NCBI RefSeq assembly: GCF_021513175.1
Contig: NZ_CP090953.1
Location: 806,001-870,000 of the forward strand
Source: Sphingomonas sp. S2-65
GTDB lineage: Bacteria > Pseudomonadota > Alphaproteobacteria > Sphingomonadales > Sphingomonadaceae
Length of the DNA stretch: 64,000 nt
Direction: 5' to 3'
Part shown: one piece after another, positions 1 to 64,000 of the stretch
Layout of the letters: the number at the start of each line of letters is the position of its first letter
How positions within the stretch are numbered: the first letter of the stretch is position 1
Program-made: the position numbers and the translations under genes
The notes under the pieces: generated by a model
The model's input: the letters and a program-made list of their open reading frames with translations, nothing else
What the model was told of the DNA's origin: nothing
Databases searched by the model: none

Positions 1-256
1 GACGATGTACGCGGCGTTCGACGCGCTCGGCCTGATCGAGCCAGTTGCGCTGGAGGTAATGCTGAATGAAGACACCCGCTACGCGATTACCGGTTACGAG
101 GTACTGGCACGGGAACGGCTAAACGCGCTTACCGGCACGCAGTTGGAGACATTGCAAAAGGCGGACTTTCTCGCGCCGGCATTTCTCATCCCCACTTCGC
201 TCGGTAATATCGGCGAGTTGATCAGGCGCAAGAACGCGCGCCGAGGTGCCATATGA
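1..256 (+). CDS. SapC family protein, C-terminal fragment
   Basis: This is the last 84 or so residues of a reading frame that enters from beyond the left edge (codons in frame from base 2) and stops with TGA at 254-256. The pattern of a leucine-rich tail (LNALTGTQLETLQKADFLAP, then a hydrophobic SLGNIGELIRRKN end) matches the end of SapC-family proteins. In sphingomonads and caulobacters SapC homologues sit between TonB-dependent receptors, cupin-like proteins and tryptophan halogenases, which is exactly what follows here. The stop overlaps the start of the next gene (ATGA at 253-256), so the two are translationally coupled. The function of SapC in these loci is not established; the name comes from a Campylobacter surface-layer transport gene. 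The identification rests on a short tail plus context. Confidence 0.7.
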   Translation, partial: TMYAAFDALGLIEPVALEVMLNEDTRYAITGYEVLARERLNALTGTQLETLQKADFLAPAFLIPTSLGNIGELIRRKNARRGAI

Positions 257-1296
257 GCCATGTCGGGCTTGTCGCGCAGCGTACCCGCGTGATGGAGGGA
301 GTCGCGCCCGATGCGATTCCCTTCGACAGGCTGATGAACGAGCAGCAGCCTACCATCCTGAGGGGCGTGGCATCCGATTGGCCCCTTGTGCGCGAAGGAT
401 CGGGTTCGGCGCAGAACGCACTCGCGTATCTGCGGGGCTTCGACGCTGGCCGACCCGTGGTGGGCTTCAAGGGCGCCCCGGCCATAGCCGGACGGTTCTT
501 CTACAACGACGACGTAACCGGCTTCAATTTCGAAGGCGCACGTATCGGCTTGGCGGCAATACTCGATCAGATCGCGGCCCATCTCTCGGACTCCGAGCCA
601 CCGTCCTTCTATGTCGGCTCGACGGACCTCGGCATCTACTTGCCGGGCTTTCGCGAAGCCGGGAACGACCTGACACTCGATCACCCGATGTTCGCCGACA
701 ATGCACCGATCGCGAGCATATGGATCGGCAACCGAACCACGGCGGCGGCGCATTACGACATGTCGCACAATCTTGCCTGCTGCCTAGTTGGACGTCGGCG
801 ATTCACGCTTTTCCCCCCCAATCAGGTTGAAAATTTGTACCCCGGGCCGCTGGAACCCACCCCTGGCGGCCAGGTGGTCAGCATGGTCGATTTCGCCCGG
901 CCCGACTTCGCCGCGCACCCTCGCTTTAGCGCGGCTGTGGCCGTCGCTGAGATCGCGGAACTCGAGGCCGGTGATGTGCTCTTCTACCCGGCCTTGTGGT
1001 GGCATCATGTCGAGGCGCTCGACCCCTTCAATGTGCTGGTGAACTATTGGTGGAATACCTCGCCAGCGTTCATGGACAGCCCGCAGAACACGTTGCTGCA
1101 CGCACTGCTCAGCCTGCGCGACCGGCCTCAGCCTGAAAAAAACGCGTGGAGGGCGCTCTTCGACTATTACATATTCGGACCCGCCGACCGTGCCGGAGCG
1201 CATCTGCCCGACCGTGCCCGCGGCCCCCTCGGCCCGTTGGATGAGTTCACCGCGCGCCGGCTGCGCGCGCAGCTGTTGAGCAAGCTCAACCGATGA
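253..1296 (+). CDS. Cupin-like (Cupin_8 / JmjC-type) protein
   Basis: A 347-residue protein of the cupin_8 family, whose fold is that of Fe(II)/2-oxoglutarate oxygenases. The metal-site pattern is visible: H167-x-D169 in AHYDMSHNLACCLVGRRRF, and H251 or H252 in DVLFYPALWWHHVEAL. The PGP...P stretch before the second strand is typical of the JmjC-like group. No signal peptide is seen, so it should be cytoplasmic. The start overlaps the SapC stop by four bases and its own stop overlaps the halogenase start (1293-1296), giving a tight three-gene unit. The substrate is unknown; members regularly accompany TonB receptors for plant polysaccharides. A hydroxylase role is inferred from the fold only. 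Confidence 0.85.
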   Translation: MSHVGLVAQRTRVMEGVAPDAIPFDRLMNEQQPTILRGVASDWPLVREGSGSAQNALAYLRGFDAGRPVVGFKGAPAIAGRFFYNDDVTGFNFEGARIGLAAILDQIAAHLSDSEPPSFYVGSTDLGIYLPGFREAGNDLTLDHPMFADNAPIASIWIGNRTTAAAHYDMSHNLACCLVGRRRFTLFPPNQVENLYPGPLEPTPGGQVVSMVDFARPDFAAHPRFSAAVAVAEIAELEAGDVLFYPALWWHHVEALDPFNVLVNYWWNTSPAFMDSPQNTLLHALLSLRDRPQPEKNAWRALFDYYIFGPADRAGAHLPDRARGPLGPLDEFTARRLRAQLLSKLNR

Positions 1297-2780
1297 CCGA
1301 AAAGCGCATCAGCCGGGTTGTGATCGCAGGCGGCGGAACCGCCGGGTGGATTGCGGCCGCCGCGTTGGTAAAGCAGCTAGGCCCACTGCTCGACATCACT
1401 CTTGTCGAATCCGATGAGATCGGCACCGTCGGAGTCGGCGAGTCCACCATCCCGACATCGCGCCGCTTTCACCAACTGCTCGGCATCGACGAGCCGACCT
1501 TCATGCGCGAGACGCAGGCCAGCTTCAAACTGGGCATCGCGTTCGAGAACTGGACGCACGAGGGCGATCGCTATTTTCACTCGTTCGGCCAAATCGGTCG
1601 CCAAGCGAGCTGGATGGCGGATTTCCATCACTTCTGGCTGGAGGCGCAGAAGCAGGGTTTTGGCGGCTCGCTTGCCGAGTACAGCCTTGAATTACAGGCA
1701 GCCGAGGCGGAACGCGTGGTGGCGGGTCCCGATGCTCCGGTTCAATATGCCTATCACCTCGATGCCACGCTCTATGCTCGCTTCCTCAGGCACCTGAGCG
1801 AGCCTGCGGGCGTGCGCCGCGTCGAGGGTAAGATTTCCCAAGTCGAGCAAAATGCCGACACTGGGTTCCTGACTGCGCTGATCCTCGAATCTGGCGAGCG
1901 TGTCGAGGGCGACCTTTTCCTAGATTGCACCGGCTTTCGCGCATTGCTGATCGAGCAGACGCTTGAGACCGGATTCGAGGATTGGGGCCGTTGGATCAGC
2001 ACGGACAGCGCCTTTGCCGTGCAGACAGAGGCTGTCGCATCGCCGGTGCCGTATACGCGCGCCATTGCTCACCAGGCAGGATGGCGGTGGAAGATCCCGC
2101 TCCAACACCGCGTCGGAAATGGCCTGGTGTTCTGCAGTGACTTCCTCTCACCCGATGCCGCGCGGCAGCAGTTGCTCGACGCGGTCGAGGGAAAGCCGCT
2201 GATCGAGCCTCGGCTGATCCGGTATCGGACCGGCCAACGGCGCAAGGCTTGGAACAAGAACTGCCTCGCGCTGGGACTGGCGAGCGGCTTCATCGAGCCA
2301 CTGGAATCGACCAGCATTCACTTGATCAAGACGGCGGTCACTCGGCTGATCCAGGCCTTCCCTTTCGCGGGTATCGGCGAAGCGCAGGTGGCACGTTTCA
2401 ATGCGCAGGCGCGTCACGAGATGGAGGGCGTCCGCGATTTCATCATCCTCCACTATCACCTGAACAGCCGGGACGAGCCGTTCTGGGAACGGTGTCGAAC
2501 AATGGCGATCCCCGACAGCCTAGCTGCCCGCATCGCGTTGTTCCAAGAAGGAGCGCAGGCGTACCAAGCGTCGGACGACCTGTTTCGCGTCGACAGTTGG
2601 GTGCAGGTGTTGCTGGGTCAGGGCGTGAAGCCGCGCGGGCATCACCAGCTTGCGCGATTGATGCCCGCGGGCGAACTGGACCGGGTCCTGGGCGAGTTGC
2701 GCGCGGGCATTTCCAAGGCGGTACGCGGCATGCCGCTACACGCCGAAACGCTCGCGCGTTATTGCCGAGCGTCTTCATAA
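1293..2780 (+). CDS. Tryptophan halogenase family flavoprotein
   Basis: A 495-residue FAD-dependent halogenase homologue. The dinucleotide motif GGGTAGW lies at residues 13-19, the GVGESTIP motif at 47-54, and a lysine at residue 79 (SFKLG) falls exactly where the catalytic Lys79 of PrnA lies. The halogenase signature WxWxIP is present as WRWKIP at 264-269. The length is close to the usual 500-540. All catalytic features are kept, so it should bind FAD and could halogenate, but its partner genes (SapC, cupin-like, TonB receptor) are those of the polysaccharide-linked subgroup, for which no substrate is known. A flavin reductase is not present nearby. Translation is coupled to the gene before it (ATGA). 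Confidence 0.9.
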   Translation: MTEKRISRVVIAGGGTAGWIAAAALVKQLGPLLDITLVESDEIGTVGVGESTIPTSRRFHQLLGIDEPTFMRETQASFKLGIAFENWTHEGDRYFHSFGQIGRQASWMADFHHFWLEAQKQGFGGSLAEYSLELQAAEAERVVAGPDAPVQYAYHLDATLYARFLRHLSEPAGVRRVEGKISQVEQNADTGFLTALILESGERVEGDLFLDCTGFRALLIEQTLETGFEDWGRWISTDSAFAVQTEAVASPVPYTRAIAHQAGWRWKIPLQHRVGNGLVFCSDFLSPDAARQQLLDAVEGKPLIEPRLIRYRTGQRRKAWNKNCLALGLASGFIEPLESTSIHLIKTAVTRLIQAFPFAGIGEAQVARFNAQARHEMEGVRDFIILHYHLNSRDEPFWERCRTMAIPDSLAARIALFQEGAQAYQASDDLFRVDSWVQVLLGQGVKPRGHHQLARLMPAGELDRVLGELRAGISKAVRGMPLHAETLARYCRASS

Positions 2781-2784
2781 CATA

Positions 2785-4020
2785 GTGATGGGAAGCAGGA
2801 TGGTGCGCTTGGGAAGAACGATCGCGCTGATCGCGGCGATGCTCATCGCCGATCCGGTAACGGCCGGCGAGCGATGGGTGTCCAGCTGGGGATCGGCGCA
2901 GATGGTGCCGACCGATGAAAACGTGCTCCCCCAGGCGCAGGCTTCCAATGTCACGCTGCGGCAGTTTGTCCGGCTCTCTGCCGCGGGCAAACGCATAAGG
3001 GTGCGGTTCTCCAATGCGTTCGGCACGCAGCCGCTGGCGATCGGAGCCGCGCATCTGGGCCGTCCCGTCAGGCTTGGCGCACCGGGCCTGATGGAGGGCG
3101 GACGGCAGCTGCGCTTTGGCGGCCAACCCGGGATCATCATCGCAGCGGGAGCAGAGGTATATTCCGATCCGGTGGACATGACGGTACCGTCGGGCGGGGA
3201 CGTTGCGGTGAGCCTTTATCTGCCGCAGGCGCCGGTCGGGCAGACCGGGCATCCGGGTTCGCGGACGACGAGTTTCCTGATTCCCGGCAACCAGGTGGCG
3301 GAGCGGGAACCCGTCGATGCCACGCCGACGACGCGGTGGTGGGGGTTGGCGGATGTCGAGGTGGAAGTTGGCGAAAGTGCCGCGGGGGCGGTGGTCGCGA
3401 TCGGGGATTCCATCACCGACGGCTATGGGGTTCTGCCCGATACCAATGCGCGCTGGACCGATATGTTGGCGGTGAGGCTTCGCGGCGAAGGCATCGGCGT
3501 GGTCAATGCCGGGATCGGCGGCAACCGGATCCTGCGCGACGGATCGGGCCCCAATTTGCTCGCACGCTTCGACCGGGACGTGATCGCGCGCAGTGGCGTG
3601 CGCTGGGCGATCGTGCTGGAAGGCGTCAACGACCTGGGCGTGCTGACCCGCGACGCGCCTGCGACCCCGCAGGCGCATGCCGACATCGTCACCCAGCTGA
3701 TCCAGGCCTATAGCCAGCTGGTCGCACGCGCCCACGCGCACGGCATCAAGGTGATCGGCGGCACGATCATGCCGTTCGGCGGCAATGGCTATTACCATCC
3801 CGGCCCCGAGCTGGAGGCCGACCGCCAGGCAGTAAATCGCTTCATCCGCACCAGCGGGCTGTTCGACGCGGTGATCGACTTCGACCGGATCATGCGCGAT
3901 CCGGCGCAGCCCGACAGGCTCAACCCGGCGTATGATTCCGGGGATCACCTGCACCCGTCGATCGCGGGCTACCGCGCAATGGGCGAGGCCGTGCCGCTGA
4001 CGCTGTTCAAGGGGAAATAA
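2785..4020 (+). CDS. Secreted SGNH/GDSL-family hydrolase
   Basis: A 411-residue secreted esterase-like protein. An N-terminal hydrophobic stretch (residues 10-27) followed by TAGER fits a signal peptide. The SGNH blocks are complete: GDSITDGYG with the nucleophile Ser209, GVND with Asn282, and DHLHPS with Asp387 and His390. An approximately 180-residue N-terminal beta-rich part precedes the catalytic domain, as in carbohydrate-acting SGNH enzymes of Bacteroidetes and sphingomonads. In a xylan locus a role in removing acetyl groups is plausible but inferred. The start could be GTG 2785, ATG 2788 or ATG 2800, all in frame; the last follows a GAAGCAGG stretch. The end overlaps the convergent LacI gene by 14 bases. 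Confidence 0.85.
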   Translation: MMGSRMVRLGRTIALIAAMLIADPVTAGERWVSSWGSAQMVPTDENVLPQAQASNVTLRQFVRLSAAGKRIRVRFSNAFGTQPLAIGAAHLGRPVRLGAPGLMEGGRQLRFGGQPGIIIAAGAEVYSDPVDMTVPSGGDVAVSLYLPQAPVGQTGHPGSRTTSFLIPGNQVAEREPVDATPTTRWWGLADVEVEVGESAAGAVVAIGDSITDGYGVLPDTNARWTDMLAVRLRGEGIGVVNAGIGGNRILRDGSGPNLLARFDRDVIARSGVRWAIVLEGVNDLGVLTRDAPATPQAHADIVTQLIQAYSQLVARAHAHGIKVIGGTIMPFGGNGYYHPGPELEADRQAVNRFIRTSGLFDAVIDFDRIMRDPAQPDRLNPAYDSGDHLHPSIAGYRAMGEAVPLTLFKGK

Positions 4021-5074
4021 GCGCCGCGCGGGGACGCTTGCGGGGCGTGGCGTCCGACTGGCGGCGGATCAGCGTGAAATCGAGCACCTGGCCCAGCGGA
4101 TCACTCTGCGAGCGCTGCTCGCGTACCGCCGCGACCAGGGTCTCCACCGCGATCCGCGACATATCCGCGATCGGCTGGTGGATCGTGGTCAGCTCGGGCC
4201 AGATCGCCGTGGCGAGGGTGGTGTCGTCGAAGCCGCACACGGTGAGGTCGCCCGGCACGTCGATGCCCCGACGATGCGCCACCGCGACGGTGGCCGCGGC
4301 CATGTCGTCATTGGCCGCGAAGATCGCCGTCGGCGGATCGCCGACATCGAGCAGGAGCTCGGCGGCGTCGAGACCCGAGCGATACGTGAACAGCCCCTGT
4401 GCGATCAGTTCGGGGTCGCCGGCGATCCCCGCCCGGTCGAGCGCCGCGCGATACCCCTCCAGACGCCGGGCGCTCGCGGTCTGATTGGGATTGCCGGCGA
4501 TGAAGCCGATGCGCCGGTGCCCAAGCGACAGGATGTGGTCGGTCATCGCCAATGCGGCGGCGAAATCGTCGATCGCGACCGACAGCACGCCGGCGCGCGG
4601 ACGGCCGGTGGCGACTACGACCGCAGGCGTGCCGGATTCTTCCAGCACCGCCAACACTCCTTCTGAATCGCACAAAGGCGGCGGCAGGATGATGCCGTCG
4701 ATCCCGGCATCGACCAGCCGGCGCGCCACTTCGATCTCATGATCGCCGATGTCGCACTTCTCAACCACCAGCTGGGCAGCACTGCGGCTCGCCTGATCGA
4801 GGCTGCCGACTAGGAATTCGCTGAGATAGCCGGCGCTGGGATTGCTGTAGAGCAAGCCGATCCGCAACTGCCGAACCCCCGCCAGACTGCGCGCGGCGAG
4901 GTTAGGGGCGTAGTTCAGCGCCGCAATGGCCTGTTCCACCACCTGGCGGGTGGCGTCGCGGACATTGGCTTCGCGGTTGATCACACGACTGACCGTCATC
5001 GCCGAGACACCGGCTCGACGCGCTACATCGCTGATGGTGGCAAGCTGCTTCTGCCGACGAGGGGTCCTGGACAC
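4007..5074 (-). CDS. LacI-family transcriptional regulator
   Basis: A 355-residue LacI/GalR regulator. The helix-turn-helix is at residues 13-32 (ISDVARRAGVSAMTVSRVIN), followed by the hinge helix around NLAARSL (58-64) and a periplasmic-binding-protein-like sugar sensor domain. It lies next to the large TonB receptor and the GH67/GH3/ManD genes. Three promoters there carry a matching LacI-type palindrome (TGGTAGCG-n-TnnCA), so this protein is the obvious candidate repressor of the glucuronoxylan genes. The effector is not visible from sequence; a xylo-oligosaccharide, glucuronate or a pathway intermediate would fit. It is transcribed toward the SGNH gene and their ends overlap. Confidence 0.95.
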   Translation of the reverse strand: MSRTPRRQKQLATISDVARRAGVSAMTVSRVINREANVRDATRQVVEQAIAALNYAPNLAARSLAGVRQLRIGLLYSNPSAGYLSEFLVGSLDQASRSAAQLVVEKCDIGDHEIEVARRLVDAGIDGIILPPPLCDSEGVLAVLEESGTPAVVVATGRPRAGVLSVAIDDFAAALAMTDHILSLGHRRIGFIAGNPNQTASARRLEGYRAALDRAGIAGDPELIAQGLFTYRSGLDAAELLLDVGDPPTAIFAANDDMAAATVAVAHRRGIDVPGDLTVCGFDDTTLATAIWPELTTIHQPIADMSRIAVETLVAAVREQRSQSDPLGQVLDFTLIRRQSDATPRKRPRAALISP

Positions 5075-5128
5075 GAATGGGGACTTCCGCAGTTGGCCAG
5101 AAAGGTCAAGCCTGCGCCCGGCCGCCTG

Positions 5129-5166
5129 GAAACAAAGGCGGCGGCGGACAGGGGTCGTCCGCCGCC
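5129..5166 (-). terminator. Rho-independent terminator after the TonB receptor
   Basis: On the minus strand a 10-bp perfect stem, GGCGGCGGAC paired with GTCCGCCGCC (5140-5149 with 5157-5166), encloses a 7-base loop and is followed by GCCTTTGTTTCC. It begins 23 bases after the stop of the TonB receptor gene and separates it from the LacI gene. Confidence 0.75.
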
Positions 5167-5189
5167 TAGTGGGAGCTCAAAGCGGACGA

Positions 5190-8100
5190 TCAGAACCGGC
5201 CGCGGATACCGACCAGGACCGTTCGGCCCGGATTATATTCGTTGAAGGTCGCGTTCTCGAACTGGAAGTAGCTGCTCTGCGCTTCCTTGGTGATGTTGAT
5301 CACGTTGAGCACCAGGGTCGGCAGATACTTGGCACCCAGGATCTTGCTGAGATCGACATTGCCCGAGAAATCCAGCTGCGAGTAATCGCGGCCGAAGATC
5401 GCCGCGGCGGGAAGCCCGTTCTGGTTGAGCCCCGAACTCTGCGATCCTTCGTTGAAGGTGTAGGTCAGCCGCGCCGAGATGCCGTTGCCTTCGTAATAGC
5501 CGGTCGCGGTGTAGGTGGTCGGGGCGACGCCGATCGCCACCGCCGGCGCGCCGGCACCCTCCCCCTTCTGGTCGATCAGCGTCAGATTGCCCTGGAAGCC
5601 AAAGCCTTCGACGCCGATGTAGCGGGTGAGGAAGTCGAGCGGCTGCGTGATCTGGAATTCCAGACCGTTCACCTTGAGCTTGCCGTCCGAGTTGACCTGC
5701 TGCTGGATGACGATCGGCACCGAGCTGAGCGATTGGCCGGGCTGAGCCCGCGCCGCCAGCGCGTCACGCTGTGCCTGAGTGAGAGAATCGATCGTGATGC
5801 CGTAGGGATCGAGGAACGAGAACGGCACCGTGTTGAGCCCGTTGACGGTGAAGCCGGTGATCGACTTGCGGAACGCCGCAAAGGCGATGACGCCTTCCCC
5901 GCCGGTATAATATTCGAAGCCCAGATCGATGTTGGTCGAGATGTAGGGATCGAGCGCGCTGTTGCCGACGGTGCCGATGTCCGCCGAAGGCTGGACGAAG
6001 CTGGCGCCCGGCAGCAGCGCGTTGGGATCGGGCCGAGTCAGCGTCTTCGACAGCGAGCCGCGCACCACTGCCTTGCCCGCGAAGTCGAAGGCGATGCTCG
6101 CCGAGGGCAGGAAGTTCGAATACAGCGTGCGCGTATTCGGGAAGGTGTTGACGTTGGGATAGCGGCCACCGTCCGGCAACGTCGCGCCGCCCGCCAGCGT
6201 GTTGCGCGGATCGGGAACGCTGACGCGGCCGCCGACGATCTGTTCGGTGCGGACATAGCGAATGCCGCCGTTCAGCCGCAGCGTGTTGTCGCCGATGTCG
6301 AAGATGCCGTTCGCCTCGGCAAAGGTGCCCGTCACCTTTTCCCGGATCAGGCCGCCATTGGCGCCGCTGCTGCCCGCACCGGTCTCGGTCGCCTGCGACA
6401 GCAGCGTGTCGTAGTTGGTGGCCGAACGGAACTTGTTCCAGTCGACGGTGATGAAGCCGTTCTCACCCGGCAGCAGGTAACTCGGCACCGCCGCGGTCGG
6501 GATCAGCGAGCCGGCATAAGTGATCGGCGGCCCGCCGACTGTGGCGTTGGTGCCATAGCCCGGGAAGGTCGGAAAACCGGTCGGTGCGACGGTGCCCGGC
6601 TGGTTGAGCCCGGTGCACGGCGTGGTGCCGGTGTTCGGCGCGAGCAGCGAGATGTTGATGCCGTTGCCGCAGATCGCGTTCTGCCAGGGATTGGTGTTGT
6701 CGAACGGCGTGATCCGGCGCTTCGTGTCGTCAAAGGCGCCGCCGACGCGAATGCTGAAGCGGCTCGCGTCGCCGAACAACAGGCTGCCGCGCACGCCCTT
6801 GGTCTCGGTCTGGCGCTCTTCGCCGTTCAAATTGACGCGGCCGCCGCCGGCCCAGCCGAAGTTGCGCGGATCGTTGAGATCGATGTTGGCGGTGATCTGC
6901 GGAATGGTGCCGTCGTTGACATAAGTGGCGGTCGTCCCGCTGCTCGGCGGGGTGATCACCAGCACCGTCGGGCTTTCGCGGCGGAAATTGCTCTTGGTGT
7001 AGTTCGCCTGCAGGTCGCCCTTGATCCACTCGTTGACTTCGAAGTCGAGGCCGGGGTTCACGCCCCAATAATCCTGGACGTCGCGGTACGGGCGGTATTC
7101 AAGGAAGAACTGCGCGTTGGCGAAGGTCCCGCCGGTCACCACGCAGCCGGTGGTGCAGTCGCTGCGGTCATAGGTGGTGTTGATCGGGATCGACGCGCCG
7201 TTGCGCCCGACGAAGTTCATCGCGGTGCGGGTGAATTCGCTGGTGCGCTTGCCGTACATGCCGTCGACATAGAAATGCAGCGCGTCGCTGGGCCGCCATT
7301 CGGCCGACGCCAGATAGCTCTGCCGGTCGCGATAGCCGATCTCGGTGCGCGGACGGCCGAGGCGCGGGATCAGGCCATTGTCGATCTGAGTGATGTTGGC
7401 GCCTGGATTGAGCGCGAGCAGCGCCTCCTGGTTGAGAACCGCGCCGGGCGTCAGGCCGTTGCCGGCATTGACGGGCACGGTGCCGGGAATGGTGAAATTG
7501 CCGCCGCCCGTGCTGTTGCAGGCGGTGCGGCACTGCGCCGCCGCGATCTGTGCGGGGGTGGCGCCCGCCGGCGGGGTGGTGAGGTTGGGGTTGGTCCAGC
7601 CGATCGTCTCGAACCCGTCGACGCGGAACTCGTTACGCGCCAGCGAGGCGCCGGCGAGAATGCCGAAATTGCCGAAGGTGGCGCTGGCCAGCACATGGCC
7701 GCGATAGCCCCATTTGTCGGCGCCACTGTTCTTGGTGCCCTGCAGCGCATAGCTGACATAGGGCTTGGGATTGTCGAACGGACGGGCCGAGCGCAGGTTG
7801 ACGGTGCCGGCGGCGCCGCCTTCGACCTGGCTGGCGACCGGCGACTTGCTGACGGTGAGCTGGGTAAACAGCTCGGTCGGGAGCATGTCGAGATCGACTT
7901 CGCGGTTGGTGCTCTGCGCGTCGAAGCGGACGCTGGCGATGGCCACCGGCGCGCCGTTGAGCAGCACGCGCGTGAAGTTGGTGCCCAGGCCGCGGATCGC
8001 GACGTTGGTGCCCTCGCCGGTCACTTCGCGGCCGATCGTCACGCCGGGGATGCGGTTGACCGATTCCGCGATGTTGGTGTCGGGGAACTTGCCGATATCC

Positions 8101-8444
8101 TCGGCGAAGATCGTGTCGGTGAAGCCGATCGAGTTGCGCTTGGCGTTGGTCTGGCTCTGCAGCGATGCGCGGTAGCCGGTGACCACGATGTCCTCGTTGC
8201 CGGTGGCCGAAGGGTCGGCGGGCTGCGCCTGCGCGCCGGCATCGTCGATCTGAGTGGGGGCGGTCTGCCCTGCCCCGTCCTGCGCCGCCGAAGCCGGCGT
8301 GTCGGCGGTGCTGTTCGACGAGGCAGTGGGCGCGCTCTGCGTCTGCGCCTGCGCGAAGGCCGGCCAAGCGGCGGTGGTCAGCAGCAAGGTGGTGGCGAGC
8401 GCCAGCGGACGGCGCACGGCGAGCATGGTAGCGCGATCAGTCAT
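5190..8444 (-). CDS. TonB-dependent receptor, large Xanthomonas/Caulobacter type
   Basis: A 1084-residue outer-membrane receptor for energised uptake of a large ligand. A signal peptide ends near residue 31 (WPAFAQAQ), a Gln/Ala/Pro-rich linker follows, then a TonB box EDIVVTG at 84-90 and the plug (SVNRIPGVTIGREV, NVAIRGLGTNFTRVLLNG). The long beta-barrel ends in a terminal phenylalanine (LVGIRGRF), as outer-membrane insertion requires. The size and plug motifs match the carbohydrate-type receptors of Caulobacter and Xanthomonas. A clear ribosome site (GGGAGG, five bases before ATG 8444) supports the start. Its place beside LacI, GH67 and GH3 suggests transport of xylan or glucurono-xylo-oligosaccharides. 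A LacI-type operator lies 53-66 bases upstream of the start. Confidence 0.93.
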   Translation of the reverse strand: MTDRATMLAVRRPLALATTLLLTTAAWPAFAQAQTQSAPTASSNSTADTPASAAQDGAGQTAPTQIDDAGAQAQPADPSATGNEDIVVTGYRASLQSQTNAKRNSIGFTDTIFAEDIGKFPDTNIAESVNRIPGVTIGREVTGEGTNVAIRGLGTNFTRVLLNGAPVAIASVRFDAQSTNREVDLDMLPTELFTQLTVSKSPVASQVEGGAAGTVNLRSARPFDNPKPYVSYALQGTKNSGADKWGYRGHVLASATFGNFGILAGASLARNEFRVDGFETIGWTNPNLTTPPAGATPAQIAAAQCRTACNSTGGGNFTIPGTVPVNAGNGLTPGAVLNQEALLALNPGANITQIDNGLIPRLGRPRTEIGYRDRQSYLASAEWRPSDALHFYVDGMYGKRTSEFTRTAMNFVGRNGASIPINTTYDRSDCTTGCVVTGGTFANAQFFLEYRPYRDVQDYWGVNPGLDFEVNEWIKGDLQANYTKSNFRRESPTVLVITPPSSGTTATYVNDGTIPQITANIDLNDPRNFGWAGGGRVNLNGEERQTETKGVRGSLLFGDASRFSIRVGGAFDDTKRRITPFDNTNPWQNAICGNGINISLLAPNTGTTPCTGLNQPGTVAPTGFPTFPGYGTNATVGGPPITYAGSLIPTAAVPSYLLPGENGFITVDWNKFRSATNYDTLLSQATETGAGSSGANGGLIREKVTGTFAEANGIFDIGDNTLRLNGGIRYVRTEQIVGGRVSVPDPRNTLAGGATLPDGGRYPNVNTFPNTRTLYSNFLPSASIAFDFAGKAVVRGSLSKTLTRPDPNALLPGASFVQPSADIGTVGNSALDPYISTNIDLGFEYYTGGEGVIAFAAFRKSITGFTVNGLNTVPFSFLDPYGITIDSLTQAQRDALAARAQPGQSLSSVPIVIQQQVNSDGKLKVNGLEFQITQPLDFLTRYIGVEGFGFQGNLTLIDQKGEGAGAPAVAIGVAPTTYTATGYYEGNGISARLTYTFNEGSQSSGLNQNGLPAAAIFGRDYSQLDFSGNVDLSKILGAKYLPTLVLNVINITKEAQSSYFQFENATFNEYNPGRTVLVGIRGRF

Positions 8445-8496
8445 TACATCCTCCCAAGACCGCCATGTGCTGGTGCACGTCGGCTTGGGCCGATCA

Positions 8497-8510
8497 TGGT
8501 AGCGGTCACA
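8497..8510 (-). promoter_or_regulatory. LacI-type operator upstream of the TonB receptor
   Basis: TGGTAGCGGTCACA, 53 bases before the TonB receptor start. It shares the TGGTAGCG half with the two better palindromes at 10869 and 14596; the second half is degenerate (TCACA for TACCA). A further TGGTAGCGCGATCA lies inside the first codons of the receptor gene (about 8426-8439) and may act as an auxiliary site. Confidence 0.55.
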
Positions 8511-8626
8511 TTATTGGTAAGCCGGGTGTCGCACCGGTGTCAATGGGGTGCCGCGGGGTTGCTGAGGGTTGGGGTGGCGGGTGAGGGTTACGTATCCCTC
8601 TGCCTCGAACTGGCAGAAGAAGCGGG

Positions 8627-8647
8627 ATCCCGGCTCGAGGCCGGGAT
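8627..8647. repeat. Palindromic intergenic hairpin
   Basis: ATCCCGGC-TCGAG-GCCGGGAT forms an 8-bp perfect hairpin in the 235-base gap between the TonB receptor start and the GH67 stop. The CCGGGATGACGA context is of the kind dispersed between genes in many sphingomonad genomes. It lies about 33 bases past the GH67 stop and could also end that transcript, though no T-run follows. Confidence 0.5.
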
Positions 8648-8679
8648 GACGAAGAAGGGCGGGGCTTGGCCCGGTGCGC

Positions 8680-10809
8680 TCAGTGGCCGGGTGCGAACGG
8701 GAAGCTTTGCGCCTTGTACCAGTCGAGCGGATGCTCGGGCTGGGCGGTGCCGGCCGGCAGCGGACGGCCGCTGATCGACTGGAAATAGGCGATGCTGGCG
8801 TCGCGCCACCACCGGGCCTCGCGCTCCTGGACGTTGAGGAAGGCGGCGGTCTGCTCCCAGCGCTCGGCATCGACATGGGGGCGCAGCGCGTCCCATTGCC
8901 GGCGCATCGTCCCCACCGCGGTCACGCCGCGATCGTAGCGGCGCACCAGCGTGTCCCACAGCGTCGACCCGTCGGCCATGCGCCGGTCCCACGCGACATG
9001 GTGGAACCACAGCAGCAGGTCCTCCCCGGTCTTGCCGGGGTCGGCGAAGCGGCGCGCGACCGGCGGGGCATATTGCGCGACTGCGTTGCTGCCGGTGCGG
9101 GTGCGGTCGAAGCCGATGCCGCTCGCGTTGGCGCGGTGGTAATAGGTCGGGTTCCACTCGGGGCGCGCCAGATCGGACACCCACGGCCCCGGGCCATAAT
9201 GATGGCCGGTCGCCATCAGATGGGCGAGGCCGAGCGGCGTCATGTAGTCCACCGCTGCCTGGCGCGAGCCCATCATCATCTCGACGGCCGGCCGGACGAA
9301 GGTGGGGTCGGGCGTGAAGGTGAGCCCCGCCCATTCGGTGGCGATGGCGCGTGGGTCCGCGGTCGGGTTCCAGGCGAGCCGGCCGAACGCGTACCAATTG
9401 GCCTGGTCGAAGGTCGAGCCCGACCAGTCGCGGTCGCGGCCGATATTGGCGACCCCGGCGATGCCCGACAGGCGGTGCCCGTCGAGCGATCCGTCGACGA
9501 CCCTGGCCACGGTCGAGCCGCGGCCCTTGGCGAAGGTGTCGGCCTCCAGCGTCTCGGCGAACAGCGTGCCGAGATAGACGAGGTGCGTGGAGAAGCCGAG
9601 ATATTCCTTGGTGATCTGGAACTCGATCATCATCGGCGTCTTGGGCATCGCGCCGAACAGCGGGTGGAACGGCTCGCGCGGCTGGAAGTCGATCGCGCCG
9701 TTCTTGACCTGCACCAGGACATTGTCGGCGAACTTGCCGTCGACCGGCTTGAACTCGCTATAGGCCTGCTTGGCGCGATCCTCCGGGTCGGTCTCGGCAT
9801 AGACGAAGGCGCGCCACATCACGATGCCGCCATGCGGCGCGACCGCGGCGGCGAGCGCGTTGGCGCCGTCGGCATGGCTGCGGTGATAGTCGCGCGGGCC
9901 CGGCTGGCCCTCGCTGTTGGCCTTGACCAGGAAGCCGCCGAAATCGGGAATGGTGCGGTAGATCTCGTCGGCCTTGGCCTTCCACCAGGCGCGCACCGCC
10001 GGGTCGAGCGGGTCGGCGGTCTTGAGGCCCCCCAGCTCGATGGGCGCGGAGAAGCGCGCGGAGAGATAGACCTTGATGCCGTAGGGGCGCAGGGTGTCGG
10101 CCACCGCGGCGGCCTTGGCGATATACGGCGCGGTCAGGCTCTCGGCCTTGGCGTTGACGTTGTTGAGCACGGTGCCGTTGATGCCCAGCGAGGCGTTGGC
10201 GCGGGCATAGTCGATGTAGCGTGGGTCCTTCGCGTCGGGCAGCCGCCACCAGTCCCAGATCGACTGGCCGGCATAGCCGCGCTCGACGCTGCGATCGAGA
10301 TTGTCCCAATGGTTGAGGATGCGCAGCTTGACCTTGGGGCGGTCGGTGACATTCAGGCGGTCGAGCGGCTGGCAAAGCTGCAGGCGGCGGATGAGCGCGA
10401 AGGCGCCGTAGAGGACGCCGGCGGGGCGGCTGGCGGCGATCACTGTGACCGGCCGGCCGGCGACCGTGGCGCTGCGCAGGAGATAGCCTTCGTCGCCGAG
10501 CCCGGCGAGCGGGAGGCCGAGCGCGGCCACCTGGGGCGAGCGGGCGGTGCCGATGACGATCGCGCCCTGCCCGCCTTCCCGCGGATTGGCGCGGAGCCCG
10601 GCAAGCGCGCGCTCGAGCTCCTGGGCGGCGACGCGGATGGTGGGGTCCTGCTCCTGCGCGGCGACCGCGCCCGGCAGCGCGGCGGCCTGCGCGGCGGGTA
10701 GCGGGCGATAGCGGAGCCAGAGGTCGTAGCCGTCCTCGGCCGAGGCCGGCGCGGCGCCGAGCATCAAGGCGAGAACCACGGCACATCGTGCGACCAGTCG
10801 ACGCATCAT
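8680..10809 (-). CDS. aguA: GH67 alpha-glucuronidase
   Basis: A 709-residue alpha-glucuronidase that removes (4-O-methyl)-glucuronic acid from the non-reducing end of aldouronic acids made from glucuronoxylan. A signal peptide (residues 1-24, ending APASAEDG) places it in the periplasm. The catalytic region is recognisable: the acid Glu300 in FLVKANSEGQPG, Asp374 in GAIDFQPREPFHPLFG, and Glu402 in EFQITKEYLG. The 28-residue spacing of the last two equals that of the Asp364/Glu392 pair in Geobacillus AguA. The length is normal. AAAGGAGAG precedes two adjacent ATGs (10809 and 10806); the second has the better spacing. It diverges from the GH3 gene across a shared LacI-type operator. Confidence 0.96.
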   Translation of the reverse strand: MMRRLVARCAVVLALMLGAAPASAEDGYDLWLRYRPLPAAQAAALPGAVAAQEQDPTIRVAAQELERALAGLRANPREGGQGAIVIGTARSPQVAALGLPLAGLGDEGYLLRSATVAGRPVTVIAASRPAGVLYGAFALIRRLQLCQPLDRLNVTDRPKVKLRILNHWDNLDRSVERGYAGQSIWDWWRLPDAKDPRYIDYARANASLGINGTVLNNVNAKAESLTAPYIAKAAAVADTLRPYGIKVYLSARFSAPIELGGLKTADPLDPAVRAWWKAKADEIYRTIPDFGGFLVKANSEGQPGPRDYHRSHADGANALAAAVAPHGGIVMWRAFVYAETDPEDRAKQAYSEFKPVDGKFADNVLVQVKNGAIDFQPREPFHPLFGAMPKTPMMIEFQITKEYLGFSTHLVYLGTLFAETLEADTFAKGRGSTVARVVDGSLDGHRLSGIAGVANIGRDRDWSGSTFDQANWYAFGRLAWNPTADPRAIATEWAGLTFTPDPTFVRPAVEMMMGSRQAAVDYMTPLGLAHLMATGHHYGPGPWVSDLARPEWNPTYYHRANASGIGFDRTRTGSNAVAQYAPPVARRFADPGKTGEDLLLWFHHVAWDRRMADGSTLWDTLVRRYDRGVTAVGTMRRQWDALRPHVDAERWEQTAAFLNVQEREARWWRDASIAYFQSISGRPLPAGTAQPEHPLDWYKAQSFPFAPGH

Positions 10810-10844
10810 CTCTCCTTTGGCGGCCGCCGCTTCGTGGCGCAGCC

Positions 10845-10882
10845 TTGACAATTTCGGCATGGCTATCATGGTAGCGTTACCA
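10845..10882 (+). promoter_or_regulatory. GH67/GH3 divergent promoter with LacI-type operator
   Basis: TTGACA (10845-10850), an 11-base spacer and GCTATCAT (10862-10869) resemble the alphaproteobacterial housekeeping promoter facing the GH3 gene. Directly on its downstream edge sits TGGTAGCGTTACCA (10869-10882), with perfect TGGTA/TACCA arms. A repressor here would block the GH3 promoter, and the site is also 60 bases upstream of the divergent GH67 start. Confidence 0.65.
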
Positions 10883-10938
10883 ATGACAAGGCGGCCCGAG
10901 CCGCCGTGCGGCCGGAAGTGCCGAAGGAGAGGATATCG

Positions 10939-13341
10939 ATGGCTACCCGCGAATTTTCGGGGCTGCGCCCCAGCCGCCGCGCGCTGCTCGGCTGGCTCGG
11001 CTCGGCATCGGTCGCCGCGCTGCATCCCGCCGTCGCCCGCGCCGCCGCCGGCCCGGTCTACAAGGACGCACGCGCGCCGGTGGACCTGCGGGTACGCGAC
11101 CTGCTCGGGCAAATGACGCTCGAGGAGAAGGTCGGCCAGATCATCTCGCTATGGGGGACCAAGTCGCAGATCATGGCCGAAGGCGGGCTCGACTTCGACG
11201 CGGCCAAGGCGAGCGCCAACTATCCCCACGGCTTCGGCCAGGTGACGCGTCCGTCGGACCGGCGCGGGGGACCGCAGATCGCCGCGGTGGCCGGGGACAC
11301 CGGCGCGCGCTGGCGCGGCGGCGCTTCCACCATCGCGTTCGTCAACGCGGTGCAGCGCTGGGCCACGCAAAAGACACGGCTGGGCATCCCGGTGATCTTC
11401 CACGAGGAATCGCTGCACGGATACATGGCGCCCGACGCGACCATGTTCCCGCAGGCGATCGGCATGGCCGGCAGCTTCGACCGCGAACTGATGCACGACG
11501 TGCAGGCAGTGATCGGCCGCGAAGTGCGCGCGCATGGCAGCCACCTGGCGCTGTCGCCGGTGGTGGACATCGCCCGCGATCCGCGCTGGGGACGCATCGA
11601 GGAGACGTTCGGCGAGGATCCCTATGTCTGCGCCGAGATGGGCGTGGCGGCAGTGCGCGGGCTGCAGGGCGACGGCACGACGCTGGCGCCGGGCAAGGTG
11701 TTCGCGACGCTCAAGCACATGACCGGGCACGGCCAGCCTCAGGCGGGCAACAATATCGGCCCCGCGCCGATCGCCGAGCGCGAGTTGCGCGAGCATTTCT
11801 TCCCGCCGTTCCGGGCGGTGGTGGAGCGCACCGGCATCGCCGCGGTGATGCCGTCCTATAACGAGCTGGACGGCGTGCCGAGCCATGGCAACAAATGGCT
11901 GCTGACCGACGTCCTCCGCGGCGAATGGGGCTTTCAGGGCGCGGTCGTCAGCGATTACGGCGCCGTCGAGGAACTCGCGACCATCCACCACGTCACGGCC
12001 GACAAGGAGGAGAGCGCCCGCGCCGCGCTGGCAGCCGGCGTCGACAGCGAACTGCCCGACGGCAATGCCTTCCGCACGCTGGTGGCGCAGGTTCGCGACG
12101 GCCGCGTGGCGCAGGCGGCGGTGGACGCGGCCTGTGGACGCATCCTGGCGCTCAAATTCCGTGCCGGACTATTCGAGAACCCCTATGCCAATGCGCGCAC
12201 TGCCGACCGCCTGACCGGCAATGCCGAAGCCCGTGCGCTGGCGCTGAAGGCCGCGCACCGTTCACTGTGCCTGCTCACCAATGACGGCACTCTGCCCCTG
12301 GCTCCCGGTGCGCATAAGCGGGTCGCAGTGATCGGCCCGAATGCGGCGGTCGCGCGGCTGGGTGGCTATTCGGGTCAGCCGCGCGTGGCGATTTCGCTGC
12401 TCGAGGGCATTCGCGCCAAGCTGCGCGGCAAGGCCGAAGTCGTTCATGCGCAGGGCGTGTTCATCACGCGTTCCGAGGACCGGTCTGCGGATGCCGTGGA
12501 CCTGGCCGATCCCGCCGAGAACCGCCGCCTGATAGCAGAGGCGGTGGCGGTCGCGCGCGGCGCCGATGTCGTCATCCTGGCGATCGGCGACACCGAACAG
12601 ACCAGCCGCGAAGGCTTTGCCAAGAACCATCTGGGCGACCGCACCAGCCTGGACCTGGTCGGCGAGCAGAACGAATTGTTTGACGCGCTTCACGCGGCCG
12701 GCAAGCCGATCGTCGTATGCGCGATCAACGGCCGACCGCCGAGCTGGCCCAACGTGGTGGCGAAGGCCAATGCCGTGCTCGGCTGCTGGTATCCCGGCCA
12801 GGAAGGCGGCACCGCGATGGCGGACGCGCTTTGGGGAGACGTCAATCCCGGCGCCAAGCTGCCGGTGACGGTCGCCCGCAATGTCGGCCAGCTGCCGCTT
12901 TATTACGACGCGAAGCCCAGCGTCGGGCGCGGCTATCTGTTCGACACCGCCAGCCCGTTATTCCCGTTCGGCCACGGCCTGAGCTACACCAGCTTCGAGA
13001 TGAGCGCCCCTGTCCTGTCGCAGCCGCGCATCGGCCGCGAAGGATCGGTCGAGGTGACGGTGACGGTCCGCAATACCGGCCAGCGCGCCGGCGACGAAGT
13101 GGTGCAGCTATACCTGCACGACGAAGTCGCCAGCGTCACGCAGCCGGTCAAGAAACTGGTCGGGTTCCAGCGGGTGACGCTCGCTCCCGGCGAAAGCAGG
13201 GCGGTGCGGATCACGCTCGACCGGAACGCCTTCTCACTGTGGAACCGCAGCCTCGAGGAAGTGGTCGAGCCCGGCCGCTTCACAATCATGGCCGGGCCGA
13301 ACTCGGCCGATCTCAAGTCGGCGGCGCTGGAGATCGCCTGA
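10939..13341 (+). CDS. GH3 beta-glycosidase (beta-xylosidase/beta-glucosidase)
   Basis: An 800-residue family 3 glycoside hydrolase. The ATG at 10939 follows AAGGAGAGG with good spacing, which is why I prefer it to the in-frame ATG at 10906. A twin-arginine-like leader ([10 protein letters not shown], then an Ala-rich stretch to ARAAAG) suggests Tat export. The N-terminal barrel holds [24 protein letters not shown] and the nucleophile Asp339 in [11 protein letters not shown]. The second alpha/beta domain and a C-terminal fibronectin-like domain (from about residue 690, [18 protein letters not shown]) complete the usual three-domain form. With GH67 and GH43 next to it, a beta-xylosidase role is likely, but substrate cannot be read from sequence. 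Its stop overlaps the ManD start. Confidence 0.92.
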
Positions 13342-14552
13342 TGCCCCGGATCACCGCCGCGCGCGTCATCGTCACGTGCCCCGGACGCAATTTCGTCACG
13401 CTGAAGATAGAGACCGATGAAGGCGTATACGGGCTGGGCGACGCGACGCTGAACGGGCGCGAGCTGGCAGTCGCGAGCTACCTTGCCGACCATGTCGCGC
13501 CGTGCCTGATCGGGCGCGATGCGCACCGGATCGAGGATGTCTGGCAGTATCTCTACAAGGGCGCCTATTGGCGGCGCGGCCCGGTGACGATGGCGGCGAT
13601 CGCTGCCGTCGACACGGCGCTGTGGGACATCAAGGGCAAGATCGCGAACCTGCCGGTGTACCAGCTGCTCGGCGGCGCCAGCCGCGAAGGGTGCATGGTC
13701 TACGGCCATGCCAATGGCCGCGACGTCGAGGAGACGCTGGACGACGCTCGCCGGCATGTCGAGCAAGGCTATAAGGCTGTCCGGCTCCAGTCTGGCGTCC
13801 CGGGGCTCGCCGCGACCTATGGCGTCGCCAAGCACGGCCAACGCTACGAGCCGGCTGATGGCGACCTGCCGACCGAAAGCCTGTGGTCGACATCGAAGTA
13901 TCTGCGTTCGGCCCCTGCCCTGTTCGAGGCGGGCCGCGAGGCGCTTGGCTGGGACGTGCACCTGCTCCACGACGTCCATCATCGGCTGACGCCGATCGAG
14001 GCGGCCCGGCTCGGCAAGGACATGGAGCCCTATCGGCTGTTCTGGATCGAGGACGCGGTTCCGGCCGAGAACCAGGCCAACTTCCGGCTGATCCGTCAGC
14101 ACACCACCACGCCGCTTGCAGTCGGTGAGGTGTTCAATTCGATCTGGGATGCCAAGCAGCTGATCGAGGAACAGCTGATCGACTATATCCGCGCTACGGT
14201 GGTCCATGCCGGGGGCATCACCCACCTGAAGCGGCTGGCGAGCTTCGCGGCGATCCACAATGTCCGCACCGGCTGCCACGGCGCCACCGACCTGTCGCCG
14301 GTGTGCATGGCGGCGGCGCTGCATTTCGGACTGTCGGTGGCCAATTTCGGCATCCAGGAGTTGATGCCGCACACCGCCGAGACCGACGCGGTGTTCCCCC
14401 ATGGCTACAGCTTCGCCGACGGGCTGATGCACCCGGGCGATGGCCCCGGGCTGGGCGTCGACATCGATGAGACGCTTGCCGCCAGGTACGAGTACAAGCG
14501 CGCCTATCTACCCGTGAACCGGCTCGAGGACGGGACCGTCTGGGACTGGTGA
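13341..14552 (+). CDS. manD: D-mannonate dehydratase, ManD type
   Basis: A 403-residue enolase-superfamily enzyme that converts D-mannonate to 2-keto-3-deoxygluconate in hexuronate catabolism. The key residues align with Novosphingobium aromaticivorans ManD at a constant offset of one: metal ligands Asp211, Glu237 and Glu263, and catalytic Arg148, Tyr160 and His213 (known as 210, 236, 262, 147, 159, 212). The start overlaps the GH3 stop (TGATG at 13339-13343). It acts in the cytoplasm, downstream of glucuronate released by GH67. The isomerase and oxidoreductase that make mannonate (UxaC, UxuB) are not in the window. Some ManD-like proteins act slowly or on gluconate, but this residue set is that of the efficient mannonate enzymes. 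Confidence 0.93.
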
Positions 14553-14595
14553 GCCGACGCTCGGCAAGTGCTTGCCGGGGGCGAATTGTGCGTTA

Positions 14596-14609
14596 TGGTA
14601 GCGCTACCG
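14596..14609 (+). promoter_or_regulatory. LacI-type operator upstream of the GH43 gene
   Basis: TGGTAGCGCTACCG contains the perfect 12-bp palindrome GGTAGCGCTACC with the central CG expected for LacI-family sites. It lies 55 bases before the GH43 start and marks this gene as part of the same regulon although it is separated from ManD by 111 bases. Confidence 0.65.
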
Positions 14610-14663
14610 AACACTTGCGCAGGCCGCAAAGATGGCCGCGCACCAGGAGAAGGACGTACACTC

Positions 14664-15752
14664 ATGTCTCGCCTTAGCGCCCTTGCCGCGATCACGCTGT
14701 CGCTTGCCGGCGGCACTGCCCTTTACGCCCAGACCGCGCGCCAGGATGGCGACGCCACGCCGCCGCCGAACGCGCGCTATCTGTCGCAGCCGCTGACGCG
14801 CGAGATCTTCACCGCCGATCCCTCCGCGCATGTCTTCAACGGCCGCATCTATGTCTATCCCAGCCACGACATCGAATCCGGCGTGCCGGACGATGACCTG
14901 GGCACCCAATACGCGATGCGCGACTACCGGGTGCTGTCGATGGACCGGATCGGCGGCAAGGTGACGGTGCACCCCGTCGCGCTGGACGTGAAGGACGTGC
15001 CTTGGGCGTCGAAGCAGATGTGGGCGCCCGACGCCGCCTACAAGAACGGCACTTATTATCTCTACTTCCCCGCCCGAGATCCGCAGGGCGTGTTCCGCAT
15101 CGGCGTCGCGACCTCCAAGTCGCCGACGGGCCCGTTCAAGGCCGAACCCGAGGCGATCCGCGGCAGCTTCTCGATGGACCCGCAGGTGTTCACCGACAGC
15201 GACGGCCAGAGCTACATGTATTTCGGCGGCATCTGGGGCGGCCAGCTCCAGCGCTGGGCGACCGGCAGCTATGACCCGAATGGCGGCGATACCGACCTGA
15301 AGCAGGACGACAAGCCGGCGCTGTCGGCCAAGATCGCGCGGCTGGACGGCACCATGAAGCAGTTCGCCGAAGCGCCGCGCGACGTGCAGATCCTCGACGA
15401 AGCCGGCAAGCCGATCCTGGGCGGCGATCACCAGCGCCGCTTCTTCGAAGGCAGCTGGACCTTCAAGCGCGGCAACACCTATTACTTCACCTACTCGACC
15501 GGCGACACGCACATGCTGGCCTACGCCACCGGCACCACCCCCTATGGCCCGTTCAAGTTCCGCGGCCATTTCCTGAAGCCGGTGCAGGGCTGGACCACGC
15601 ATCACTCGGTCACCCAGGTCGGCGGCAAATGGTACCTGTTCTACCACGACACCCAGCGCTCGGGTAAGAACTACCTCCGCAACGTGAAGGTTACGCCGCT
15701 GACCTTCAACGCGGACGGCACGATCCAGATGATCGACCCGTTCGTCCGCTGA
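14664..15752 (+). CDS. GH43 glycoside hydrolase, first type (complete copy)
   Basis: A 362-residue secreted family 43 glycosidase (beta-xylosidase / alpha-arabinofuranosidase group). A signal peptide ends near ALYAQ (residue 23). The five-bladed propeller shows the three catalytic acids: base Asp52 in FTADPSAHVF, Asp172 in SMDPQVF and acid Glu262 in RFFEGSW. GGAGAAGGA precedes ATG 14664. The GH35 gene follows after two bases. The left border of the 18.6 kb duplication falls in codon 54, so this is the only whole copy: the second copy (33419 on) lacks the signal peptide and Asp52. Which pentose linkage it cuts is not clear from sequence. Confidence 0.92.
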   Translation: MSRLSALAAITLSLAGGTALYAQTARQDGDATPPPNARYLSQPLTREIFTADPSAHVFNGRIYVYPSHDIESGVPDDDLGTQYAMRDYRVLSMDRIGGKVTVHPVALDVKDVPWASKQMWAPDAAYKNGTYYLYFPARDPQGVFRIGVATSKSPTGPFKAEPEAIRGSFSMDPQVFTDSDGQSYMYFGGIWGGQLQRWATGSYDPNGGDTDLKQDDKPALSAKIARLDGTMKQFAEAPRDVQILDEAGKPILGGDHQRRFFEGSWTFKRGNTYYFTYSTGDTHMLAYATGTTPYGPFKFRGHFLKPVQGWTTHHSVTQVGGKWYLFYHDTQRSGKNYLRNVKVTPLTFNADGTIQMIDPFVR

Positions 15753-15754
15753 CC

Positions 15755-17395
15755 GTGCGGACCCGCACGATCATGGCCGGGGCGGCGCTGGCCGCCGCCC
15801 TTGCCGCCGGCGCCGCCCGAGCCGATCCGCCCGTGCTGGTGCGCCACGGCACCGCCACCCAGCTGCACGTCCAGGGCAAGCCGATGCTGCTGATCGCGGG
15901 CGAACTCGGCAATTCGAGCGCGTCCAGCCCGGTCTATATGGAGCCGCACTGGCCGCGGCTGCGCGCGCTGAACCTCAACACCGTGCTCGCGCCGATCCAA
16001 TGGGACATGATCGAGCCGCGCGAGGGGCAGTTCGACTGGAGCAGCGTCAACACGCTGATCCGCTCGGCACGCGCCAACGACCTGAAGATCGTGGTGCTGT
16101 GGTTCGGCGCCTACAAGAACAGCATGTCGACCTATGTGCCCGAATGGGTGAAGCGCGACGCGACGCGCTTTCCCCGCGCGCAGCGGCCCAACGGCCAGGG
16201 CGTCGAGATCCTGTCGGCGCATTCGCCCGAGATGATCGCCGCCGACGCGCGCGCCTTCGCCGCGCTGATGGCGCACATCCGCGCGACCGACGAACGCCAG
16301 CACACCGTGGTGATGACTCAGGTCGAGAACGAGATCGGCATGCTGCCGGTCGCGCGCGATTACGGCCCGCTGGCGCAGGCGGCTTGGCGCGAGCCGGTGC
16401 CGGCCGCGCTTACCCGCTACCTTTCCGAGCATCGCGCGTCGCTGGTGCCCGAGATGAAGCAATTGTGGGAGGATAACGGCGCCCGCACCAGCGGCAGCTG
16501 GACCGAGCTGTTCGGGCGCGGCGACGCCGCCGAGGAAGTGTTCACCGCGTGGCATTATGCGCGCTTCGCCGACGCGCTCACGCGCGCGGGCAAGGCGGCG
16601 TATGCGATGCCGATGTACGTCAACGTGGCGCTAAACCGCCCGGGCCGCGCACCCGGCGAGTATCCGAGCGGTGGCCCGCTGCCGCACCTGATCGATGTCT
16701 GGAAGGCCGGCGCGCCGTCGATCGACCTGCTGGCGCCCGACATCTATTTCCCGAACTTCACGCACATCGTCGACCTTTATACCCGGCCCGACAACCCGCT
16801 GTTCGTGCCCGAGGCGAACAACGCCGACCGCTTCGACGTACCGGCCAACGCCTTCTACGCCTTTGGCCAGAAGGACGCGATCGGCTTCGGCCCGTTCTCG
16901 ATCGAGTCGATCGACGCGGAGGCGAACCATCCGCTTGGCGCCGCTTATGGCGTGCTGCGCCAGCTGAGCCCCTATATTCTCGACGCACAGGGCACCGGGC
17001 GGATTGCCGGGTTCAAGCCGCATGCGCTGTATGACGAAACGCTGGTCTATGAACCCCAGGTACGCACCATCGGGGGCTACCGGTTCACCGTCGCGTTTGC
17101 CGACATCATCGCCCCCAAGGCCGGGCCCGACACGGGCAAGGCCGGCGGCATGATCATCCAGATCGGCCCGGAGGAATATCTGGTCGCCGGGCGCGGGATC
17201 ACCGTGACGGCCAAGCCGGTCGGGCAAGGTCCGGCGCTCGCCGGATTCGCCACGGCCGAGGAAGGCGTGTTCGACGCCCAGGGACGCTGGGTGCGCGGCC
17301 GGCTGCTAAATGGCGACCAGACTCACCAGGGCCGGCACATCCGCCTGAACGACGAATGGCAGATCCAGCGGATCAAGCTCTACCGTTACGATTGA
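15755..17395 (+). CDS. GH35-like beta-galactosidase with DUF5597-type C-terminus (copy 1)
   Basis: A 546-residue secreted glycosidase of the family 35 group common in sphingomonads and caulobacters. The start is GTG 15755, two bases after the GH43 stop, or ATG 15773; both leave a signal peptide ending AARAD. The barrel shows PIQWDMIEPREGQFDWS, the acid/base Glu193 in QVENEIG and the likely nucleophile Glu353 in LFVPEANN. The C-terminal 180 residues form a beta-rich domain of the DUF5597 kind. Members of this group are usually called beta-galactosidases; in a xylan/arabinoxylan locus it may remove terminal galactose or another side-chain sugar. This copy is uninterrupted, unlike the one at 34347. 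Confidence 0.85.
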   Translation: MRTRTIMAGAALAAALAAGAARADPPVLVRHGTATQLHVQGKPMLLIAGELGNSSASSPVYMEPHWPRLRALNLNTVLAPIQWDMIEPREGQFDWSSVNTLIRSARANDLKIVVLWFGAYKNSMSTYVPEWVKRDATRFPRAQRPNGQGVEILSAHSPEMIAADARAFAALMAHIRATDERQHTVVMTQVENEIGMLPVARDYGPLAQAAWREPVPAALTRYLSEHRASLVPEMKQLWEDNGARTSGSWTELFGRGDAAEEVFTAWHYARFADALTRAGKAAYAMPMYVNVALNRPGRAPGEYPSGGPLPHLIDVWKAGAPSIDLLAPDIYFPNFTHIVDLYTRPDNPLFVPEANNADRFDVPANAFYAFGQKDAIGFGPFSIESIDAEANHPLGAAYGVLRQLSPYILDAQGTGRIAGFKPHALYDETLVYEPQVRTIGGYRFTVAFADIIAPKAGPDTGKAGGMIIQIGPEEYLVAGRGITVTAKPVGQGPALAGFATAEEGVFDAQGRWVRGRLLNGDQTHQGRHIRLNDEWQIQRIKLYRYD

Positions 17396-17421
17396 CCGGC
17401 GCGGTCGGCACAGCCTGTCCT

Positions 17422-19730
17422 TCAAAGCAGCTTGTCGAGCGTGATCGGCAGGTCACGCACGCGCTTGCCGGTGGCGTTGAATACGGCGTTGGCGACCGCG
17501 GCGGCGACTCCGGTGATGCCGATCTCGCCGATCCCGCGCGCGCCCAGCGGCGAGCGCGGATCGGGAATGCCGGTCCACATCACTTCGATCTCCGGCACGT
17601 CCAGGTGCACGGGCACGTGATAGTCGGCGAGCGTCGCGTTCATGATCCGGCCGCTGCGTTCGTCGAACAGCGTTTCCTCGGTCAGCGCCAGCCCCAATCC
17701 CATGATCATGCCGCCGCGGAACTGGCTGGCGGCGGTCTTGGGGTTGAGGATCGTGCCGCAGTCGAACGAGCCGAGCAGGCGGTCGACGCGGATCTCCCCG
17801 GTCACGTCGCTCACCCGCAGCTCGCAGAACATCGCCGAGGTGCTGTGCATCGCGAATTTGAGCATCTCGAGCGGGGCGCTGCCGGTGCCGGTGACGGTCA
17901 CCGCGTCGCGGGCGGCGCGGGCCAGGATCGAGCGGTAGCTCTCGTGGCGCCCATTGTCCTCGGTCGAGGCGACTCCGCCGTCGATCAGCCGGACATCGGC
18001 CGCGCGCAGCCCGGCGAGTGGGCTGTCGTTGCCGGCGAGCCGAAGCAGCTCGCTCACGAGCTTGTCGGTGGCGGCCATGATCGCCGCGGCGATCGACACC
18101 GTCTGCGACGATCCCCCGCCATCGGCCCTGCCGGGAGCGCGGAATCGCCCATGTCGAAGCGGACCGCCTCGACCGGCAATCCGAGCCGGTCGGCGGCATG
18201 CTGGACCTGGACGGTGGCAGTGCCCATGCCCATCTCCTGCGCCGACGAGGCGAGCGTGGCCGACCCGTCGCCGTGCAGCGTCAGCCGGACATTGGCGCCG
18301 GGCATCCGCGCATAGGGAAGCTGCCGCTCGCGCAGCCCATGCCGATGCGCCATTCGCCCTCGCGGCGTGTGCCCGGGGTCGCCGCCCGCCGTTCCCAGCC
18401 GAACCGCGCCGCACCGTCGGCATAGGCCTTGGTCAGCGCGCGCTGCGAGAAGGCGTCGCCGTGGATCGGGTGGCGCTCGGGCTCGTTGCGGCGGCGCAGC
18501 TCGATCGGATCGATCGCCATCGCATGCGCGAGTTCGTCGACGGCGCACTCCACTGCGAAGGTGCCGATCGCCTCCCGGCGCGCGCATATAGGTGTTGGGA
18601 ACGATGGCGAGGTCGATGTGGCGCTGGACGATCTCGAAGCTCTTAGAACTGTACAGCGCCCGCGCGCTCAGGCTGAACTGCTCCGGGCAAGCGCCGTAAG
18701 TCGGCATGATCGAATAGCCGGTATGTATCAGCGCAGTGAACCGGCCGTCGGCGTCCGCGCCGAGCGCGACGCGCTGCTCGGATGGCGTGCGCCCGCCGAT
18801 CATGCGGTACACGCCCTCGCGGTCGAGCACGAGGCGGACCGGGCGCCCGGCCAGCCGCGCCGCCGCTATCGCTACGATCTGGTGGTCCCACAGGCCCTTG
18901 CCGCCAAAGCCGCCGCCCACAAACGGCGAAAGCACGCGGACCTGGCCGGGCTTTAGGCCGAACAGCTTCGCCAGCGCGTTGGCGCTGGGGGCGATCATCT
19001 GGGTGGCGTCGTGGACGAGCAGCGTGTCGCCGTCCCACGCGACCGTCACGCCGTGCAGCTCGATCGCATTGTGGTTGTGGCCGGGCGTGCGGTAGAGATT
19101 GTCCACCCGGTGCGCCGCGCGGCCCAGCTCGCGCTCGGCATCGCCCACCGACACCTGGTTCTTCTCGATCAGGATTGACGCCGGGGTGCGCGCCTGCGCC
19201 TTGGCTTCGTCGAAGCGAGTCTTGGCGGGTTCGGCCGCATAGTCGATCTCGATCAGCGACGCGGCATGGTCGGCCTGTTCCTGGGTCTCGGCGAGCACCG
19301 CCGCGACCACCTGCCCGTTATAATGGACCGCGTCGTCCTGCAGGATCGGCAGGCTGCTGTTGCCCACTGCGGAGAGGTTGGTGACTCCGATCAGGGGGAC
19401 CGGGCTGATGCGCGGCATGTTGCGATGGGTGACCACCAGGATCACTCCGGGCGCAGCCTCGGCGGCGGAGGTATCCAGGCGAGTCATCCGCCCGCGCGTG
19501 ATCGTGGCGTGCACCAGGCTCGCATAGCAAAGCCCCTCCATCGCCACTTCGGCGGCGAATTGTGCCCGGCCACCGACCTTTTCAGGCCCGTCCAGCCGCG
19601 AACCCTGCCGACCGATAGCCGCACTGCGTCCGATCAGCGGATCGGGCTTCCCGCCCGGCAGCCACTGCGCCGGCACCCAGCCCAGCGCGGTCTTGACCGA
19701 CGAAACGACGACGTTCTGCATCCGGCTCAT
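17422..19730 (-). pseudogene. paoC: PaoC-type molybdopterin subunit, frameshifted (copy 1)
   Basis: This is the molybdenum-cofactor subunit of an aldehyde oxidoreductase of the xanthine oxidase family. Recognisable parts are FVGGGFGGKGLWDHQI, the MRAPGEA stretch and, near the end, GARGIGEIGITG with the expected catalytic Glu. Against copy 2 the sequence lacks one C near 18117, one G near 18319 and CC near 18572, so three frameshifts break it. At the two places where copy 2 is broken this copy is whole, and merging the two gives a clean 770-residue gene (2313 bases). I therefore read the breaks as likely base-calling errors rather than decay. The start ATG 19730 overlaps the stop of the FAD-subunit gene by four bases. 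Confidence 0.85.
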
Positions 19731-20713
19731 CGGTCGTCTCCAGCAAGTTGCCCCAGCACGGCGGCCAGCGTGCGTGCCGCAAGTTCGATCTTGAAGGCGT
19801 TCCCCGGCAGCGGCGTCGCCTCGGCAAGTTCCGCTGCGGCCGCCGCGGCGAAGGCGTCCGGCGTAGCGGGGTTGCCGCGCAAGAACGCCTCCGCGCGGAG
19901 GGCACGCCACGGTTTGGTGCCGATGCCGCCAAAGGCGATGCGAACATCGTCGATGCGGCCATCCTGCATCGTCAGCCCTGCGGCGACCGACACCAGCGCG
20001 AAGGCGTAGCTCGCCCGGTCGCGAACCTTCCGATAGGACGAGCGCGCAAGCGTGGGTGCAGGCAGTTCGACTGCGACGATCACCTCCCCAGGCGAGAGCA
20101 TGGTCTCCTGGTCCGGCCGATCGCCGGGCAAGCGGTGGAAGTCGACCAGCGGGATGACCCTCGCCCCGCCCTGCCCCGCGACATGTACCACGGCGTCGAG
20201 TGCGACCAGCGCGACGCACATATCGGACGGGTGGGTGGCGATGCAGTCGGGCGAGGCGCCGAGAACGGCGTGGTAGCGGTTGAACCCGCCGATCGCGTCG
20301 CACCCACTGCCCGGCACACGCTTGTTGCAGCGGGAGCCCGCGGCATCCTGGAAATAGAGACAGCGCGTCCGCTGCATGAGATTTCCGCCGACCGTCGCCA
20401 TGTTGCGGATCTGCGCGGAGGCGCCGGCCAGCACCGCGCGCGCGAGCATGGGGTAGCGCTCGCGGACGATCGGATGCGCCGCCACGGCACTGTTGCGTGC
20501 CGAGGCTCCGATCATCAGCCCGCCCGCGGCACTCGGTTCGATGATGGTCGACACCATGCTGACATCGACCAGCCGGGTCGGCTGCTCGATGCCCTTGCGC
20601 ATCAAGTCGATCAGGTTCGTGCCGCCACCGAGCAGGCGGGCAGCCGCATCGCCCGATGCGAGACCTGCCGCGTCTTGGAACGATCCGGCGCGAAGATACG
20701 TCACCGGGTTCAT
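19727..20713 (-). CDS. paoB: PaoB-type FAD subunit of aldehyde oxidoreductase (copy 1)
   Basis: A 328-residue FAD-binding subunit of the CutM/CoxM family. FAD motifs are GGGTNLIDL (29-37) and ATVGGNLMQ (106-114). The insert with Cys118, Cys129, Cys138 and Cys157 (RCLYFQD, SRCNKR, GSGCDAIGG, PDCIATHPSD) matches the extra [4Fe-4S] cluster loop of E. coli PaoB (YagS) and is absent from ordinary CutM proteins. It passes electrons between the 2Fe-2S subunit and FAD. It overlaps its neighbours by four bases on both sides in the order 2Fe-2S, FAD, Mo subunit. Confidence 0.92.
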   Translation of the reverse strand: MNPVTYLRAGSFQDAAGLASGDAAARLLGGGTNLIDLMRKGIEQPTRLVDVSMVSTIIEPSAAGGLMIGASARNSAVAAHPIVRERYPMLARAVLAGASAQIRNMATVGGNLMQRTRCLYFQDAAGSRCNKRVPGSGCDAIGGFNRYHAVLGASPDCIATHPSDMCVALVALDAVVHVAGQGGARVIPLVDFHRLPGDRPDQETMLSPGEVIVAVELPAPTLARSSYRKVRDRASYAFALVSVAAGLTMQDGRIDDVRIAFGGIGTKPWRALRAEAFLRGNPATPDAFAAAAAAELAEATPLPGNAFKIELAARTLAAVLGQLAGDDR

Positions 20714-21213
20714 GCCACCCGCTCCCGCGCGACCTGGAGGATGGCATCGACGATGCCGTTATGCGCGCCGCATCGGCACAGATTGCCGCTCATCCGCTCG
20801 CGTATTTCCTCGCGCGAGATCGACGCATTCCCGGTCAGATCCGAAGTGACGTAGCTGGGCAGCCCAAGCTCGATCTCGCGGAGCATGGCGGTGGCCGCGC
20901 AGATCTGCCCCGGCGTGCAATAGCCGCATTGGAACCCGTCATGTTCGATGAACGCCGTCTGCAGCGGGTGCGGTTCGCTTTCGCTGCCCAGACCTTCGAT
21001 CGTCGTGACCTCCCGGCCGTCGACCTGCACGGCCAGGGTCAGGCAGGAAAGCACGCGCTCGCCGTCGATCAGGACGGTGCAGGCACCACAGGCACCCTGA
21101 TTGCAGCCGACCTTCGTGCCGGTGAGATGCAGCCGCTCTCGTAGCAGGTCGAGCAACGAGACACGGGCATCCTCGGGCGGCGCAACCGCTGCGCCGTTGA
21201 TCATGATCGCCAT
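20710..21213 (-). CDS. paoA: PaoA-type 2Fe-2S subunit of aldehyde oxidoreductase (copy 1)
   Basis: A 167-residue iron-sulfur subunit. Cys37, 42, 45 and 57 (VGCNQGACGACT...SCLT) hold the plant-ferredoxin type cluster; Cys96, 99, 146 and 148 (QCGYCTPGQICAA...NLCRCGAHNG) hold the second. GGAGG lies seven bases before ATG 21213, preferred over the longer frame from 21240. Unlike E. coli PaoA no twin-arginine leader is seen, so the enzyme may stay in the cytoplasm. The complex should oxidise aldehydes to acids; aromatic aldehydes are the known substrates of PaoABC. A MarR gene sits directly upstream on the same strand. Confidence 0.92.
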   Translation of the reverse strand: MAIMINGAAVAPPEDARVSLLDLLRERLHLTGTKVGCNQGACGACTVLIDGERVLSCLTLAVQVDGREVTTIEGLGSESEPHPLQTAFIEHDGFQCGYCTPGQICAATAMLREIELGLPSYVTSDLTGNASISREEIRERMSGNLCRCGAHNGIVDAILQVARERVA

Positions 21214-21264
21214 CACCGTTCCTCCGGCCGGACGCACCAATCGCGTCCGCAGGGTTAGGATACA

Positions 21265-21275
21265 ACGAATTTCGT
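21265..21275 (-). promoter_or_regulatory. Inverted repeat in the pao promoter, possible MarR site
   Basis: ACGAA-T-TTCGT is a perfect 5-bp inverted repeat in the 67-base gap between the MarR gene and paoA, 52 bases before the paoA start. The TTCGAA-like core resembles MarR-family operators. It is kept in copy 2 at 39852-39862. Confidence 0.4.
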
Positions 21276-21280
21276 ACTAT

Positions 21281-21712
21281 TCAATCGTCGTTCGATGCAA
21301 TCTTCTGGAGCATCCCGATCAGGCTGTCGCGTTCGGCAGTCGATAGCGGCTCCAACATCCTGTCGTAGAGCTGGCGATGCGCGGCGCGGATATCGACGAC
21401 ACATGCCTCTCCTTCGGCAGAGAGCGCCAGCGCGACGGCACGGCGATCGCCCTCCGCGCGCCGCCGCGCGAGCAGGCCGCGCTTGACGAGCCGGTCGGTA
21501 GCCGAGGTGATGGTGGTATTGGCCACGCCCAGGAAGCGTGCGACGTCGCTGGGGCCGCAGCCTGGCTGATCGGCGACGTAGAGCAGCGTCTGCTTGTCGA
21601 GCTCGTTCAGCGACTTGCCCGCGCCGGCGGCGTCGACCAGCTTGTACCGGCGCGTGAACGTGTCGAACACCGCGCCAAGTGCAGCAATCTGGTCGTCAGT
21701 CGGCTTCGTCAT
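21281..21712 (-). CDS. MarR-family transcriptional regulator (copy 1)
   Basis: A 143-residue winged-helix regulator. The recognition region is DVARFLGVANTTITSATDRLVKRGLLARRRAEGDRRAVAL, with the wing DRR/AEGDRR typical of MarR. The preferred start is ATG 21712 (MTKPTDDQIAALG); an in-frame GTG at 21778 would add 22 residues and neither has a strong ribosome site. It is upstream of and co-directional with the pao genes, so it probably controls them, perhaps in response to a phenolic ligand as is usual for the family. Copy 2 is identical in sequence. Confidence 0.9.
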   Translation of the reverse strand: MTKPTDDQIAALGAVFDTFTRRYKLVDAAGAGKSLNELDKQTLLYVADQPGCGPSDVARFLGVANTTITSATDRLVKRGLLARRRAEGDRRAVALALSAEGEACVVDIRAAHRQLYDRMLEPLSTAERDSLIGMLQKIASNDD

Positions 21713-21815
21713 GAGGGCCGCATAGCGTGCTTCGCGCTCGGCTGGCCAGACTTGGCGGCAGTCTCCCCAAAGGTTCACTCCTGAACCTGGCGGAGGATGT
21801 TGCCGCAGTCACCGA

Positions 21816-23456
21816 TCAGGAAGACAGCCAGGTATACGGCCCTACCAGCGTGCCGACAAAGCCCGTCGCGGTCTTCGTGCTGAGAAACCTGGCGTCCAGA
21901 TCGCTTTTCAGCGTCTTGGAAGCGCCCGATTCCGCATAGAGGAAGGCCATCGTGCCGCCGTCCGTTCGGATCGTCAGGGTCACCGGCGCGCTTGTCGCCA
22001 GCGGGGCCGTCGCGATCAGCCGCTCCTTGCCGTCCTCGCTCGCATAGAGCGCGACGCACGCCTGTCCTTCCAGGCGCGTCACGCCGAAGAACAGGTAATT
22101 GCGATCGCTCTGCATCGCGGCCAGACCGGCCCTGTCGCCATCCTTGTCGGGTGTGAACCGCACCGTCGTGCTCATCGTCGCGCGGTGATGCTGCTGGCGG
22201 CGGGCGACGAACCCGGGAACGCCCGACAAGTCCCCCAGGCGGGCCCCCGAATTGAGCACCAGATCGCCACCGTCGAGCCGGTAGAGCCGCGTCTTGGGCG
22301 TCCGCACCCCGATCCAGGCGAGGCCCAGTCGGGTGCCGTCGAATTCGTCGGCATAGGCGAAGTCGCCGCTGGTCGGCAGCGCCGCGCGGGGCTGGGCCGG
22401 CAGTCCGGGCTTGGGTGCGACGAACGGGATCGCCTTCCCCTTGGGCAGAATGATCGGCCATCCGTCGCGCCAGGTGACCGGGAGCAGGAAGGTTTCGCGA
22501 CCGATATTGTAATAGTCGCCTGCATAGGGGCGCACCGCGAGGAAGGTGGCCCACCAATCGCCGTTCTGCGTCTGGACGAGCTTCGCATGGCCTGCCGAGG
22601 TGATCGGGTTCGGCCGGGTGGGATCCAGGTCGCGCTGCGTCAGGATCGGATTGCCGGCGAATGCGGCATACGGACCACGCAGCGTGCGGGACCGCAGCAC
22701 GACCTGCGAATGGTTGACGCTGGTGCCGCCTTCGGCCGCGGTCAGATAGTACCACCCGCCACGGCGCAGGATATGGGGTCCTTCGATCCACACCGGCTTC
22801 TTGGTGATGTCGACGCCGCCGTTTACGAGCTGCGTCGATTCGCCGACCATCTTGCCCGTGCGCCAGTCGAACTCCTGGATCCAGATCGCGCGGTGTCCGT
22901 CATAGCGGGGCGGTTCGGCGGGCGCTCGGTTGTTGACGATATAGGCGCGGTCGCCCTCCCAATGGATTGACGGGTCGATGCCCTCGAACGGAAGCCAGGT
23001 CGGATCGGACCAGGGACCCGCGGGGTCCTTCGCCGTAATCACGAAGTTGCCGCCGCAGCCGACACAGGTGTTGGCGATGTAGAAGGTGCCGCCATGATAT
23101 GAGATGTCGGGCGCGAACACCGCCTCGGACGTGCGCTTGCCCGTGAAATCCAGCTGCCCGGGACGGTCGATCGCGTTGCCGATCTGGGTCCAGTTCACCA
23201 GATCCTTCGACCGGAAGATCGGCAGCCCGGGGAAGTGCGCGAAGGAGGAGAGCACCAGGTAATAATCGTCGCCGACGCGCGTGACCGACGGGTCGGGATA
23301 ATAGCCCGACACGATCGGGTTGCGATACTGCCCCGGCAACGCGGTTGCCTGCTCCTGGCTCTGTCCTTCATAGGCGAACCGGCTGAAGCGCGGGAGGTCG
23401 CTAGCCGCAGCCGAAGTGGCGGCCAGGGCGGCCGCAAGCGCAAGCAGACGAAGCAC
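21816..23456 (-). CDS. GH43 glycoside hydrolase, second type with C-terminal beta-sandwich (copy 1)
   Basis: A 546-residue secreted family 43 enzyme, unrelated in detail to the GH43 at 14664. Signal peptide residues 1-19 (LALAAALAATSAAAS). Catalytic acids: Asp55 in GYYPDPSVTR, Asp161 in EGIDPSIHW, Glu225 in VWIEGPHIL. The C-terminal 200 residues (from about 335) form the beta-sandwich found in xylosidase-type GH43 (FAYADEFDGTRLGLAWIGVR). GTG 23456 with AAGGAG five to ten bases upstream is a better start than the ATG at 23537. It is divergent from the second TonB receptor and shares its promoter region, which holds the 24-bp palindrome. Substrate is likely xylo- or arabino-oligosaccharide. This copy is intact; copy 2 has lost one C. 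Confidence 0.92.
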   Translation of the reverse strand: MLRLLALAAALAATSAAASDLPRFSRFAYEGQSQEQATALPGQYRNPIVSGYYPDPSVTRVGDDYYLVLSSFAHFPGLPIFRSKDLVNWTQIGNAIDRPGQLDFTGKRTSEAVFAPDISYHGGTFYIANTCVGCGGNFVITAKDPAGPWSDPTWLPFEGIDPSIHWEGDRAYIVNNRAPAEPPRYDGHRAIWIQEFDWRTGKMVGESTQLVNGGVDITKKPVWIEGPHILRRGGWYYLTAAEGGTSVNHSQVVLRSRTLRGPYAAFAGNPILTQRDLDPTRPNPITSAGHAKLVQTQNGDWWATFLAVRPYAGDYYNIGRETFLLPVTWRDGWPIILPKGKAIPFVAPKPGLPAQPRAALPTSGDFAYADEFDGTRLGLAWIGVRTPKTRLYRLDGGDLVLNSGARLGDLSGVPGFVARRQQHHRATMSTTVRFTPDKDGDRAGLAAMQSDRNYLFFGVTRLEGQACVALYASEDGKERLIATAPLATSAPVTLTIRTDGGTMAFLYAESGASKTLKSDLDARFLSTKTATGFVGTLVGPYTWLSS

Positions 23457-23532
23457 GTGTCTCTCCTTGTTCGTGCCGGATCCCGGCTTCGCGCGGAGCA
23501 TAGGCAGCGATCGCGCATCCATGAAACCGCAT

Positions 23533-23556
23533 TTCATTCACACGCGCGTTAGTGAA
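23533..23556 (+). promoter_or_regulatory. 24-bp palindromic operator, GH43/TonB receptor divergent promoter
   Basis: TTCATTCAC, six bases, GTTAGTGAA. The same two 9-base arms with the same spacing recur in front of the SDR gene at 31226-31249, on the other side of the operon. The site lies two bases upstream of a likely -35 box for the TonB receptor. The TetR encoded at 30542 is the best candidate to bind both. Confidence 0.7.
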
Positions 23557-23558
23557 CG

Positions 23559-23585
23559 TTGACAAGCCCCTGCGATCGCTGCAAC
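23559..23585 (+). promoter_or_regulatory. Predicted promoter of the second TonB receptor operon
   Basis: TTGACA (23559-23564), a 13-base spacer and GCTGCAAC (23578-23585) match the alphaproteobacterial consensus TTGAC-N10-14-GCTANAWC at seven of eight -10 positions. It is 50 bases before the receptor start and directly follows the palindromic operator. Confidence 0.6.
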
Positions 23586-23634
23586 CTCAGGATCAAGCCG
23601 GCACGCAGATGATCGGCAAACATGGAGAGAGAGC

Positions 23635-25960
23635 ATGCGGGCATATCTTCTCGCGTCGGCATGTGCCGTCGCCGTCGCGACCGGCGTTTCGCCGGCGGCA
23701 GCGCAGAACGACCCTGCCACGACCGTCGAGCAACTCAGCCCCACCGCGCAGCAGGATGACGCGGAAGCGGGCCAGAACGAAGTCGTCGTCACCGCCACCC
23801 GTCGCGAAGAGCGGATCCAGGACGTGCCGATCAGCGTCACCGCCTTCCAGCAGGAAGAGCTGACCCAAAAAGGCATCGTCGGCTTCGAGGATCGCCCGCG
23901 AGACCCCGGGCGTGATCCTCAACCGCCCGACCCAGAACTTCAACAACTTCACCGCCCGCGGCATCGCCACCAACGGCTATAACGCCAATCTCCAGAGCTC
24001 AGTCGCGGTATACATGGACGAGCTGCCGATCTCGACGATCGGCAACACCACCGTGGTCGACCCGAACCTGTTCGACGTCGAGCGCGTCGAGTTCCTGCGC
24101 GGTCCGCAGGGCACGCTGTTCGGCTCGGGCTCGCTTTCGGGCGCCATGCGGATCCTCACCAAGAGCCCCGACCTCAACAATTTCGACACCTCGGTGCTGG
24201 TCGATCTCGCCCTCACCGGCTCGGACAGCTTCCGCCAGCGCTACAATGCGATGCTCAACATTCCGGTGGTGACCGACAAGCTCGCGATCCGCGCGGTCGG
24301 CTTCTACCGCAACGAGGAAGGCTATCTCGACAATGTCGGGACCGGCGTCCACAACTCGAACACGCTCAAGGACTATGGCGGTCGCGCGCTCGCTTTGTGG
24401 AAGCCCACCGACCGCCTGTCGATCCGCCTGCTCGGCTCGTACGAGAACAGCGATCCCGCCGATTCCTCGCTCACCAGCCCCTCGCTCGGCCGCGAGAAGC
24501 GCGTCTCGGACCAGCCCGACCGCTTCACCGGCAAGCAGACGATCCTCAACGCCACTCTCGAATACCAGGCCGATTTCGCGACGCTGACCAGCTCGTCGAC
24601 CTATTCGGATTTCGACCAGCGCTTCTGGCTCGACCTGGCCGGCACCTTCCCCCGCCAGCCCGCTTACCCCGGCGCGCCGATCGCCTTCGGCCTCGACGCC
24701 AACGCCTATGACAAGGTGTTCGTCCAGGAGACCCGCCTCGCCTCGACCCTCGATGGCCCGCTCCAGTTCGTGGTCGGCGGCTTCTACCTCCACCGCCGCC
24801 GCGACGTGGACTATTTCTACCGCTCGTCGCTCGCCTTCCTGGCGGCGCGCGGCCTCACCGGGCTTCCCGACCAATATTACCAAAAGCAATATACCCATCA
24901 GATCAGCGAGGAACTCGCCGGCTTCGGCGAGCTGACCTACCGCTTCTCCGACAAGTTCTGGGTCACCGGCGGCATGCGCTACGGCCGCACCTCGGCACAG
25001 GGCTTCACCGAGGAGGGCGGCTATCTCGCCACCGCCTTCGGCCAGAATTACTTCACCTATGCGCTGCTCGGCATCCCGGTGAACTTCAACACCTTCACGC
25101 CCTATGCGGCAGTCGAGGGCGTCAAGGCATCGGGAACCAAACCGTCGTGGAAGGCCAGCGTCAGCTACAAGCCCAGCCAGTCGCTAACCACCTACGCCAC
25201 CTTCTCCACCGGCTTCCGCGCGCCGATCGTCAACGCGTTCGCCGGGCGTCCCAGCCTGGTGAACCCCAACGACATCACCATCCCCTATGGCGCGGATTCG
25301 GACGACCTGAAGAGCTACGAAGTCGGCGCCAAGGCCCGCTTCCTGAACGGCTTGGTGACGATCAACGCCGCGGCGTATCTGATCGACTGGAGCAACATCC
25401 AGGCGCAGGCCAACCGCGTGTCGGACTCGGTCCAGTTCGCCACCAATATCGGCGCCGCGCAGAGCAAGGGCTTCGAAGTCGAGATGGGGATCATCCCGGC
25501 CAAGGACGTCTTCATCGGCTTCAACGCCGCATATAACGACGCCAAGATCACCAAGCTCAGCGCCGAGGAAGCCGCGATCTCGGGCGCGGTGCTCGGCCAC
25601 CGCCTCTCGGCGCCCCGGCTCCAGGGCGCGATGTTCCTGTCCTACGGCTTCGACCTGGGCCGGGATACCAAGGGCACGCTGGCGGTGAACGCGCAATATG
25701 TCGGCTCGTACAACAGCTCGTTCCCGAACACGCCGGGCCTCCCCAACGTGCCGCTGTCGACCTTTGGCGAAACCGACGAATATGTGAACACCAATGTCAG
25801 CTTCGGCATGAAGCGCGGGCCGGTATCAGCGCAGCTCTATGTCGAGAATCTGTTCGACGATCACTCGGTGATCTACATCCACCCCGAGGCGTTCCTGGTC
25901 AGCCGGTTCGGCACGCTGCGCCCGCGCACCATCGGCATCCGTCTCGGCTACGGGCTTTGA
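23635..25960 (+). pseudogene. TonB-dependent receptor, second type, frameshifted (copy 1)
   Basis: Copy 1 of the receptor that is whole at 42223-44550. Near 23888 it reads GAGGATCG where copy 2 reads GAGGGGATCG; the two missing G bases shift the frame inside the plug, after about 84 codons, while the remaining 690 codons are perfect in the other frame. All other sequence is the same as in copy 2, so a base-calling error in a G run is the simplest reading. The ribosome site is a GA repeat of four units; copy 2 has five. Confidence 0.85.
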
Positions 25961-25963
25961 TCG

Positions 25964-27283
25964 GTGAGCGCCGCTTCCACCTCCTCGACGTCCGCGCCGG
26001 AACTCGACACCGCACGCGCGCGGCCGCCCTGGTTCGTGCTGGCGGCGCTCACCTTCGTCTACATCCTCAACTTCCTGGATCGCCAGCTGATCGGCATCCT
26101 CGCCAAGCCGATTCAGGACTCGCTGCAAGTCACCGATGGCCAGCTCGGGCTGATCGGCGGGCTGTATTTCGCGATGTTCTATTGCTTCATCGCCATTCCG
26201 GTAGGCTGGCTGGCGGACCGCACCAACCGGGTGCGGGTGCTCTCCCTCGCCTGCGCGATCTGGAGCGGCGCCACGACGGCCTGCGGCCTTGCCGCCAGCT
26301 ATCCTCAGCTTGTGGCGGCGCGGATGATGGTCGGCTTCGGCGAGGCGGGCGGGGTTCCGCCGTCCTACGCGATCATCACCGACACCTACCCGCCGGGCAA
26401 GCGTGCGGCGGCGATCGGCATCTTCAATCTCGGACCCGCGATCGGCGCCGCCGCCGGCGTGGCCTTTGGCGCCTCGATTGCCGAGCGCTTCGGCTGGCGC
26501 ATGCCGTTCATCGTCGTCGGCGGGATCGGCATCCTCACTGCCGTGCTGGTCTGGCTGTTCATCCGTGAGCCCGAACGCGGCGCGACCGATGCCGTGCGCA
26601 GCGGCGACGCGTCGGAAAAGGCTCTGTTCTGGCCGACGCTGCGGATGTTCTTCTCGCAGCCGATCCTGATGCTCGCGGCGCTGGGCAGCGGCGCCACGCA
26701 GTTCGTCACCTACGGCCTGGGCAATTTCGCCGTGCTGTTCCTGATGCGCGAAAAGGGGATGGTGCTGGGCGAAGTCGCAATCTGGTACGCGCTGGTGCTC
26801 GCGCTCGGCATGGGCGGCGGCATGGTGCTTTCCGGCCGCGTGATTGACCGCATGACCCGGCGGTCGCGCACCGGCTATGCGATCGCCCCGGCGGTATCGC
26901 TCGCCATCGCCATGCCCTTCTACCTCGCCTTTGTCTGGGCGCCGAGCTGGCCGCTCGCGCTGGTGCTGCTCGCGGTCGTGATGACCTTCAACTACTTCTA
27001 TCTCTCGGCCTCGGTCGCGCTGGTGCAGGAGGAAGTGAAGCCCAACCAGCGGGTGCTATCCGGCGCGCTGTTGCTGCTGGTGATGAACTTCATCGGCCTC
27101 GGCCTCGGCCCCACCTGGGTCGGCGCGGCGAGCGACTGGTTCAAGGCGCAGGGCGACGCGCATGGCCTGCAATCGGCGCTCTACACGCTCACACCCTTCT
27201 ATTTCCTCGCCATCGCGCTCTTCCTCTGGCTCGCGCGGTTGCTGCGCCGCGAGGGGCCCAACCCGGTCCAGGTTCCCGCATGA
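25964..27283 (+). CDS. MFS transporter, spinster-like (copy 1)
   Basis: A 439-residue inner-membrane permease with about 12 membrane helices and the MFS loop motif GWLADRTNRVRV after helix 2. FLDRQLIGILAKPIQDSLQVTDGQLGLIGGLYF is typical of the spinster-like group (FLDRQ...L) frequent in sphingomonads next to TonB receptors. GTG 25964 is four bases after the receptor stop; its own stop overlaps the esterase start (ATGA at 27280-27283). It probably carries the ligand or product of the upstream receptor across the inner membrane. Substrate unknown. Identical in both copies. Confidence 0.9.
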   Translation: MSAASTSSTSAPELDTARARPPWFVLAALTFVYILNFLDRQLIGILAKPIQDSLQVTDGQLGLIGGLYFAMFYCFIAIPVGWLADRTNRVRVLSLACAIWSGATTACGLAASYPQLVAARMMVGFGEAGGVPPSYAIITDTYPPGKRAAAIGIFNLGPAIGAAAGVAFGASIAERFGWRMPFIVVGGIGILTAVLVWLFIREPERGATDAVRSGDASEKALFWPTLRMFFSQPILMLAALGSGATQFVTYGLGNFAVLFLMREKGMVLGEVAIWYALVLALGMGGGMVLSGRVIDRMTRRSRTGYAIAPAVSLAIAMPFYLAFVWAPSWPLALVLLAVVMTFNYFYLSASVALVQEEVKPNQRVLSGALLLLVMNFIGLGLGPTWVGAASDWFKAQGDAHGLQSALYTLTPFYFLAIALFLWLARLLRREGPNPVQVPA

Positions 27284-28907
27284 AACAGCTTCCCTCTGCC
27301 GCGTTCGCGGCATGCCTCCTCGCCGCCAGCCCCGCACTGGCCCAGTCGCCCATCGTCGATGCACCGGCGGGAAGGCTGGAGGGCAGCGCCGAAGGCACGC
27401 TCCGGCTGTTCAAGGGCATCCCCTATACCCAGCCGCCGGTGGGCGCGAAGCGCTGGCAGGCGCCGGCGCCGCTGCCGGCTTGGCCGGGCGTCCGCAAGGC
27501 GACCAGCTTCGGCCCCGCCTGCGTCCAGCCGCGCCCGAAGATCGCCGGCATCTACACCAACCCGCCCGAGCGGATGAGCGAGGACTGCCTGACGCTCAAC
27601 GTCTGGGCGCCCAGGAACGCCGGCAAGCTGCCGGTGTTCGTCTGGATCCACGGCGGCGCGCTGGTCTCGGGCTACAGCCATGAGGGGATGTACGACGGCG
27701 CGCGCATGGCCGCGCGCGGCATGATCGTCGTCTCGATCAACTATCGGCTGGGCATCCTCGGCTACCTCGCCCATCCCGGTCTCAGCGCGGAATCGCCCGA
27801 GGGCATCTCGGGCAATTACGGCCTGCTCGACCAGATCGCGGCGCTCCGCTGGGTGAAGGACAATATCGGCGCGTTCGGCGGCGATGCTGCCAACGTCACG
27901 GTCGCAGGCGATCCGCCGGCGGGCTGAGCGTGATGTACCTGATGGCGAGCCCGCGGGCGCGCGGCCTGTTTCAGCGGGCGATCGCCCAGAGCGCCTATAT
28001 GATTTCCGCGCCAGACCTGAAGACGGCGCGCAACGGCACGCCTTCGGCCGAAGCGGCCGGCACGCTGGCGATGACCGCGCTCGGCGCCGCCGACCTTGCC
28101 GGCCTGCGGGCGATGGACGCCGAAAAGCTCACCAGCGATGCCGCGGGCAAGGGCTATGGCCCCTGGGGCACGGTCGACGGCAAGATACTGCCCCGGCAGC
28201 TGGCCGAGACCTGGGATCGCGGCGAACAGGCGCCGGTACCAATATTGGCCGGCTTCAACAGCGGCGAAATCCGCTCGCTGCGTGTCCTCCTCCCCCCGGC
28301 CCCCGCCGATGCCGCCGCCTATGAAACGGCGATCCGCGCCCGCTATGGCGATCTGGCGGACGCGTTCCTGCGCCTCTACCCGTCGAACGCGATCGGCGAG
28401 AGCATGCTCGCCACCACCCGCGACGCGCTCTACGGCTGGACCTCGACGCGCCTCGCCCTTGGCCAGACCGCGATCGGCCAGCGCGGCTATCTCTATCTTT
28501 TCGATCATGGCTATCCGGCTACCGACGACAACGGGCTGCACGCCTTCCACGCGTCGGAGATCCCCTATGTCTTCGGCACCGCCGGCCGCACCCCGGCGCT
28601 GTGGCCCAAGGTGCCGGACACCCCCGCCGAGCGACGGATGTCGGACGCGATGATGGGCTATTGGTCCTCCTTCGCGAAGACCGGCACGCCCGCCGCGAAC
28701 GGCCAGCCGACGTGGCAGCCCTATGGCAAGGAAGGGCATTATATGGCCTTTGCCCAGGCGCCGCGCCCGGGCACCAAGCTGTTCCCCGGCATGTTCGCGC
28801 TGCACGAGGCGGCGGTCTGCCGCCGGCGCGCCGCCGGCGATCAGCCCTGGAACTGGAACACCGGCATCGCCTCTCCCGTGCTCAAGAAGACGGAAGGGTG
28901 CCGATGA
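27280..28907 (+). pseudogene. Type-B carboxylesterase, frameshifted (copy 1)
   Basis: Copy 1 of the esterase that is whole at 45870-47498. Near 27909 one A is missing exactly in the nucleophile elbow: the copy reads GGCGATCC where copy 2 reads GGCGAATCC (Gly-Glu-Ser). The frame stops at 27927 and the rest (from 27930) is in the next frame. All else matches copy 2. If real, this loss would destroy the enzyme; as all differences between the copies are of this kind, an error is more likely. Confidence 0.85.
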
Positions 28908-30490
28908 TCGACGGGAGCATGCAGGATTATCCGCTCACCCTCGACAAGTTCCTGGATCACGCCGCCAAATGGCACCCGCATGCACAGGTCGTCACTGCGT
29001 GTGAGGACGGCGCCAGCCAGCGGATCGGCTATGCCGAACTGCGGACGCGGGCGCTGGCGGTTTCCTCGATCCTCGCGGATCTCGGCACGCGCCTGGGTGA
29101 CCGCGTCGCGACGCTCGCCTGGAACAGCCAGGCGCATGTCGAGGCCTGGTACGGCGTGATGGGCATGGGTGCGGTCTGCCACCCTCAACCCGCGCCTCAC
29201 TGCGGTCCAGCTTGCCGCGATGCTCCGCCAGTCGCAGGCGAAGCTGCTGATCGCCAGCGCCGACCTGCTGCCGCTCGCCTTGCGGATCGTCGAGGAAGGC
29301 GCGCCGATCGGCCAGATCCTGGTGATCGACGGCGATGCCGGTGTGACCGCAACTCCGACGCGGATACCCGTCAGCGCATTGGCGCCGATGATCGCGACGG
29401 CGTCGTCCGACATCGCCTGGGGCGGCTTCGCGGAGACGACGCCGTCCGGCCTGTGCTTCACTTCGGGCACCACCGGCGCGCCCAAGGGCGTCACCTACAC
29501 GCACCGCTCGAGCTTCCTCCATACCCTGCGCCTGCTTCAGGTCGACGTCATGGCGATCTCGGGCGGCGACGCGGTTCTCGCGGTGGTGCCGATGTTCCAT
29601 GCCAATGCCTGGGGCTTGCCCTTCGCGCTTCCGGCCGCCGGCGGCAAGCTGGTGCTGCCCGGCCGCTATAATGACGGCGCCAGCCTGGCGCGGCTGATCG
29701 CGTCGGAAGGCGTGACCGTCGGTGTCGGCGTGCCGACCGTCTGGCTCGGCGTCGCCGAGCATCTCGAGGCCACCGGGGCACCCTGCCCTCGCTGAAGCGG
29801 ATCATCGTCGGCGGCGCGCCGCTGCCGCCGGCGCTGATGGAGCGGATCGAACAGCGCCTAGGCGTCACCGTCCAGACCAGTTGGGGCATGACCGAGCTGT
29901 CCCCCTCGGGCACCGTCGCGCTGCCGGGCGACCCGCAACGTTCCGCCGCCTATTCCGGCAAGCCGGCGATCGGCGTGGACCTCCGCCTCACCGATGCCGA
30001 TGGGCGGCCGCTGCCCGATCAGCGCGGCCTCGAGGGGCATCTGCACGTCCGCGGCGCCGCCGTGATCGAACGCTATTTCGGTCACGACGAAAGCGCCACC
30101 GACGCAGAGGGTTGGTTCGCCACCGGCGACCTGGCCCGCATCGAAGCCGATGGGAACCTGATCATCACCGGGCGCGCCAAGGACCTGATCAAGTCGGGCG
30201 GCGAGTGGATCAACCCTGCCGAGATCGAGGCGGTCGTCGGCGCGCTTCCGCAAGTCTCGCTCGCCGCCGTGATCGGAAGGCCGGACGCGAAATGGGGCGA
30301 GCGTCCGCTCCTGCTGGTCGAGGTGCGCGCCGAGCAGGACGTGAGCGACGAGGCGCTGCTCGCCTCGCTTCGTGGACGGGTCGCACCGTGGTGGATACCC
30401 GATGCGGTCGTTCGCCTGGCAAGCATGCCGCTGGCACCGACGGGGAAGATCGACAAGGTTCGCTTGCGCTCGCAATATGCGCATGCGTGA
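28904..30490 (+). pseudogene. Acyl-CoA synthetase (AMP-forming), frameshifted (copy 1)
   Basis: Copy 1 of the ligase that is whole at 47495-49084. It lacks CA near 29182 (GCCACCC against GCCACACCC) and one G near 29778 (four G bases against five), so the middle 200 codons are out of frame although the total loss is three bases. The start ATG 28904 overlaps the esterase stop. Confidence 0.85.
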
Positions 30491-30541
30491 GCGCTTCCGC
30501 GCGGCTTGACGCCCGCACGCGCAGGACCGAAGAACATTCGC

Positions 30542-31220
30542 GTGCAAGAGAATGTCAAACCCGCGCGACGCTCCAAAAAGGCCGAACAGCGCGCCGAAAC
30601 CATGGATCTGATCCTCGACTCCGCCGAGTATCTCTTCTCCAAGCATGGTCTCTACGGCGTCACGCTCAAGGACGTCGCCAAGCGCGTCGGCGTCCACCAC
30701 ACGCTGTTGAACTATTATTTCGAAGACAAGAACAAGCTTTTCCAGGCGGTGTTCGCCCGCCGCGCGGTGGTGACCAGCGAGCGGCGGATGCAGGCGCTCG
30801 ACGATTATGAGGCGCTCTGCAAGGACACGCCGACCGTCGAGGGCGCGCTGCGCGCCTTTCTCGATACCGATCTCGATCTGTATATCGAGGGGAGAAGCCT
30901 GGAAGAACTATGCCGCGCTGGGCGCACAGGTCGCCAACACGCCGGAGTGGGGTGCCGAGCTGATGGACGAGCATTTCGATCCCGTCGTGCTGCGGCTGAT
31001 CGCACTGCTCAAGAAAGCCCTGCCCGACTGCGCGGAACAGGACATTTTCTGGGGCTATCACTTCGTGACCGGCGCCTTGATGCTCACGCTCGCGCGCACC
31101 GGCCGGATCGACAAATTGTCGCACGGATTGTGCAAATCGGACGATTTCGTCGCGGTTAAGGAGCGAATGGCGTCGTTTATGGCGGCCGGTTTCCTCGAAA
31201 TCTGCAAGCCGGCGCGCTGA
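30542..31220 (+). pseudogene. TetR-family regulator 1, frameshifted (copy 1)
   Basis: Copy 1 of the regulator that is whole at 49136-49816. Two G bases are missing near 30890 (ATCGAGGGGAG against ATCGAGGGGGGAG), about 117 codons in, so the DNA-binding domain is whole but the ligand domain is out of frame. The same-strand SDR gene and the palindromic operator follow directly. Confidence 0.85.
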
Positions 31221-31225
31221 AATCG

Positions 31226-31249
31226 TTCATTCACTCTCTTGTTAGTGAA
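31226..31249 (+). promoter_or_regulatory. 24-bp palindromic operator before the SDR gene (copy 1)
   Basis: TTCATTCAC, six bases, GTTAGTGAA: the arms and spacing are identical to the site at 23533. It starts six bases after the TetR stop and ends 45 bases before the SDR start, as expected of an operator controlling the SDR gene. Confidence 0.7.
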
Positions 31250-31294
31250 ATTGGGTTGCGGTACGCTCCGGCAAAACAAGGAGAGGCACCGTTG

Positions 31295-32188
31295 ATGGAA
31301 CTGGAAGGTCGCGTAGCGCTCGTCACAGGCGCAGGCGGGGGACTCGGGCGCGCACACGCTCTCTACCTCGCCAGCAAGGGCGCGAAGCTGGTCGTCAACG
31401 ATGTCTCCGAAGAGAGTTCCGCTCGGGTCGCATCCGAGATCGAGGCGGCGGGAGGGCAAGCAATGCCCGCCGCCGCCTCGGTAACCGATGAGCTCGGCGT
31501 CAACCAGATCGTCAACCAGGCTCTGGAACGCTGGAATCGCATAGACATTCTAGTCAACAACGCCGGCATCCTGCGCGACAAGAGCTTCGCCAAAATGACC
31601 ATGGACGAGTTCCGCCTGGTGGTGGACGTCCACCTGATGGGCGCCGCCATCTGCTCCAAGGCGGTCTGGGAAATCATGCGCAGCCAGCTTTATGGCCGCA
31701 TCGTCATGACCACCTCGTCGTCGGGTCTCTACGGCAATTTCGGCCAGGCCAATTACGGCGCTGCCAAGATGGCGCTGGTCGGCCTCATGCAGACCCTGGC
31801 TATCGAAGGTGAGAAATACGGCATCCGCGTCAACGCCCTCGCCCCCACTGCCGCGACTCAGATGACTCACGGCGTCCTGTCCGACGAAAGCCTGACGCAT
31901 CTCGACCCGAGCCTGGTGAGCCCCGGCTTGCTCGCACTCGTCGGCGAAGCCGCGCCGACCCGGGCGATCCTGTGCGCCGGCGCCGGCCATTTCGCGCGGG
32001 CGAACGTCACGCTCACCGAAGGCGTGTTCATCGGCAGAGGTGAGAATTCCGGCGAACAGCTCGTGAACCAGTGGGACGCCGCAAGCGACCGGACGGGCGA
32101 GATCGTTCCGGCATACGGCTTCTTACAGGCCGAACGGGAACTGGCGAGTGCCGGCTCGTCCAGCGAAGCGATGGCAGTCACACGCTGA
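31295..32188 (+). CDS. Short-chain dehydrogenase/reductase, hydroxyacyl-CoA dehydrogenase-like (copy 1)
   Basis: A 297-residue SDR. The NAD(P)-binding motif TGAGGGLG is at 11-18, VNNAG at about 87-91, the catalytic serine in TTSSSGLYG and YxxxK as Tyr154/Lys158 (ANYGAAK). The N-terminal half is close to the dehydrogenase part of peroxisomal multifunctional enzyme 2 (VNDV after strand 2), which suggests a 3-hydroxyacyl-CoA substrate. AAGGAGAGG lies eight bases before ATG 31295. With the acyl-CoA synthetase upstream it would form part of a beta-oxidation-like route. This copy is whole; copy 2 has indels in the glycine motif. Confidence 0.88.
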   Translation: MELEGRVALVTGAGGGLGRAHALYLASKGAKLVVNDVSEESSARVASEIEAAGGQAMPAAASVTDELGVNQIVNQALERWNRIDILVNNAGILRDKSFAKMTMDEFRLVVDVHLMGAAICSKAVWEIMRSQLYGRIVMTTSSSGLYGNFGQANYGAAKMALVGLMQTLAIEGEKYGIRVNALAPTAATQMTHGVLSDESLTHLDPSLVSPGLLALVGEAAPTRAILCAGAGHFARANVTLTEGVFIGRGENSGEQLVNQWDAASDRTGEIVPAYGFLQAERELASAGSSSEAMAVTR

Positions 32189-32256
32189 CGAACCATATTG
32201 GCGCTGCCGCGTAAGCCACTGGACTTCTGCGCTGTCGGGCTTATGTACCGATCATT

Positions 32257-32868
32257 ATGAAAATGGGTTGCGCAGTAAGAGGTCGCCCGCGCGAGTTTGA
32301 TCCGGAGACGGCGCTCGCCGCGGCGCTTCGCGTCTTCTGGAGCAAGGGCTATGAAGGCGCGTCGCTCAGCGACTTGACGGAGGCTATGGGGATCACCCGG
32401 CCCAGCCTGTACGCCTCGTTCGGCAACAAGGAAGCGCTCTTCAAGATGGCGCTCGATCTCTACGAGCGCGAGAAACTCGACTATATCGGCGAGGCACTGA
32501 AAGAGAGGACGGCGCGTCAAGTCGCCGAGCATCTTTTGCGCAGCGCGCTCGAGATGCAGATGAGCAACTGCGATCCGAAAGGCTGCATGGGCGTGATCAA
32601 CGCCGTGGCCTGCGGAGCCGAAGCCGAATCGATACGCGCGGAAGTGATCGAACGCGGACGCCTGGCCAAGCACGGGATTATCGCTCGGTTCGAGCGCGCG
32701 AAGGCGGAGGGCGACCTTCCGGCCGACAGCGACGCCGTAGGACTGACCAGCTATCTGACGGCGATCATGCAGGGACTTGCCGTCCAGGCTGGTGCGGGAG
32801 CTTCCTGCACCGACCTGAAGGCGCTGATCGACACCAGTCTGGCGATGTGGCCTGGTGGCAAGAATTAG
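32257..32868 (+). CDS. TetR/AcrR-family regulator 2, likely efflux repressor (complete copy)
   Basis: A 203-residue TetR regulator with its helix-turn-helix at about 35-55 (SLSDLTEAMGITRPSLYASF) and the RGRPREFD opening typical of the AcrR-like group. The ligand domain holds three close cysteines (SNCDPKGCMG...VACG). Two ATACCGTnCnGTAT palindromes lie 26 and 73 bases past its stop, around the promoter that in the undivided layout drives the RND efflux operon, so this is the likely local repressor. ATG 32257 or ATG 32263 may be the start. In copy 2 (50850) two bases are missing near the end and the tail differs. Confidence 0.88.
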   Translation: MKMGCAVRGRPREFDPETALAAALRVFWSKGYEGASLSDLTEAMGITRPSLYASFGNKEALFKMALDLYEREKLDYIGEALKERTARQVAEHLLRSALEMQMSNCDPKGCMGVINAVACGAEAESIRAEVIERGRLAKHGIIARFERAKAEGDLPADSDAVGLTSYLTAIMQGLAVQAGAGASCTDLKALIDTSLAMWPGGKN

Positions 32869-32893
32869 CCGCTCGTTTCGGGATCGACAAAAA

Positions 32894-32954
32894 ATACCGT
32901 ACGGTATAAAAAGCAGTTGACCGGCGGCCGAGCTCTTTCTATACCGTGCAGTAT
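32894..32954 (+). promoter_or_regulatory. Efflux-type promoter with two TetR operators (copy 1)
   Basis: ATACCGTACGGTAT (32894-32907) is a perfect 14-bp palindrome; ATACCGTGCAGTAT (32941-32954) is a near copy. Between them TTGACC (32917-32922), a 17-base spacer and TATACC (32940-32945) form a sigma-70-like promoter whose -10 box overlaps the second operator. In copy 2 the same unit (51485-51545) drives the RND operon. Here it reads into the truncated small gene and the cut GH43. The rest of the 300-base gap 32869-33168 shows no gene. Confidence 0.7.
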
Positions 32955-33168
32955 AGAAGATCGGGAACTACCGCAGCGCTGAACGGGACGATGTCACCAG
33001 GCGGCGCTTCAGCAGAAGGATGAGAGGGCGAGTAGCGGGCCGTGGGATATGTCCTGCGCGGCCAGTCTCCTCGCGCCTCGTCAAGACAATGACCAGCAGG
33101 CTGGTGGAAGGGGTTCCACGCAGCGCGAGGACGTGCGCCTCGCCTGGTCGGACAGGAGGAAGCGAGAC

Positions 33169-33489
33169 ATGGCGTATCTGAACTTTAGCGAATTGCAGGG
33201 CAGCCCCGTTGCTGCGCCCGCCGATGTGATGGCTGCCGCCGGCCTGAGCGCGCTCGAATGGTCGGTCGTAGCCCTTGCTCAGAAGGATCGGCTCTCCAGC
33301 CTGAAGACCCCTGGGCGCATGTCGATGGCAATGGGCGTGATCTTCGGCAAGCAGAGCGCCAACCCGCAACTGGCGGATCCCAGGCTGGAGGCACTACGCC
33401 GGATGTCCGTGCTTGCACGCGCATGTCTTCAACGGCCGCATCTATGTCTATCCCAGCCACGACATCGAATCCGGCGTGCCGGACGATGA
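33169..33489 (+). pseudogene. Small efflux-operon protein, cut by the duplication junction
   Basis: The first 83 codons (33169-33417) are the same as those of the gene whole at 51760-52149, with GGAGG before the ATG. At 33417/33418 the sequence jumps into GH43 out of frame, so the reading frame ends after 24 unrelated residues at 33489. The C-terminal 46 residues are lost. Confidence 0.9.
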
Positions 33490-34344
33490 CCTGGGCACCC
33501 AATACGCGATGCGCGACTACCGGGTGCTGTCGATGGACCGGATCGGCGGCAAGGTGACGGTGCACCCCGTCGCGCTGGACGTGAAGGACGTGCCTTGGGC
33601 GTCGAAGCAGATGTGGGCGCCCGACGCCGCCTACAAGAACGGCACTTATTATCTCTACTTCCCCGCCCGAGATCCGCAGGGCGTGTTCCGCATCGGCGTC
33701 GCGACCTCCAAGTCGCCGACGGGCCGTTCAAGGCCGAACCCGAGGCGATCCGCGGCAACTTCTCGATGGACCCGCAGGTGTTCACCGACAGCGACGGCCA
33801 GAGCTACATGTATTTCGGCGGCATCTGGGGCGGCCAGCTCCAGCGCTGGGCGACCGGCAGCTATGACCCGAATGGCGGCGATACCGACCTGAAGCAGGAC
33901 GACAAGCCGGCGCTGTCGGCCAAGATCGCGCGGCTGGACGGCACCATGAAGCAGTTCGCCGAAGCGCCGCGCGACGTGCAGATCCTCGACGAAGCCGGCA
34001 AGCCGATCCTGGGCGGCGATCACCAGCGCCGCTTCTTCGAAGGCAGCTGGACCTTCAAGCGCGGCAACACCTATTACTTCACCTACTCGACCGGCGACAC
34101 GCACATGCTGGCCTACGCCACCGGCACCACCCCCTATGGCCCGTTCAAGTTCCGCGGCCATTTCCTGAAGCCGGTGCAGGGCTGGACCACGCATCACTCG
34201 GTCACCCAGGTCGGCGGCAAATGGTACCTGTTCTACCACGACACCCAGCGCTCGGGTAAGAACTACCTCCGCAACGTGAAGGTTACGCCGCTGACCTTCA
34301 ACGCGGACGGCACGATCCAGATGATCGACCCGTTCGTCCGCTGA
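33419..34344 (+). pseudogene. GH43 glycoside hydrolase, first type, 5'-truncated and frameshifted (copy 2)
   Basis: Corresponds to codons 55-362 of the gene at 14664. It has lost the promoter, ribosome site, signal peptide and catalytic Asp52 through the duplication border. One C is also missing near 33724 (GGGCCG for GGGCCCG), and G15166 is A here (Ser168 to Asn), the only substitution I found between the copies. It cannot make an active secreted enzyme. Confidence 0.92.
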
Positions 34345-34346
34345 CC

Positions 34347-35981
34347 GTGCGGACCCGCACGATCATGGCCGGGGCGGCGCTGGCCGCCGCCCGCCGCCGG
34401 CGCCGCCCGAGCCGATCCGCCCGTGCTGGTGCGCCACGGCACCGCCACCCAGCTGCACGTCCAGGGCAAGCCGATGCTGCTGATCGCGGGCGAACTCGGC
34501 AATTCGAGCGCGTCCAGCCCGGTCTATATGGAGCCGCACTGGCCGCGGCTGCGCGCGCTGAACCTCAACACCGTGCTCGCGCCGATCCAATGGGACATGA
34601 TCGAGCCGCGCGAGGGGCAGTTCGACTGGAGCAGCGTCAACACGCTGATCCGCTCGGCACGCGCCAACGACCTGAAGATCGTGGTGCTGTGGTTCGGCGC
34701 CTACAAGAACAGCATGTCGACCTATGTGCCCGAATGGGTGAAGCGCGACGCGACGCGCCCCGCGCGCAGCGGCCCAACGGCCAGGGCGTCGAGATCCTGT
34801 CGGCGCATTCGCCCGAGATGATCGCCGCCGACGCGCGCGCCTTCGCCGCGCTGATGGCGCACATCCGCGCGACCGACGAACGCCAGCACACCGTGGTGAT
34901 GACTCAGGTCGAGAACGAGATCGGCATGCTGCCGGTCGCGCGCGATTACGGCCCGCTGGCGCAGGCGGCTTGGCGCGAGCCGGTGCCGGCCGCGCTTACC
35001 CGCTACCTTTCCGAGCATCGCGCGTCGCTGGTGCCCGAGATGAAGCAATTGTGGGAGGATAACGGCGCCCGCACCAGCGGCAGCTGGACCGAGCTGTTCG
35101 GGCGCGGCGACGCCGCCGAGGAAGTGTTCACCGCGTGGCATTATGCGCGCTTCGCCGACGCGCTCACGCGCGCGGGCAAGGCGGCGTATGCGATGCCGAT
35201 GTACGTCAACGTGGCGCTAAACCGCCCGGGCCGCGCACCCGGCGAGTATCCGAGCGGTGGCCCGCTGCCGCACCTGATCGATGTCTGGAAGGCCGGCGCG
35301 CCGTCGATCGACCTGCTGGCGCCCGACATCTATTTCCCGAACTTCACGCACATCGTCGACCTTTATACCCGGCCCGACAACCCGCTGTTCGTGCCCGAGG
35401 CGAACAACGCCGACCGCTTCGACGTACCGGCCAACGCCTTCTACGCCTTTGGCCAGAAGGACGCGATCGGCTTCGGCCCGTTCTCGATCGAGTCGATCGA
35501 CGCGGAGGCGAACCATCCGCTTGGCGCCGCTTATGGCGTGCTGCGCCAGCTGAGCCCCTATATTCTCGACGCACAGGGCACCGGGCGGATTGCCGGGTTC
35601 AAGCCGCATGCGCTGTATGACGAAACGCTGGTCTATGAACCCCAGGTACGCACCATCGGGGGCTACCGGTTCACCGTCGCGTTTGCCGACATCATCGCCC
35701 CCAAGGCCGGGCCCGACACGGGCAAGGCCGGCGGCATGATCATCCAGATCGGCCCGGAGGAATATCTGGTCGCCGGGCGCGGGATCACCGTGACGGCCAA
35801 GCCGGTCGGGCAAGGTCCGGCGCTCGCCGGATTCGCCACGGCCGAGGAAGGCGTGTTCGACGCCCAGGGACGCTGGGTGCGCGGCCGGCTGCTAAATGGC
35901 GACCAGACTCACCAGGGCCGGCACATCCGCCTGAACGACGAATGGCAGATCCAGCGGATCAAGCTCTACCGTTACGATTGA
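34347..35981 (+). pseudogene. GH35-like glycosidase, frameshifted (copy 2)
   Basis: Copy 2 of the gene at 15755. TT is missing near 34391 and four bases (CTTT-region) near 34758. The two losses add to six, so the end is in frame again, but about 120 codons between signal peptide and residue 140 are read in the wrong frame. From residue 141 to the end, including both catalytic glutamates, the sequence is the same as in copy 1. Confidence 0.85.
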
Positions 35982-36007
35982 CCGGCGCGGTCGGCACAGC
36001 CTGTCCT

Positions 36008-38318
36008 TCAAAGCAGCTTGTCGAGCGTGATCGGCAGGTCACGCACGCGCTTGCCGGTGGCGTTGAATACGGCGTTGGCGACCGCGGCGGCGACTCGGTG
36101 ATGCCGATCTCGCCGATCCCGCGCGCGCCCAGCGGCGAGCGCGGATCGGGAATGCCGGTCCACATCACTTCGATCTCCGGCACGTCCAGGTGCACGGGCA
36201 CGTGATAGTCGGCGAGCGTCGCGTTCATGATCCGGCCGCTGCGTTCGTCGAACAGCGTTTCCTCGGTCAGCGCCAGCCCCAATCCCATGATCATGCCGCC
36301 GCGGAACTGGCTGGCGGCGGTCTTGGGGTTGAGGATCGTGCCGCAGTCGAACGAGCCGAGCAGGCGGTCGACGCGGATCTCCCCGGTCACGTCGCTCACC
36401 CGCAGCTCGCAGAACATCGCCGAGGTGCTGTGCATCGCGAATTTGAGCATCTCGAGCGGGGCGCTGCCGGTGCCGGTGACGGTCACCGCGTCGCGGGCGG
36501 CGCGGGCCAGGATCGAGCGGTAGCTCTCGTGGCGCCCATTGTCCTCGGTCGAGGCGACTCCGCCGTCGATCAGCCGGACATCGGCCGCGCGCAGCCCGGC
36601 GAGTGGGCTGTCGTTGCCGGCGAGCCGAAGCAGCTCGCTCACGAGCTTGTCGGTGGCGGCCATGATCGCCGCGGCGATCGACACCGTCTGCGACGATCCC
36701 CCCGCCATCGGCCCTGCCGGGAGCGCGGAATCGCCCATGTCGAAGCGGACCGCCTCGACCGGCAATCCGAGCCGGTCGGCGGCATGCTGGACCTGGACGG
36801 TGGCAGTGCCCATGCCCATCTCCTGCGCCGACGAGGCGAGCGTGGCCGACCCGTCGCCGTGCAGCGTCAGCCGGACATTGGCGCCGGGCATCCGCGCATA
36901 GGGGAAGCTGCCGCTCGCGCAGCCCATGCCGATGCGCCATTCGCCCTCGCGGCGTGTGCCCGGGGTCGCCGCCCGCCGTTCCCAGCCGAACCGCGCCGCA
37001 CCGTCGGCATAGGCCTTGGTCAGCGCGCGCTGCGAGAAGGCGTCGCCGTGGATCGGGTGGCGCTCGGGCTCGTTGCGGCGGCGCAGCTCGATCGGATCGA
37101 TCGCCATCGCATGCGCGAGTTCGTCGACGGCGCACTCCACTGCGAAGGTGCCGATCGCCTCCCCCGGCGCGCGCATATAGGTGTTGGGAACGATGGCGAG
37201 GTCGATGTGGCGCTGGACGATCTCGAAGCTCTTAGAACTGTACAGCGCCCGCGCGCTCAGGCTGAACTGCTCCGGGCAAGCGCCGTAAGTCGGCATGATC
37301 GAATAGCCGGTATGTATCAGCGCAGTGAACCGGCCGTCGGCGTCCGCGCCGAGCGCGACGCGCTGCTCGGATGGCGTGCGCCCGCCGATCATGCGGTACA
37401 CGCCCTCGCGGTCGAGCACGAGGCGGACCGGGCGCCCGGCCAGCCGCGCCGCCGCTATCGCTACGATCTGGTGGTCCCACAGGCCCTTGCCGCCAAAGCC
37501 GCCGCCCACAAACGGCGAAAGCACGCGGACCTGGCCGGGCTTTAGGCCGAACAGCTTCGCCAGCGCGTTGGCGCTGGGGGCGATCATCTGGGTGGCGTCG
37601 TGGACGAGCAGCGTGTCGCCGTCCCACGCGACCGTCACGCCGTGCAGCTCGATCGCATTGTGGTTGTGGCCGGGCGTGCGGTAGAGATTGTCCACCCGGT
37701 GCGCCGCGCGGCCAGCTCGCGCTCGGCATCGCCCACCGACACCTGGTTCTTCTCGATCAGGATTGACGCCGGGGTGCGCGCCTGCGCCTTGGCTTCGTCG
37801 AAGCGAGTCTTGGCGGGTTCGGCCGCATAGTCGATCTCGATCAGCGACGCGGCATGGTCGGCCTGTTCCTGGGTCTCGGCGAGCACCGCCGCGACCACCT
37901 GCCCGTTATAATGGACCGCGTCGTCCTGCAGGATCGGCAGGCTGCTGTTGCCCACTGCGGAGAGGTTGGTGACTCCGATCAGGGGGACCGGGCTGATGCG
38001 CGGCATGTTGCGATGGGTGACCACCAGGATCACTCCGGGCGCAGCCTCGGCGGCGGAGGTATCCAGGCGAGTCATCCGCCCGCGCGTGATCGTGGCGTGC
38101 ACCAGGCTCGCATAGCAAAGCCCCTCCATCGCCACTTCGGCGGCGAATTGTGCCCGGCCACCGACCTTTTCAGGCCCGTCCAGCCGCGAACCCTGCCGAC
38201 CGATAGCCGCACTGCGTCCGATCAGCGGATCGGGCTTCCCGCCCGGCAGCCACTGCGCCGGCACCCAGCCCAGCGCGGTCTTGACCGACGAAACGACGAC
38301 GTTCTGCATCCGGCTCAT
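36008..38318 (-). pseudogene. paoC: PaoC-type molybdopterin subunit, frameshifted (copy 2)
   Basis: Copy 2 of the gene at 17422-19730. One C is missing near 36095 (GACTCGG for GACTCCGG) and one near 37711 (GGCCAGC for GGCCCAGC). The central 570 codons are open, including FVGGGFGGKG and MRAPGEAIGTF, and cover all three places where copy 1 is broken. Merging the copies yields 770 residues. The N-terminal 200 residues and the last 35 are out of frame here. Confidence 0.85.
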
Positions 38319-39301
38319 CGGTCGTCTCCAGCAAGTTGCCCCAGCACGGCGGCCAGCGTGCGTGCCGCAAGTTCGATCTTGAAGGCGTTCCCCGGCAGCG
38401 GCGTCGCCTCGGCAAGTTCCGCTGCGGCCGCCGCGGCGAAGGCGTCCGGCGTAGCGGGGTTGCCGCGCAAGAACGCCTCCGCGCGGAGGGCACGCCACGG
38501 TTTGGTGCCGATGCCGCCAAAGGCGATGCGAACATCGTCGATGCGGCCATCCTGCATCGTCAGCCCTGCGGCGACCGACACCAGCGCGAAGGCGTAGCTC
38601 GCCCGGTCGCGAACCTTCCGATAGGACGAGCGCGCAAGCGTGGGTGCAGGCAGTTCGACTGCGACGATCACCTCCCCAGGCGAGAGCATGGTCTCCTGGT
38701 CCGGCCGATCGCCGGGCAAGCGGTGGAAGTCGACCAGCGGGATGACCCTCGCCCCGCCCTGCCCCGCGACATGTACCACGGCGTCGAGTGCGACCAGCGC
38801 GACGCACATATCGGACGGGTGGGTGGCGATGCAGTCGGGCGAGGCGCCGAGAACGGCGTGGTAGCGGTTGAACCCGCCGATCGCGTCGCACCCACTGCCC
38901 GGCACACGCTTGTTGCAGCGGGAGCCCGCGGCATCCTGGAAATAGAGACAGCGCGTCCGCTGCATGAGATTTCCGCCGACCGTCGCCATGTTGCGGATCT
39001 GCGCGGAGGCGCCGGCCAGCACCGCGCGCGCGAGCATGGGGTAGCGCTCGCGGACGATCGGATGCGCCGCCACGGCACTGTTGCGTGCCGAGGCTCCGAT
39101 CATCAGCCCGCCCGCGGCACTCGGTTCGATGATGGTCGACACCATGCTGACATCGACCAGCCGGGTCGGCTGCTCGATGCCCTTGCGCATCAAGTCGATC
39201 AGGTTCGTGCCGCCACCGAGCAGGCGGGCAGCCGCATCGCCCGATGCGAGACCTGCCGCGTCTTGGAACGATCCGGCGCGAAGATACGTCACCGGGTTCA
39301 T
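38315..39301 (-). CDS. paoB: PaoB-type FAD subunit of aldehyde oxidoreductase (copy 2)
   Basis: The protein is identical to copy 1 (19727-20713): 328 residues, FAD motifs at 29-37 and 106-114, and the four-cysteine [4Fe-4S] loop (Cys118, 129, 138, 157). It keeps the four-base overlaps with paoA and paoC. Confidence 0.92.
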   Translation of the reverse strand: MNPVTYLRAGSFQDAAGLASGDAAARLLGGGTNLIDLMRKGIEQPTRLVDVSMVSTIIEPSAAGGLMIGASARNSAVAAHPIVRERYPMLARAVLAGASAQIRNMATVGGNLMQRTRCLYFQDAAGSRCNKRVPGSGCDAIGGFNRYHAVLGASPDCIATHPSDMCVALVALDAVVHVAGQGGARVIPLVDFHRLPGDRPDQETMLSPGEVIVAVELPAPTLARSSYRKVRDRASYAFALVSVAAGLTMQDGRIDDVRIAFGGIGTKPWRALRAEAFLRGNPATPDAFAAAAAAELAEATPLPGNAFKIELAARTLAAVLGQLAGDDR

Positions 39302-39801
39302 GCCACCCGCTCCCGCGCGACCTGGAGGATGGCATCGACGATGCCGTTATGCGCGCCGCATCGGCACAGATTGCCGCTCATCCGCTCGCGTATTTCCTCG
39401 CGCGAGATCGACGCATTCCCGGTCAGATCCGAAGTGACGTAGCTGGGCAGCCCAAGCTCGATCTCGCGGAGCATGGCGGTGGCCGCGCAGATCTGCCCCG
39501 GCGTGCAATAGCCGCATTGGAACCCGTCATGTTCGATGAACGCCGTCTGCAGCGGGTGCGGTTCGCTTTCGCTGCCCAGACCTTCGATCGTCGTGACCTC
39601 CCGGCCGTCGACCTGCACGGCCAGGGTCAGGCAGGAAAGCACGCGCTCGCCGTCGATCAGGACGGTGCAGGCACCACAGGCACCCTGATTGCAGCCGACC
39701 TTCGTGCCGGTGAGATGCAGCCGCTCTCGTAGCAGGTCGAGCAACGAGACACGGGCATCCTCGGGCGGCGCAACCGCTGCGCCGTTGATCATGATCGCCA
39801 T
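39298..39801 (-). CDS. paoA: PaoA-type 2Fe-2S subunit of aldehyde oxidoreductase (copy 2)
   Basis: The protein is identical to copy 1 (20710-21213): 167 residues with eight cluster cysteines (37, 42, 45, 57, 96, 99, 146, 148) and no Tat leader. The gap to MarR differs from copy 1 by one missing G (GTTAGATAC for GTTAGGATAC near 39846), outside coding sequence. Confidence 0.92.
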   Translation of the reverse strand: MAIMINGAAVAPPEDARVSLLDLLRERLHLTGTKVGCNQGACGACTVLIDGERVLSCLTLAVQVDGREVTTIEGLGSESEPHPLQTAFIEHDGFQCGYCTPGQICAATAMLREIELGLPSYVTSDLTGNASISREEIRERMSGNLCRCGAHNGIVDAILQVARERVA

Positions 39802-39851
39802 CACCGTTCCTCCGGCCGGACGCACCAATCGCGTCCGCAGGGTTAGATACA

Positions 39852-39862
39852 ACGAATTTCGT
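39852..39862 (-). promoter_or_regulatory. Inverted repeat in the pao promoter (copy 2)
   Basis: ACGAA-T-TTCGT, as at 21265-21275, between MarR and paoA. Confidence 0.4.
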
Positions 39863-39867
39863 ACTAT

Positions 39868-40299
39868 TCAATCGTCGTTCGATGCAATCTTCTGGAGCAT
39901 CCCGATCAGGCTGTCGCGTTCGGCAGTCGATAGCGGCTCCAACATCCTGTCGTAGAGCTGGCGATGCGCGGCGCGGATATCGACGACACATGCCTCTCCT
40001 TCGGCAGAGAGCGCCAGCGCGACGGCACGGCGATCGCCCTCCGCGCGCCGCCGCGCGAGCAGGCCGCGCTTGACGAGCCGGTCGGTAGCCGAGGTGATGG
40101 TGGTATTGGCCACGCCCAGGAAGCGTGCGACGTCGCTGGGGCCGCAGCCTGGCTGATCGGCGACGTAGAGCAGCGTCTGCTTGTCGAGCTCGTTCAGCGA
40201 CTTGCCCGCGCCGGCGGCGTCGACCAGCTTGTACCGGCGCGTGAACGTGTCGAACACCGCGCCAAGTGCAGCAATCTGGTCGTCAGTCGGCTTCGTCAT
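39868..40299 (-). CDS. MarR-family transcriptional regulator (copy 2)
   Basis: The 143-residue protein is identical to copy 1 (21281-21712), with the winged-helix region and AEGDRR wing. The same start uncertainty applies (ATG 40299 or GTG 40365). Confidence 0.9.
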   Translation of the reverse strand: MTKPTDDQIAALGAVFDTFTRRYKLVDAAGAGKSLNELDKQTLLYVADQPGCGPSDVARFLGVANTTITSATDRLVKRGLLARRRAEGDRRAVALALSAEGEACVVDIRAAHRQLYDRMLEPLSTAERDSLIGMLQKIASNDD

Positions 40300-40402
40300 G
40301 AGGGCCGCATAGCGTGCTTCGCGCTCGGCTGGCCAGACTTGGCGGCAGTCTCCCCAAAGGTTCACTCCTGAACCTGGCGGAGGATGTTGCCGCAGTCACC
40401 GA

Positions 40403-42042
40403 TCAGGAAGACAGCCAGGTATACGGCCCTACCAGCGTGCCGACAAAGCCCGTCGCGGTCTTCGTGCTGAGAAACCTGGCGTCCAGATCGCTTTTCAGCG
40501 TCTTGGAAGCGCCCGATTCCGCATAGAGGAAGGCCATCGTGCCGCCGTCCGTTCGGATCGTCAGGGTCACCGGCGCGCTTGTCGCCAGCGGGGCCGTCGC
40601 GATCAGCCGCTCCTTGCCGTCCTCGCTCGCATAGAGCGCGACGCACGCCTGTCCTTCCAGGCGCGTCACGCCGAAGAACAGGTAATTGCGATCGCTCTGC
40701 ATCGCGGCCAGACCGGCCCTGTCGCCATCCTTGTCGGGTGTGAACCGCACCGTCGTGCTCATCGTCGCGCGGTGATGCTGCTGGCGGCGGGCGACGAACC
40801 CGGGAACGCCCGACAAGTCCCCCAGGCGGGCCCCGAATTGAGCACCAGATCGCCACCGTCGAGCCGGTAGAGCCGCGTCTTGGGCGTCCGCACCCCGATC
40901 CAGGCGAGGCCCAGTCGGGTGCCGTCGAATTCGTCGGCATAGGCGAAGTCGCCGCTGGTCGGCAGCGCCGCGCGGGGCTGGGCCGGCAGTCCGGGCTTGG
41001 GTGCGACGAACGGGATCGCCTTCCCCTTGGGCAGAATGATCGGCCATCCGTCGCGCCAGGTGACCGGGAGCAGGAAGGTTTCGCGACCGATATTGTAATA
41101 GTCGCCTGCATAGGGGCGCACCGCGAGGAAGGTGGCCCACCAATCGCCGTTCTGCGTCTGGACGAGCTTCGCATGGCCTGCCGAGGTGATCGGGTTCGGC
41201 CGGGTGGGATCCAGGTCGCGCTGCGTCAGGATCGGATTGCCGGCGAATGCGGCATACGGACCACGCAGCGTGCGGGACCGCAGCACGACCTGCGAATGGT
41301 TGACGCTGGTGCCGCCTTCGGCCGCGGTCAGATAGTACCACCCGCCACGGCGCAGGATATGGGGTCCTTCGATCCACACCGGCTTCTTGGTGATGTCGAC
41401 GCCGCCGTTTACGAGCTGCGTCGATTCGCCGACCATCTTGCCCGTGCGCCAGTCGAACTCCTGGATCCAGATCGCGCGGTGTCCGTCATAGCGGGGCGGT
41501 TCGGCGGGCGCTCGGTTGTTGACGATATAGGCGCGGTCGCCCTCCCAATGGATTGACGGGTCGATGCCCTCGAACGGAAGCCAGGTCGGATCGGACCAGG
41601 GACCCGCGGGGTCCTTCGCCGTAATCACGAAGTTGCCGCCGCAGCCGACACAGGTGTTGGCGATGTAGAAGGTGCCGCCATGATATGAGATGTCGGGCGC
41701 GAACACCGCCTCGGACGTGCGCTTGCCCGTGAAATCCAGCTGCCCGGGACGGTCGATCGCGTTGCCGATCTGGGTCCAGTTCACCAGATCCTTCGACCGG
41801 AAGATCGGCAGCCCGGGGAAGTGCGCGAAGGAGGAGAGCACCAGGTAATAATCGTCGCCGACGCGCGTGACCGACGGGTCGGGATAATAGCCCGACACGA
41901 TCGGGTTGCGATACTGCCCCGGCAACGCGGTTGCCTGCTCCTGGCTCTGTCCTTCATAGGCGAACCGGCTGAAGCGCGGGAGGTCGCTAGCCGCAGCCGA
42001 AGTGGCGGCCAGGGCGGCCGCAAGCGCAAGCAGACGAAGCAC
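40403..42042 (-). pseudogene. GH43 glycoside hydrolase, second type, frameshifted (copy 2)
   Basis: Copy 2 of the gene at 21816-23456. One C is missing near 40831 (GGGCCCCG for GGGCCCCCG). The signal peptide and the whole propeller with Asp55, Asp161 and Glu225 are open from GTG 42042; the frame is lost at about residue 404, inside the C-terminal beta-sandwich, and the remainder is open in the neighbouring frame to the stop at 40403. Confidence 0.87.
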
Positions 42043-42118
42043 GTGTCTCTCCTTGTTCGTGCCGGATCCCGGCTTCGCGCGGAGCATAGGCAGCGATCGC
42101 GCATCCATGAAACCGCAT

Positions 42119-42171
42119 TTCATTCACACGCGCGTTAGTGAACGTTGACAAGCCCCTGCGATCGCTGCAAC
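42119..42171 (+). promoter_or_regulatory. Palindromic operator and promoter of the second TonB receptor (copy 2)
   Basis: The 24-bp palindrome (42119-42142) and the predicted promoter TTGACA-N13-GCTGCAAC (42145-42171) are unchanged from copy 1. Confidence 0.65.
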
Positions 42172-42222
42172 CTCAGGATCAAGCCGGCACGCAGATGATC
42201 GGCAAACATGGAGAGAGAGAGC

Positions 42223-44550
42223 ATGCGGGCATATCTTCTCGCGTCGGCATGTGCCGTCGCCGTCGCGACCGGCGTTTCGCCGGCGGCAGCGCAGAACGAC
42301 CCTGCCACGACCGTCGAGCAACTCAGCCCCACCGCGCAGCAGGATGACGCGGAAGCGGGCCAGAACGAAGTCGTCGTCACCGCCACCCGTCGCGAAGAGC
42401 GGATCCAGGACGTGCCGATCAGCGTCACCGCCTTCCAGCAGGAAGAGCTGACCCAAAAAGGCATCGTCGGCTTCGAGGGGATCGCCCGCGAGACCCCGGG
42501 CGTGATCCTCAACCGCCCGACCCAGAACTTCAACAACTTCACCGCCCGCGGCATCGCCACCAACGGCTATAACGCCAATCTCCAGAGCTCAGTCGCGGTA
42601 TACATGGACGAGCTGCCGATCTCGACGATCGGCAACACCACCGTGGTCGACCCGAACCTGTTCGACGTCGAGCGCGTCGAGTTCCTGCGCGGTCCGCAGG
42701 GCACGCTGTTCGGCTCGGGCTCGCTTTCGGGCGCCATGCGGATCCTCACCAAGAGCCCCGACCTCAACAATTTCGACACCTCGGTGCTGGTCGATCTCGC
42801 CCTCACCGGCTCGGACAGCTTCCGCCAGCGCTACAATGCGATGCTCAACATTCCGGTGGTGACCGACAAGCTCGCGATCCGCGCGGTCGGCTTCTACCGC
42901 AACGAGGAAGGCTATCTCGACAATGTCGGGACCGGCGTCCACAACTCGAACACGCTCAAGGACTATGGCGGTCGCGCGCTCGCTTTGTGGAAGCCCACCG
43001 ACCGCCTGTCGATCCGCCTGCTCGGCTCGTACGAGAACAGCGATCCCGCCGATTCCTCGCTCACCAGCCCCTCGCTCGGCCGCGAGAAGCGCGTCTCGGA
43101 CCAGCCCGACCGCTTCACCGGCAAGCAGACGATCCTCAACGCCACTCTCGAATACCAGGCCGATTTCGCGACGCTGACCAGCTCGTCGACCTATTCGGAT
43201 TTCGACCAGCGCTTCTGGCTCGACCTGGCCGGCACCTTCCCCCGCCAGCCCGCTTACCCCGGCGCGCCGATCGCCTTCGGCCTCGACGCCAACGCCTATG
43301 ACAAGGTGTTCGTCCAGGAGACCCGCCTCGCCTCGACCCTCGATGGCCCGCTCCAGTTCGTGGTCGGCGGCTTCTACCTCCACCGCCGCCGCGACGTGGA
43401 CTATTTCTACCGCTCGTCGCTCGCCTTCCTGGCGGCGCGCGGCCTCACCGGGCTTCCCGACCAATATTACCAAAAGCAATATACCCATCAGATCAGCGAG
43501 GAACTCGCCGGCTTCGGCGAGCTGACCTACCGCTTCTCCGACAAGTTCTGGGTCACCGGCGGCATGCGCTACGGCCGCACCTCGGCACAGGGCTTCACCG
43601 AGGAGGGCGGCTATCTCGCCACCGCCTTCGGCCAGAATTACTTCACCTATGCGCTGCTCGGCATCCCGGTGAACTTCAACACCTTCACGCCCTATGCGGC
43701 AGTCGAGGGCGTCAAGGCATCGGGAACCAAACCGTCGTGGAAGGCCAGCGTCAGCTACAAGCCCAGCCAGTCGCTAACCACCTACGCCACCTTCTCCACC
43801 GGCTTCCGCGCGCCGATCGTCAACGCGTTCGCCGGGCGTCCCAGCCTGGTGAACCCCAACGACATCACCATCCCCTATGGCGCGGATTCGGACGACCTGA
43901 AGAGCTACGAAGTCGGCGCCAAGGCCCGCTTCCTGAACGGCTTGGTGACGATCAACGCCGCGGCGTATCTGATCGACTGGAGCAACATCCAGGCGCAGGC
44001 CAACCGCGTGTCGGACTCGGTCCAGTTCGCCACCAATATCGGCGCCGCGCAGAGCAAGGGCTTCGAAGTCGAGATGGGGATCATCCCGGCCAAGGACGTC
44101 TTCATCGGCTTCAACGCCGCATATAACGACGCCAAGATCACCAAGCTCAGCGCCGAGGAAGCCGCGATCTCGGGCGCGGTGCTCGGCCACCGCCTCTCGG
44201 CGCCCCGGCTCCAGGGCGCGATGTTCCTGTCCTACGGCTTCGACCTGGGCCGGGATACCAAGGGCACGCTGGCGGTGAACGCGCAATATGTCGGCTCGTA
44301 CAACAGCTCGTTCCCGAACACGCCGGGCCTCCCCAACGTGCCGCTGTCGACCTTTGGCGAAACCGACGAATATGTGAACACCAATGTCAGCTTCGGCATG
44401 AAGCGCGGGCCGGTATCAGCGCAGCTCTATGTCGAGAATCTGTTCGACGATCACTCGGTGATCTACATCCACCCCGAGGCGTTCCTGGTCAGCCGGTTCG
44501 GCACGCTGCGCCCGCGCACCATCGGCATCCGTCTCGGCTACGGGCTTTGA
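42223..44550 (+). CDS. TonB-dependent receptor, second type (complete copy)
   Basis: A 775-residue outer-membrane receptor of the smaller, FecA-like type. Signal peptide to about residue 23 (SPAAAQ), TonB box EVVVTATRR at 49-57, plug with VPISVTAF, TARGIATNGYNANLQSSVAVYMDELP and RVEFLRGPQGTLFGSGSLSGAMRILTKSP, then the barrel ending in LGYGL. Receptors with the RGPQGTLFG...AGGAI-like pattern in sphingomonads often import hydrophobic or aromatic compounds rather than plain sugars. It leads an operon with MFS permease, esterase, acyl-CoA synthetase and TetR, which fits uptake and breakdown of an ester. The ribosome site is a GA repeat one unit longer than in copy 1; this puts an upstream ATG (42208) in frame as well. 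Confidence 0.92.
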   Translation: MRAYLLASACAVAVATGVSPAAAQNDPATTVEQLSPTAQQDDAEAGQNEVVVTATRREERIQDVPISVTAFQQEELTQKGIVGFEGIARETPGVILNRPTQNFNNFTARGIATNGYNANLQSSVAVYMDELPISTIGNTTVVDPNLFDVERVEFLRGPQGTLFGSGSLSGAMRILTKSPDLNNFDTSVLVDLALTGSDSFRQRYNAMLNIPVVTDKLAIRAVGFYRNEEGYLDNVGTGVHNSNTLKDYGGRALALWKPTDRLSIRLLGSYENSDPADSSLTSPSLGREKRVSDQPDRFTGKQTILNATLEYQADFATLTSSSTYSDFDQRFWLDLAGTFPRQPAYPGAPIAFGLDANAYDKVFVQETRLASTLDGPLQFVVGGFYLHRRRDVDYFYRSSLAFLAARGLTGLPDQYYQKQYTHQISEELAGFGELTYRFSDKFWVTGGMRYGRTSAQGFTEEGGYLATAFGQNYFTYALLGIPVNFNTFTPYAAVEGVKASGTKPSWKASVSYKPSQSLTTYATFSTGFRAPIVNAFAGRPSLVNPNDITIPYGADSDDLKSYEVGAKARFLNGLVTINAAAYLIDWSNIQAQANRVSDSVQFATNIGAAQSKGFEVEMGIIPAKDVFIGFNAAYNDAKITKLSAEEAAISGAVLGHRLSAPRLQGAMFLSYGFDLGRDTKGTLAVNAQYVGSYNSSFPNTPGLPNVPLSTFGETDEYVNTNVSFGMKRGPVSAQLYVENLFDDHSVIYIHPEAFLVSRFGTLRPRTIGIRLGYGL

Positions 44551-44553
44551 TCG

Positions 44554-45873
44554 GTGAGCGCCGCTTCCACCTCCTCGACGTCCGCGCCGGAACTCGACAC
44601 CGCACGCGCGCGGCCGCCCTGGTTCGTGCTGGCGGCGCTCACCTTCGTCTACATCCTCAACTTCCTGGATCGCCAGCTGATCGGCATCCTCGCCAAGCCG
44701 ATTCAGGACTCGCTGCAAGTCACCGATGGCCAGCTCGGGCTGATCGGCGGGCTGTATTTCGCGATGTTCTATTGCTTCATCGCCATTCCGGTAGGCTGGC
44801 TGGCGGACCGCACCAACCGGGTGCGGGTGCTCTCCCTCGCCTGCGCGATCTGGAGCGGCGCCACGACGGCCTGCGGCCTTGCCGCCAGCTATCCTCAGCT
44901 TGTGGCGGCGCGGATGATGGTCGGCTTCGGCGAGGCGGGCGGGGTTCCGCCGTCCTACGCGATCATCACCGACACCTACCCGCCGGGCAAGCGTGCGGCG
45001 GCGATCGGCATCTTCAATCTCGGACCCGCGATCGGCGCCGCCGCCGGCGTGGCCTTTGGCGCCTCGATTGCCGAGCGCTTCGGCTGGCGCATGCCGTTCA
45101 TCGTCGTCGGCGGGATCGGCATCCTCACTGCCGTGCTGGTCTGGCTGTTCATCCGTGAGCCCGAACGCGGCGCGACCGATGCCGTGCGCAGCGGCGACGC
45201 GTCGGAAAAGGCTCTGTTCTGGCCGACGCTGCGGATGTTCTTCTCGCAGCCGATCCTGATGCTCGCGGCGCTGGGCAGCGGCGCCACGCAGTTCGTCACC
45301 TACGGCCTGGGCAATTTCGCCGTGCTGTTCCTGATGCGCGAAAAGGGGATGGTGCTGGGCGAAGTCGCAATCTGGTACGCGCTGGTGCTCGCGCTCGGCA
45401 TGGGCGGCGGCATGGTGCTTTCCGGCCGCGTGATTGACCGCATGACCCGGCGGTCGCGCACCGGCTATGCGATCGCCCCGGCGGTATCGCTCGCCATCGC
45501 CATGCCCTTCTACCTCGCCTTTGTCTGGGCGCCGAGCTGGCCGCTCGCGCTGGTGCTGCTCGCGGTCGTGATGACCTTCAACTACTTCTATCTCTCGGCC
45601 TCGGTCGCGCTGGTGCAGGAGGAAGTGAAGCCCAACCAGCGGGTGCTATCCGGCGCGCTGTTGCTGCTGGTGATGAACTTCATCGGCCTCGGCCTCGGCC
45701 CCACCTGGGTCGGCGCGGCGAGCGACTGGTTCAAGGCGCAGGGCGACGCGCATGGCCTGCAATCGGCGCTCTACACGCTCACACCCTTCTATTTCCTCGC
45801 CATCGCGCTCTTCCTCTGGCTCGCGCGGTTGCTGCGCCGCGAGGGGCCCAACCCGGTCCAGGTTCCCGCATGA
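44554..45873 (+). CDS. MFS transporter, spinster-like (copy 2)
   Basis: The 439-residue protein is identical to copy 1 (25964-27283). It starts with GTG four bases after the receptor stop and overlaps the esterase start by four bases. Confidence 0.9.
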   Translation: MSAASTSSTSAPELDTARARPPWFVLAALTFVYILNFLDRQLIGILAKPIQDSLQVTDGQLGLIGGLYFAMFYCFIAIPVGWLADRTNRVRVLSLACAIWSGATTACGLAASYPQLVAARMMVGFGEAGGVPPSYAIITDTYPPGKRAAAIGIFNLGPAIGAAAGVAFGASIAERFGWRMPFIVVGGIGILTAVLVWLFIREPERGATDAVRSGDASEKALFWPTLRMFFSQPILMLAALGSGATQFVTYGLGNFAVLFLMREKGMVLGEVAIWYALVLALGMGGGMVLSGRVIDRMTRRSRTGYAIAPAVSLAIAMPFYLAFVWAPSWPLALVLLAVVMTFNYFYLSASVALVQEEVKPNQRVLSGALLLLVMNFIGLGLGPTWVGAASDWFKAQGDAHGLQSALYTLTPFYFLAIALFLWLARLLRREGPNPVQVPA

Positions 45874-47498
45874 AACAGCTTCCCTCTGCCGCGTTCGCGG
45901 CATGCCTCCTCGCCGCCAGCCCCGCACTGGCCCAGTCGCCCATCGTCGATGCACCGGCGGGAAGGCTGGAGGGCAGCGCCGAAGGCACGCTCCGGCTGTT
46001 CAAGGGCATCCCCTATACCCAGCCGCCGGTGGGCGCGAAGCGCTGGCAGGCGCCGGCGCCGCTGCCGGCTTGGCCGGGCGTCCGCAAGGCGACCAGCTTC
46101 GGCCCCGCCTGCGTCCAGCCGCGCCCGAAGATCGCCGGCATCTACACCAACCCGCCCGAGCGGATGAGCGAGGACTGCCTGACGCTCAACGTCTGGGCGC
46201 CCAGGAACGCCGGCAAGCTGCCGGTGTTCGTCTGGATCCACGGCGGCGCGCTGGTCTCGGGCTACAGCCATGAGGGGATGTACGACGGCGCGCGCATGGC
46301 CGCGCGCGGCATGATCGTCGTCTCGATCAACTATCGGCTGGGCATCCTCGGCTACCTCGCCCATCCCGGTCTCAGCGCGGAATCGCCCGAGGGCATCTCG
46401 GGCAATTACGGCCTGCTCGACCAGATCGCGGCGCTCCGCTGGGTGAAGGACAATATCGGCGCGTTCGGCGGCGATGCTGCCAACGTCACGGTCGCAGGCG
46501 AATCCGCCGGCGGGCTGAGCGTGATGTACCTGATGGCGAGCCCGCGGGCGCGCGGCCTGTTTCAGCGGGCGATCGCCCAGAGCGCCTATATGATTTCCGC
46601 GCCAGACCTGAAGACGGCGCGCAACGGCACGCCTTCGGCCGAAGCGGCCGGCACGCTGGCGATGACCGCGCTCGGCGCCGCCGACCTTGCCGGCCTGCGG
46701 GCGATGGACGCCGAAAAGCTCACCAGCGATGCCGCGGGCAAGGGCTATGGCCCCTGGGGCACGGTCGACGGCAAGATACTGCCCCGGCAGCTGGCCGAGA
46801 CCTGGGATCGCGGCGAACAGGCGCCGGTACCAATATTGGCCGGCTTCAACAGCGGCGAAATCCGCTCGCTGCGTGTCCTCCTCCCCCCGGCCCCCGCCGA
46901 TGCCGCCGCCTATGAAACGGCGATCCGCGCCCGCTATGGCGATCTGGCGGACGCGTTCCTGCGCCTCTACCCGTCGAACGCGATCGGCGAGAGCATGCTC
47001 GCCACCACCCGCGACGCGCTCTACGGCTGGACCTCGACGCGCCTCGCCCTTGGCCAGACCGCGATCGGCCAGCGCGGCTATCTCTATCTTTTCGATCATG
47101 GCTATCCGGCTACCGACGACAACGGGCTGCACGCCTTCCACGCGTCGGAGATCCCCTATGTCTTCGGCACCGCCGGCCGCACCCCGGCGCTGTGGCCCAA
47201 GGTGCCGGACACCCCCGCCGAGCGACGGATGTCGGACGCGATGATGGGCTATTGGTCCTCCTTCGCGAAGACCGGCACGCCCGCCGCGAACGGCCAGCCG
47301 ACGTGGCAGCCCTATGGCAAGGAAGGGCATTATATGGCCTTTGCCCAGGCGCCGCGCCCGGGCACCAAGCTGTTCCCCGGCATGTTCGCGCTGCACGAGG
47401 CGGCGGTCTGCCGCCGGCGCGCCGCCGGCGATCAGCCCTGGAACTGGAACACCGGCATCGCCTCTCCCGTGCTCAAGAAGACGGAAGGGTGCCGATGA
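45870..47498 (+). CDS. Type-B carboxylesterase (complete copy)
   Basis: A 542-residue secreted alpha/beta-hydrolase of the carboxylesterase type-B family. Signal peptide to residue 22 (SPALAQ), oxyanion-hole motif HGGA (124-127), nucleophile Ser212 in GESAGG, and the FHASEIPYVFG stretch with the catalytic-histidine region. Cys81 and Cys103 (SEDCLTLNVW) form the family's usual disulfide. It should act in the periplasm on an ester brought in by the TonB receptor, giving an acid that the adjacent ligase could activate. Feruloyl or other plant-wall esters would suit the locus, but the substrate is an inference. The end overlaps the ligase start (ATGA at 47495-47498). Confidence 0.9.
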   Translation: MKQLPSAAFAACLLAASPALAQSPIVDAPAGRLEGSAEGTLRLFKGIPYTQPPVGAKRWQAPAPLPAWPGVRKATSFGPACVQPRPKIAGIYTNPPERMSEDCLTLNVWAPRNAGKLPVFVWIHGGALVSGYSHEGMYDGARMAARGMIVVSINYRLGILGYLAHPGLSAESPEGISGNYGLLDQIAALRWVKDNIGAFGGDAANVTVAGESAGGLSVMYLMASPRARGLFQRAIAQSAYMISAPDLKTARNGTPSAEAAGTLAMTALGAADLAGLRAMDAEKLTSDAAGKGYGPWGTVDGKILPRQLAETWDRGEQAPVPILAGFNSGEIRSLRVLLPPAPADAAAYETAIRARYGDLADAFLRLYPSNAIGESMLATTRDALYGWTSTRLALGQTAIGQRGYLYLFDHGYPATDDNGLHAFHASEIPYVFGTAGRTPALWPKVPDTPAERRMSDAMMGYWSSFAKTGTPAANGQPTWQPYGKEGHYMAFAQAPRPGTKLFPGMFALHEAAVCRRRAAGDQPWNWNTGIASPVLKKTEGCR

Positions 47499-49084
47499 TC
47501 GACGGGAGCATGCAGGATTATCCGCTCACCCTCGACAAGTTCCTGGATCACGCCGCCAAATGGCACCCGCATGCACAGGTCGTCACTGCGTGTGAGGACG
47601 GCGCCAGCCAGCGGATCGGCTATGCCGAACTGCGGACGCGGGCGCTGGCGGTTTCCTCGATCCTCGCGGATCTCGGCACGCGCCTGGGTGACCGCGTCGC
47701 GACGCTCGCCTGGAACAGCCAGGCGCATGTCGAGGCCTGGTACGGCGTGATGGGCATGGGTGCGGTCTGCCACACCCTCAACCCGCGCCTCACTGCGGTC
47801 CAGCTTGCCGCGATGCTCCGCCAGTCGCAGGCGAAGCTGCTGATCGCCAGCGCCGACCTGCTGCCGCTCGCCTTGCGGATCGTCGAGGAAGGCGCGCCGA
47901 TCGGCCAGATCCTGGTGATCGACGGCGATGCCGGTGTGACCGCAACTCCGACGCGGATACCCGTCAGCGCATTGGCGCCGATGATCGCGACGGCGTCGTC
48001 CGACATCGCCTGGGGCGGCTTCGCGGAGACGACGCCGTCCGGCCTGTGCTTCACTTCGGGCACCACCGGCGCGCCCAAGGGCGTCACCTACACGCACCGC
48101 TCGAGCTTCCTCCATACCCTGCGCCTGCTTCAGGTCGACGTCATGGCGATCTCGGGCGGCGACGCGGTTCTCGCGGTGGTGCCGATGTTCCATGCCAATG
48201 CCTGGGGCTTGCCCTTCGCGCTTCCGGCCGCCGGCGGCAAGCTGGTGCTGCCCGGCCGCTATAATGACGGCGCCAGCCTGGCGCGGCTGATCGCGTCGGA
48301 AGGCGTGACCGTCGGTGTCGGCGTGCCGACCGTCTGGCTCGGCGTCGCCGAGCATCTCGAGGCCACCGGGGGCACCCTGCCCTCGCTGAAGCGGATCATC
48401 GTCGGCGGCGCGCCGCTGCCGCCGGCGCTGATGGAGCGGATCGAACAGCGCCTAGGCGTCACCGTCCAGACCAGTTGGGGCATGACCGAGCTGTCCCCCT
48501 CGGGCACCGTCGCGCTGCCGGGCGACCCGCAACGTTCCGCCGCCTATTCCGGCAAGCCGGCGATCGGCGTGGACCTCCGCCTCACCGATGCCGATGGGCG
48601 GCCGCTGCCCGATCAGCGCGGCCTCGAGGGGCATCTGCACGTCCGCGGCGCCGCCGTGATCGAACGCTATTTCGGTCACGACGAAAGCGCCACCGACGCA
48701 GAGGGTTGGTTCGCCACCGGCGACCTGGCCCGCATCGAAGCCGATGGGAACCTGATCATCACCGGGCGCGCCAAGGACCTGATCAAGTCGGGCGGCGAGT
48801 GGATCAACCCTGCCGAGATCGAGGCGGTCGTCGGCGCGCTTCCGCAAGTCTCGCTCGCCGCCGTGATCGGAAGGCCGGACGCGAAATGGGGCGAGCGTCC
48901 GCTCCTGCTGGTCGAGGTGCGCGCCGAGCAGGACGTGAGCGACGAGGCGCTGCTCGCCTCGCTTCGTGGACGGGTCGCACCGTGGTGGATACCCGATGCG
49001 GTCGTTCGCCTGGCAAGCATGCCGCTGGCACCGACGGGGAAGATCGACAAGGTTCGCTTGCGCTCGCAATATGCGCATGCGTGA
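47495..49084 (+). CDS. Acyl-CoA synthetase, AMP-forming (complete copy)
   Basis: A 529-residue member of the ANL (AMP-ligase) superfamily. The ATP-binding loop is FTSGTTGAPKGVTYTH, followed by TSWGMTE, and the C-terminal hinge and lysine regions are GWFATGDLARIEADGNLIITGRAKDLIKSGGEWINP and PTGKIDK. GAVCHTLNPRL resembles the medium-chain / AlkK-DmdB subgroup. It should join a carboxylic acid to CoA in the cytoplasm, after hydrolysis by the esterase encoded just upstream and before oxidation by the SDR downstream. Chain type (fatty or phenylpropanoid) cannot be told from sequence. In copy 1 it is frameshifted. Confidence 0.92.
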   Translation: MIDGSMQDYPLTLDKFLDHAAKWHPHAQVVTACEDGASQRIGYAELRTRALAVSSILADLGTRLGDRVATLAWNSQAHVEAWYGVMGMGAVCHTLNPRLTAVQLAAMLRQSQAKLLIASADLLPLALRIVEEGAPIGQILVIDGDAGVTATPTRIPVSALAPMIATASSDIAWGGFAETTPSGLCFTSGTTGAPKGVTYTHRSSFLHTLRLLQVDVMAISGGDAVLAVVPMFHANAWGLPFALPAAGGKLVLPGRYNDGASLARLIASEGVTVGVGVPTVWLGVAEHLEATGGTLPSLKRIIVGGAPLPPALMERIEQRLGVTVQTSWGMTELSPSGTVALPGDPQRSAAYSGKPAIGVDLRLTDADGRPLPDQRGLEGHLHVRGAAVIERYFGHDESATDAEGWFATGDLARIEADGNLIITGRAKDLIKSGGEWINPAEIEAVVGALPQVSLAAVIGRPDAKWGERPLLLVEVRAEQDVSDEALLASLRGRVAPWWIPDAVVRLASMPLAPTGKIDKVRLRSQYAHA

Positions 49085-49135
49085 GCGCTTCCGCGCGGCT
49101 TGACGCCCGCACGCGCAGGACCGAAGAACATTCGC

Positions 49136-49816
49136 GTGCAAGAGAATGTCAAACCCGCGCGACGCTCCAAAAAGGCCGAACAGCGCGCCGAAACCATGGA
49201 TCTGATCCTCGACTCCGCCGAGTATCTCTTCTCCAAGCATGGTCTCTACGGCGTCACGCTCAAGGACGTCGCCAAGCGCGTCGGCGTCCACCACACGCTG
49301 TTGAACTATTATTTCGAAGACAAGAACAAGCTTTTCCAGGCGGTGTTCGCCCGCCGCGCGGTGGTGACCAGCGAGCGGCGGATGCAGGCGCTCGACGATT
49401 ATGAGGCGCTCTGCAAGGACACGCCGACCGTCGAGGGCGCGCTGCGCGCCTTTCTCGATACCGATCTCGATCTGTATATCGAGGGGGGAGAAGCCTGGAA
49501 GAACTATGCCGCGCTGGGCGCACAGGTCGCCAACACGCCGGAGTGGGGTGCCGAGCTGATGGACGAGCATTTCGATCCCGTCGTGCTGCGGCTGATCGCA
49601 CTGCTCAAGAAAGCCCTGCCCGACTGCGCGGAACAGGACATTTTCTGGGGCTATCACTTCGTGACCGGCGCCTTGATGCTCACGCTCGCGCGCACCGGCC
49701 GGATCGACAAATTGTCGCACGGATTGTGCAAATCGGACGATTTCGTCGCGGTTAAGGAGCGAATGGCGTCGTTTATGGCGGCCGGTTTCCTCGAAATCTG
49801 CAAGCCGGCGCGCTGA
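49136..49816 (+). CDS. TetR-family regulator 1 (complete copy)
   Basis: A 226-residue TetR regulator. Helix-turn-helix at about 38-60 (VTLKDVAKRVGVHHTLLNYYF), then an all-helical ligand domain. The start GTG 49136 has a weak GAAGAA site; a TTG at 49100 is possible. It is the last gene of the TonB receptor operon and lies between the two copies of the 24-bp palindrome, so it probably represses both the receptor/GH43 promoter and the SDR promoter. An acyl-CoA effector would be in keeping with related FadR-like TetR proteins, but this is inferred. Confidence 0.88.
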   Translation: MQENVKPARRSKKAEQRAETMDLILDSAEYLFSKHGLYGVTLKDVAKRVGVHHTLLNYYFEDKNKLFQAVFARRAVVTSERRMQALDDYEALCKDTPTVEGALRAFLDTDLDLYIEGGEAWKNYAALGAQVANTPEWGAELMDEHFDPVVLRLIALLKKALPDCAEQDIFWGYHFVTGALMLTLARTGRIDKLSHGLCKSDDFVAVKERMASFMAAGFLEICKPAR

Positions 49817-49821
49817 AATCG

Positions 49822-49845
49822 TTCATTCACTCTCTTGTTAGTGAA
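49822..49845 (+). promoter_or_regulatory. 24-bp palindromic operator before the SDR gene (copy 2)
   Basis: TTCATTCAC, six bases, GTTAGTGAA, as at 31226-31249. Confidence 0.7.
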
Positions 49846-49890
49846 ATTGGGTTGCGGTACGCTCCGGCAAAACAAGGAGAGGCACCGTTG

Positions 49891-50781
49891 ATGGAACTGG
49901 AAGGTCGCGTAGCGCTCGTCACAGGCGCAGGCGGGGACTCGGGCGCGCACGCTCTCTACCTCGCCAGCAAGGGCGCGAAGCTGGTCGTCAACGATGTCTC
50001 CGAAGAGAGTTCCGCTCGGGTCGCATCCGAGATCGAGGCGGCGGGAGGGCAAGCAATGCCCGCCGCCGCCTCGGTAACCGATGAGCTCGGCGTCAACCAG
50101 ATCGTCAACCAGGCTCTGGAACGCTGGAATCGCATAGACATTCTAGTCAACAACGCCGGCATCCTGCGCGACAAGAGCTTCGCCAAAATGACCATGGACG
50201 AGTTCCGCCTGGTGGTGGACGTCCACCTGATGGGCGCCGCCATCTGCTCCAAGGCGGTCTGGGAAATCATGCGCAGCCAGCTTTATGGCCGCATCGTCAT
50301 GACCACCTCGTCGTCGGGTCTCTACGGCAATTTCGGCCAGGCCAATTACGGCGCTGCCAAGATGGCGCTGGTCGGCCTCATGCAGACCCTGGCTATCGAA
50401 GGTGAGAAATACGGCATCCGCGTCAACGCCCTCGCCCCCACTGCCGCGACTCAGATGACTCACGGCGTCCTGTCCGACGAAAGCCTGACGCATCTCGACC
50501 CGAGCCTGGTGAGCCCCGGCTTGCTCGCACTCGTCGGCGAAGCCGCGCCGACCCGGGCGATCCTGTGCGCCGGCGCCGGCCATTTCGCGCGGGCGAACGT
50601 CACGCTCACCGAAGGCGTGTTCATCGGCAGAGGTGAGAATTCCGGCGAACAGCTCGTGAACCAGTGGGACGCCGCAAGCGACCGGACGGGCGAGATCGTT
50701 CCGGCATACGGCTTCTTACAGGCCGAACGGGAACTGGCGAGTGCCGGCTCGTCCAGCGAAGCGATGGCAGTCACACGCTGA
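49891..50781 (+). pseudogene. Short-chain dehydrogenase, altered glycine motif (copy 2)
   Basis: Copy 2 of the gene at 31295. One G and then CA are missing near 49936-49950, so TGAGGGLGRAHAL becomes TGAGGDSGAHAL: the frame is restored, but the cofactor-binding loop loses one residue and the order of its glycines. The remaining 280 residues, including Tyr and Lys of the active site, are unchanged. As it stands cofactor binding would be doubtful; copy 1 is the more credible version. Confidence 0.8.
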
Positions 50782-50849
50782 CGAACCATATTGGCGCTGC
50801 CGCGTAAGCCACTGGACTTCTGCGCTGTCGGGCTTATGTACCGATCATT

Positions 50850-51500
50850 ATGAAAATGGGTTGCGCAGTAAGAGGTCGCCCGCGCGAGTTTGATCCGGAG
50901 ACGGCGCTCGCCGCGGCGCTTCGCGTCTTCTGGAGCAAGGGCTATGAAGGCGCGTCGCTCAGCGACTTGACGGAGGCTATGGGGATCACCCGGCCCAGCC
51001 TGTACGCCTCGTTCGGCAACAAGGAAGCGCTCTTCAAGATGGCGCTCGATCTCTACGAGCGCGAGAAACTCGACTATATCGGCGAGGCACTGAAAGAGAG
51101 GACGGCGCGTCAAGTCGCCGAGCATCTTTTGCGCAGCGCGCTCGAGATGCAGATGAGCAACTGCGATCCGAAAGGCTGCATGGGCGTGATCAACGCCGTG
51201 GCCTGCGGAGCCGAAGCCGAATCGATACGCGCGGAAGTGATCGAACGCGGACGCCTGGCCAAGCACGGGATTATCGCTCGGTTCGAGCGCGCGAAGGCGG
51301 AGGGCGACCTTCCGGCCGACAGCGACGCCGTAGGACTGACCAGCTATCTGACGGCGATCATGCAGGGACTTGCCGTCCAGGCTGGTGCGGGCTTCCTGCA
51401 CCGACCTGAAGGCGCTGATCGACACCAGTCTGGCGATGTGGCCTGGTGGCAAGAATTAGCCGCTCGTTTCGGGATCGACAAAAAATACCGTACGGTATAA
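50850..51500 (+). pseudogene. TetR/AcrR-family regulator 2, frameshifted tail (copy 2)
   Basis: Copy 2 of the regulator at 32257. AG is missing near 51392 (GCGGGCTTCC for GCGGGAGCTTCC), so the last 23 residues are replaced by 36 unrelated ones and the frame runs on into the first operator. DNA-binding and most of the ligand domain are the same. This is the copy that sits next to the efflux operon, so whether the indel is real matters for pump control. Confidence 0.82.
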
Positions 51501-51545
51501 AAAGCAGTTGACCGGCGGCCGAGCTCTTTCTATACCGTGCAGTAT
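51485..51545 (+). promoter_or_regulatory. Efflux operon promoter with two TetR operators (copy 2)
   Basis: ATACCGTACGGTAT at 51485-51498 and ATACCGTGCAGTAT at 51532-51545 flank TTGACC (51508-51513), 17 bases, TATACC (51531-51536). The second operator covers the -10 box. The promoter is 224 bases before the small gene that opens the RND operon; the leader 51546-51759 shows no gene. Confidence 0.72.
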
Positions 51546-51759
51546 AGAAGATCGGGAACTACCGCAGCGCTGAACGGGACGATGTCACCAGGCGGCGCTT
51601 CAGCAGAAGGATGAGAGGGCGAGTAGCGGGCCGTGGGATATGTCCTGCGCGGCCAGTCTCCTCGCGCCTCGTCAAGACAATGACCAGCAGGCTGGTGGAA
51701 GGGGTTCCACGCAGCGCGAGGACGTGCGCCTCGCCTGGTCGGACAGGAGGAAGCGAGAC

Positions 51760-52149
51760 ATGGCGTATCTGAACTTTAGCGAATTGCAGGGCAGCCCCGT
51801 TGCTGCGCCCGCCGATGTGATGGCTGCCGCCGGCCTGAGCGCGCTCGAATGGTCGGTCGTAGCCCTTGCTCAGAAGGATCGGCTCTCCAGCCTGAAGACC
51901 CCTGGGCGCATGTCGATGGCAATGGGCGTGATCTTCGGCAAGCAGAGCGCCAACCCGCAACTGGCGGATCCCAGGCTGGAGGCACTACGCCGGATGTCCG
52001 TGCTTGCATGGCATCACGGCTTTGCCGTGCCACGCCACGAAATCCGCCAATTCCACGAAGCCGGCTTCACTGCGGACCAATATGAGATGCTGCTTGCGAG
52101 CGTGAGCCAAGGCCGCTCGGCCCTGAATCAGGGGAACCGGATCCGATGA
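51760..52149 (+). CDS. Small protein of unknown function opening the efflux operon
   Basis: A 129-residue soluble protein I do not recognise. GGAGG lies seven to twelve bases before ATG 51760. No signal peptide or membrane segment is seen; it is mostly helical in character with a central SALEWSVVALAQKDRL and a histidine-bearing AWHHGFAVPRHEIRQFHEAGF. Its stop overlaps the adaptor start by four bases (ATGA), so it is translated with the pump. It lies between TetR-controlled promoter and pump genes, which suggests a part in pump function or sensing of the pump substrate, but nothing in the sequence proves that. The duplication ends within codon 83; this is the whole version. Confidence 0.75.
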   Translation: MAYLNFSELQGSPVAAPADVMAAAGLSALEWSVVALAQKDRLSSLKTPGRMSMAMGVIFGKQSANPQLADPRLEALRRMSVLAWHHGFAVPRHEIRQFHEAGFTADQYEMLLASVSQGRSALNQGNRIR

Positions 52150-53408
52150 ATATGATCTCGCGCGTACAAAATGAAGAAGTTGCTCGCGATGGCACGTCTC
52201 CGCGGCTGAAACCCTGGCAGCGGGTTGGGCTGATCGCCGTACCGGTGGCGCTTGTCGCCGCCGGGATCGGTATTGCCTATAAGGATGCGCCTGCTGCCGC
52301 AGCGGCTCCTCCGCCGCCGGTGGTCACGGTCGCGTCGCCGCTGGTCCGCGAGATCAACGAGTGGGACGATTATGTGGGCCGTTTCGAGCCCAGCCGTTCG
52401 GTGGAAGTCCGCCCGCGCGTTTCCGGCGCAATCACGGGCGTACATTTCACCGATGGTGCTGTCGTGCAGAAGGGCCAGTTGCTCTTCAGCATCGATGCGC
52501 GCCCCTTCGCGGCGGCGCTGGCGGAGGCGCGGGCTGGACTGGCAAGTGCTCAGAGCGATCTGGTCCTTGCACGCACCGATCTGGCGCGTGCGCAGCGCCT
52601 CGTGGCGGTCGAGGCGGTTTCCAGAAGCGATGTCGAGCGGCTTCAAGCACGCGTTCGCGCCGCTAATGCCTCGGTCGCCGCGGCCCAGGCGCGGGTGCGC
52701 AGCCGCGCACTGGATGTGGAGTTCACGCAGGTGCGGGCGCCGATCTCGGGACGTATCTCCGACCGTCGCGTCGATCCGGGTAACCTGATCGCAGCGGGCG
52801 AAGGGCAAGCGGGTTCGCTTCTCACTACGATCAACGCGCTCGACCCGATCTACTTCACCTTCGACGGGTCCGAGGCGCTGTTCCTGAAGACGAAGCGCGC
52901 GCGCGAATCTGGCGCGCAAGCCTCGCCGATTCAGATCCGCCTTCAGGACGAGACCGACTATAAGTGGAACGGACGGCTGGACTTCACGGACAATCGTCTT
53001 GATCCGCGATCGGGCACTATCCGTGGACGAGCGGTGCTGAGCAACCCGGGCCTGTTCCTGACGCCCGGCATGTTCGGCAACATGCGGCTTTCGGCTGGCG
53101 GTACCAGCCAGGCGCTGATGGTACCCGATGCGGCGATCCAGACCGACCAGGCCCGCAAGCTGGTGCTCACCGTCGCCAAGGATGGTACCGTCGCACCCAA
53201 GCCGGTGGTGTTGGGCCCTGTCGTCGACGGGCTCCGCGTCGTTCGCTCCGGCCTCACTCCACAGGACCGCGTGGTCATCGCTGGATCGCAGATGGCGATG
53301 CCAGGCGCAAAGGTTCAGCCGAAGCCCGGCAGGATAGCGCCGGCACAAGCGGTCCAGGCGCCAGCATTCACGGCACCGGTCACGGGCGAAGCCACCTTCG
53401 CCCGGTGA
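52146..53408 (+). CDS. RND efflux periplasmic adaptor (membrane fusion protein)
   Basis: A 420-residue adaptor of the AcrA/MexA type. One N-terminal membrane helix (residues about 26-45) anchors it; then the split lipoyl domain (EVRPRVSGAITGVHFTDGAVVQKGQLLFSID and VRAPISGRISDRRVDPGNLI), a helical hairpin rich in Ala/Arg between them, the beta-barrel domain and the membrane-proximal end (PKPVVLGPVVDGLRVVRSGLTPQDRVVIAG). There is no lipobox, so it is held by the helix. It bridges the inner-membrane pump and the outer-membrane channel encoded downstream. An in-frame ATG at 52152 could also be the start. Confidence 0.94.
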   Translation: MNMISRVQNEEVARDGTSPRLKPWQRVGLIAVPVALVAAGIGIAYKDAPAAAAAPPPPVVTVASPLVREINEWDDYVGRFEPSRSVEVRPRVSGAITGVHFTDGAVVQKGQLLFSIDARPFAAALAEARAGLASAQSDLVLARTDLARAQRLVAVEAVSRSDVERLQARVRAANASVAAAQARVRSRALDVEFTQVRAPISGRISDRRVDPGNLIAAGEGQAGSLLTTINALDPIYFTFDGSEALFLKTKRARESGAQASPIQIRLQDETDYKWNGRLDFTDNRLDPRSGTIRGRAVLSNPGLFLTPGMFGNMRLSAGGTSQALMVPDAAIQTDQARKLVLTVAKDGTVAPKPVVLGPVVDGLRVVRSGLTPQDRVVIAGSQMAMPGAKVQPKPGRIAPAQAVQAPAFTAPVTGEATFAR

Positions 53409-53483
53409 CCCGTCAGCCGCCGGGGGTCCCCAATGCCCGGCGGCTGACACCCTTTTCAGATCCCTTTCACGAGGAGTGGCCCG

Positions 53484-56400
53484 ATGCGCCTCTCGCGGTT
53501 CTTCATCACGCGCCCGATCTTCGCGGCAGTTATTTCGGTGATCATCACGATCATCGGCGCGATCGCCTATCTGGCGCTGCCGATCTCCCAATATCCCGAC
53601 ATCGTGCCGCCTACGGTCACGGTCACCGCCAACTATCCCGGCGCGTCGGCCGAAACCGTTGCCGAGACCGTAGCCGCGCCGATCGAGCAGGAGATCAACG
53701 GCGTCGACGACATGCTCTACCAGTCGTCGCAATCGACCGGCGACGGCACGGTCACGATTACGGTGACCTTCAAGTCGGGCACGGATCTCGATTCCGCGCA
53801 GGTGCTGGTGCAGAACCGCGTCGCCGTCGCGGTTCCGCGGCTGCCGCAGGAAGTGCAGCGGCTCGGCGTGGTGACGCGCAAGACCACGCCGGACTTCCTG
53901 ATGGTGGTCAACCTGATCTCTCCCGACAACTCGATCGACCGCAGCTACATCTCCAATTACGCGCTGACGCAGGTCAAGGATCGCCTCGCGCGGATCGAGG
54001 GCGTGGGTGACGTCCGGATGTTCGGCGCACGCGATTATGCGATGCGCGTGTGGATCGATCCAGGCCGCGCTGCGGCGCTGAACCTCACCGCGGGCGACAT
54101 CGTCCAGGCGCTGCGTTCCCAGAACATCCAGGTCGCTGCCGGGACGCTCGGCCAAGCCGGTGCGACACCGACCGGCAACGCCTTTCAACTGAGCATCGAA
54201 ACGCAAGGCCGCCTCAAGGATCCGAGCGAGTTCGGCCGGGTTGTCATCCGCACCGACGCCGACGGGCACCAGGTACGCGTGAGCGACGTTGCCCGTGTCG
54301 AGTTGGGCGCGGCCGATTACTCCTCCAACACGTATCTTTCGAACCAGCCGACCGTCATCCTGGCCGCGTTCCAGCGCCCCGGCTCCAACGCGCTCGCTGC
54401 CGCTCAGGCGATCGAGCACGAGATGGAGACGATCTCGAAGGACTTCCCCAAGGGACTGGAATATCGGGTCATCTACAATCCGACCGAGTTCATCGCTCAG
54501 TCGATCGACGCGGTCTATCACACATTGGGCGAGGCGATCCTGCTCGTCGTCCTGGTGGTCATCGTCTTCCTCCAGAAATGGCGCGCGGCGATCATCCCGG
54601 TGGTTGCGATCCCGGTCTCGCTGATCGGCACAATGGCCGTGCTGCTGCCGCTCGGCTATTCGCTTAACAATTTGTCGCTGTTCGGCCTGGTGCTGGCGAT
54701 CGGCATCGTCGTCGACGACGCGATCGTCGTCGTGGAGAATGTCGAGCGTAATCTCGCAAAAGGCATGAGCCCGCTCGATGCGGCGCGCACCTCTATGGAC
54801 GAAGTCTCTGGAGCGTTGGTCGCCATCGTGCTGGTGCTGCTCGCGGTGTTCCTGCCGACCCTGTTCCTCAACGGTCTGTCGGGTGCGTTCTACAAGCAGT
54901 TCGCCGTCACGATCTCGGCCGCCACTGCGATTTCGCTGCTGGTGTCGCTCACCCTTTCCCCTGCTCTGGCCGCGCTGTTGCTGCGCGGGCATGAAGGCGA
55001 GCCGAGGGGGCGGATCGGCCGTATCACGCAACGTGGGGCCGACATGTTCAACCGCGGTTTCGAGCGGATGAGCCATGGCTACTCACGCCTAACTCTCGCG
55101 CTTGTCACGCGTCCGAAGCGCATGATGGTCGCTTATGTCGGCCTGATCGCCGCGACGATCGCGATGTTCTGGGCCACCCCGGTCGGGTTCATACCGGCGC
55201 AGGATCAAGGCTATTTCCTGACCGTGATCCAGCTGCCGCCGGGCTCCTCGCTGGAGCGCACCGACGAAGTGATGCGCAAGGTCGTCGCGCGGATCCTGCC
55301 GATCAAGGGCGTCAAGGGGTCGGTCATGCTCGCCGGCTTTGATGGTCCGTCACAGACGCTCGCGCCCAACAGCGCCGCTGCCTATGTCCCGCTTCAGTCG
55401 TTCGAAGAGCGCAAGAAGCTGGGTGTCACCTACGCCGGCATCATGGACGAAGCGCGCAAGCGCACCGCCGACATCAACGAGGCGATGCTGCTCGTCGTGC
55501 CCCCGCCCCTTATCCAGGGTATCGGCTCTGCTGGCGGCTATCGCATGATGGTCGAAGACCGCAGCGAGCACGGCTACGAGGCCCTCGGCCAGACCGCGTT
55601 CGGGTTGATCGGCAAGGCCAATCAGACCGAAGGTCTTCAACAGATCTACACCTTCTTCAACACCGCGACGCCGCGGGTCTTCGCCGATATCGACCGGCGC
55701 AAGGCGGACATGCTCGGGGTGCCCCCAGAGCGCGTGTTCGAGGCGCTCAACGTCTATCTCGGCTCGGCGTTCGTGAACGACTTCAACATGCTCGGCCGCA
55801 CCTACCGCGTGACCGCTCAAGCGGACGCGCCGTTCCGTGCCACCGAAGCGGACATCGCCAACCTCAAGACCCGCTCCAACTCCGGCGCGATGGTGCCGAT
55901 CGGTTCGGTCTCGACCTTCGAGAACAAGACGGGGCCGTACCGCGTGACACGATACAACCTGTTCCCGGCCGTCGAAGTCGATGGCGACACCGCGCCGGGC
56001 TATAGCTCGGGCCGATCGCTGACGACCATGGAGAAGCTCGCGAGCGAGTTACCGCCCGGCTATGAGGCCGAGTGGACCGGCATCGCCTATCAGCAGAAAA
56101 TGGCGGGAAGCACGGCGGGGCTGGTGTTCGGGTTGGCGGTGTTGTTCGTCTTCCTCGTACTGGCCGCGCAGTATGAAAGCCTGACCATGCCGCTCGCGAT
56201 CATCCTGATCGTGCCGATGTGCCTGCTTGCGGCAATGGGTGGCGTGATGATCCGGGGGATGGACAACAACGTCCTTACCCAGATTGGCCTGGTCGTGCTG
56301 ATCGCACTGGCAGCTAAAAACGCGATCCTCGTGGTCGAATTCGCCCGGCAGGCCGAGCTAGAGGATGGTCTATCACCAGTAGCAGCCGCAGTCCGTGCGG

Positions 56401-56672
56401 CGCATGACCGGCTGCGCCCGATCCTAATGACGTCGTTCGCCTTCATCCTCGGCGCAGTGCCGCTGCTGATCGCGACCGGTGCAGGTGCCGAGTTGCGCCA
56501 AGCGCTCGGCACGGCGGTGTTCTTCGGGATGATGGGCGTGACCGCGTTCGGCCTGCTCTTCACGCCGACCTTCTACGTCGTGTGTCGTGCCCTTGGCGAT
56601 CGCCTCGCAAGCCGCCGTTCGCGCAAAGCGAATACCGGCCACGGCGACACTCAACTCCAGCCCGCTGAATAA
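53484..56672 (+). CDS. RND efflux pump, HAE-1 (AcrB/MexB) type
   Basis: A 1062-residue proton-driven multidrug exporter of the inner membrane. The proton-relay residues are present: Asp411-Asp412 in GIVVDDAIVVVENVERN and Lys945 in LAAKNAILVVEFARQ, matching AcrB Asp407, Asp408 and Lys940. Start MRLSRFFITRPIFAAVISVII and the two large periplasmic loops are as in the family; the length is normal. ACGAGGAG lies before ATG 53484. The 75-base gap after the adaptor gene holds no clear terminator. The substrate range cannot be predicted. Confidence 0.96.
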   Translation: MRLSRFFITRPIFAAVISVIITIIGAIAYLALPISQYPDIVPPTVTVTANYPGASAETVAETVAAPIEQEINGVDDMLYQSSQSTGDGTVTITVTFKSGTDLDSAQVLVQNRVAVAVPRLPQEVQRLGVVTRKTTPDFLMVVNLISPDNSIDRSYISNYALTQVKDRLARIEGVGDVRMFGARDYAMRVWIDPGRAAALNLTAGDIVQALRSQNIQVAAGTLGQAGATPTGNAFQLSIETQGRLKDPSEFGRVVIRTDADGHQVRVSDVARVELGAADYSSNTYLSNQPTVILAAFQRPGSNALAAAQAIEHEMETISKDFPKGLEYRVIYNPTEFIAQSIDAVYHTLGEAILLVVLVVIVFLQKWRAAIIPVVAIPVSLIGTMAVLLPLGYSLNNLSLFGLVLAIGIVVDDAIVVVENVERNLAKGMSPLDAARTSMDEVSGALVAIVLVLLAVFLPTLFLNGLSGAFYKQFAVTISAATAISLLVSLTLSPALAALLLRGHEGEPRGRIGRITQRGADMFNRGFERMSHGYSRLTLALVTRPKRMMVAYVGLIAATIAMFWATPVGFIPAQDQGYFLTVIQLPPGSSLERTDEVMRKVVARILPIKGVKGSVMLAGFDGPSQTLAPNSAAAYVPLQSFEERKKLGVTYAGIMDEARKRTADINEAMLLVVPPPLIQGIGSAGGYRMMVEDRSEHGYEALGQTAFGLIGKANQTEGLQQIYTFFNTATPRVFADIDRRKADMLGVPPERVFEALNVYLGSAFVNDFNMLGRTYRVTAQADAPFRATEADIANLKTRSNSGAMVPIGSVSTFENKTGPYRVTRYNLFPAVEVDGDTAPGYSSGRSLTTMEKLASELPPGYEAEWTGIAYQQKMAGSTAGLVFGLAVLFVFLVLAAQYESLTMPLAIILIVPMCLLAAMGGVMIRGMDNNVLTQIGLVVLIALAAKNAILVVEFARQAELEDGLSPVAAAVRAAHDRLRPILMTSFAFILGAVPLLIATGAGAELRQALGTAVFFGMMGVTAFGLLFTPTFYVVCRALGDRLASRRSRKANTGHGDTQLQPAE

Positions 56673-56682
56673 GGAGGGCATG

Positions 56683-58074
56683 ATGCGTATCATTCTTGCA
56701 ACGACGTCGGCGCTGGCGCTTGCCGCCTGTGCCGCAGGCCCCGACTATGTCGCACCCAAGCCTCCCCAGACGGCAGGTGGGACATTTGTGGCCACCAACC
56801 CCGCGGTCACCGCAGAGGCAGTCCAAGGCGACTGGTGGCGGCTCTACCAAGATCCCGTGCTCGACCAACTTGTGGCCGATGCCCTGGCCGCGAACACCGA
56901 CGTACGTGAAACGGTGGCCCGCATCGAACGCGCGCGCGCGTTGTTGCGCGGAGCCCGCGCCGACCGGCTTCCGCAGGCGAGCCTGGGTGCAGGCGCCAAT
57001 TATGGACGACAGCCCGAAGCACAGCGGTTCCCCGGAGCCCCGCGCGAGAACTGGCAAGTCGATGTCGGGCTGGACGTCAGTTATGAGGCTGACCTGTTCG
57101 GGCGGCTCTCACGAGGGGTAGAGGCCACGCGAGGGGACCTGGACGCTGCGATCGCCGATGGAGATGCGGTGCGCGTCATCGTCGTGGCGGACACCACGCG
57201 CGCTTATGCCGACGCGGCTTCGGCCGCTGAACGTCTGCGCGTCGCCGAGCGCATCGTGCAATTGCTCGACAAGTCGCTCGACCTGACCGAGCGCCGTCGC
57301 AGCCTCGGCAGCGGAACGCGGCTGGATACGGCCCGGATCGGCGCCTTGCGGAACGAACGCCAGGCGCAGGTGCCGGCGCTAAGAGCCGAGCGGGACGCAG
57401 CGCTGTTCCGGCTGGCGATGCTTACGGGTCGCACGCCGGCCGAGCTGCCGCAGCTTGCGGCTGCGCGAACGACGACGCTCCGCCTGGATCAGCCGATCCC
57501 CGTCGGCGACGGTGCGGCCCTGCTAGCCCGTCGCCCCGACATTCGGGCCGCCGAGCGCCGGCTGGCGGCGGCAACCGCGCGCATCGGCGTAGCCACGGCC
57601 GACCTGTACCCGCGCATCACCCTTGGTGCGTCGGGCGGCTCCACAAGCACCACGTTCGGCGATGTTTTCGGCGCGGGACCTTTGCGGTGGCTGGTGGGCG
57701 GATTGATCAACTGGGCAGTCAATCCGGGACCCGCTCGTGCACGCGTCGCTGCAGCGGAAGCCGGCAGCAGGGAAGCGCTCGCCAGCTTCGATGGGACAGT
57801 GTTGCGCGCGTTGCAGGAGACCGAAACGGCATTGTCCGCGTACGGCAACGCACTCGAGCGCCGCACCGCGCTTCAAGCCGCGCGCAACGAAGCCGAGGCC
57901 GCAGTGAACATCGCGCGCGCGCGGCAGCGTGAGGGCGACATAGACTCGTTGGCGCTGCTCGATGCCGAGCGCACGTTCGCCGACGCCGAGGCGACCTTGG
58001 CGGCTGCGGACGCGTTCATCGCCGTCACCCAGATCGACCTGTTCCGGGCGCTCGGCGGCGGATGGCAAGCATGA
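56683..58074 (+). CDS. Outer-membrane efflux lipoprotein (OprM/NodT type)
   Basis: A 463-residue outer-membrane channel protein. The lipobox LALAAC puts lipidation at Cys16. Two TolC-type repeats follow (GDWWRLYQDPVLDQLVADALAANTDVRETVARIERARALLRGARADRLP and LLARRPDIRAAERRLAAATARIGVATADLYPRITLGASGG). The NodT/OprM length is normal. AGGAGG sits five bases before ATG 56683 and two before ATG 56680, so the second is preferred. The ribosome site overlaps the pump stop. It completes the tripartite pump. Confidence 0.95.
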   Translation: MRIILATTSALALAACAAGPDYVAPKPPQTAGGTFVATNPAVTAEAVQGDWWRLYQDPVLDQLVADALAANTDVRETVARIERARALLRGARADRLPQASLGAGANYGRQPEAQRFPGAPRENWQVDVGLDVSYEADLFGRLSRGVEATRGDLDAAIADGDAVRVIVVADTTRAYADAASAAERLRVAERIVQLLDKSLDLTERRRSLGSGTRLDTARIGALRNERQAQVPALRAERDAALFRLAMLTGRTPAELPQLAAARTTTLRLDQPIPVGDGAALLARRPDIRAAERRLAAATARIGVATADLYPRITLGASGGSTSTTFGDVFGAGPLRWLVGGLINWAVNPGPARARVAAAEAGSREALASFDGTVLRALQETETALSAYGNALERRTALQAARNEAEAAVNIARARQREGDIDSLALLDAERTFADAEATLAAADAFIAVTQIDLFRALGGGWQA

Positions 58075-58112
58075 AGGTGGTCGTGGCTTCCCCAAGGCCC
58101 GCCGGTGCGCGT

Positions 58113-58240
58113 CTACCGCAATCGCGCCTTGAGCAGCGGGCGGAACAGATAGTTCAGCACGCTGCGCTTGCCGGTGAGGAAATCTACTTCGGCCACCATC
58201 CCGGGATGATCGGCAGAATCTCACCTGAACCGGCATGATA
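58113..58240 (-). pseudogene. Remnant: C-terminus of an HlyD-type I secretion adaptor
   Basis: On the minus strand GSGEILPIIPG, a one-base frameshift, then MVAEVDFLTGKRSVLNYLFRP and LLKARLR ending in TAG at 58113-58115. PGMVAEVDxLTGKRSVLxYLxxPL is the very conserved end of HlyD-family periplasmic adaptors of type I secretion systems. Only about 40 codons remain and the break is between PG and MV (one base short in the CCCGGG stretch). No ABC transporter or start is nearby, so it is a relic of a lost secretion operon. Confidence 0.8.
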
Positions 58241-58370
58241 CCCTCCTCGCTGCAAGAGGAGGGTGTCGATTTCGTCATGCATCGCGGCAAGGTGGCGAAG
58301 GAACGATCCGGCGCCATGTGACGAAAAGCCTGGCCGCATAGAGGCGCGGCGGTGTGGGGCGTGCGGTGGG

Positions 58371-58406
58371 CACAAAAAAGCCGCCGCGGGGGTCCCGAGG
58401 CGGCTT
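58371..58406 (-). terminator. Rho-independent terminator, minus strand
   Basis: AAGCCGCC (58378-58385) pairs with GGCGGCTT (58399-58406) around a 13-base loop. On the minus strand the stem is followed by a run of T (the A-run at 58374-58379 on the plus strand). It would stop transcripts coming from the right; no minus-strand gene is left between it and the tRNA remnants, so it too appears to be a leftover. Confidence 0.75.
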
Positions 58407-58615
58407 GTGTTTGGTTGCGGGGACAGGATTTAGCGACGGTAATCTGAGCCCTCAAGTGATTGATGCTCAAGAATATTTCTCTCGCGCACGGCGGGGATAC
58501 CCCCTCCTGTACCCCCACTTGGCCAGAGATGCGGTGAGACGCTCCAATACAGCGCTGATCTGAGACCAGCCACCTGCCCTGCACGAGCTAGCGGCTATTT
58601 TCAGACGTTGCTGCT

Positions 58616-58659
58616 CTCTCACGGTGAAAACACGAGTTCGATTCTCGTAGGGGTCACCA
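58616..58659 (+). tRNA. 3' remnant of tRNA-Glu(CTC), probable attachment site
   Basis: From the anticodon loop CTCTCAC (anticodon CTC) through GGTGA, T-arm ACGAG-TTCGATT-CTCGT (perfect 5-bp stem), acceptor strand AGGGGTC, discriminator A and CCA (58657-58659). The 5' half is missing: the sequence before the loop does not pair with GGTGA and no GACCCCT acceptor strand is seen upstream. Such 3' tRNA fragments are the usual product of integration by tyrosine recombinases. The plus-strand-facing T-arm explains the protein-like minus frame here, which is not a gene. Confidence 0.75.
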
Positions 58660-59246
58660 TCGTCAAGCGGAAAATGGCAGAAAACCGCCACTCCGGACGA
58701 TTTGACTGAAGTCGTCCCCACTTTTCGTCCCACATTTTCTCGCGGCTTCAGTGGCATGAATTGACATGCCGTCGGACAGCGTGTGCGATTTTTTCCCGCA
58801 GCTCGATATCTTCATCGACCGCTTTTAGGCCACTTACGGACTGACCGGTTGCAGCGTCCAAATGGACCGAAGCGGACGCTGGCCGGCGGAACTCAATCAG
58901 CGGGTCCTTGGTTCGAGCCCAAGTGCGTACACCACCTTTTCAATGACTTAACGCCCACTGCAGCCGCAGTCAGATGCCAAGGTAGCGCTTCAGGTAGCGG
59001 ACGCCTTGCGACGCCCTGAGACGTTTCGTGCTGGATTGATGCGATCCCACAATTCTTCCCGGCTTTTGCGGAACGCAGCGGCATGCCTTGGCGCCCGCAA
59101 GCGCGCCTTCACCGCATGCCGTGCGACACGCCTCCTAGCCACGAGCGAGATTAGTTGACTGGATAGCAGAGGTTAGCAATCAGCTTGTGACCCGTGCGTT
59201 ACTCATACAGGCACTCACGCCGCCGACCAGAGCGAAGGACAATGGC
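58660..59246. other. Gene-free scar region
   Basis: Apart from the second tRNA remnant I see no coding sequence here. The stretch 58695-58745 (GTCCCCACTTTTCGTCCCACATTTTC) resembles the DNA that often lies between a tRNA attachment site and an integrase gene, but no integrase frame is present. The 1.1 kb from 58075 to 59246 as a whole holds only remnants. Confidence 0.5.
58895..58934 (+). tRNA. 3' remnant of a second tRNA (type not identified)
   Basis: AATCAGCGGGTC is followed by a T-arm CTTGG-TTCGAGC-CCAAG with perfect 5-bp stem, a 7-base acceptor strand TGCGTAC, A and CCA (58932-58934). No matching 5' acceptor strand (GTACGCA) is seen upstream, so only the 3' part is present. It lies 236 bases after the tRNA-Glu remnant, suggesting repeated integration events at this place. 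Confidence 0.65.
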
Positions 59247-60119
59247 TTGACCGCCTCAAAATCGTTCGCGGTACAGAACTTTCGACACGAGGCAGGAGCC
59301 TTACTTCGGCAATGGCTTACGTCGGACGAGAGCGACGTGCTTGCATCGGTCGACCGGCTGGGGGCGCATGCGATATGGGCCGCCAGCGAAACGAGCGCTC
59401 GGCTGGATCGCAGCGTCGCCTCGCCTCGGTTTGCAGAGGGAATTCTGAAAAGCCTCCAGACCCTAGCGATGAATCTGAACGCACCGACCAAGCGCAATAC
59501 GCGATCTTTGTTCGGGCGTGGCGAAGCGGACGAGGCAAACGTGCAACGTCGGATTGAGGCATTGGTCGAGAGCCTTGAGCGTGAGCGCGACACGGCTGCC
59601 CTATCGCTGATCACGATCGAGAGCGACAGCAAGAAGCTGCATGCCGCTGCTGAGGGACTCGACAACGTAGTAGCGCTGATCCGCGCTTGCGCTGTGATGG
59701 TCGAAGCGGCGGGACGCGAACTACGGTTTGATAGGCCGGACCGAGCCCGGTTTTTCAGTGAGACGGTGGCCGCGCGGCTGCTCGCGCGCGAGCGGGATGT
59801 CGTCACCCAAACCGCAGTGACGCAGCAGGGAATGCTCACGCTGCAATTACTGCTCGAAGGGCAGACTGCGCTTGCGCAAGCGCTGGGCCGCGCGCGTGAC
59901 ACCAGCATCGCTGCGCTGCGCACCGCACTCGCCACGCGGCGCGCGGTGGCGGAAAGCCAGGGCATAGCGCGCCAGGCCGATGCACTTGAGCGGACCGCAC
60001 GGGCGGCCGGGGATGCTCCAGCGCGCGGTGATCTCCAGCGTGCCCTCGACGATGCGGTCGACCAGGCGCGCCGCGCGATCGACGCCGCGCGAGCGGCGCA
60101 GCGCGGCACTGCCCTCTAG
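59247..60119 (+). CDS. TelA-like (toxic anion resistance) family protein
   Basis: A 290-residue, strongly helical cytoplasmic protein. The C-terminal two thirds (RRIEALVESLERERDTAALSLITIESDSKKLHAAAEGLDN..., then RDVVTQTAVTQQGMLTLQLLLEGQTALAQALGRARDTSIAALRTALATRRAVAESQ) follow the coiled-coil pattern of TelA/KlaA proteins. TelA accompanies Ter and XpaC genes in tellurite and stress operons. The start TTG 59247 has AAGGA seven bases upstream; GTG 59187 in the same frame would add 20 residues but has no close ribosome site. It faces the CitE/StiP/HAD operon, which is the metabolic partner of Ter systems. Assignment is by pattern, not by a diagnostic motif. Confidence 0.65.
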   Translation: MTASKSFAVQNFRHEAGALLRQWLTSDESDVLASVDRLGAHAIWAASETSARLDRSVASPRFAEGILKSLQTLAMNLNAPTKRNTRSLFGRGEADEANVQRRIEALVESLERERDTAALSLITIESDSKKLHAAAEGLDNVVALIRACAVMVEAAGRELRFDRPDRARFFSETVAARLLARERDVVTQTAVTQQGMLTLQLLLEGQTALAQALGRARDTSIAALRTALATRRAVAESQGIARQADALERTARAAGDAPARGDLQRALDDAVDQARRAIDAARAAQRGTAL

Positions 60120-60158
60120 CGCGAGTACGATTCGATGCTCTAGCGTGCGAACTAACGC

Positions 60159-60647
60159 ATGCGAGTGGAAAATCGATTGGCTGGATTTCTGGACAGATTG
60201 GCCGGTTGGCTTAGTAGGCCGGTGCCCGCCGCGCCGACATCCGCGAGCAGCGCACCGCCCGTACCACAGATCTCCGCCGAGGATCCCCGACTGCCTGACG
60301 CGTCGCGCCTGCTAGTCGCGCGGCTGCTAGCGCTGGTTGCCGATATCGAAGCGCGAACCCAGGACGACGCGCTGATGGTTTCAGCGCTAACCGAAGTCCG
60401 CCAGATGCGCGACAGCCATCTGCCGCGGCTAATCGGCAGCTATGCCGAGATCCCAGCGAGCCATCGCGCCGAGATCTTCCGCACCACCGGCCGGTCGGCG
60501 AGCTACAACCTCAACCAGGGATTCGAGAAGATGATCGCGCGGCTCGAGACGCTGTCGCGCAGTCTGGCGCAGGAAGATATCGACAGCTTCGCCGACAATC
60601 TCCGCTTCATTGAGCACCGCTACGGCAAGGACGATCCGCTGCCTTAG
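60159..60647 (+). CDS. Small helical protein, possibly XpaC-like
   Basis: A 162-residue protein 39 bases after the TelA-like gene on the same strand. An amphipathic N-terminus (RLAGFLDRLAGWLSRPV) and a Pro/Ala/Ser linker precede a helical domain with DSHLPRLIGSYAEIPASHRAEIF, which recalls the YLPxxLxxYxxIP stretch of XpaC (5-bromo-4-chloroindolyl phosphate hydrolysis) proteins, the usual partners of TelA. No catalytic motif is seen. It ends three bases before the convergent AIM24-like gene. Confidence 0.6.
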   Translation: MRVENRLAGFLDRLAGWLSRPVPAAPTSASSAPPVPQISAEDPRLPDASRLLVARLLALVADIEARTQDDALMVSALTEVRQMRDSHLPRLIGSYAEIPASHRAEIFRTTGRSASYNLNQGFEKMIARLETLSRSLAQEDIDSFADNLRFIEHRYGKDDPLP

Positions 60648-60650
60648 GGC

Positions 60651-61448
60651 TCAGTCGAGCCGCATCGTCGGGGTCAGCCACACCGTGCCGTGCCCGTTGA
60701 ACTGATAGACCAGCCCCTCACCACTGCGCCACGCGTTGCGCAGCCCGCGGACCAGCGGCCGCAGCTCGACCTGCAGCCCGGCCGAATACATCAGCATCAG
60801 ATCGCCATCGACGATCAGTTCTTTCTGTCCGTCGAGCTCGATCACCTCGATCTCGTCGACCGGCACCGGGGCCTCGACGACGAACGCGCCCGCACCGGTC
60901 AGCTTGGGCTGCATCAGCCCGTTGCCCGAGAGGATGCCCTGCACCGAGCGATGGACGTGGGTGGAGACGGCAATGTTGGCGTCGCAGGCGTAGAAGGCGC
61001 CGTCATCGAGGATCAGCGAGTCTTGCGGTCCCTCCATCGCGGCGAGGATGAAGTGCTTTGTGGTGATTTCGGTCCACACTTCGCCATGCCCAGCATAGCG
61101 CGTCGCATAGGCGCTTTCGCCCGAACCCGCCGACGTCATCGCACGCTGGAAGAAGCCGCCAGCGCCGGCATTCTTCTGCATCTCCACCTGGAGCTTTCCA
61201 TGGGCATATTGCAGCGCGCCCGGTTCGAGCAATGCGGCACCGCCGTCGAGTACAATCCGGACCTGGCGCGCCGTTGCGGCATGCGGCGGGTGGAGGTGGA
61301 TCGCCGGGGCGCTGGCGCTGCCGCCCGTGGCTGCTGCCGGCGCCGCGACGGGCTTGCCGAGCGCATAGCTTTTACGCAGCAACTGATGGACCTCGAAGCG
61401 GACGCCGGCGCCCTGCTGCTCGTCGAGCTTGATGCGAAAATCGCTCAC
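60651..61448 (-). CDS. AIM24-family protein
   Basis: A 265-residue beta-rich protein of the AIM24/TIGR00266 group (GGFFQRAMTSAGSGESAYATRYAGHGEVWTEITTKHFILAAM..., LILDDGAFYACDANIAVSTHVHRSVQGILSGNGLMQPKLTGAGAFVVEAP). GTG 61448 with AGGAG seven bases upstream is the start; it overlaps the stop of the CitE-like gene (GTGA). AIM24-like proteins occur in Ter gene clusters. The biochemical role is unknown; the fold is related to the tryptophan RNA-binding attenuator-like/TerD-neighbour set. It is the last gene of a four-gene overlapping operon. Confidence 0.8.
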   Translation of the reverse strand: MSDFRIKLDEQQGAGVRFEVHQLLRKSYALGKPVAAPAAATGGSASAPAIHLHPPHAATARQVRIVLDGGAALLEPGALQYAHGKLQVEMQKNAGAGGFFQRAMTSAGSGESAYATRYAGHGEVWTEITTKHFILAAMEGPQDSLILDDGAFYACDANIAVSTHVHRSVQGILSGNGLMQPKLTGAGAFVVEAPVPVDEIEVIELDGQKELIVDGDLMLMYSAGLQVELRPLVRGLRNAWRSGEGLVYQFNGHGTVWLTPTMRLD

Positions 61449-62389
61449 TGATCGGCTCCTGAAACAAGGCGCAAGGTCGAGGATATGGGATCGGTAACGC
61501 CATAGAGCGCGGCGCGGTCGAGCAGCCGCTTCGCCCAGGCGCGGTGCGTCGCCGGTTCGCACATCACGCCGTCACGCGCGAACACCGCGGGTGCGTCGTC
61601 GGCGAGCATCAGCTGCGCTTCCTCAACCTGCTCGGCCGGCACGGCAAGCGCGGACTGGATCACCGCAACTTGACCGGGGTGGATCGCCGTCTTGGTGAAC
61701 AGGCCATGCTCGATATCGCGCGCGATCTCGTCGCGGAGCAGCGCGGCATCGGCGAATTGCTCGAGCACCGGCGCGCTGAGTGCGAACCCCCAAGGTGCGA
61801 AGCTCGCGACCAGACTGGCGATGATGCTGCCCAGCGGCCCCTCATACGCCGTGCGCCCCACCGTCCGGCGCAGCCCCATCGCGCGGAGAAGATCGTTGCC
61901 GCCGATCCGCAAGGCCAGGATGCGTTCCTGCACGCCTAGCAATTGGTCGCGGAGCCGGCGCATTTCGAACGGGTCGCACGCCTCGCGCGTCTCGAGCGTC
62001 GGCATCAGCCGGTGGCGATCGAGATAGGGCAAAGCCAGATAGGCGGGCATGGTATCGGCATGCGCCTTGGGCAGCACGAAGCCGTCGAGCCGCTCGGCAC
62101 CGGGCATGCAAAGCACATGTTCGAGCATCGCCGCACTGCGCGGGCGTACGAATAACAGCGGATCGCCCGGCTGCGGCAGTCGCGCCGCCAGCGTGCGCAG
62201 GAAAGCGGAGAGGCGAGCCAGCGCAGCGGGCACATCGCGCTCGAGTACCGCGTCCTCAAGACACAGCACCGCCGAGCGCAGCCCCGCGATGCGCTGTGCG
62301 CCGAACAGTGCTTCGGCCAGGTCGTCGCGGGTGCACGGCATGTACAGCGTCGCGCCGAGCGCCAGCGCGGAAAGGCAACCGTCGTTCAT
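61445..62389 (-). CDS. HpcH/HpaI (CitE-like) lyase of the Ter-associated module
   Basis: A 314-residue TIM-barrel protein related to the citrate-lyase beta subunit and HpcH aldolase. LRSAVLCLEDAV holds the metal-binding Glu region, PLLFVRPRS a conserved Arg, FVLPKAH the strand-4 lysine, and FTKTAIHPGQVAVIQSAL the typical C-terminal motif. ATG 62389 overlaps the StiP-like stop (ATGA). In Ter-linked clusters a CitE-like lyase is encoded with a phosphoribosyltransferase and HAD phosphatase and is thought to help make a nucleoside-like metabolite. The true substrate is unknown. Confidence 0.87.
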   Translation of the reverse strand: MNDGCLSALALGATLYMPCTRDDLAEALFGAQRIAGLRSAVLCLEDAVLERDVPAALARLSAFLRTLAARLPQPGDPLLFVRPRSAAMLEHVLCMPGAERLDGFVLPKAHADTMPAYLALPYLDRHRLMPTLETREACDPFEMRRLRDQLLGVQERILALRIGGNDLLRAMGLRRTVGRTAYEGPLGSIIASLVASFAPWGFALSAPVLEQFADAALLRDEIARDIEHGLFTKTAIHPGQVAVIQSALAVPAEQVEEAQLMLADDAPAVFARDGVMCEPATHRAWAKRLLDRAALYGVTDPISSTLRLVSGADQ

Positions 62390-63477
62390 GCGTCGTGCCC
62401 AAGGCTGCGGATGATCGCCACTGCGCGATAGCGCGAGGCGCCGTCGAGCGGCTCGACCGGGATCGCGTGCTCGGCAGCGAGATGCAGCAGATGCGCCACA
62501 TCCGGATCGGTGCGATCGCGTACCAGCAGCCGTTCGGGCATGCGGCGCAGCAACGCGCGCGTCGATTCGGCGATGCCCGGCTTGACCCGGTTGCGATCGC
62601 GCGTCCCCGCGCGCGCCAGCAGCGCCTCGACCATCGCTTCGCACCCCTCGTTTAGCGCGCCGCGCCGTGCCGTGTGGCCTTCGATCGACTGCGGCGTCGC
62701 CGCGGCTGCGCGCGGCGCGATCTCGTCGACAAAGGCGCGCGACAGATCAGCATCGGCATATTGCGGATAGGTGACACAGGCGTGGAAATCGCCAGGCCCG
62801 ACGACGTCGGCGTTGAGGATCGAGCGGCTGACCAGCCCCGAGACCACGCCGTTGAGCAGCCCCGAGGCGATCAGATAGTCGTCGTCGGTCGCGGCGATAT
62901 CGGCCTGACCCGCCGGATCGGCGATCACCGCGAGTTCGGGCGCGAACCCGAACGACGGATCGGCGAGCGCGGCGCGCAGTTCGCCCGCGATCGCACCCTT
63001 GCCGGTCCAGCCATCGACGAACACCGCGTCGGCCGGATCGTGGCGTGCGGCGATGTGCGCGAGCGCGACCCGGTCGATCCCGCGATCCCGGATGATGCTC
63101 ACCGAATAATGCGCGGCGCGGTGCCCCCAGGCGCGCAGCGTTCGCGCGAGCAGCACGCCGATCGGCGTACCCGCGCGCGCCAGCGAAACGATCACCACCT
63201 CGCGCCCCGGGCGGCGCGCGGCGAGATGCGCCGCGAGGTTGGCGACGTCCTGCGCTAGGCGCGCGCCGTTGCGTGCCAGCGCTTCGCGGTACAGCGCCAG
63301 ATAGGCGGGCGTCGGCACGCGTTCGGGCGCGATCATCTCCGAATAATGGCGGCGGCCCGACTGGATCGCCGCTTCCTTGTCGGCGACGCAGGTTGCGGCC
63401 ATCGCCACCGGCTTGAGCAGGAAGGTGACGTCATGGGAAGCGTAGCTGCCCGAAAACGGCGTGACCGGGCTAAGCAT
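62386..63477 (-). CDS. StiP-family / phosphoribosyltransferase-like protein
   Basis: A 363-residue protein of the group annotated as cysteine protease StiP, found in Ter-associated operons. It opens with MLSPVTPFSGSYASHDVTFLLKP; the central part has the phosphoribosyltransferase-like features VVIVSLARAGTPIGVLLAR and VFVDGWTGKGAI (PRPP-loop-like), and the end resembles the PELOTA/TRSP-type RNA-binding part (RVKPGIAESTRALLRRMPERLLVR). The upstream in-frame TTG (63480) is unlikely; ATG 63477 is chosen and overlaps the HAD gene by eight bases. Protease activity is doubtful from sequence; a PRTase role is inferred by Aravind and colleagues for the family. Confidence 0.82.
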   Translation of the reverse strand: MLSPVTPFSGSYASHDVTFLLKPVAMAATCVADKEAAIQSGRRHYSEMIAPERVPTPAYLALYREALARNGARLAQDVANLAAHLAARRPGREVVIVSLARAGTPIGVLLARTLRAWGHRAAHYSVSIIRDRGIDRVALAHIAARHDPADAVFVDGWTGKGAIAGELRAALADPSFGFAPELAVIADPAGQADIAATDDDYLIASGLLNGVVSGLVSRSILNADVVGPGDFHACVTYPQYADADLSRAFVDEIAPRAAAATPQSIEGHTARRGALNEGCEAMVEALLARAGTRDRNRVKPGIAESTRALLRRMPERLLVRDRTDPDVAHLLHLAAEHAIPVEPLDGASRYRAVAIIRSLGHDA

Positions 63478-64000
63478 CAAACATGCCGCCCGCCAATTGC
63501 GACTGCGTCGGCATCATCGCGAAATCGCACAGCCCCATGAACGGCGCATCGGTGTGGCTGTCGCCGATTCCGATCACCGGCGCATCGGGGAAGCGCGCGC
63601 GCAGGCCGGGGAGGATGTGCGCGACGGCGTGGCGCTTACCGAGATAGGGCGGCATCAACGCGACGTTGTTGCCGTTGCGATGATCGGTCCAGCCTTGGGG
63701 TAGCGCCGGGACCGCGGCATTCACCACGGCGTACAACGCGCCGGCGTCAGTACCTGCGTGCTTGGCGAGCGTGTAGAGCGGCAGTTCGCCTTCAGTGAGC
63801 ACGCGGGCGTTGATTGCGACTTGCCTTGCCCGCGCTTGGCTGACGATCGCGTCGGCAAACGCGGCGAGTTGCTCGGCAAAGGGCGCGGCGCGGGCGGCGA
63901 TCGTTTCAGCCCAGCCGGCGTCGATCTCGCCCTCCGGGTCGAGCACCACCCCACCATGCGCGCACACTGCGGCGCGGAACGGGATGCGCGCGCGGCGCAA
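63470..64000 (-). CDS. HAD-superfamily phosphatase, C-terminal part (runs off the window)
   Basis: 176 residues of a HAD hydrolase; the N-terminus with the DxD nucleophile lies beyond base 64000. The cap/core part includes the motif III lysine region (YLGKRHAVAHILPGL) and motif IV GIGDSHTDAPFMGLCDF. It heads the overlapping operon with StiP-like, CitE-like and AIM24-like genes, the standard HAD partner of the Ter-associated biosynthetic set. Substrate probably a sugar or nucleotide phosphate. Confidence 0.82.
   Translation of the reverse strand: MRRARIPFRAAVCAHGGVVLDPEGEIDAGWAETIAARAAPFAEQLAAFADAIVSQARARQVAINARVLTEGELPLYTLAKHAGTDAGALYAVVNAAVPALPQGWTDHRNGNNVALMPPYLGKRHAVAHILPGLRARFPDAPVIGIGDSHTDAPFMGLCDFAMMPTQSQLAGGMFDA

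Follow-up and report, generated by a model that had tools for sequence, protein, structure and literature searches.

An 18.6 kb direct tandem in the Sphingomonas sp. S2-65 chromosome is probably an untrimmed contig-end overlap

The window analysed here (a stretch of 64,000 nucleotides, positions 806001-870000 of the single contig of a genome scored 100% complete) contains a direct repeat without spacer, in which, after realignment of the window, copy A (18,593 b) is followed immediately by copy B (18,591 b). According to the open reading frames, the Pfam matches and a codon model, each copy comprises 12 whole genes and two genes cut by its edges (a GH43 gene on the left and a gene for an uncharacterised protein on the right; Table 1), which fits the twelve whole and two partial genes counted in the initial annotation. 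The GH43 protein at the left edge has its best named matches in Sphingomonas. The left flank carries GH67, GH3, LacI and TonB genes, the right flank an HlyD/RND/OEP efflux set, and no mobile-element domains were found among the 30 window proteins scanned. Near the start of the window (253-2780), a Cupin_8 gene is followed by a gene for a tryptophan-halogenase-family flavoprotein, with GDSL, LacI, TonB and GH67 genes downstream, in a plant-polysaccharide region. The uncharacterised protein at the right edge has no Pfam or NCBIfam match; it has 626 homologues, and among the best 120 of these the named ones are mostly Sphingomonas hypothetical proteins, three being assigned to the alkylhydroperoxidase family. 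In three genomes (G004, G002 and G314), its homologue is flanked by a TetR gene and an HlyD gene.

Table 1 Coordinates of the repeat and its genes in the window
Feature	Position	Strand	Remarks
Copy A	14825..33417	+	Self-BLAST and realignment; on the best reading, end of the original linear contig
Copy B	33418..52008	+	Self-BLAST and realignment; on the best reading, start of the original linear contig
Junction A/B	33417..33418	.	Cut copy of the 51640-52149 gene fused to cut GH43 gene
GH43 gene over left edge	14568..15752	+	Whole here; in B 5'-truncated and frame-broken
GH35-family (DUF5597) gene	15755..17395	+	B lacks TT (no polarity reading) and CTTT (B broken)
Molybdopterin aldehyde oxidase/xanthine dehydrogenase-type large subunit	17425..20747	-	Breaks at three sites in A and two in B
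[2Fe-2S] small subunit	20710..21240	-	
MarR-family regulator	21281..21778	-	
GH43 beta-xylosidase-type gene	21816..23537	-	A intact, B broken
TonB-dependent receptor	23635..25960	+	A broken at 23889; B whole (42208-44550)
MFS transporter	25964..27283	+	
Carboxylesterase	27280..28907	+	A split at 27911; B whole (45870-47498)
AMP-binding acyl-CoA ligase	28898..30490	+	A broken (29180, 29775) by codon model; B whole
TetR-family regulator, first	30506..31220	+	A broken at 30889 by codon model; B whole (49100-49816)
SDR	31256..32188	+	B lacks G and CA, 16 bases apart (net -3)
TetR-family regulator, second	32257..32868	+	A intact, B broken (51391)
Uncharacterised protein gene over right edge	51640..52149	+	Whole here; A copy truncated at junction

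The single off-diagonal match in a self-BLAST of the window pairs 14825-33424 with 33418-52014, and both this match and the realignment agree with the first description of about 18.6 kb present twice, end to end. With a length of 18.6 kb and an identity of 99.8%, chance is excluded as the source of the repeat. A 2 kb probe taken from inside the copy matched the 3,797,930 b contig twice over its full length and twice more, weakly, over short stretches, and a left-flank probe gave one match in the same contig. The copies differ by one substitution (15166/33758) and 19 indel events, 30 bases in total and each of 1, 2 or 4 b, close to the one substitution and about 18 indels counted initially; bases are missing from A at 9 places and from B at 10. 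Inspected by eye, 13 of the 19 indels lie in single-base runs (12 of G or C, one of A), three in GA or CA repeats and three in neither context, so that the earlier placing of the indels in G/C runs holds for 12 of them, but not for the remaining 7.

Real divergence leaves mostly substitutions, whereas a low-coverage or unpolished long-read consensus leaves missing bases. The polarity of each indel was read by comparing 720 b around it, in both copies, with the open reading frames of relatives. This comparison was clear at 10 of 19 indels, and in 10/10 the frame-broken copy is the copy that is missing bases: in coordinates of A, B is broken at 15131, 16168, 17510, 19123, 22244 and 32798, and A at 18113, 18315, 18574 and 27911, with dissenting homologue rows at five of the ten sites (185:10 at 15131, 19:1 at 16168, 39:2 at 22244, 38:1 at 18315 and 37:2 at 18574). 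A codon-usage hidden Markov model (HMM) adds four sites, all with A broken (23889, 29180, 29775 and 30889), bringing the total to 14 of 19 indels read, with the broken copy being the one short of bases at that site in 14/14. Two further sites, 31337 and 31353, lean weakly the same way (4:0 and 3:0 of 13 rows), and 15801, 21258 and 23625 gave no polarity reading. The HMM placed no break at the same place in both copies. Copy B is also judged wrong at substitution 33758, because its residue is absent from all 105 matched stretches of relatives (98 S, 4 A and 3 T, some genomes being represented more than once). Taken as a whole, the differences between A and B look like consensus errors, not evolution.

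A strict scan counted frame breaks outside gene-boundary-like places, of which the repeat had 7, the flanks 3 and the genome sample 53. The repeat (37.2 kb) gave 9 such breaks, the window flanks (26.8 kb) 0 and a 396 kb sample of the rest of the genome 4; the strict rate is thus ~24-fold higher in the repeat than in the genome sample. With the looser codon HMM, the repeat has 13 breaks and the junction one more, the flanks have 0, and the 396 kb sample has 29 as raw calls. The four strict frameshift-like places in the sample (L109 at 1262, L110 at 12653, and L117 at 8450 and 12584) are possible pseudogenes or residual errors. As for the intended rRNA polishing control, RF00177 (16S) had no match in this genome and, of 14 control genomes, matched only 9, perhaps because rRNA is masked in the genome collection. 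The initial annotation had left two readings side by side: either a true repeat with an unpolished long-read consensus, or a duplicate made by the assembly. Its unpolished consensus is well supported, since the errors are missing bases, are concentrated in the repeat and fall at different places in each copy, but the evidence favours the assembly duplicate over the true repeat, and favours it in a form unnamed there, the untrimmed start/end overlap of a circular contig.

Probes across the two outer edges and the junction were compared with 295 same-genus genomes, the own genome included, with two places scored per genome. Among the matches listed, the left edge is crossed continuously in G244 (84%) and G084 (76%), over ~2.3 kb in both, and over shorter stretches in G314, G212 and G104; the whole 2.2 kb right-edge probe is aligned through in G314, G085, G242 and G218, and partly in more genomes. 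Among the matches listed for the junction probe, none outside the own genome crosses 33417/33418: these outside matches end at query base 602-618 or begin at base 619 at the least, the junction being at 618/619. In G314 and G244, each side of the junction has its match on a separate contig, and the repeat interior is not beside either edge, save for the inner GH43 gene in G244. The search for a single-copy layout in relatives, proposed at the outset, recovered continuous outer edges, but the examined stretches of G314 and G244 did not contain the whole one-copy island. Continuity of the outer edges in relatives is expected under an artefact and a real duplication alike.

At the junction itself, microhomology amounts to 0 bp forward and 0 bp backward, and the longest direct match between the two edge regions is 9 b, compared with a mean longest match of 9.4 in shuffled sequence. 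Breakpoint microhomology or shared repeats are common in true bacterial tandem duplication, but not obligatory. For Salmonella, one study gives five of eight tested duplication junctions as verified and a deduced cut-off of 11 b of microhomology; only junctions with ~7 b or more of microhomology were screened there, and a 0 b join would have escaped this screen (PMC3411829). Bacterial duplications independent of homology have been reported as well (PMC11111574). Because of this bias in the screen and these homology-independent cases, the missing microhomology weighs little.

The reading that we prefer, with a probability of about three in four, is that the tandem is an assembly artefact, the untrimmed overlap of a circular contig, and that the true layout has one copy. 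A long-read assembler would have given one linear contig for the circular chromosome, and this contig would have run past its own start, leaving ~18.6 kb at both ends. The ends would then have been joined with the overlap left in and the circle rotated to dnaA, so that the overlap would now be an internal direct tandem, with 33417 as the old contig end and 33418 as the old contig start. The two copies would be independent, poorly polished consensus sequences of one locus, which would account for missing bases being almost their sole difference. We infer the sequencing platform, the untrimmed join and the single copy in the cell; joining the ends untrimmed and then rotating the circle gives a direct tandem of unpolished copies that meet without homology. 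The contig starts with dnaA (TIGR00362, 467 bits, profile match from ~base 156), and the last 20 kb of the record show no match to its first 20 kb; the record has therefore been rotated, and its original ends are internal, unless the contig happened to open at dnaA. According to the Circlator paper, the linear contig assembled from a circular molecule often has ends that overlap and are near-identical and of low quality (PMC4699355), and an assembler benchmark describes Canu and NextDenovo as usually leaving an overlap of thousands of bases, its size being correlated with read N50 (PMC6966772).

The placing of the errors along the copies gives a less simple picture. Their mean distance from the junction is 8.2 kb versus 9.3 kb expected (P 0.18), and a test for A errors lying later in the copy than B errors gives P 0.22; the errors do not clearly pile up towards the junction, which is against the simplest contig-end model. 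Of B's 10 deletions, 3 fall together with the sole substitution in its first 1.35 kb, the putative contig start, a concentration noticed after the fact. Three A errors lie within 462 b of one another, 3.3-3.7 kb from the left flank and far from the junction, and three B errors lie no more than 2.1 kb from the right flank; reads anchored in the flanks should have corrected both of these clusters. Along the copies, the errors also come in alternating blocks (BBBBAAABBBAAAAAABBB; a permutation test on the 5 runs gives P 0.008, and P 0.012 if two adjacent B sites count as one), as if one copy drew the reads in each stretch, and such blocks could arise from an artefact or from a real duplication.

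A real and recent 18.6 kb tandem duplication by illegitimate recombination appears unlikely. The copies would be identical in the cell, and the differences would be unpolished long-read errors left by ambiguous mapping; polishing could likewise fail where a repeat exceeds the read length. The direct tandem arrangement, the outer edges that run on into the flanks and the lack of a clear gradient of errors towards the junction all agree with such an event, homology-independent duplications have the precedent given above, and an extra dose of a coherent plant-polysaccharide/ester gene set is conceivable. However, the join is without microhomology, and resolving identical copies of 18.6 kb would need reads of >18.6 kb, which should also permit polishing. 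Junction-crossing reads, moreover, should polish both sides of the join, yet the start of B is error-rich. A genuine homology-free duplication of this plant-polysaccharide/ester catabolic island, fixed or segregating in the culture, is put at no better than a minor chance; if genuine, it would double the dose of the GH35, GH43, Mo-dependent oxidase, TonB receptor, MFS, carboxylesterase and acyl-CoA ligase genes, and would be reversible by recombination.

Another kind of assembly duplicate, made by a chimeric read or a graph error within the contig and not at its ends, would explain the unpolished copies and the homology-free junction equally well, but it needs an accidental chimera, whereas end overlap is frequent for circular contigs (PMC4699355, PMC6966772); we regard it as improbable. 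An older biological duplication, whose copies truly diverged by indels into pseudogenes and to which the frame-broken genes in both copies of the deposited sequence might be ascribed, is scarcely credible given 19 indels against one substitution, spread over both copies and confined to such short lengths, and a strict frame-break rate so much lower in the genome sample.

Because the evidence favours an assembly duplicate, the double dose of an arabinoxylan module envisaged in the initial annotation becomes less likely. If the tandem is indeed an untrimmed overlap, ~18.6 kb of a genome with a perfect completeness score is false sequence: a dozen genes are wrongly shown twice, A and B alike contain spurious frameshifts, one junction is chimeric, and studies of gene dosage or pseudogenes in the strain would be misled. 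The locus is then of low biological interest and of use as an assembly quality flag. The same combination of features (missing-base frame breaks that are complementary between copies and rare outside the repeat, a join without homology, and outer edges that relatives share) could serve to screen finished genomes for other such cases.

Compared with known systems, the tandem resembles the spontaneous RecA-independent tandem duplications of bacteria described in PMC3411829 and PMC11111574, in being a head-to-tail repeat in the size range of tens of kb and in having a novel junction that joins two unique sequences; unlike them, it has no microhomology, and its copies differ by missing bases of the consensus type. 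With respect to untrimmed contig overlaps as portrayed in PMC4699355 and PMC6966772, it differs in that the overlap lies inside a finished record and in that its errors show no clear rise towards the ends, but it shares with them a near-identical, low-quality direct repeat of kilobase size in a chromosome-sized contig, which here starts at dnaA.
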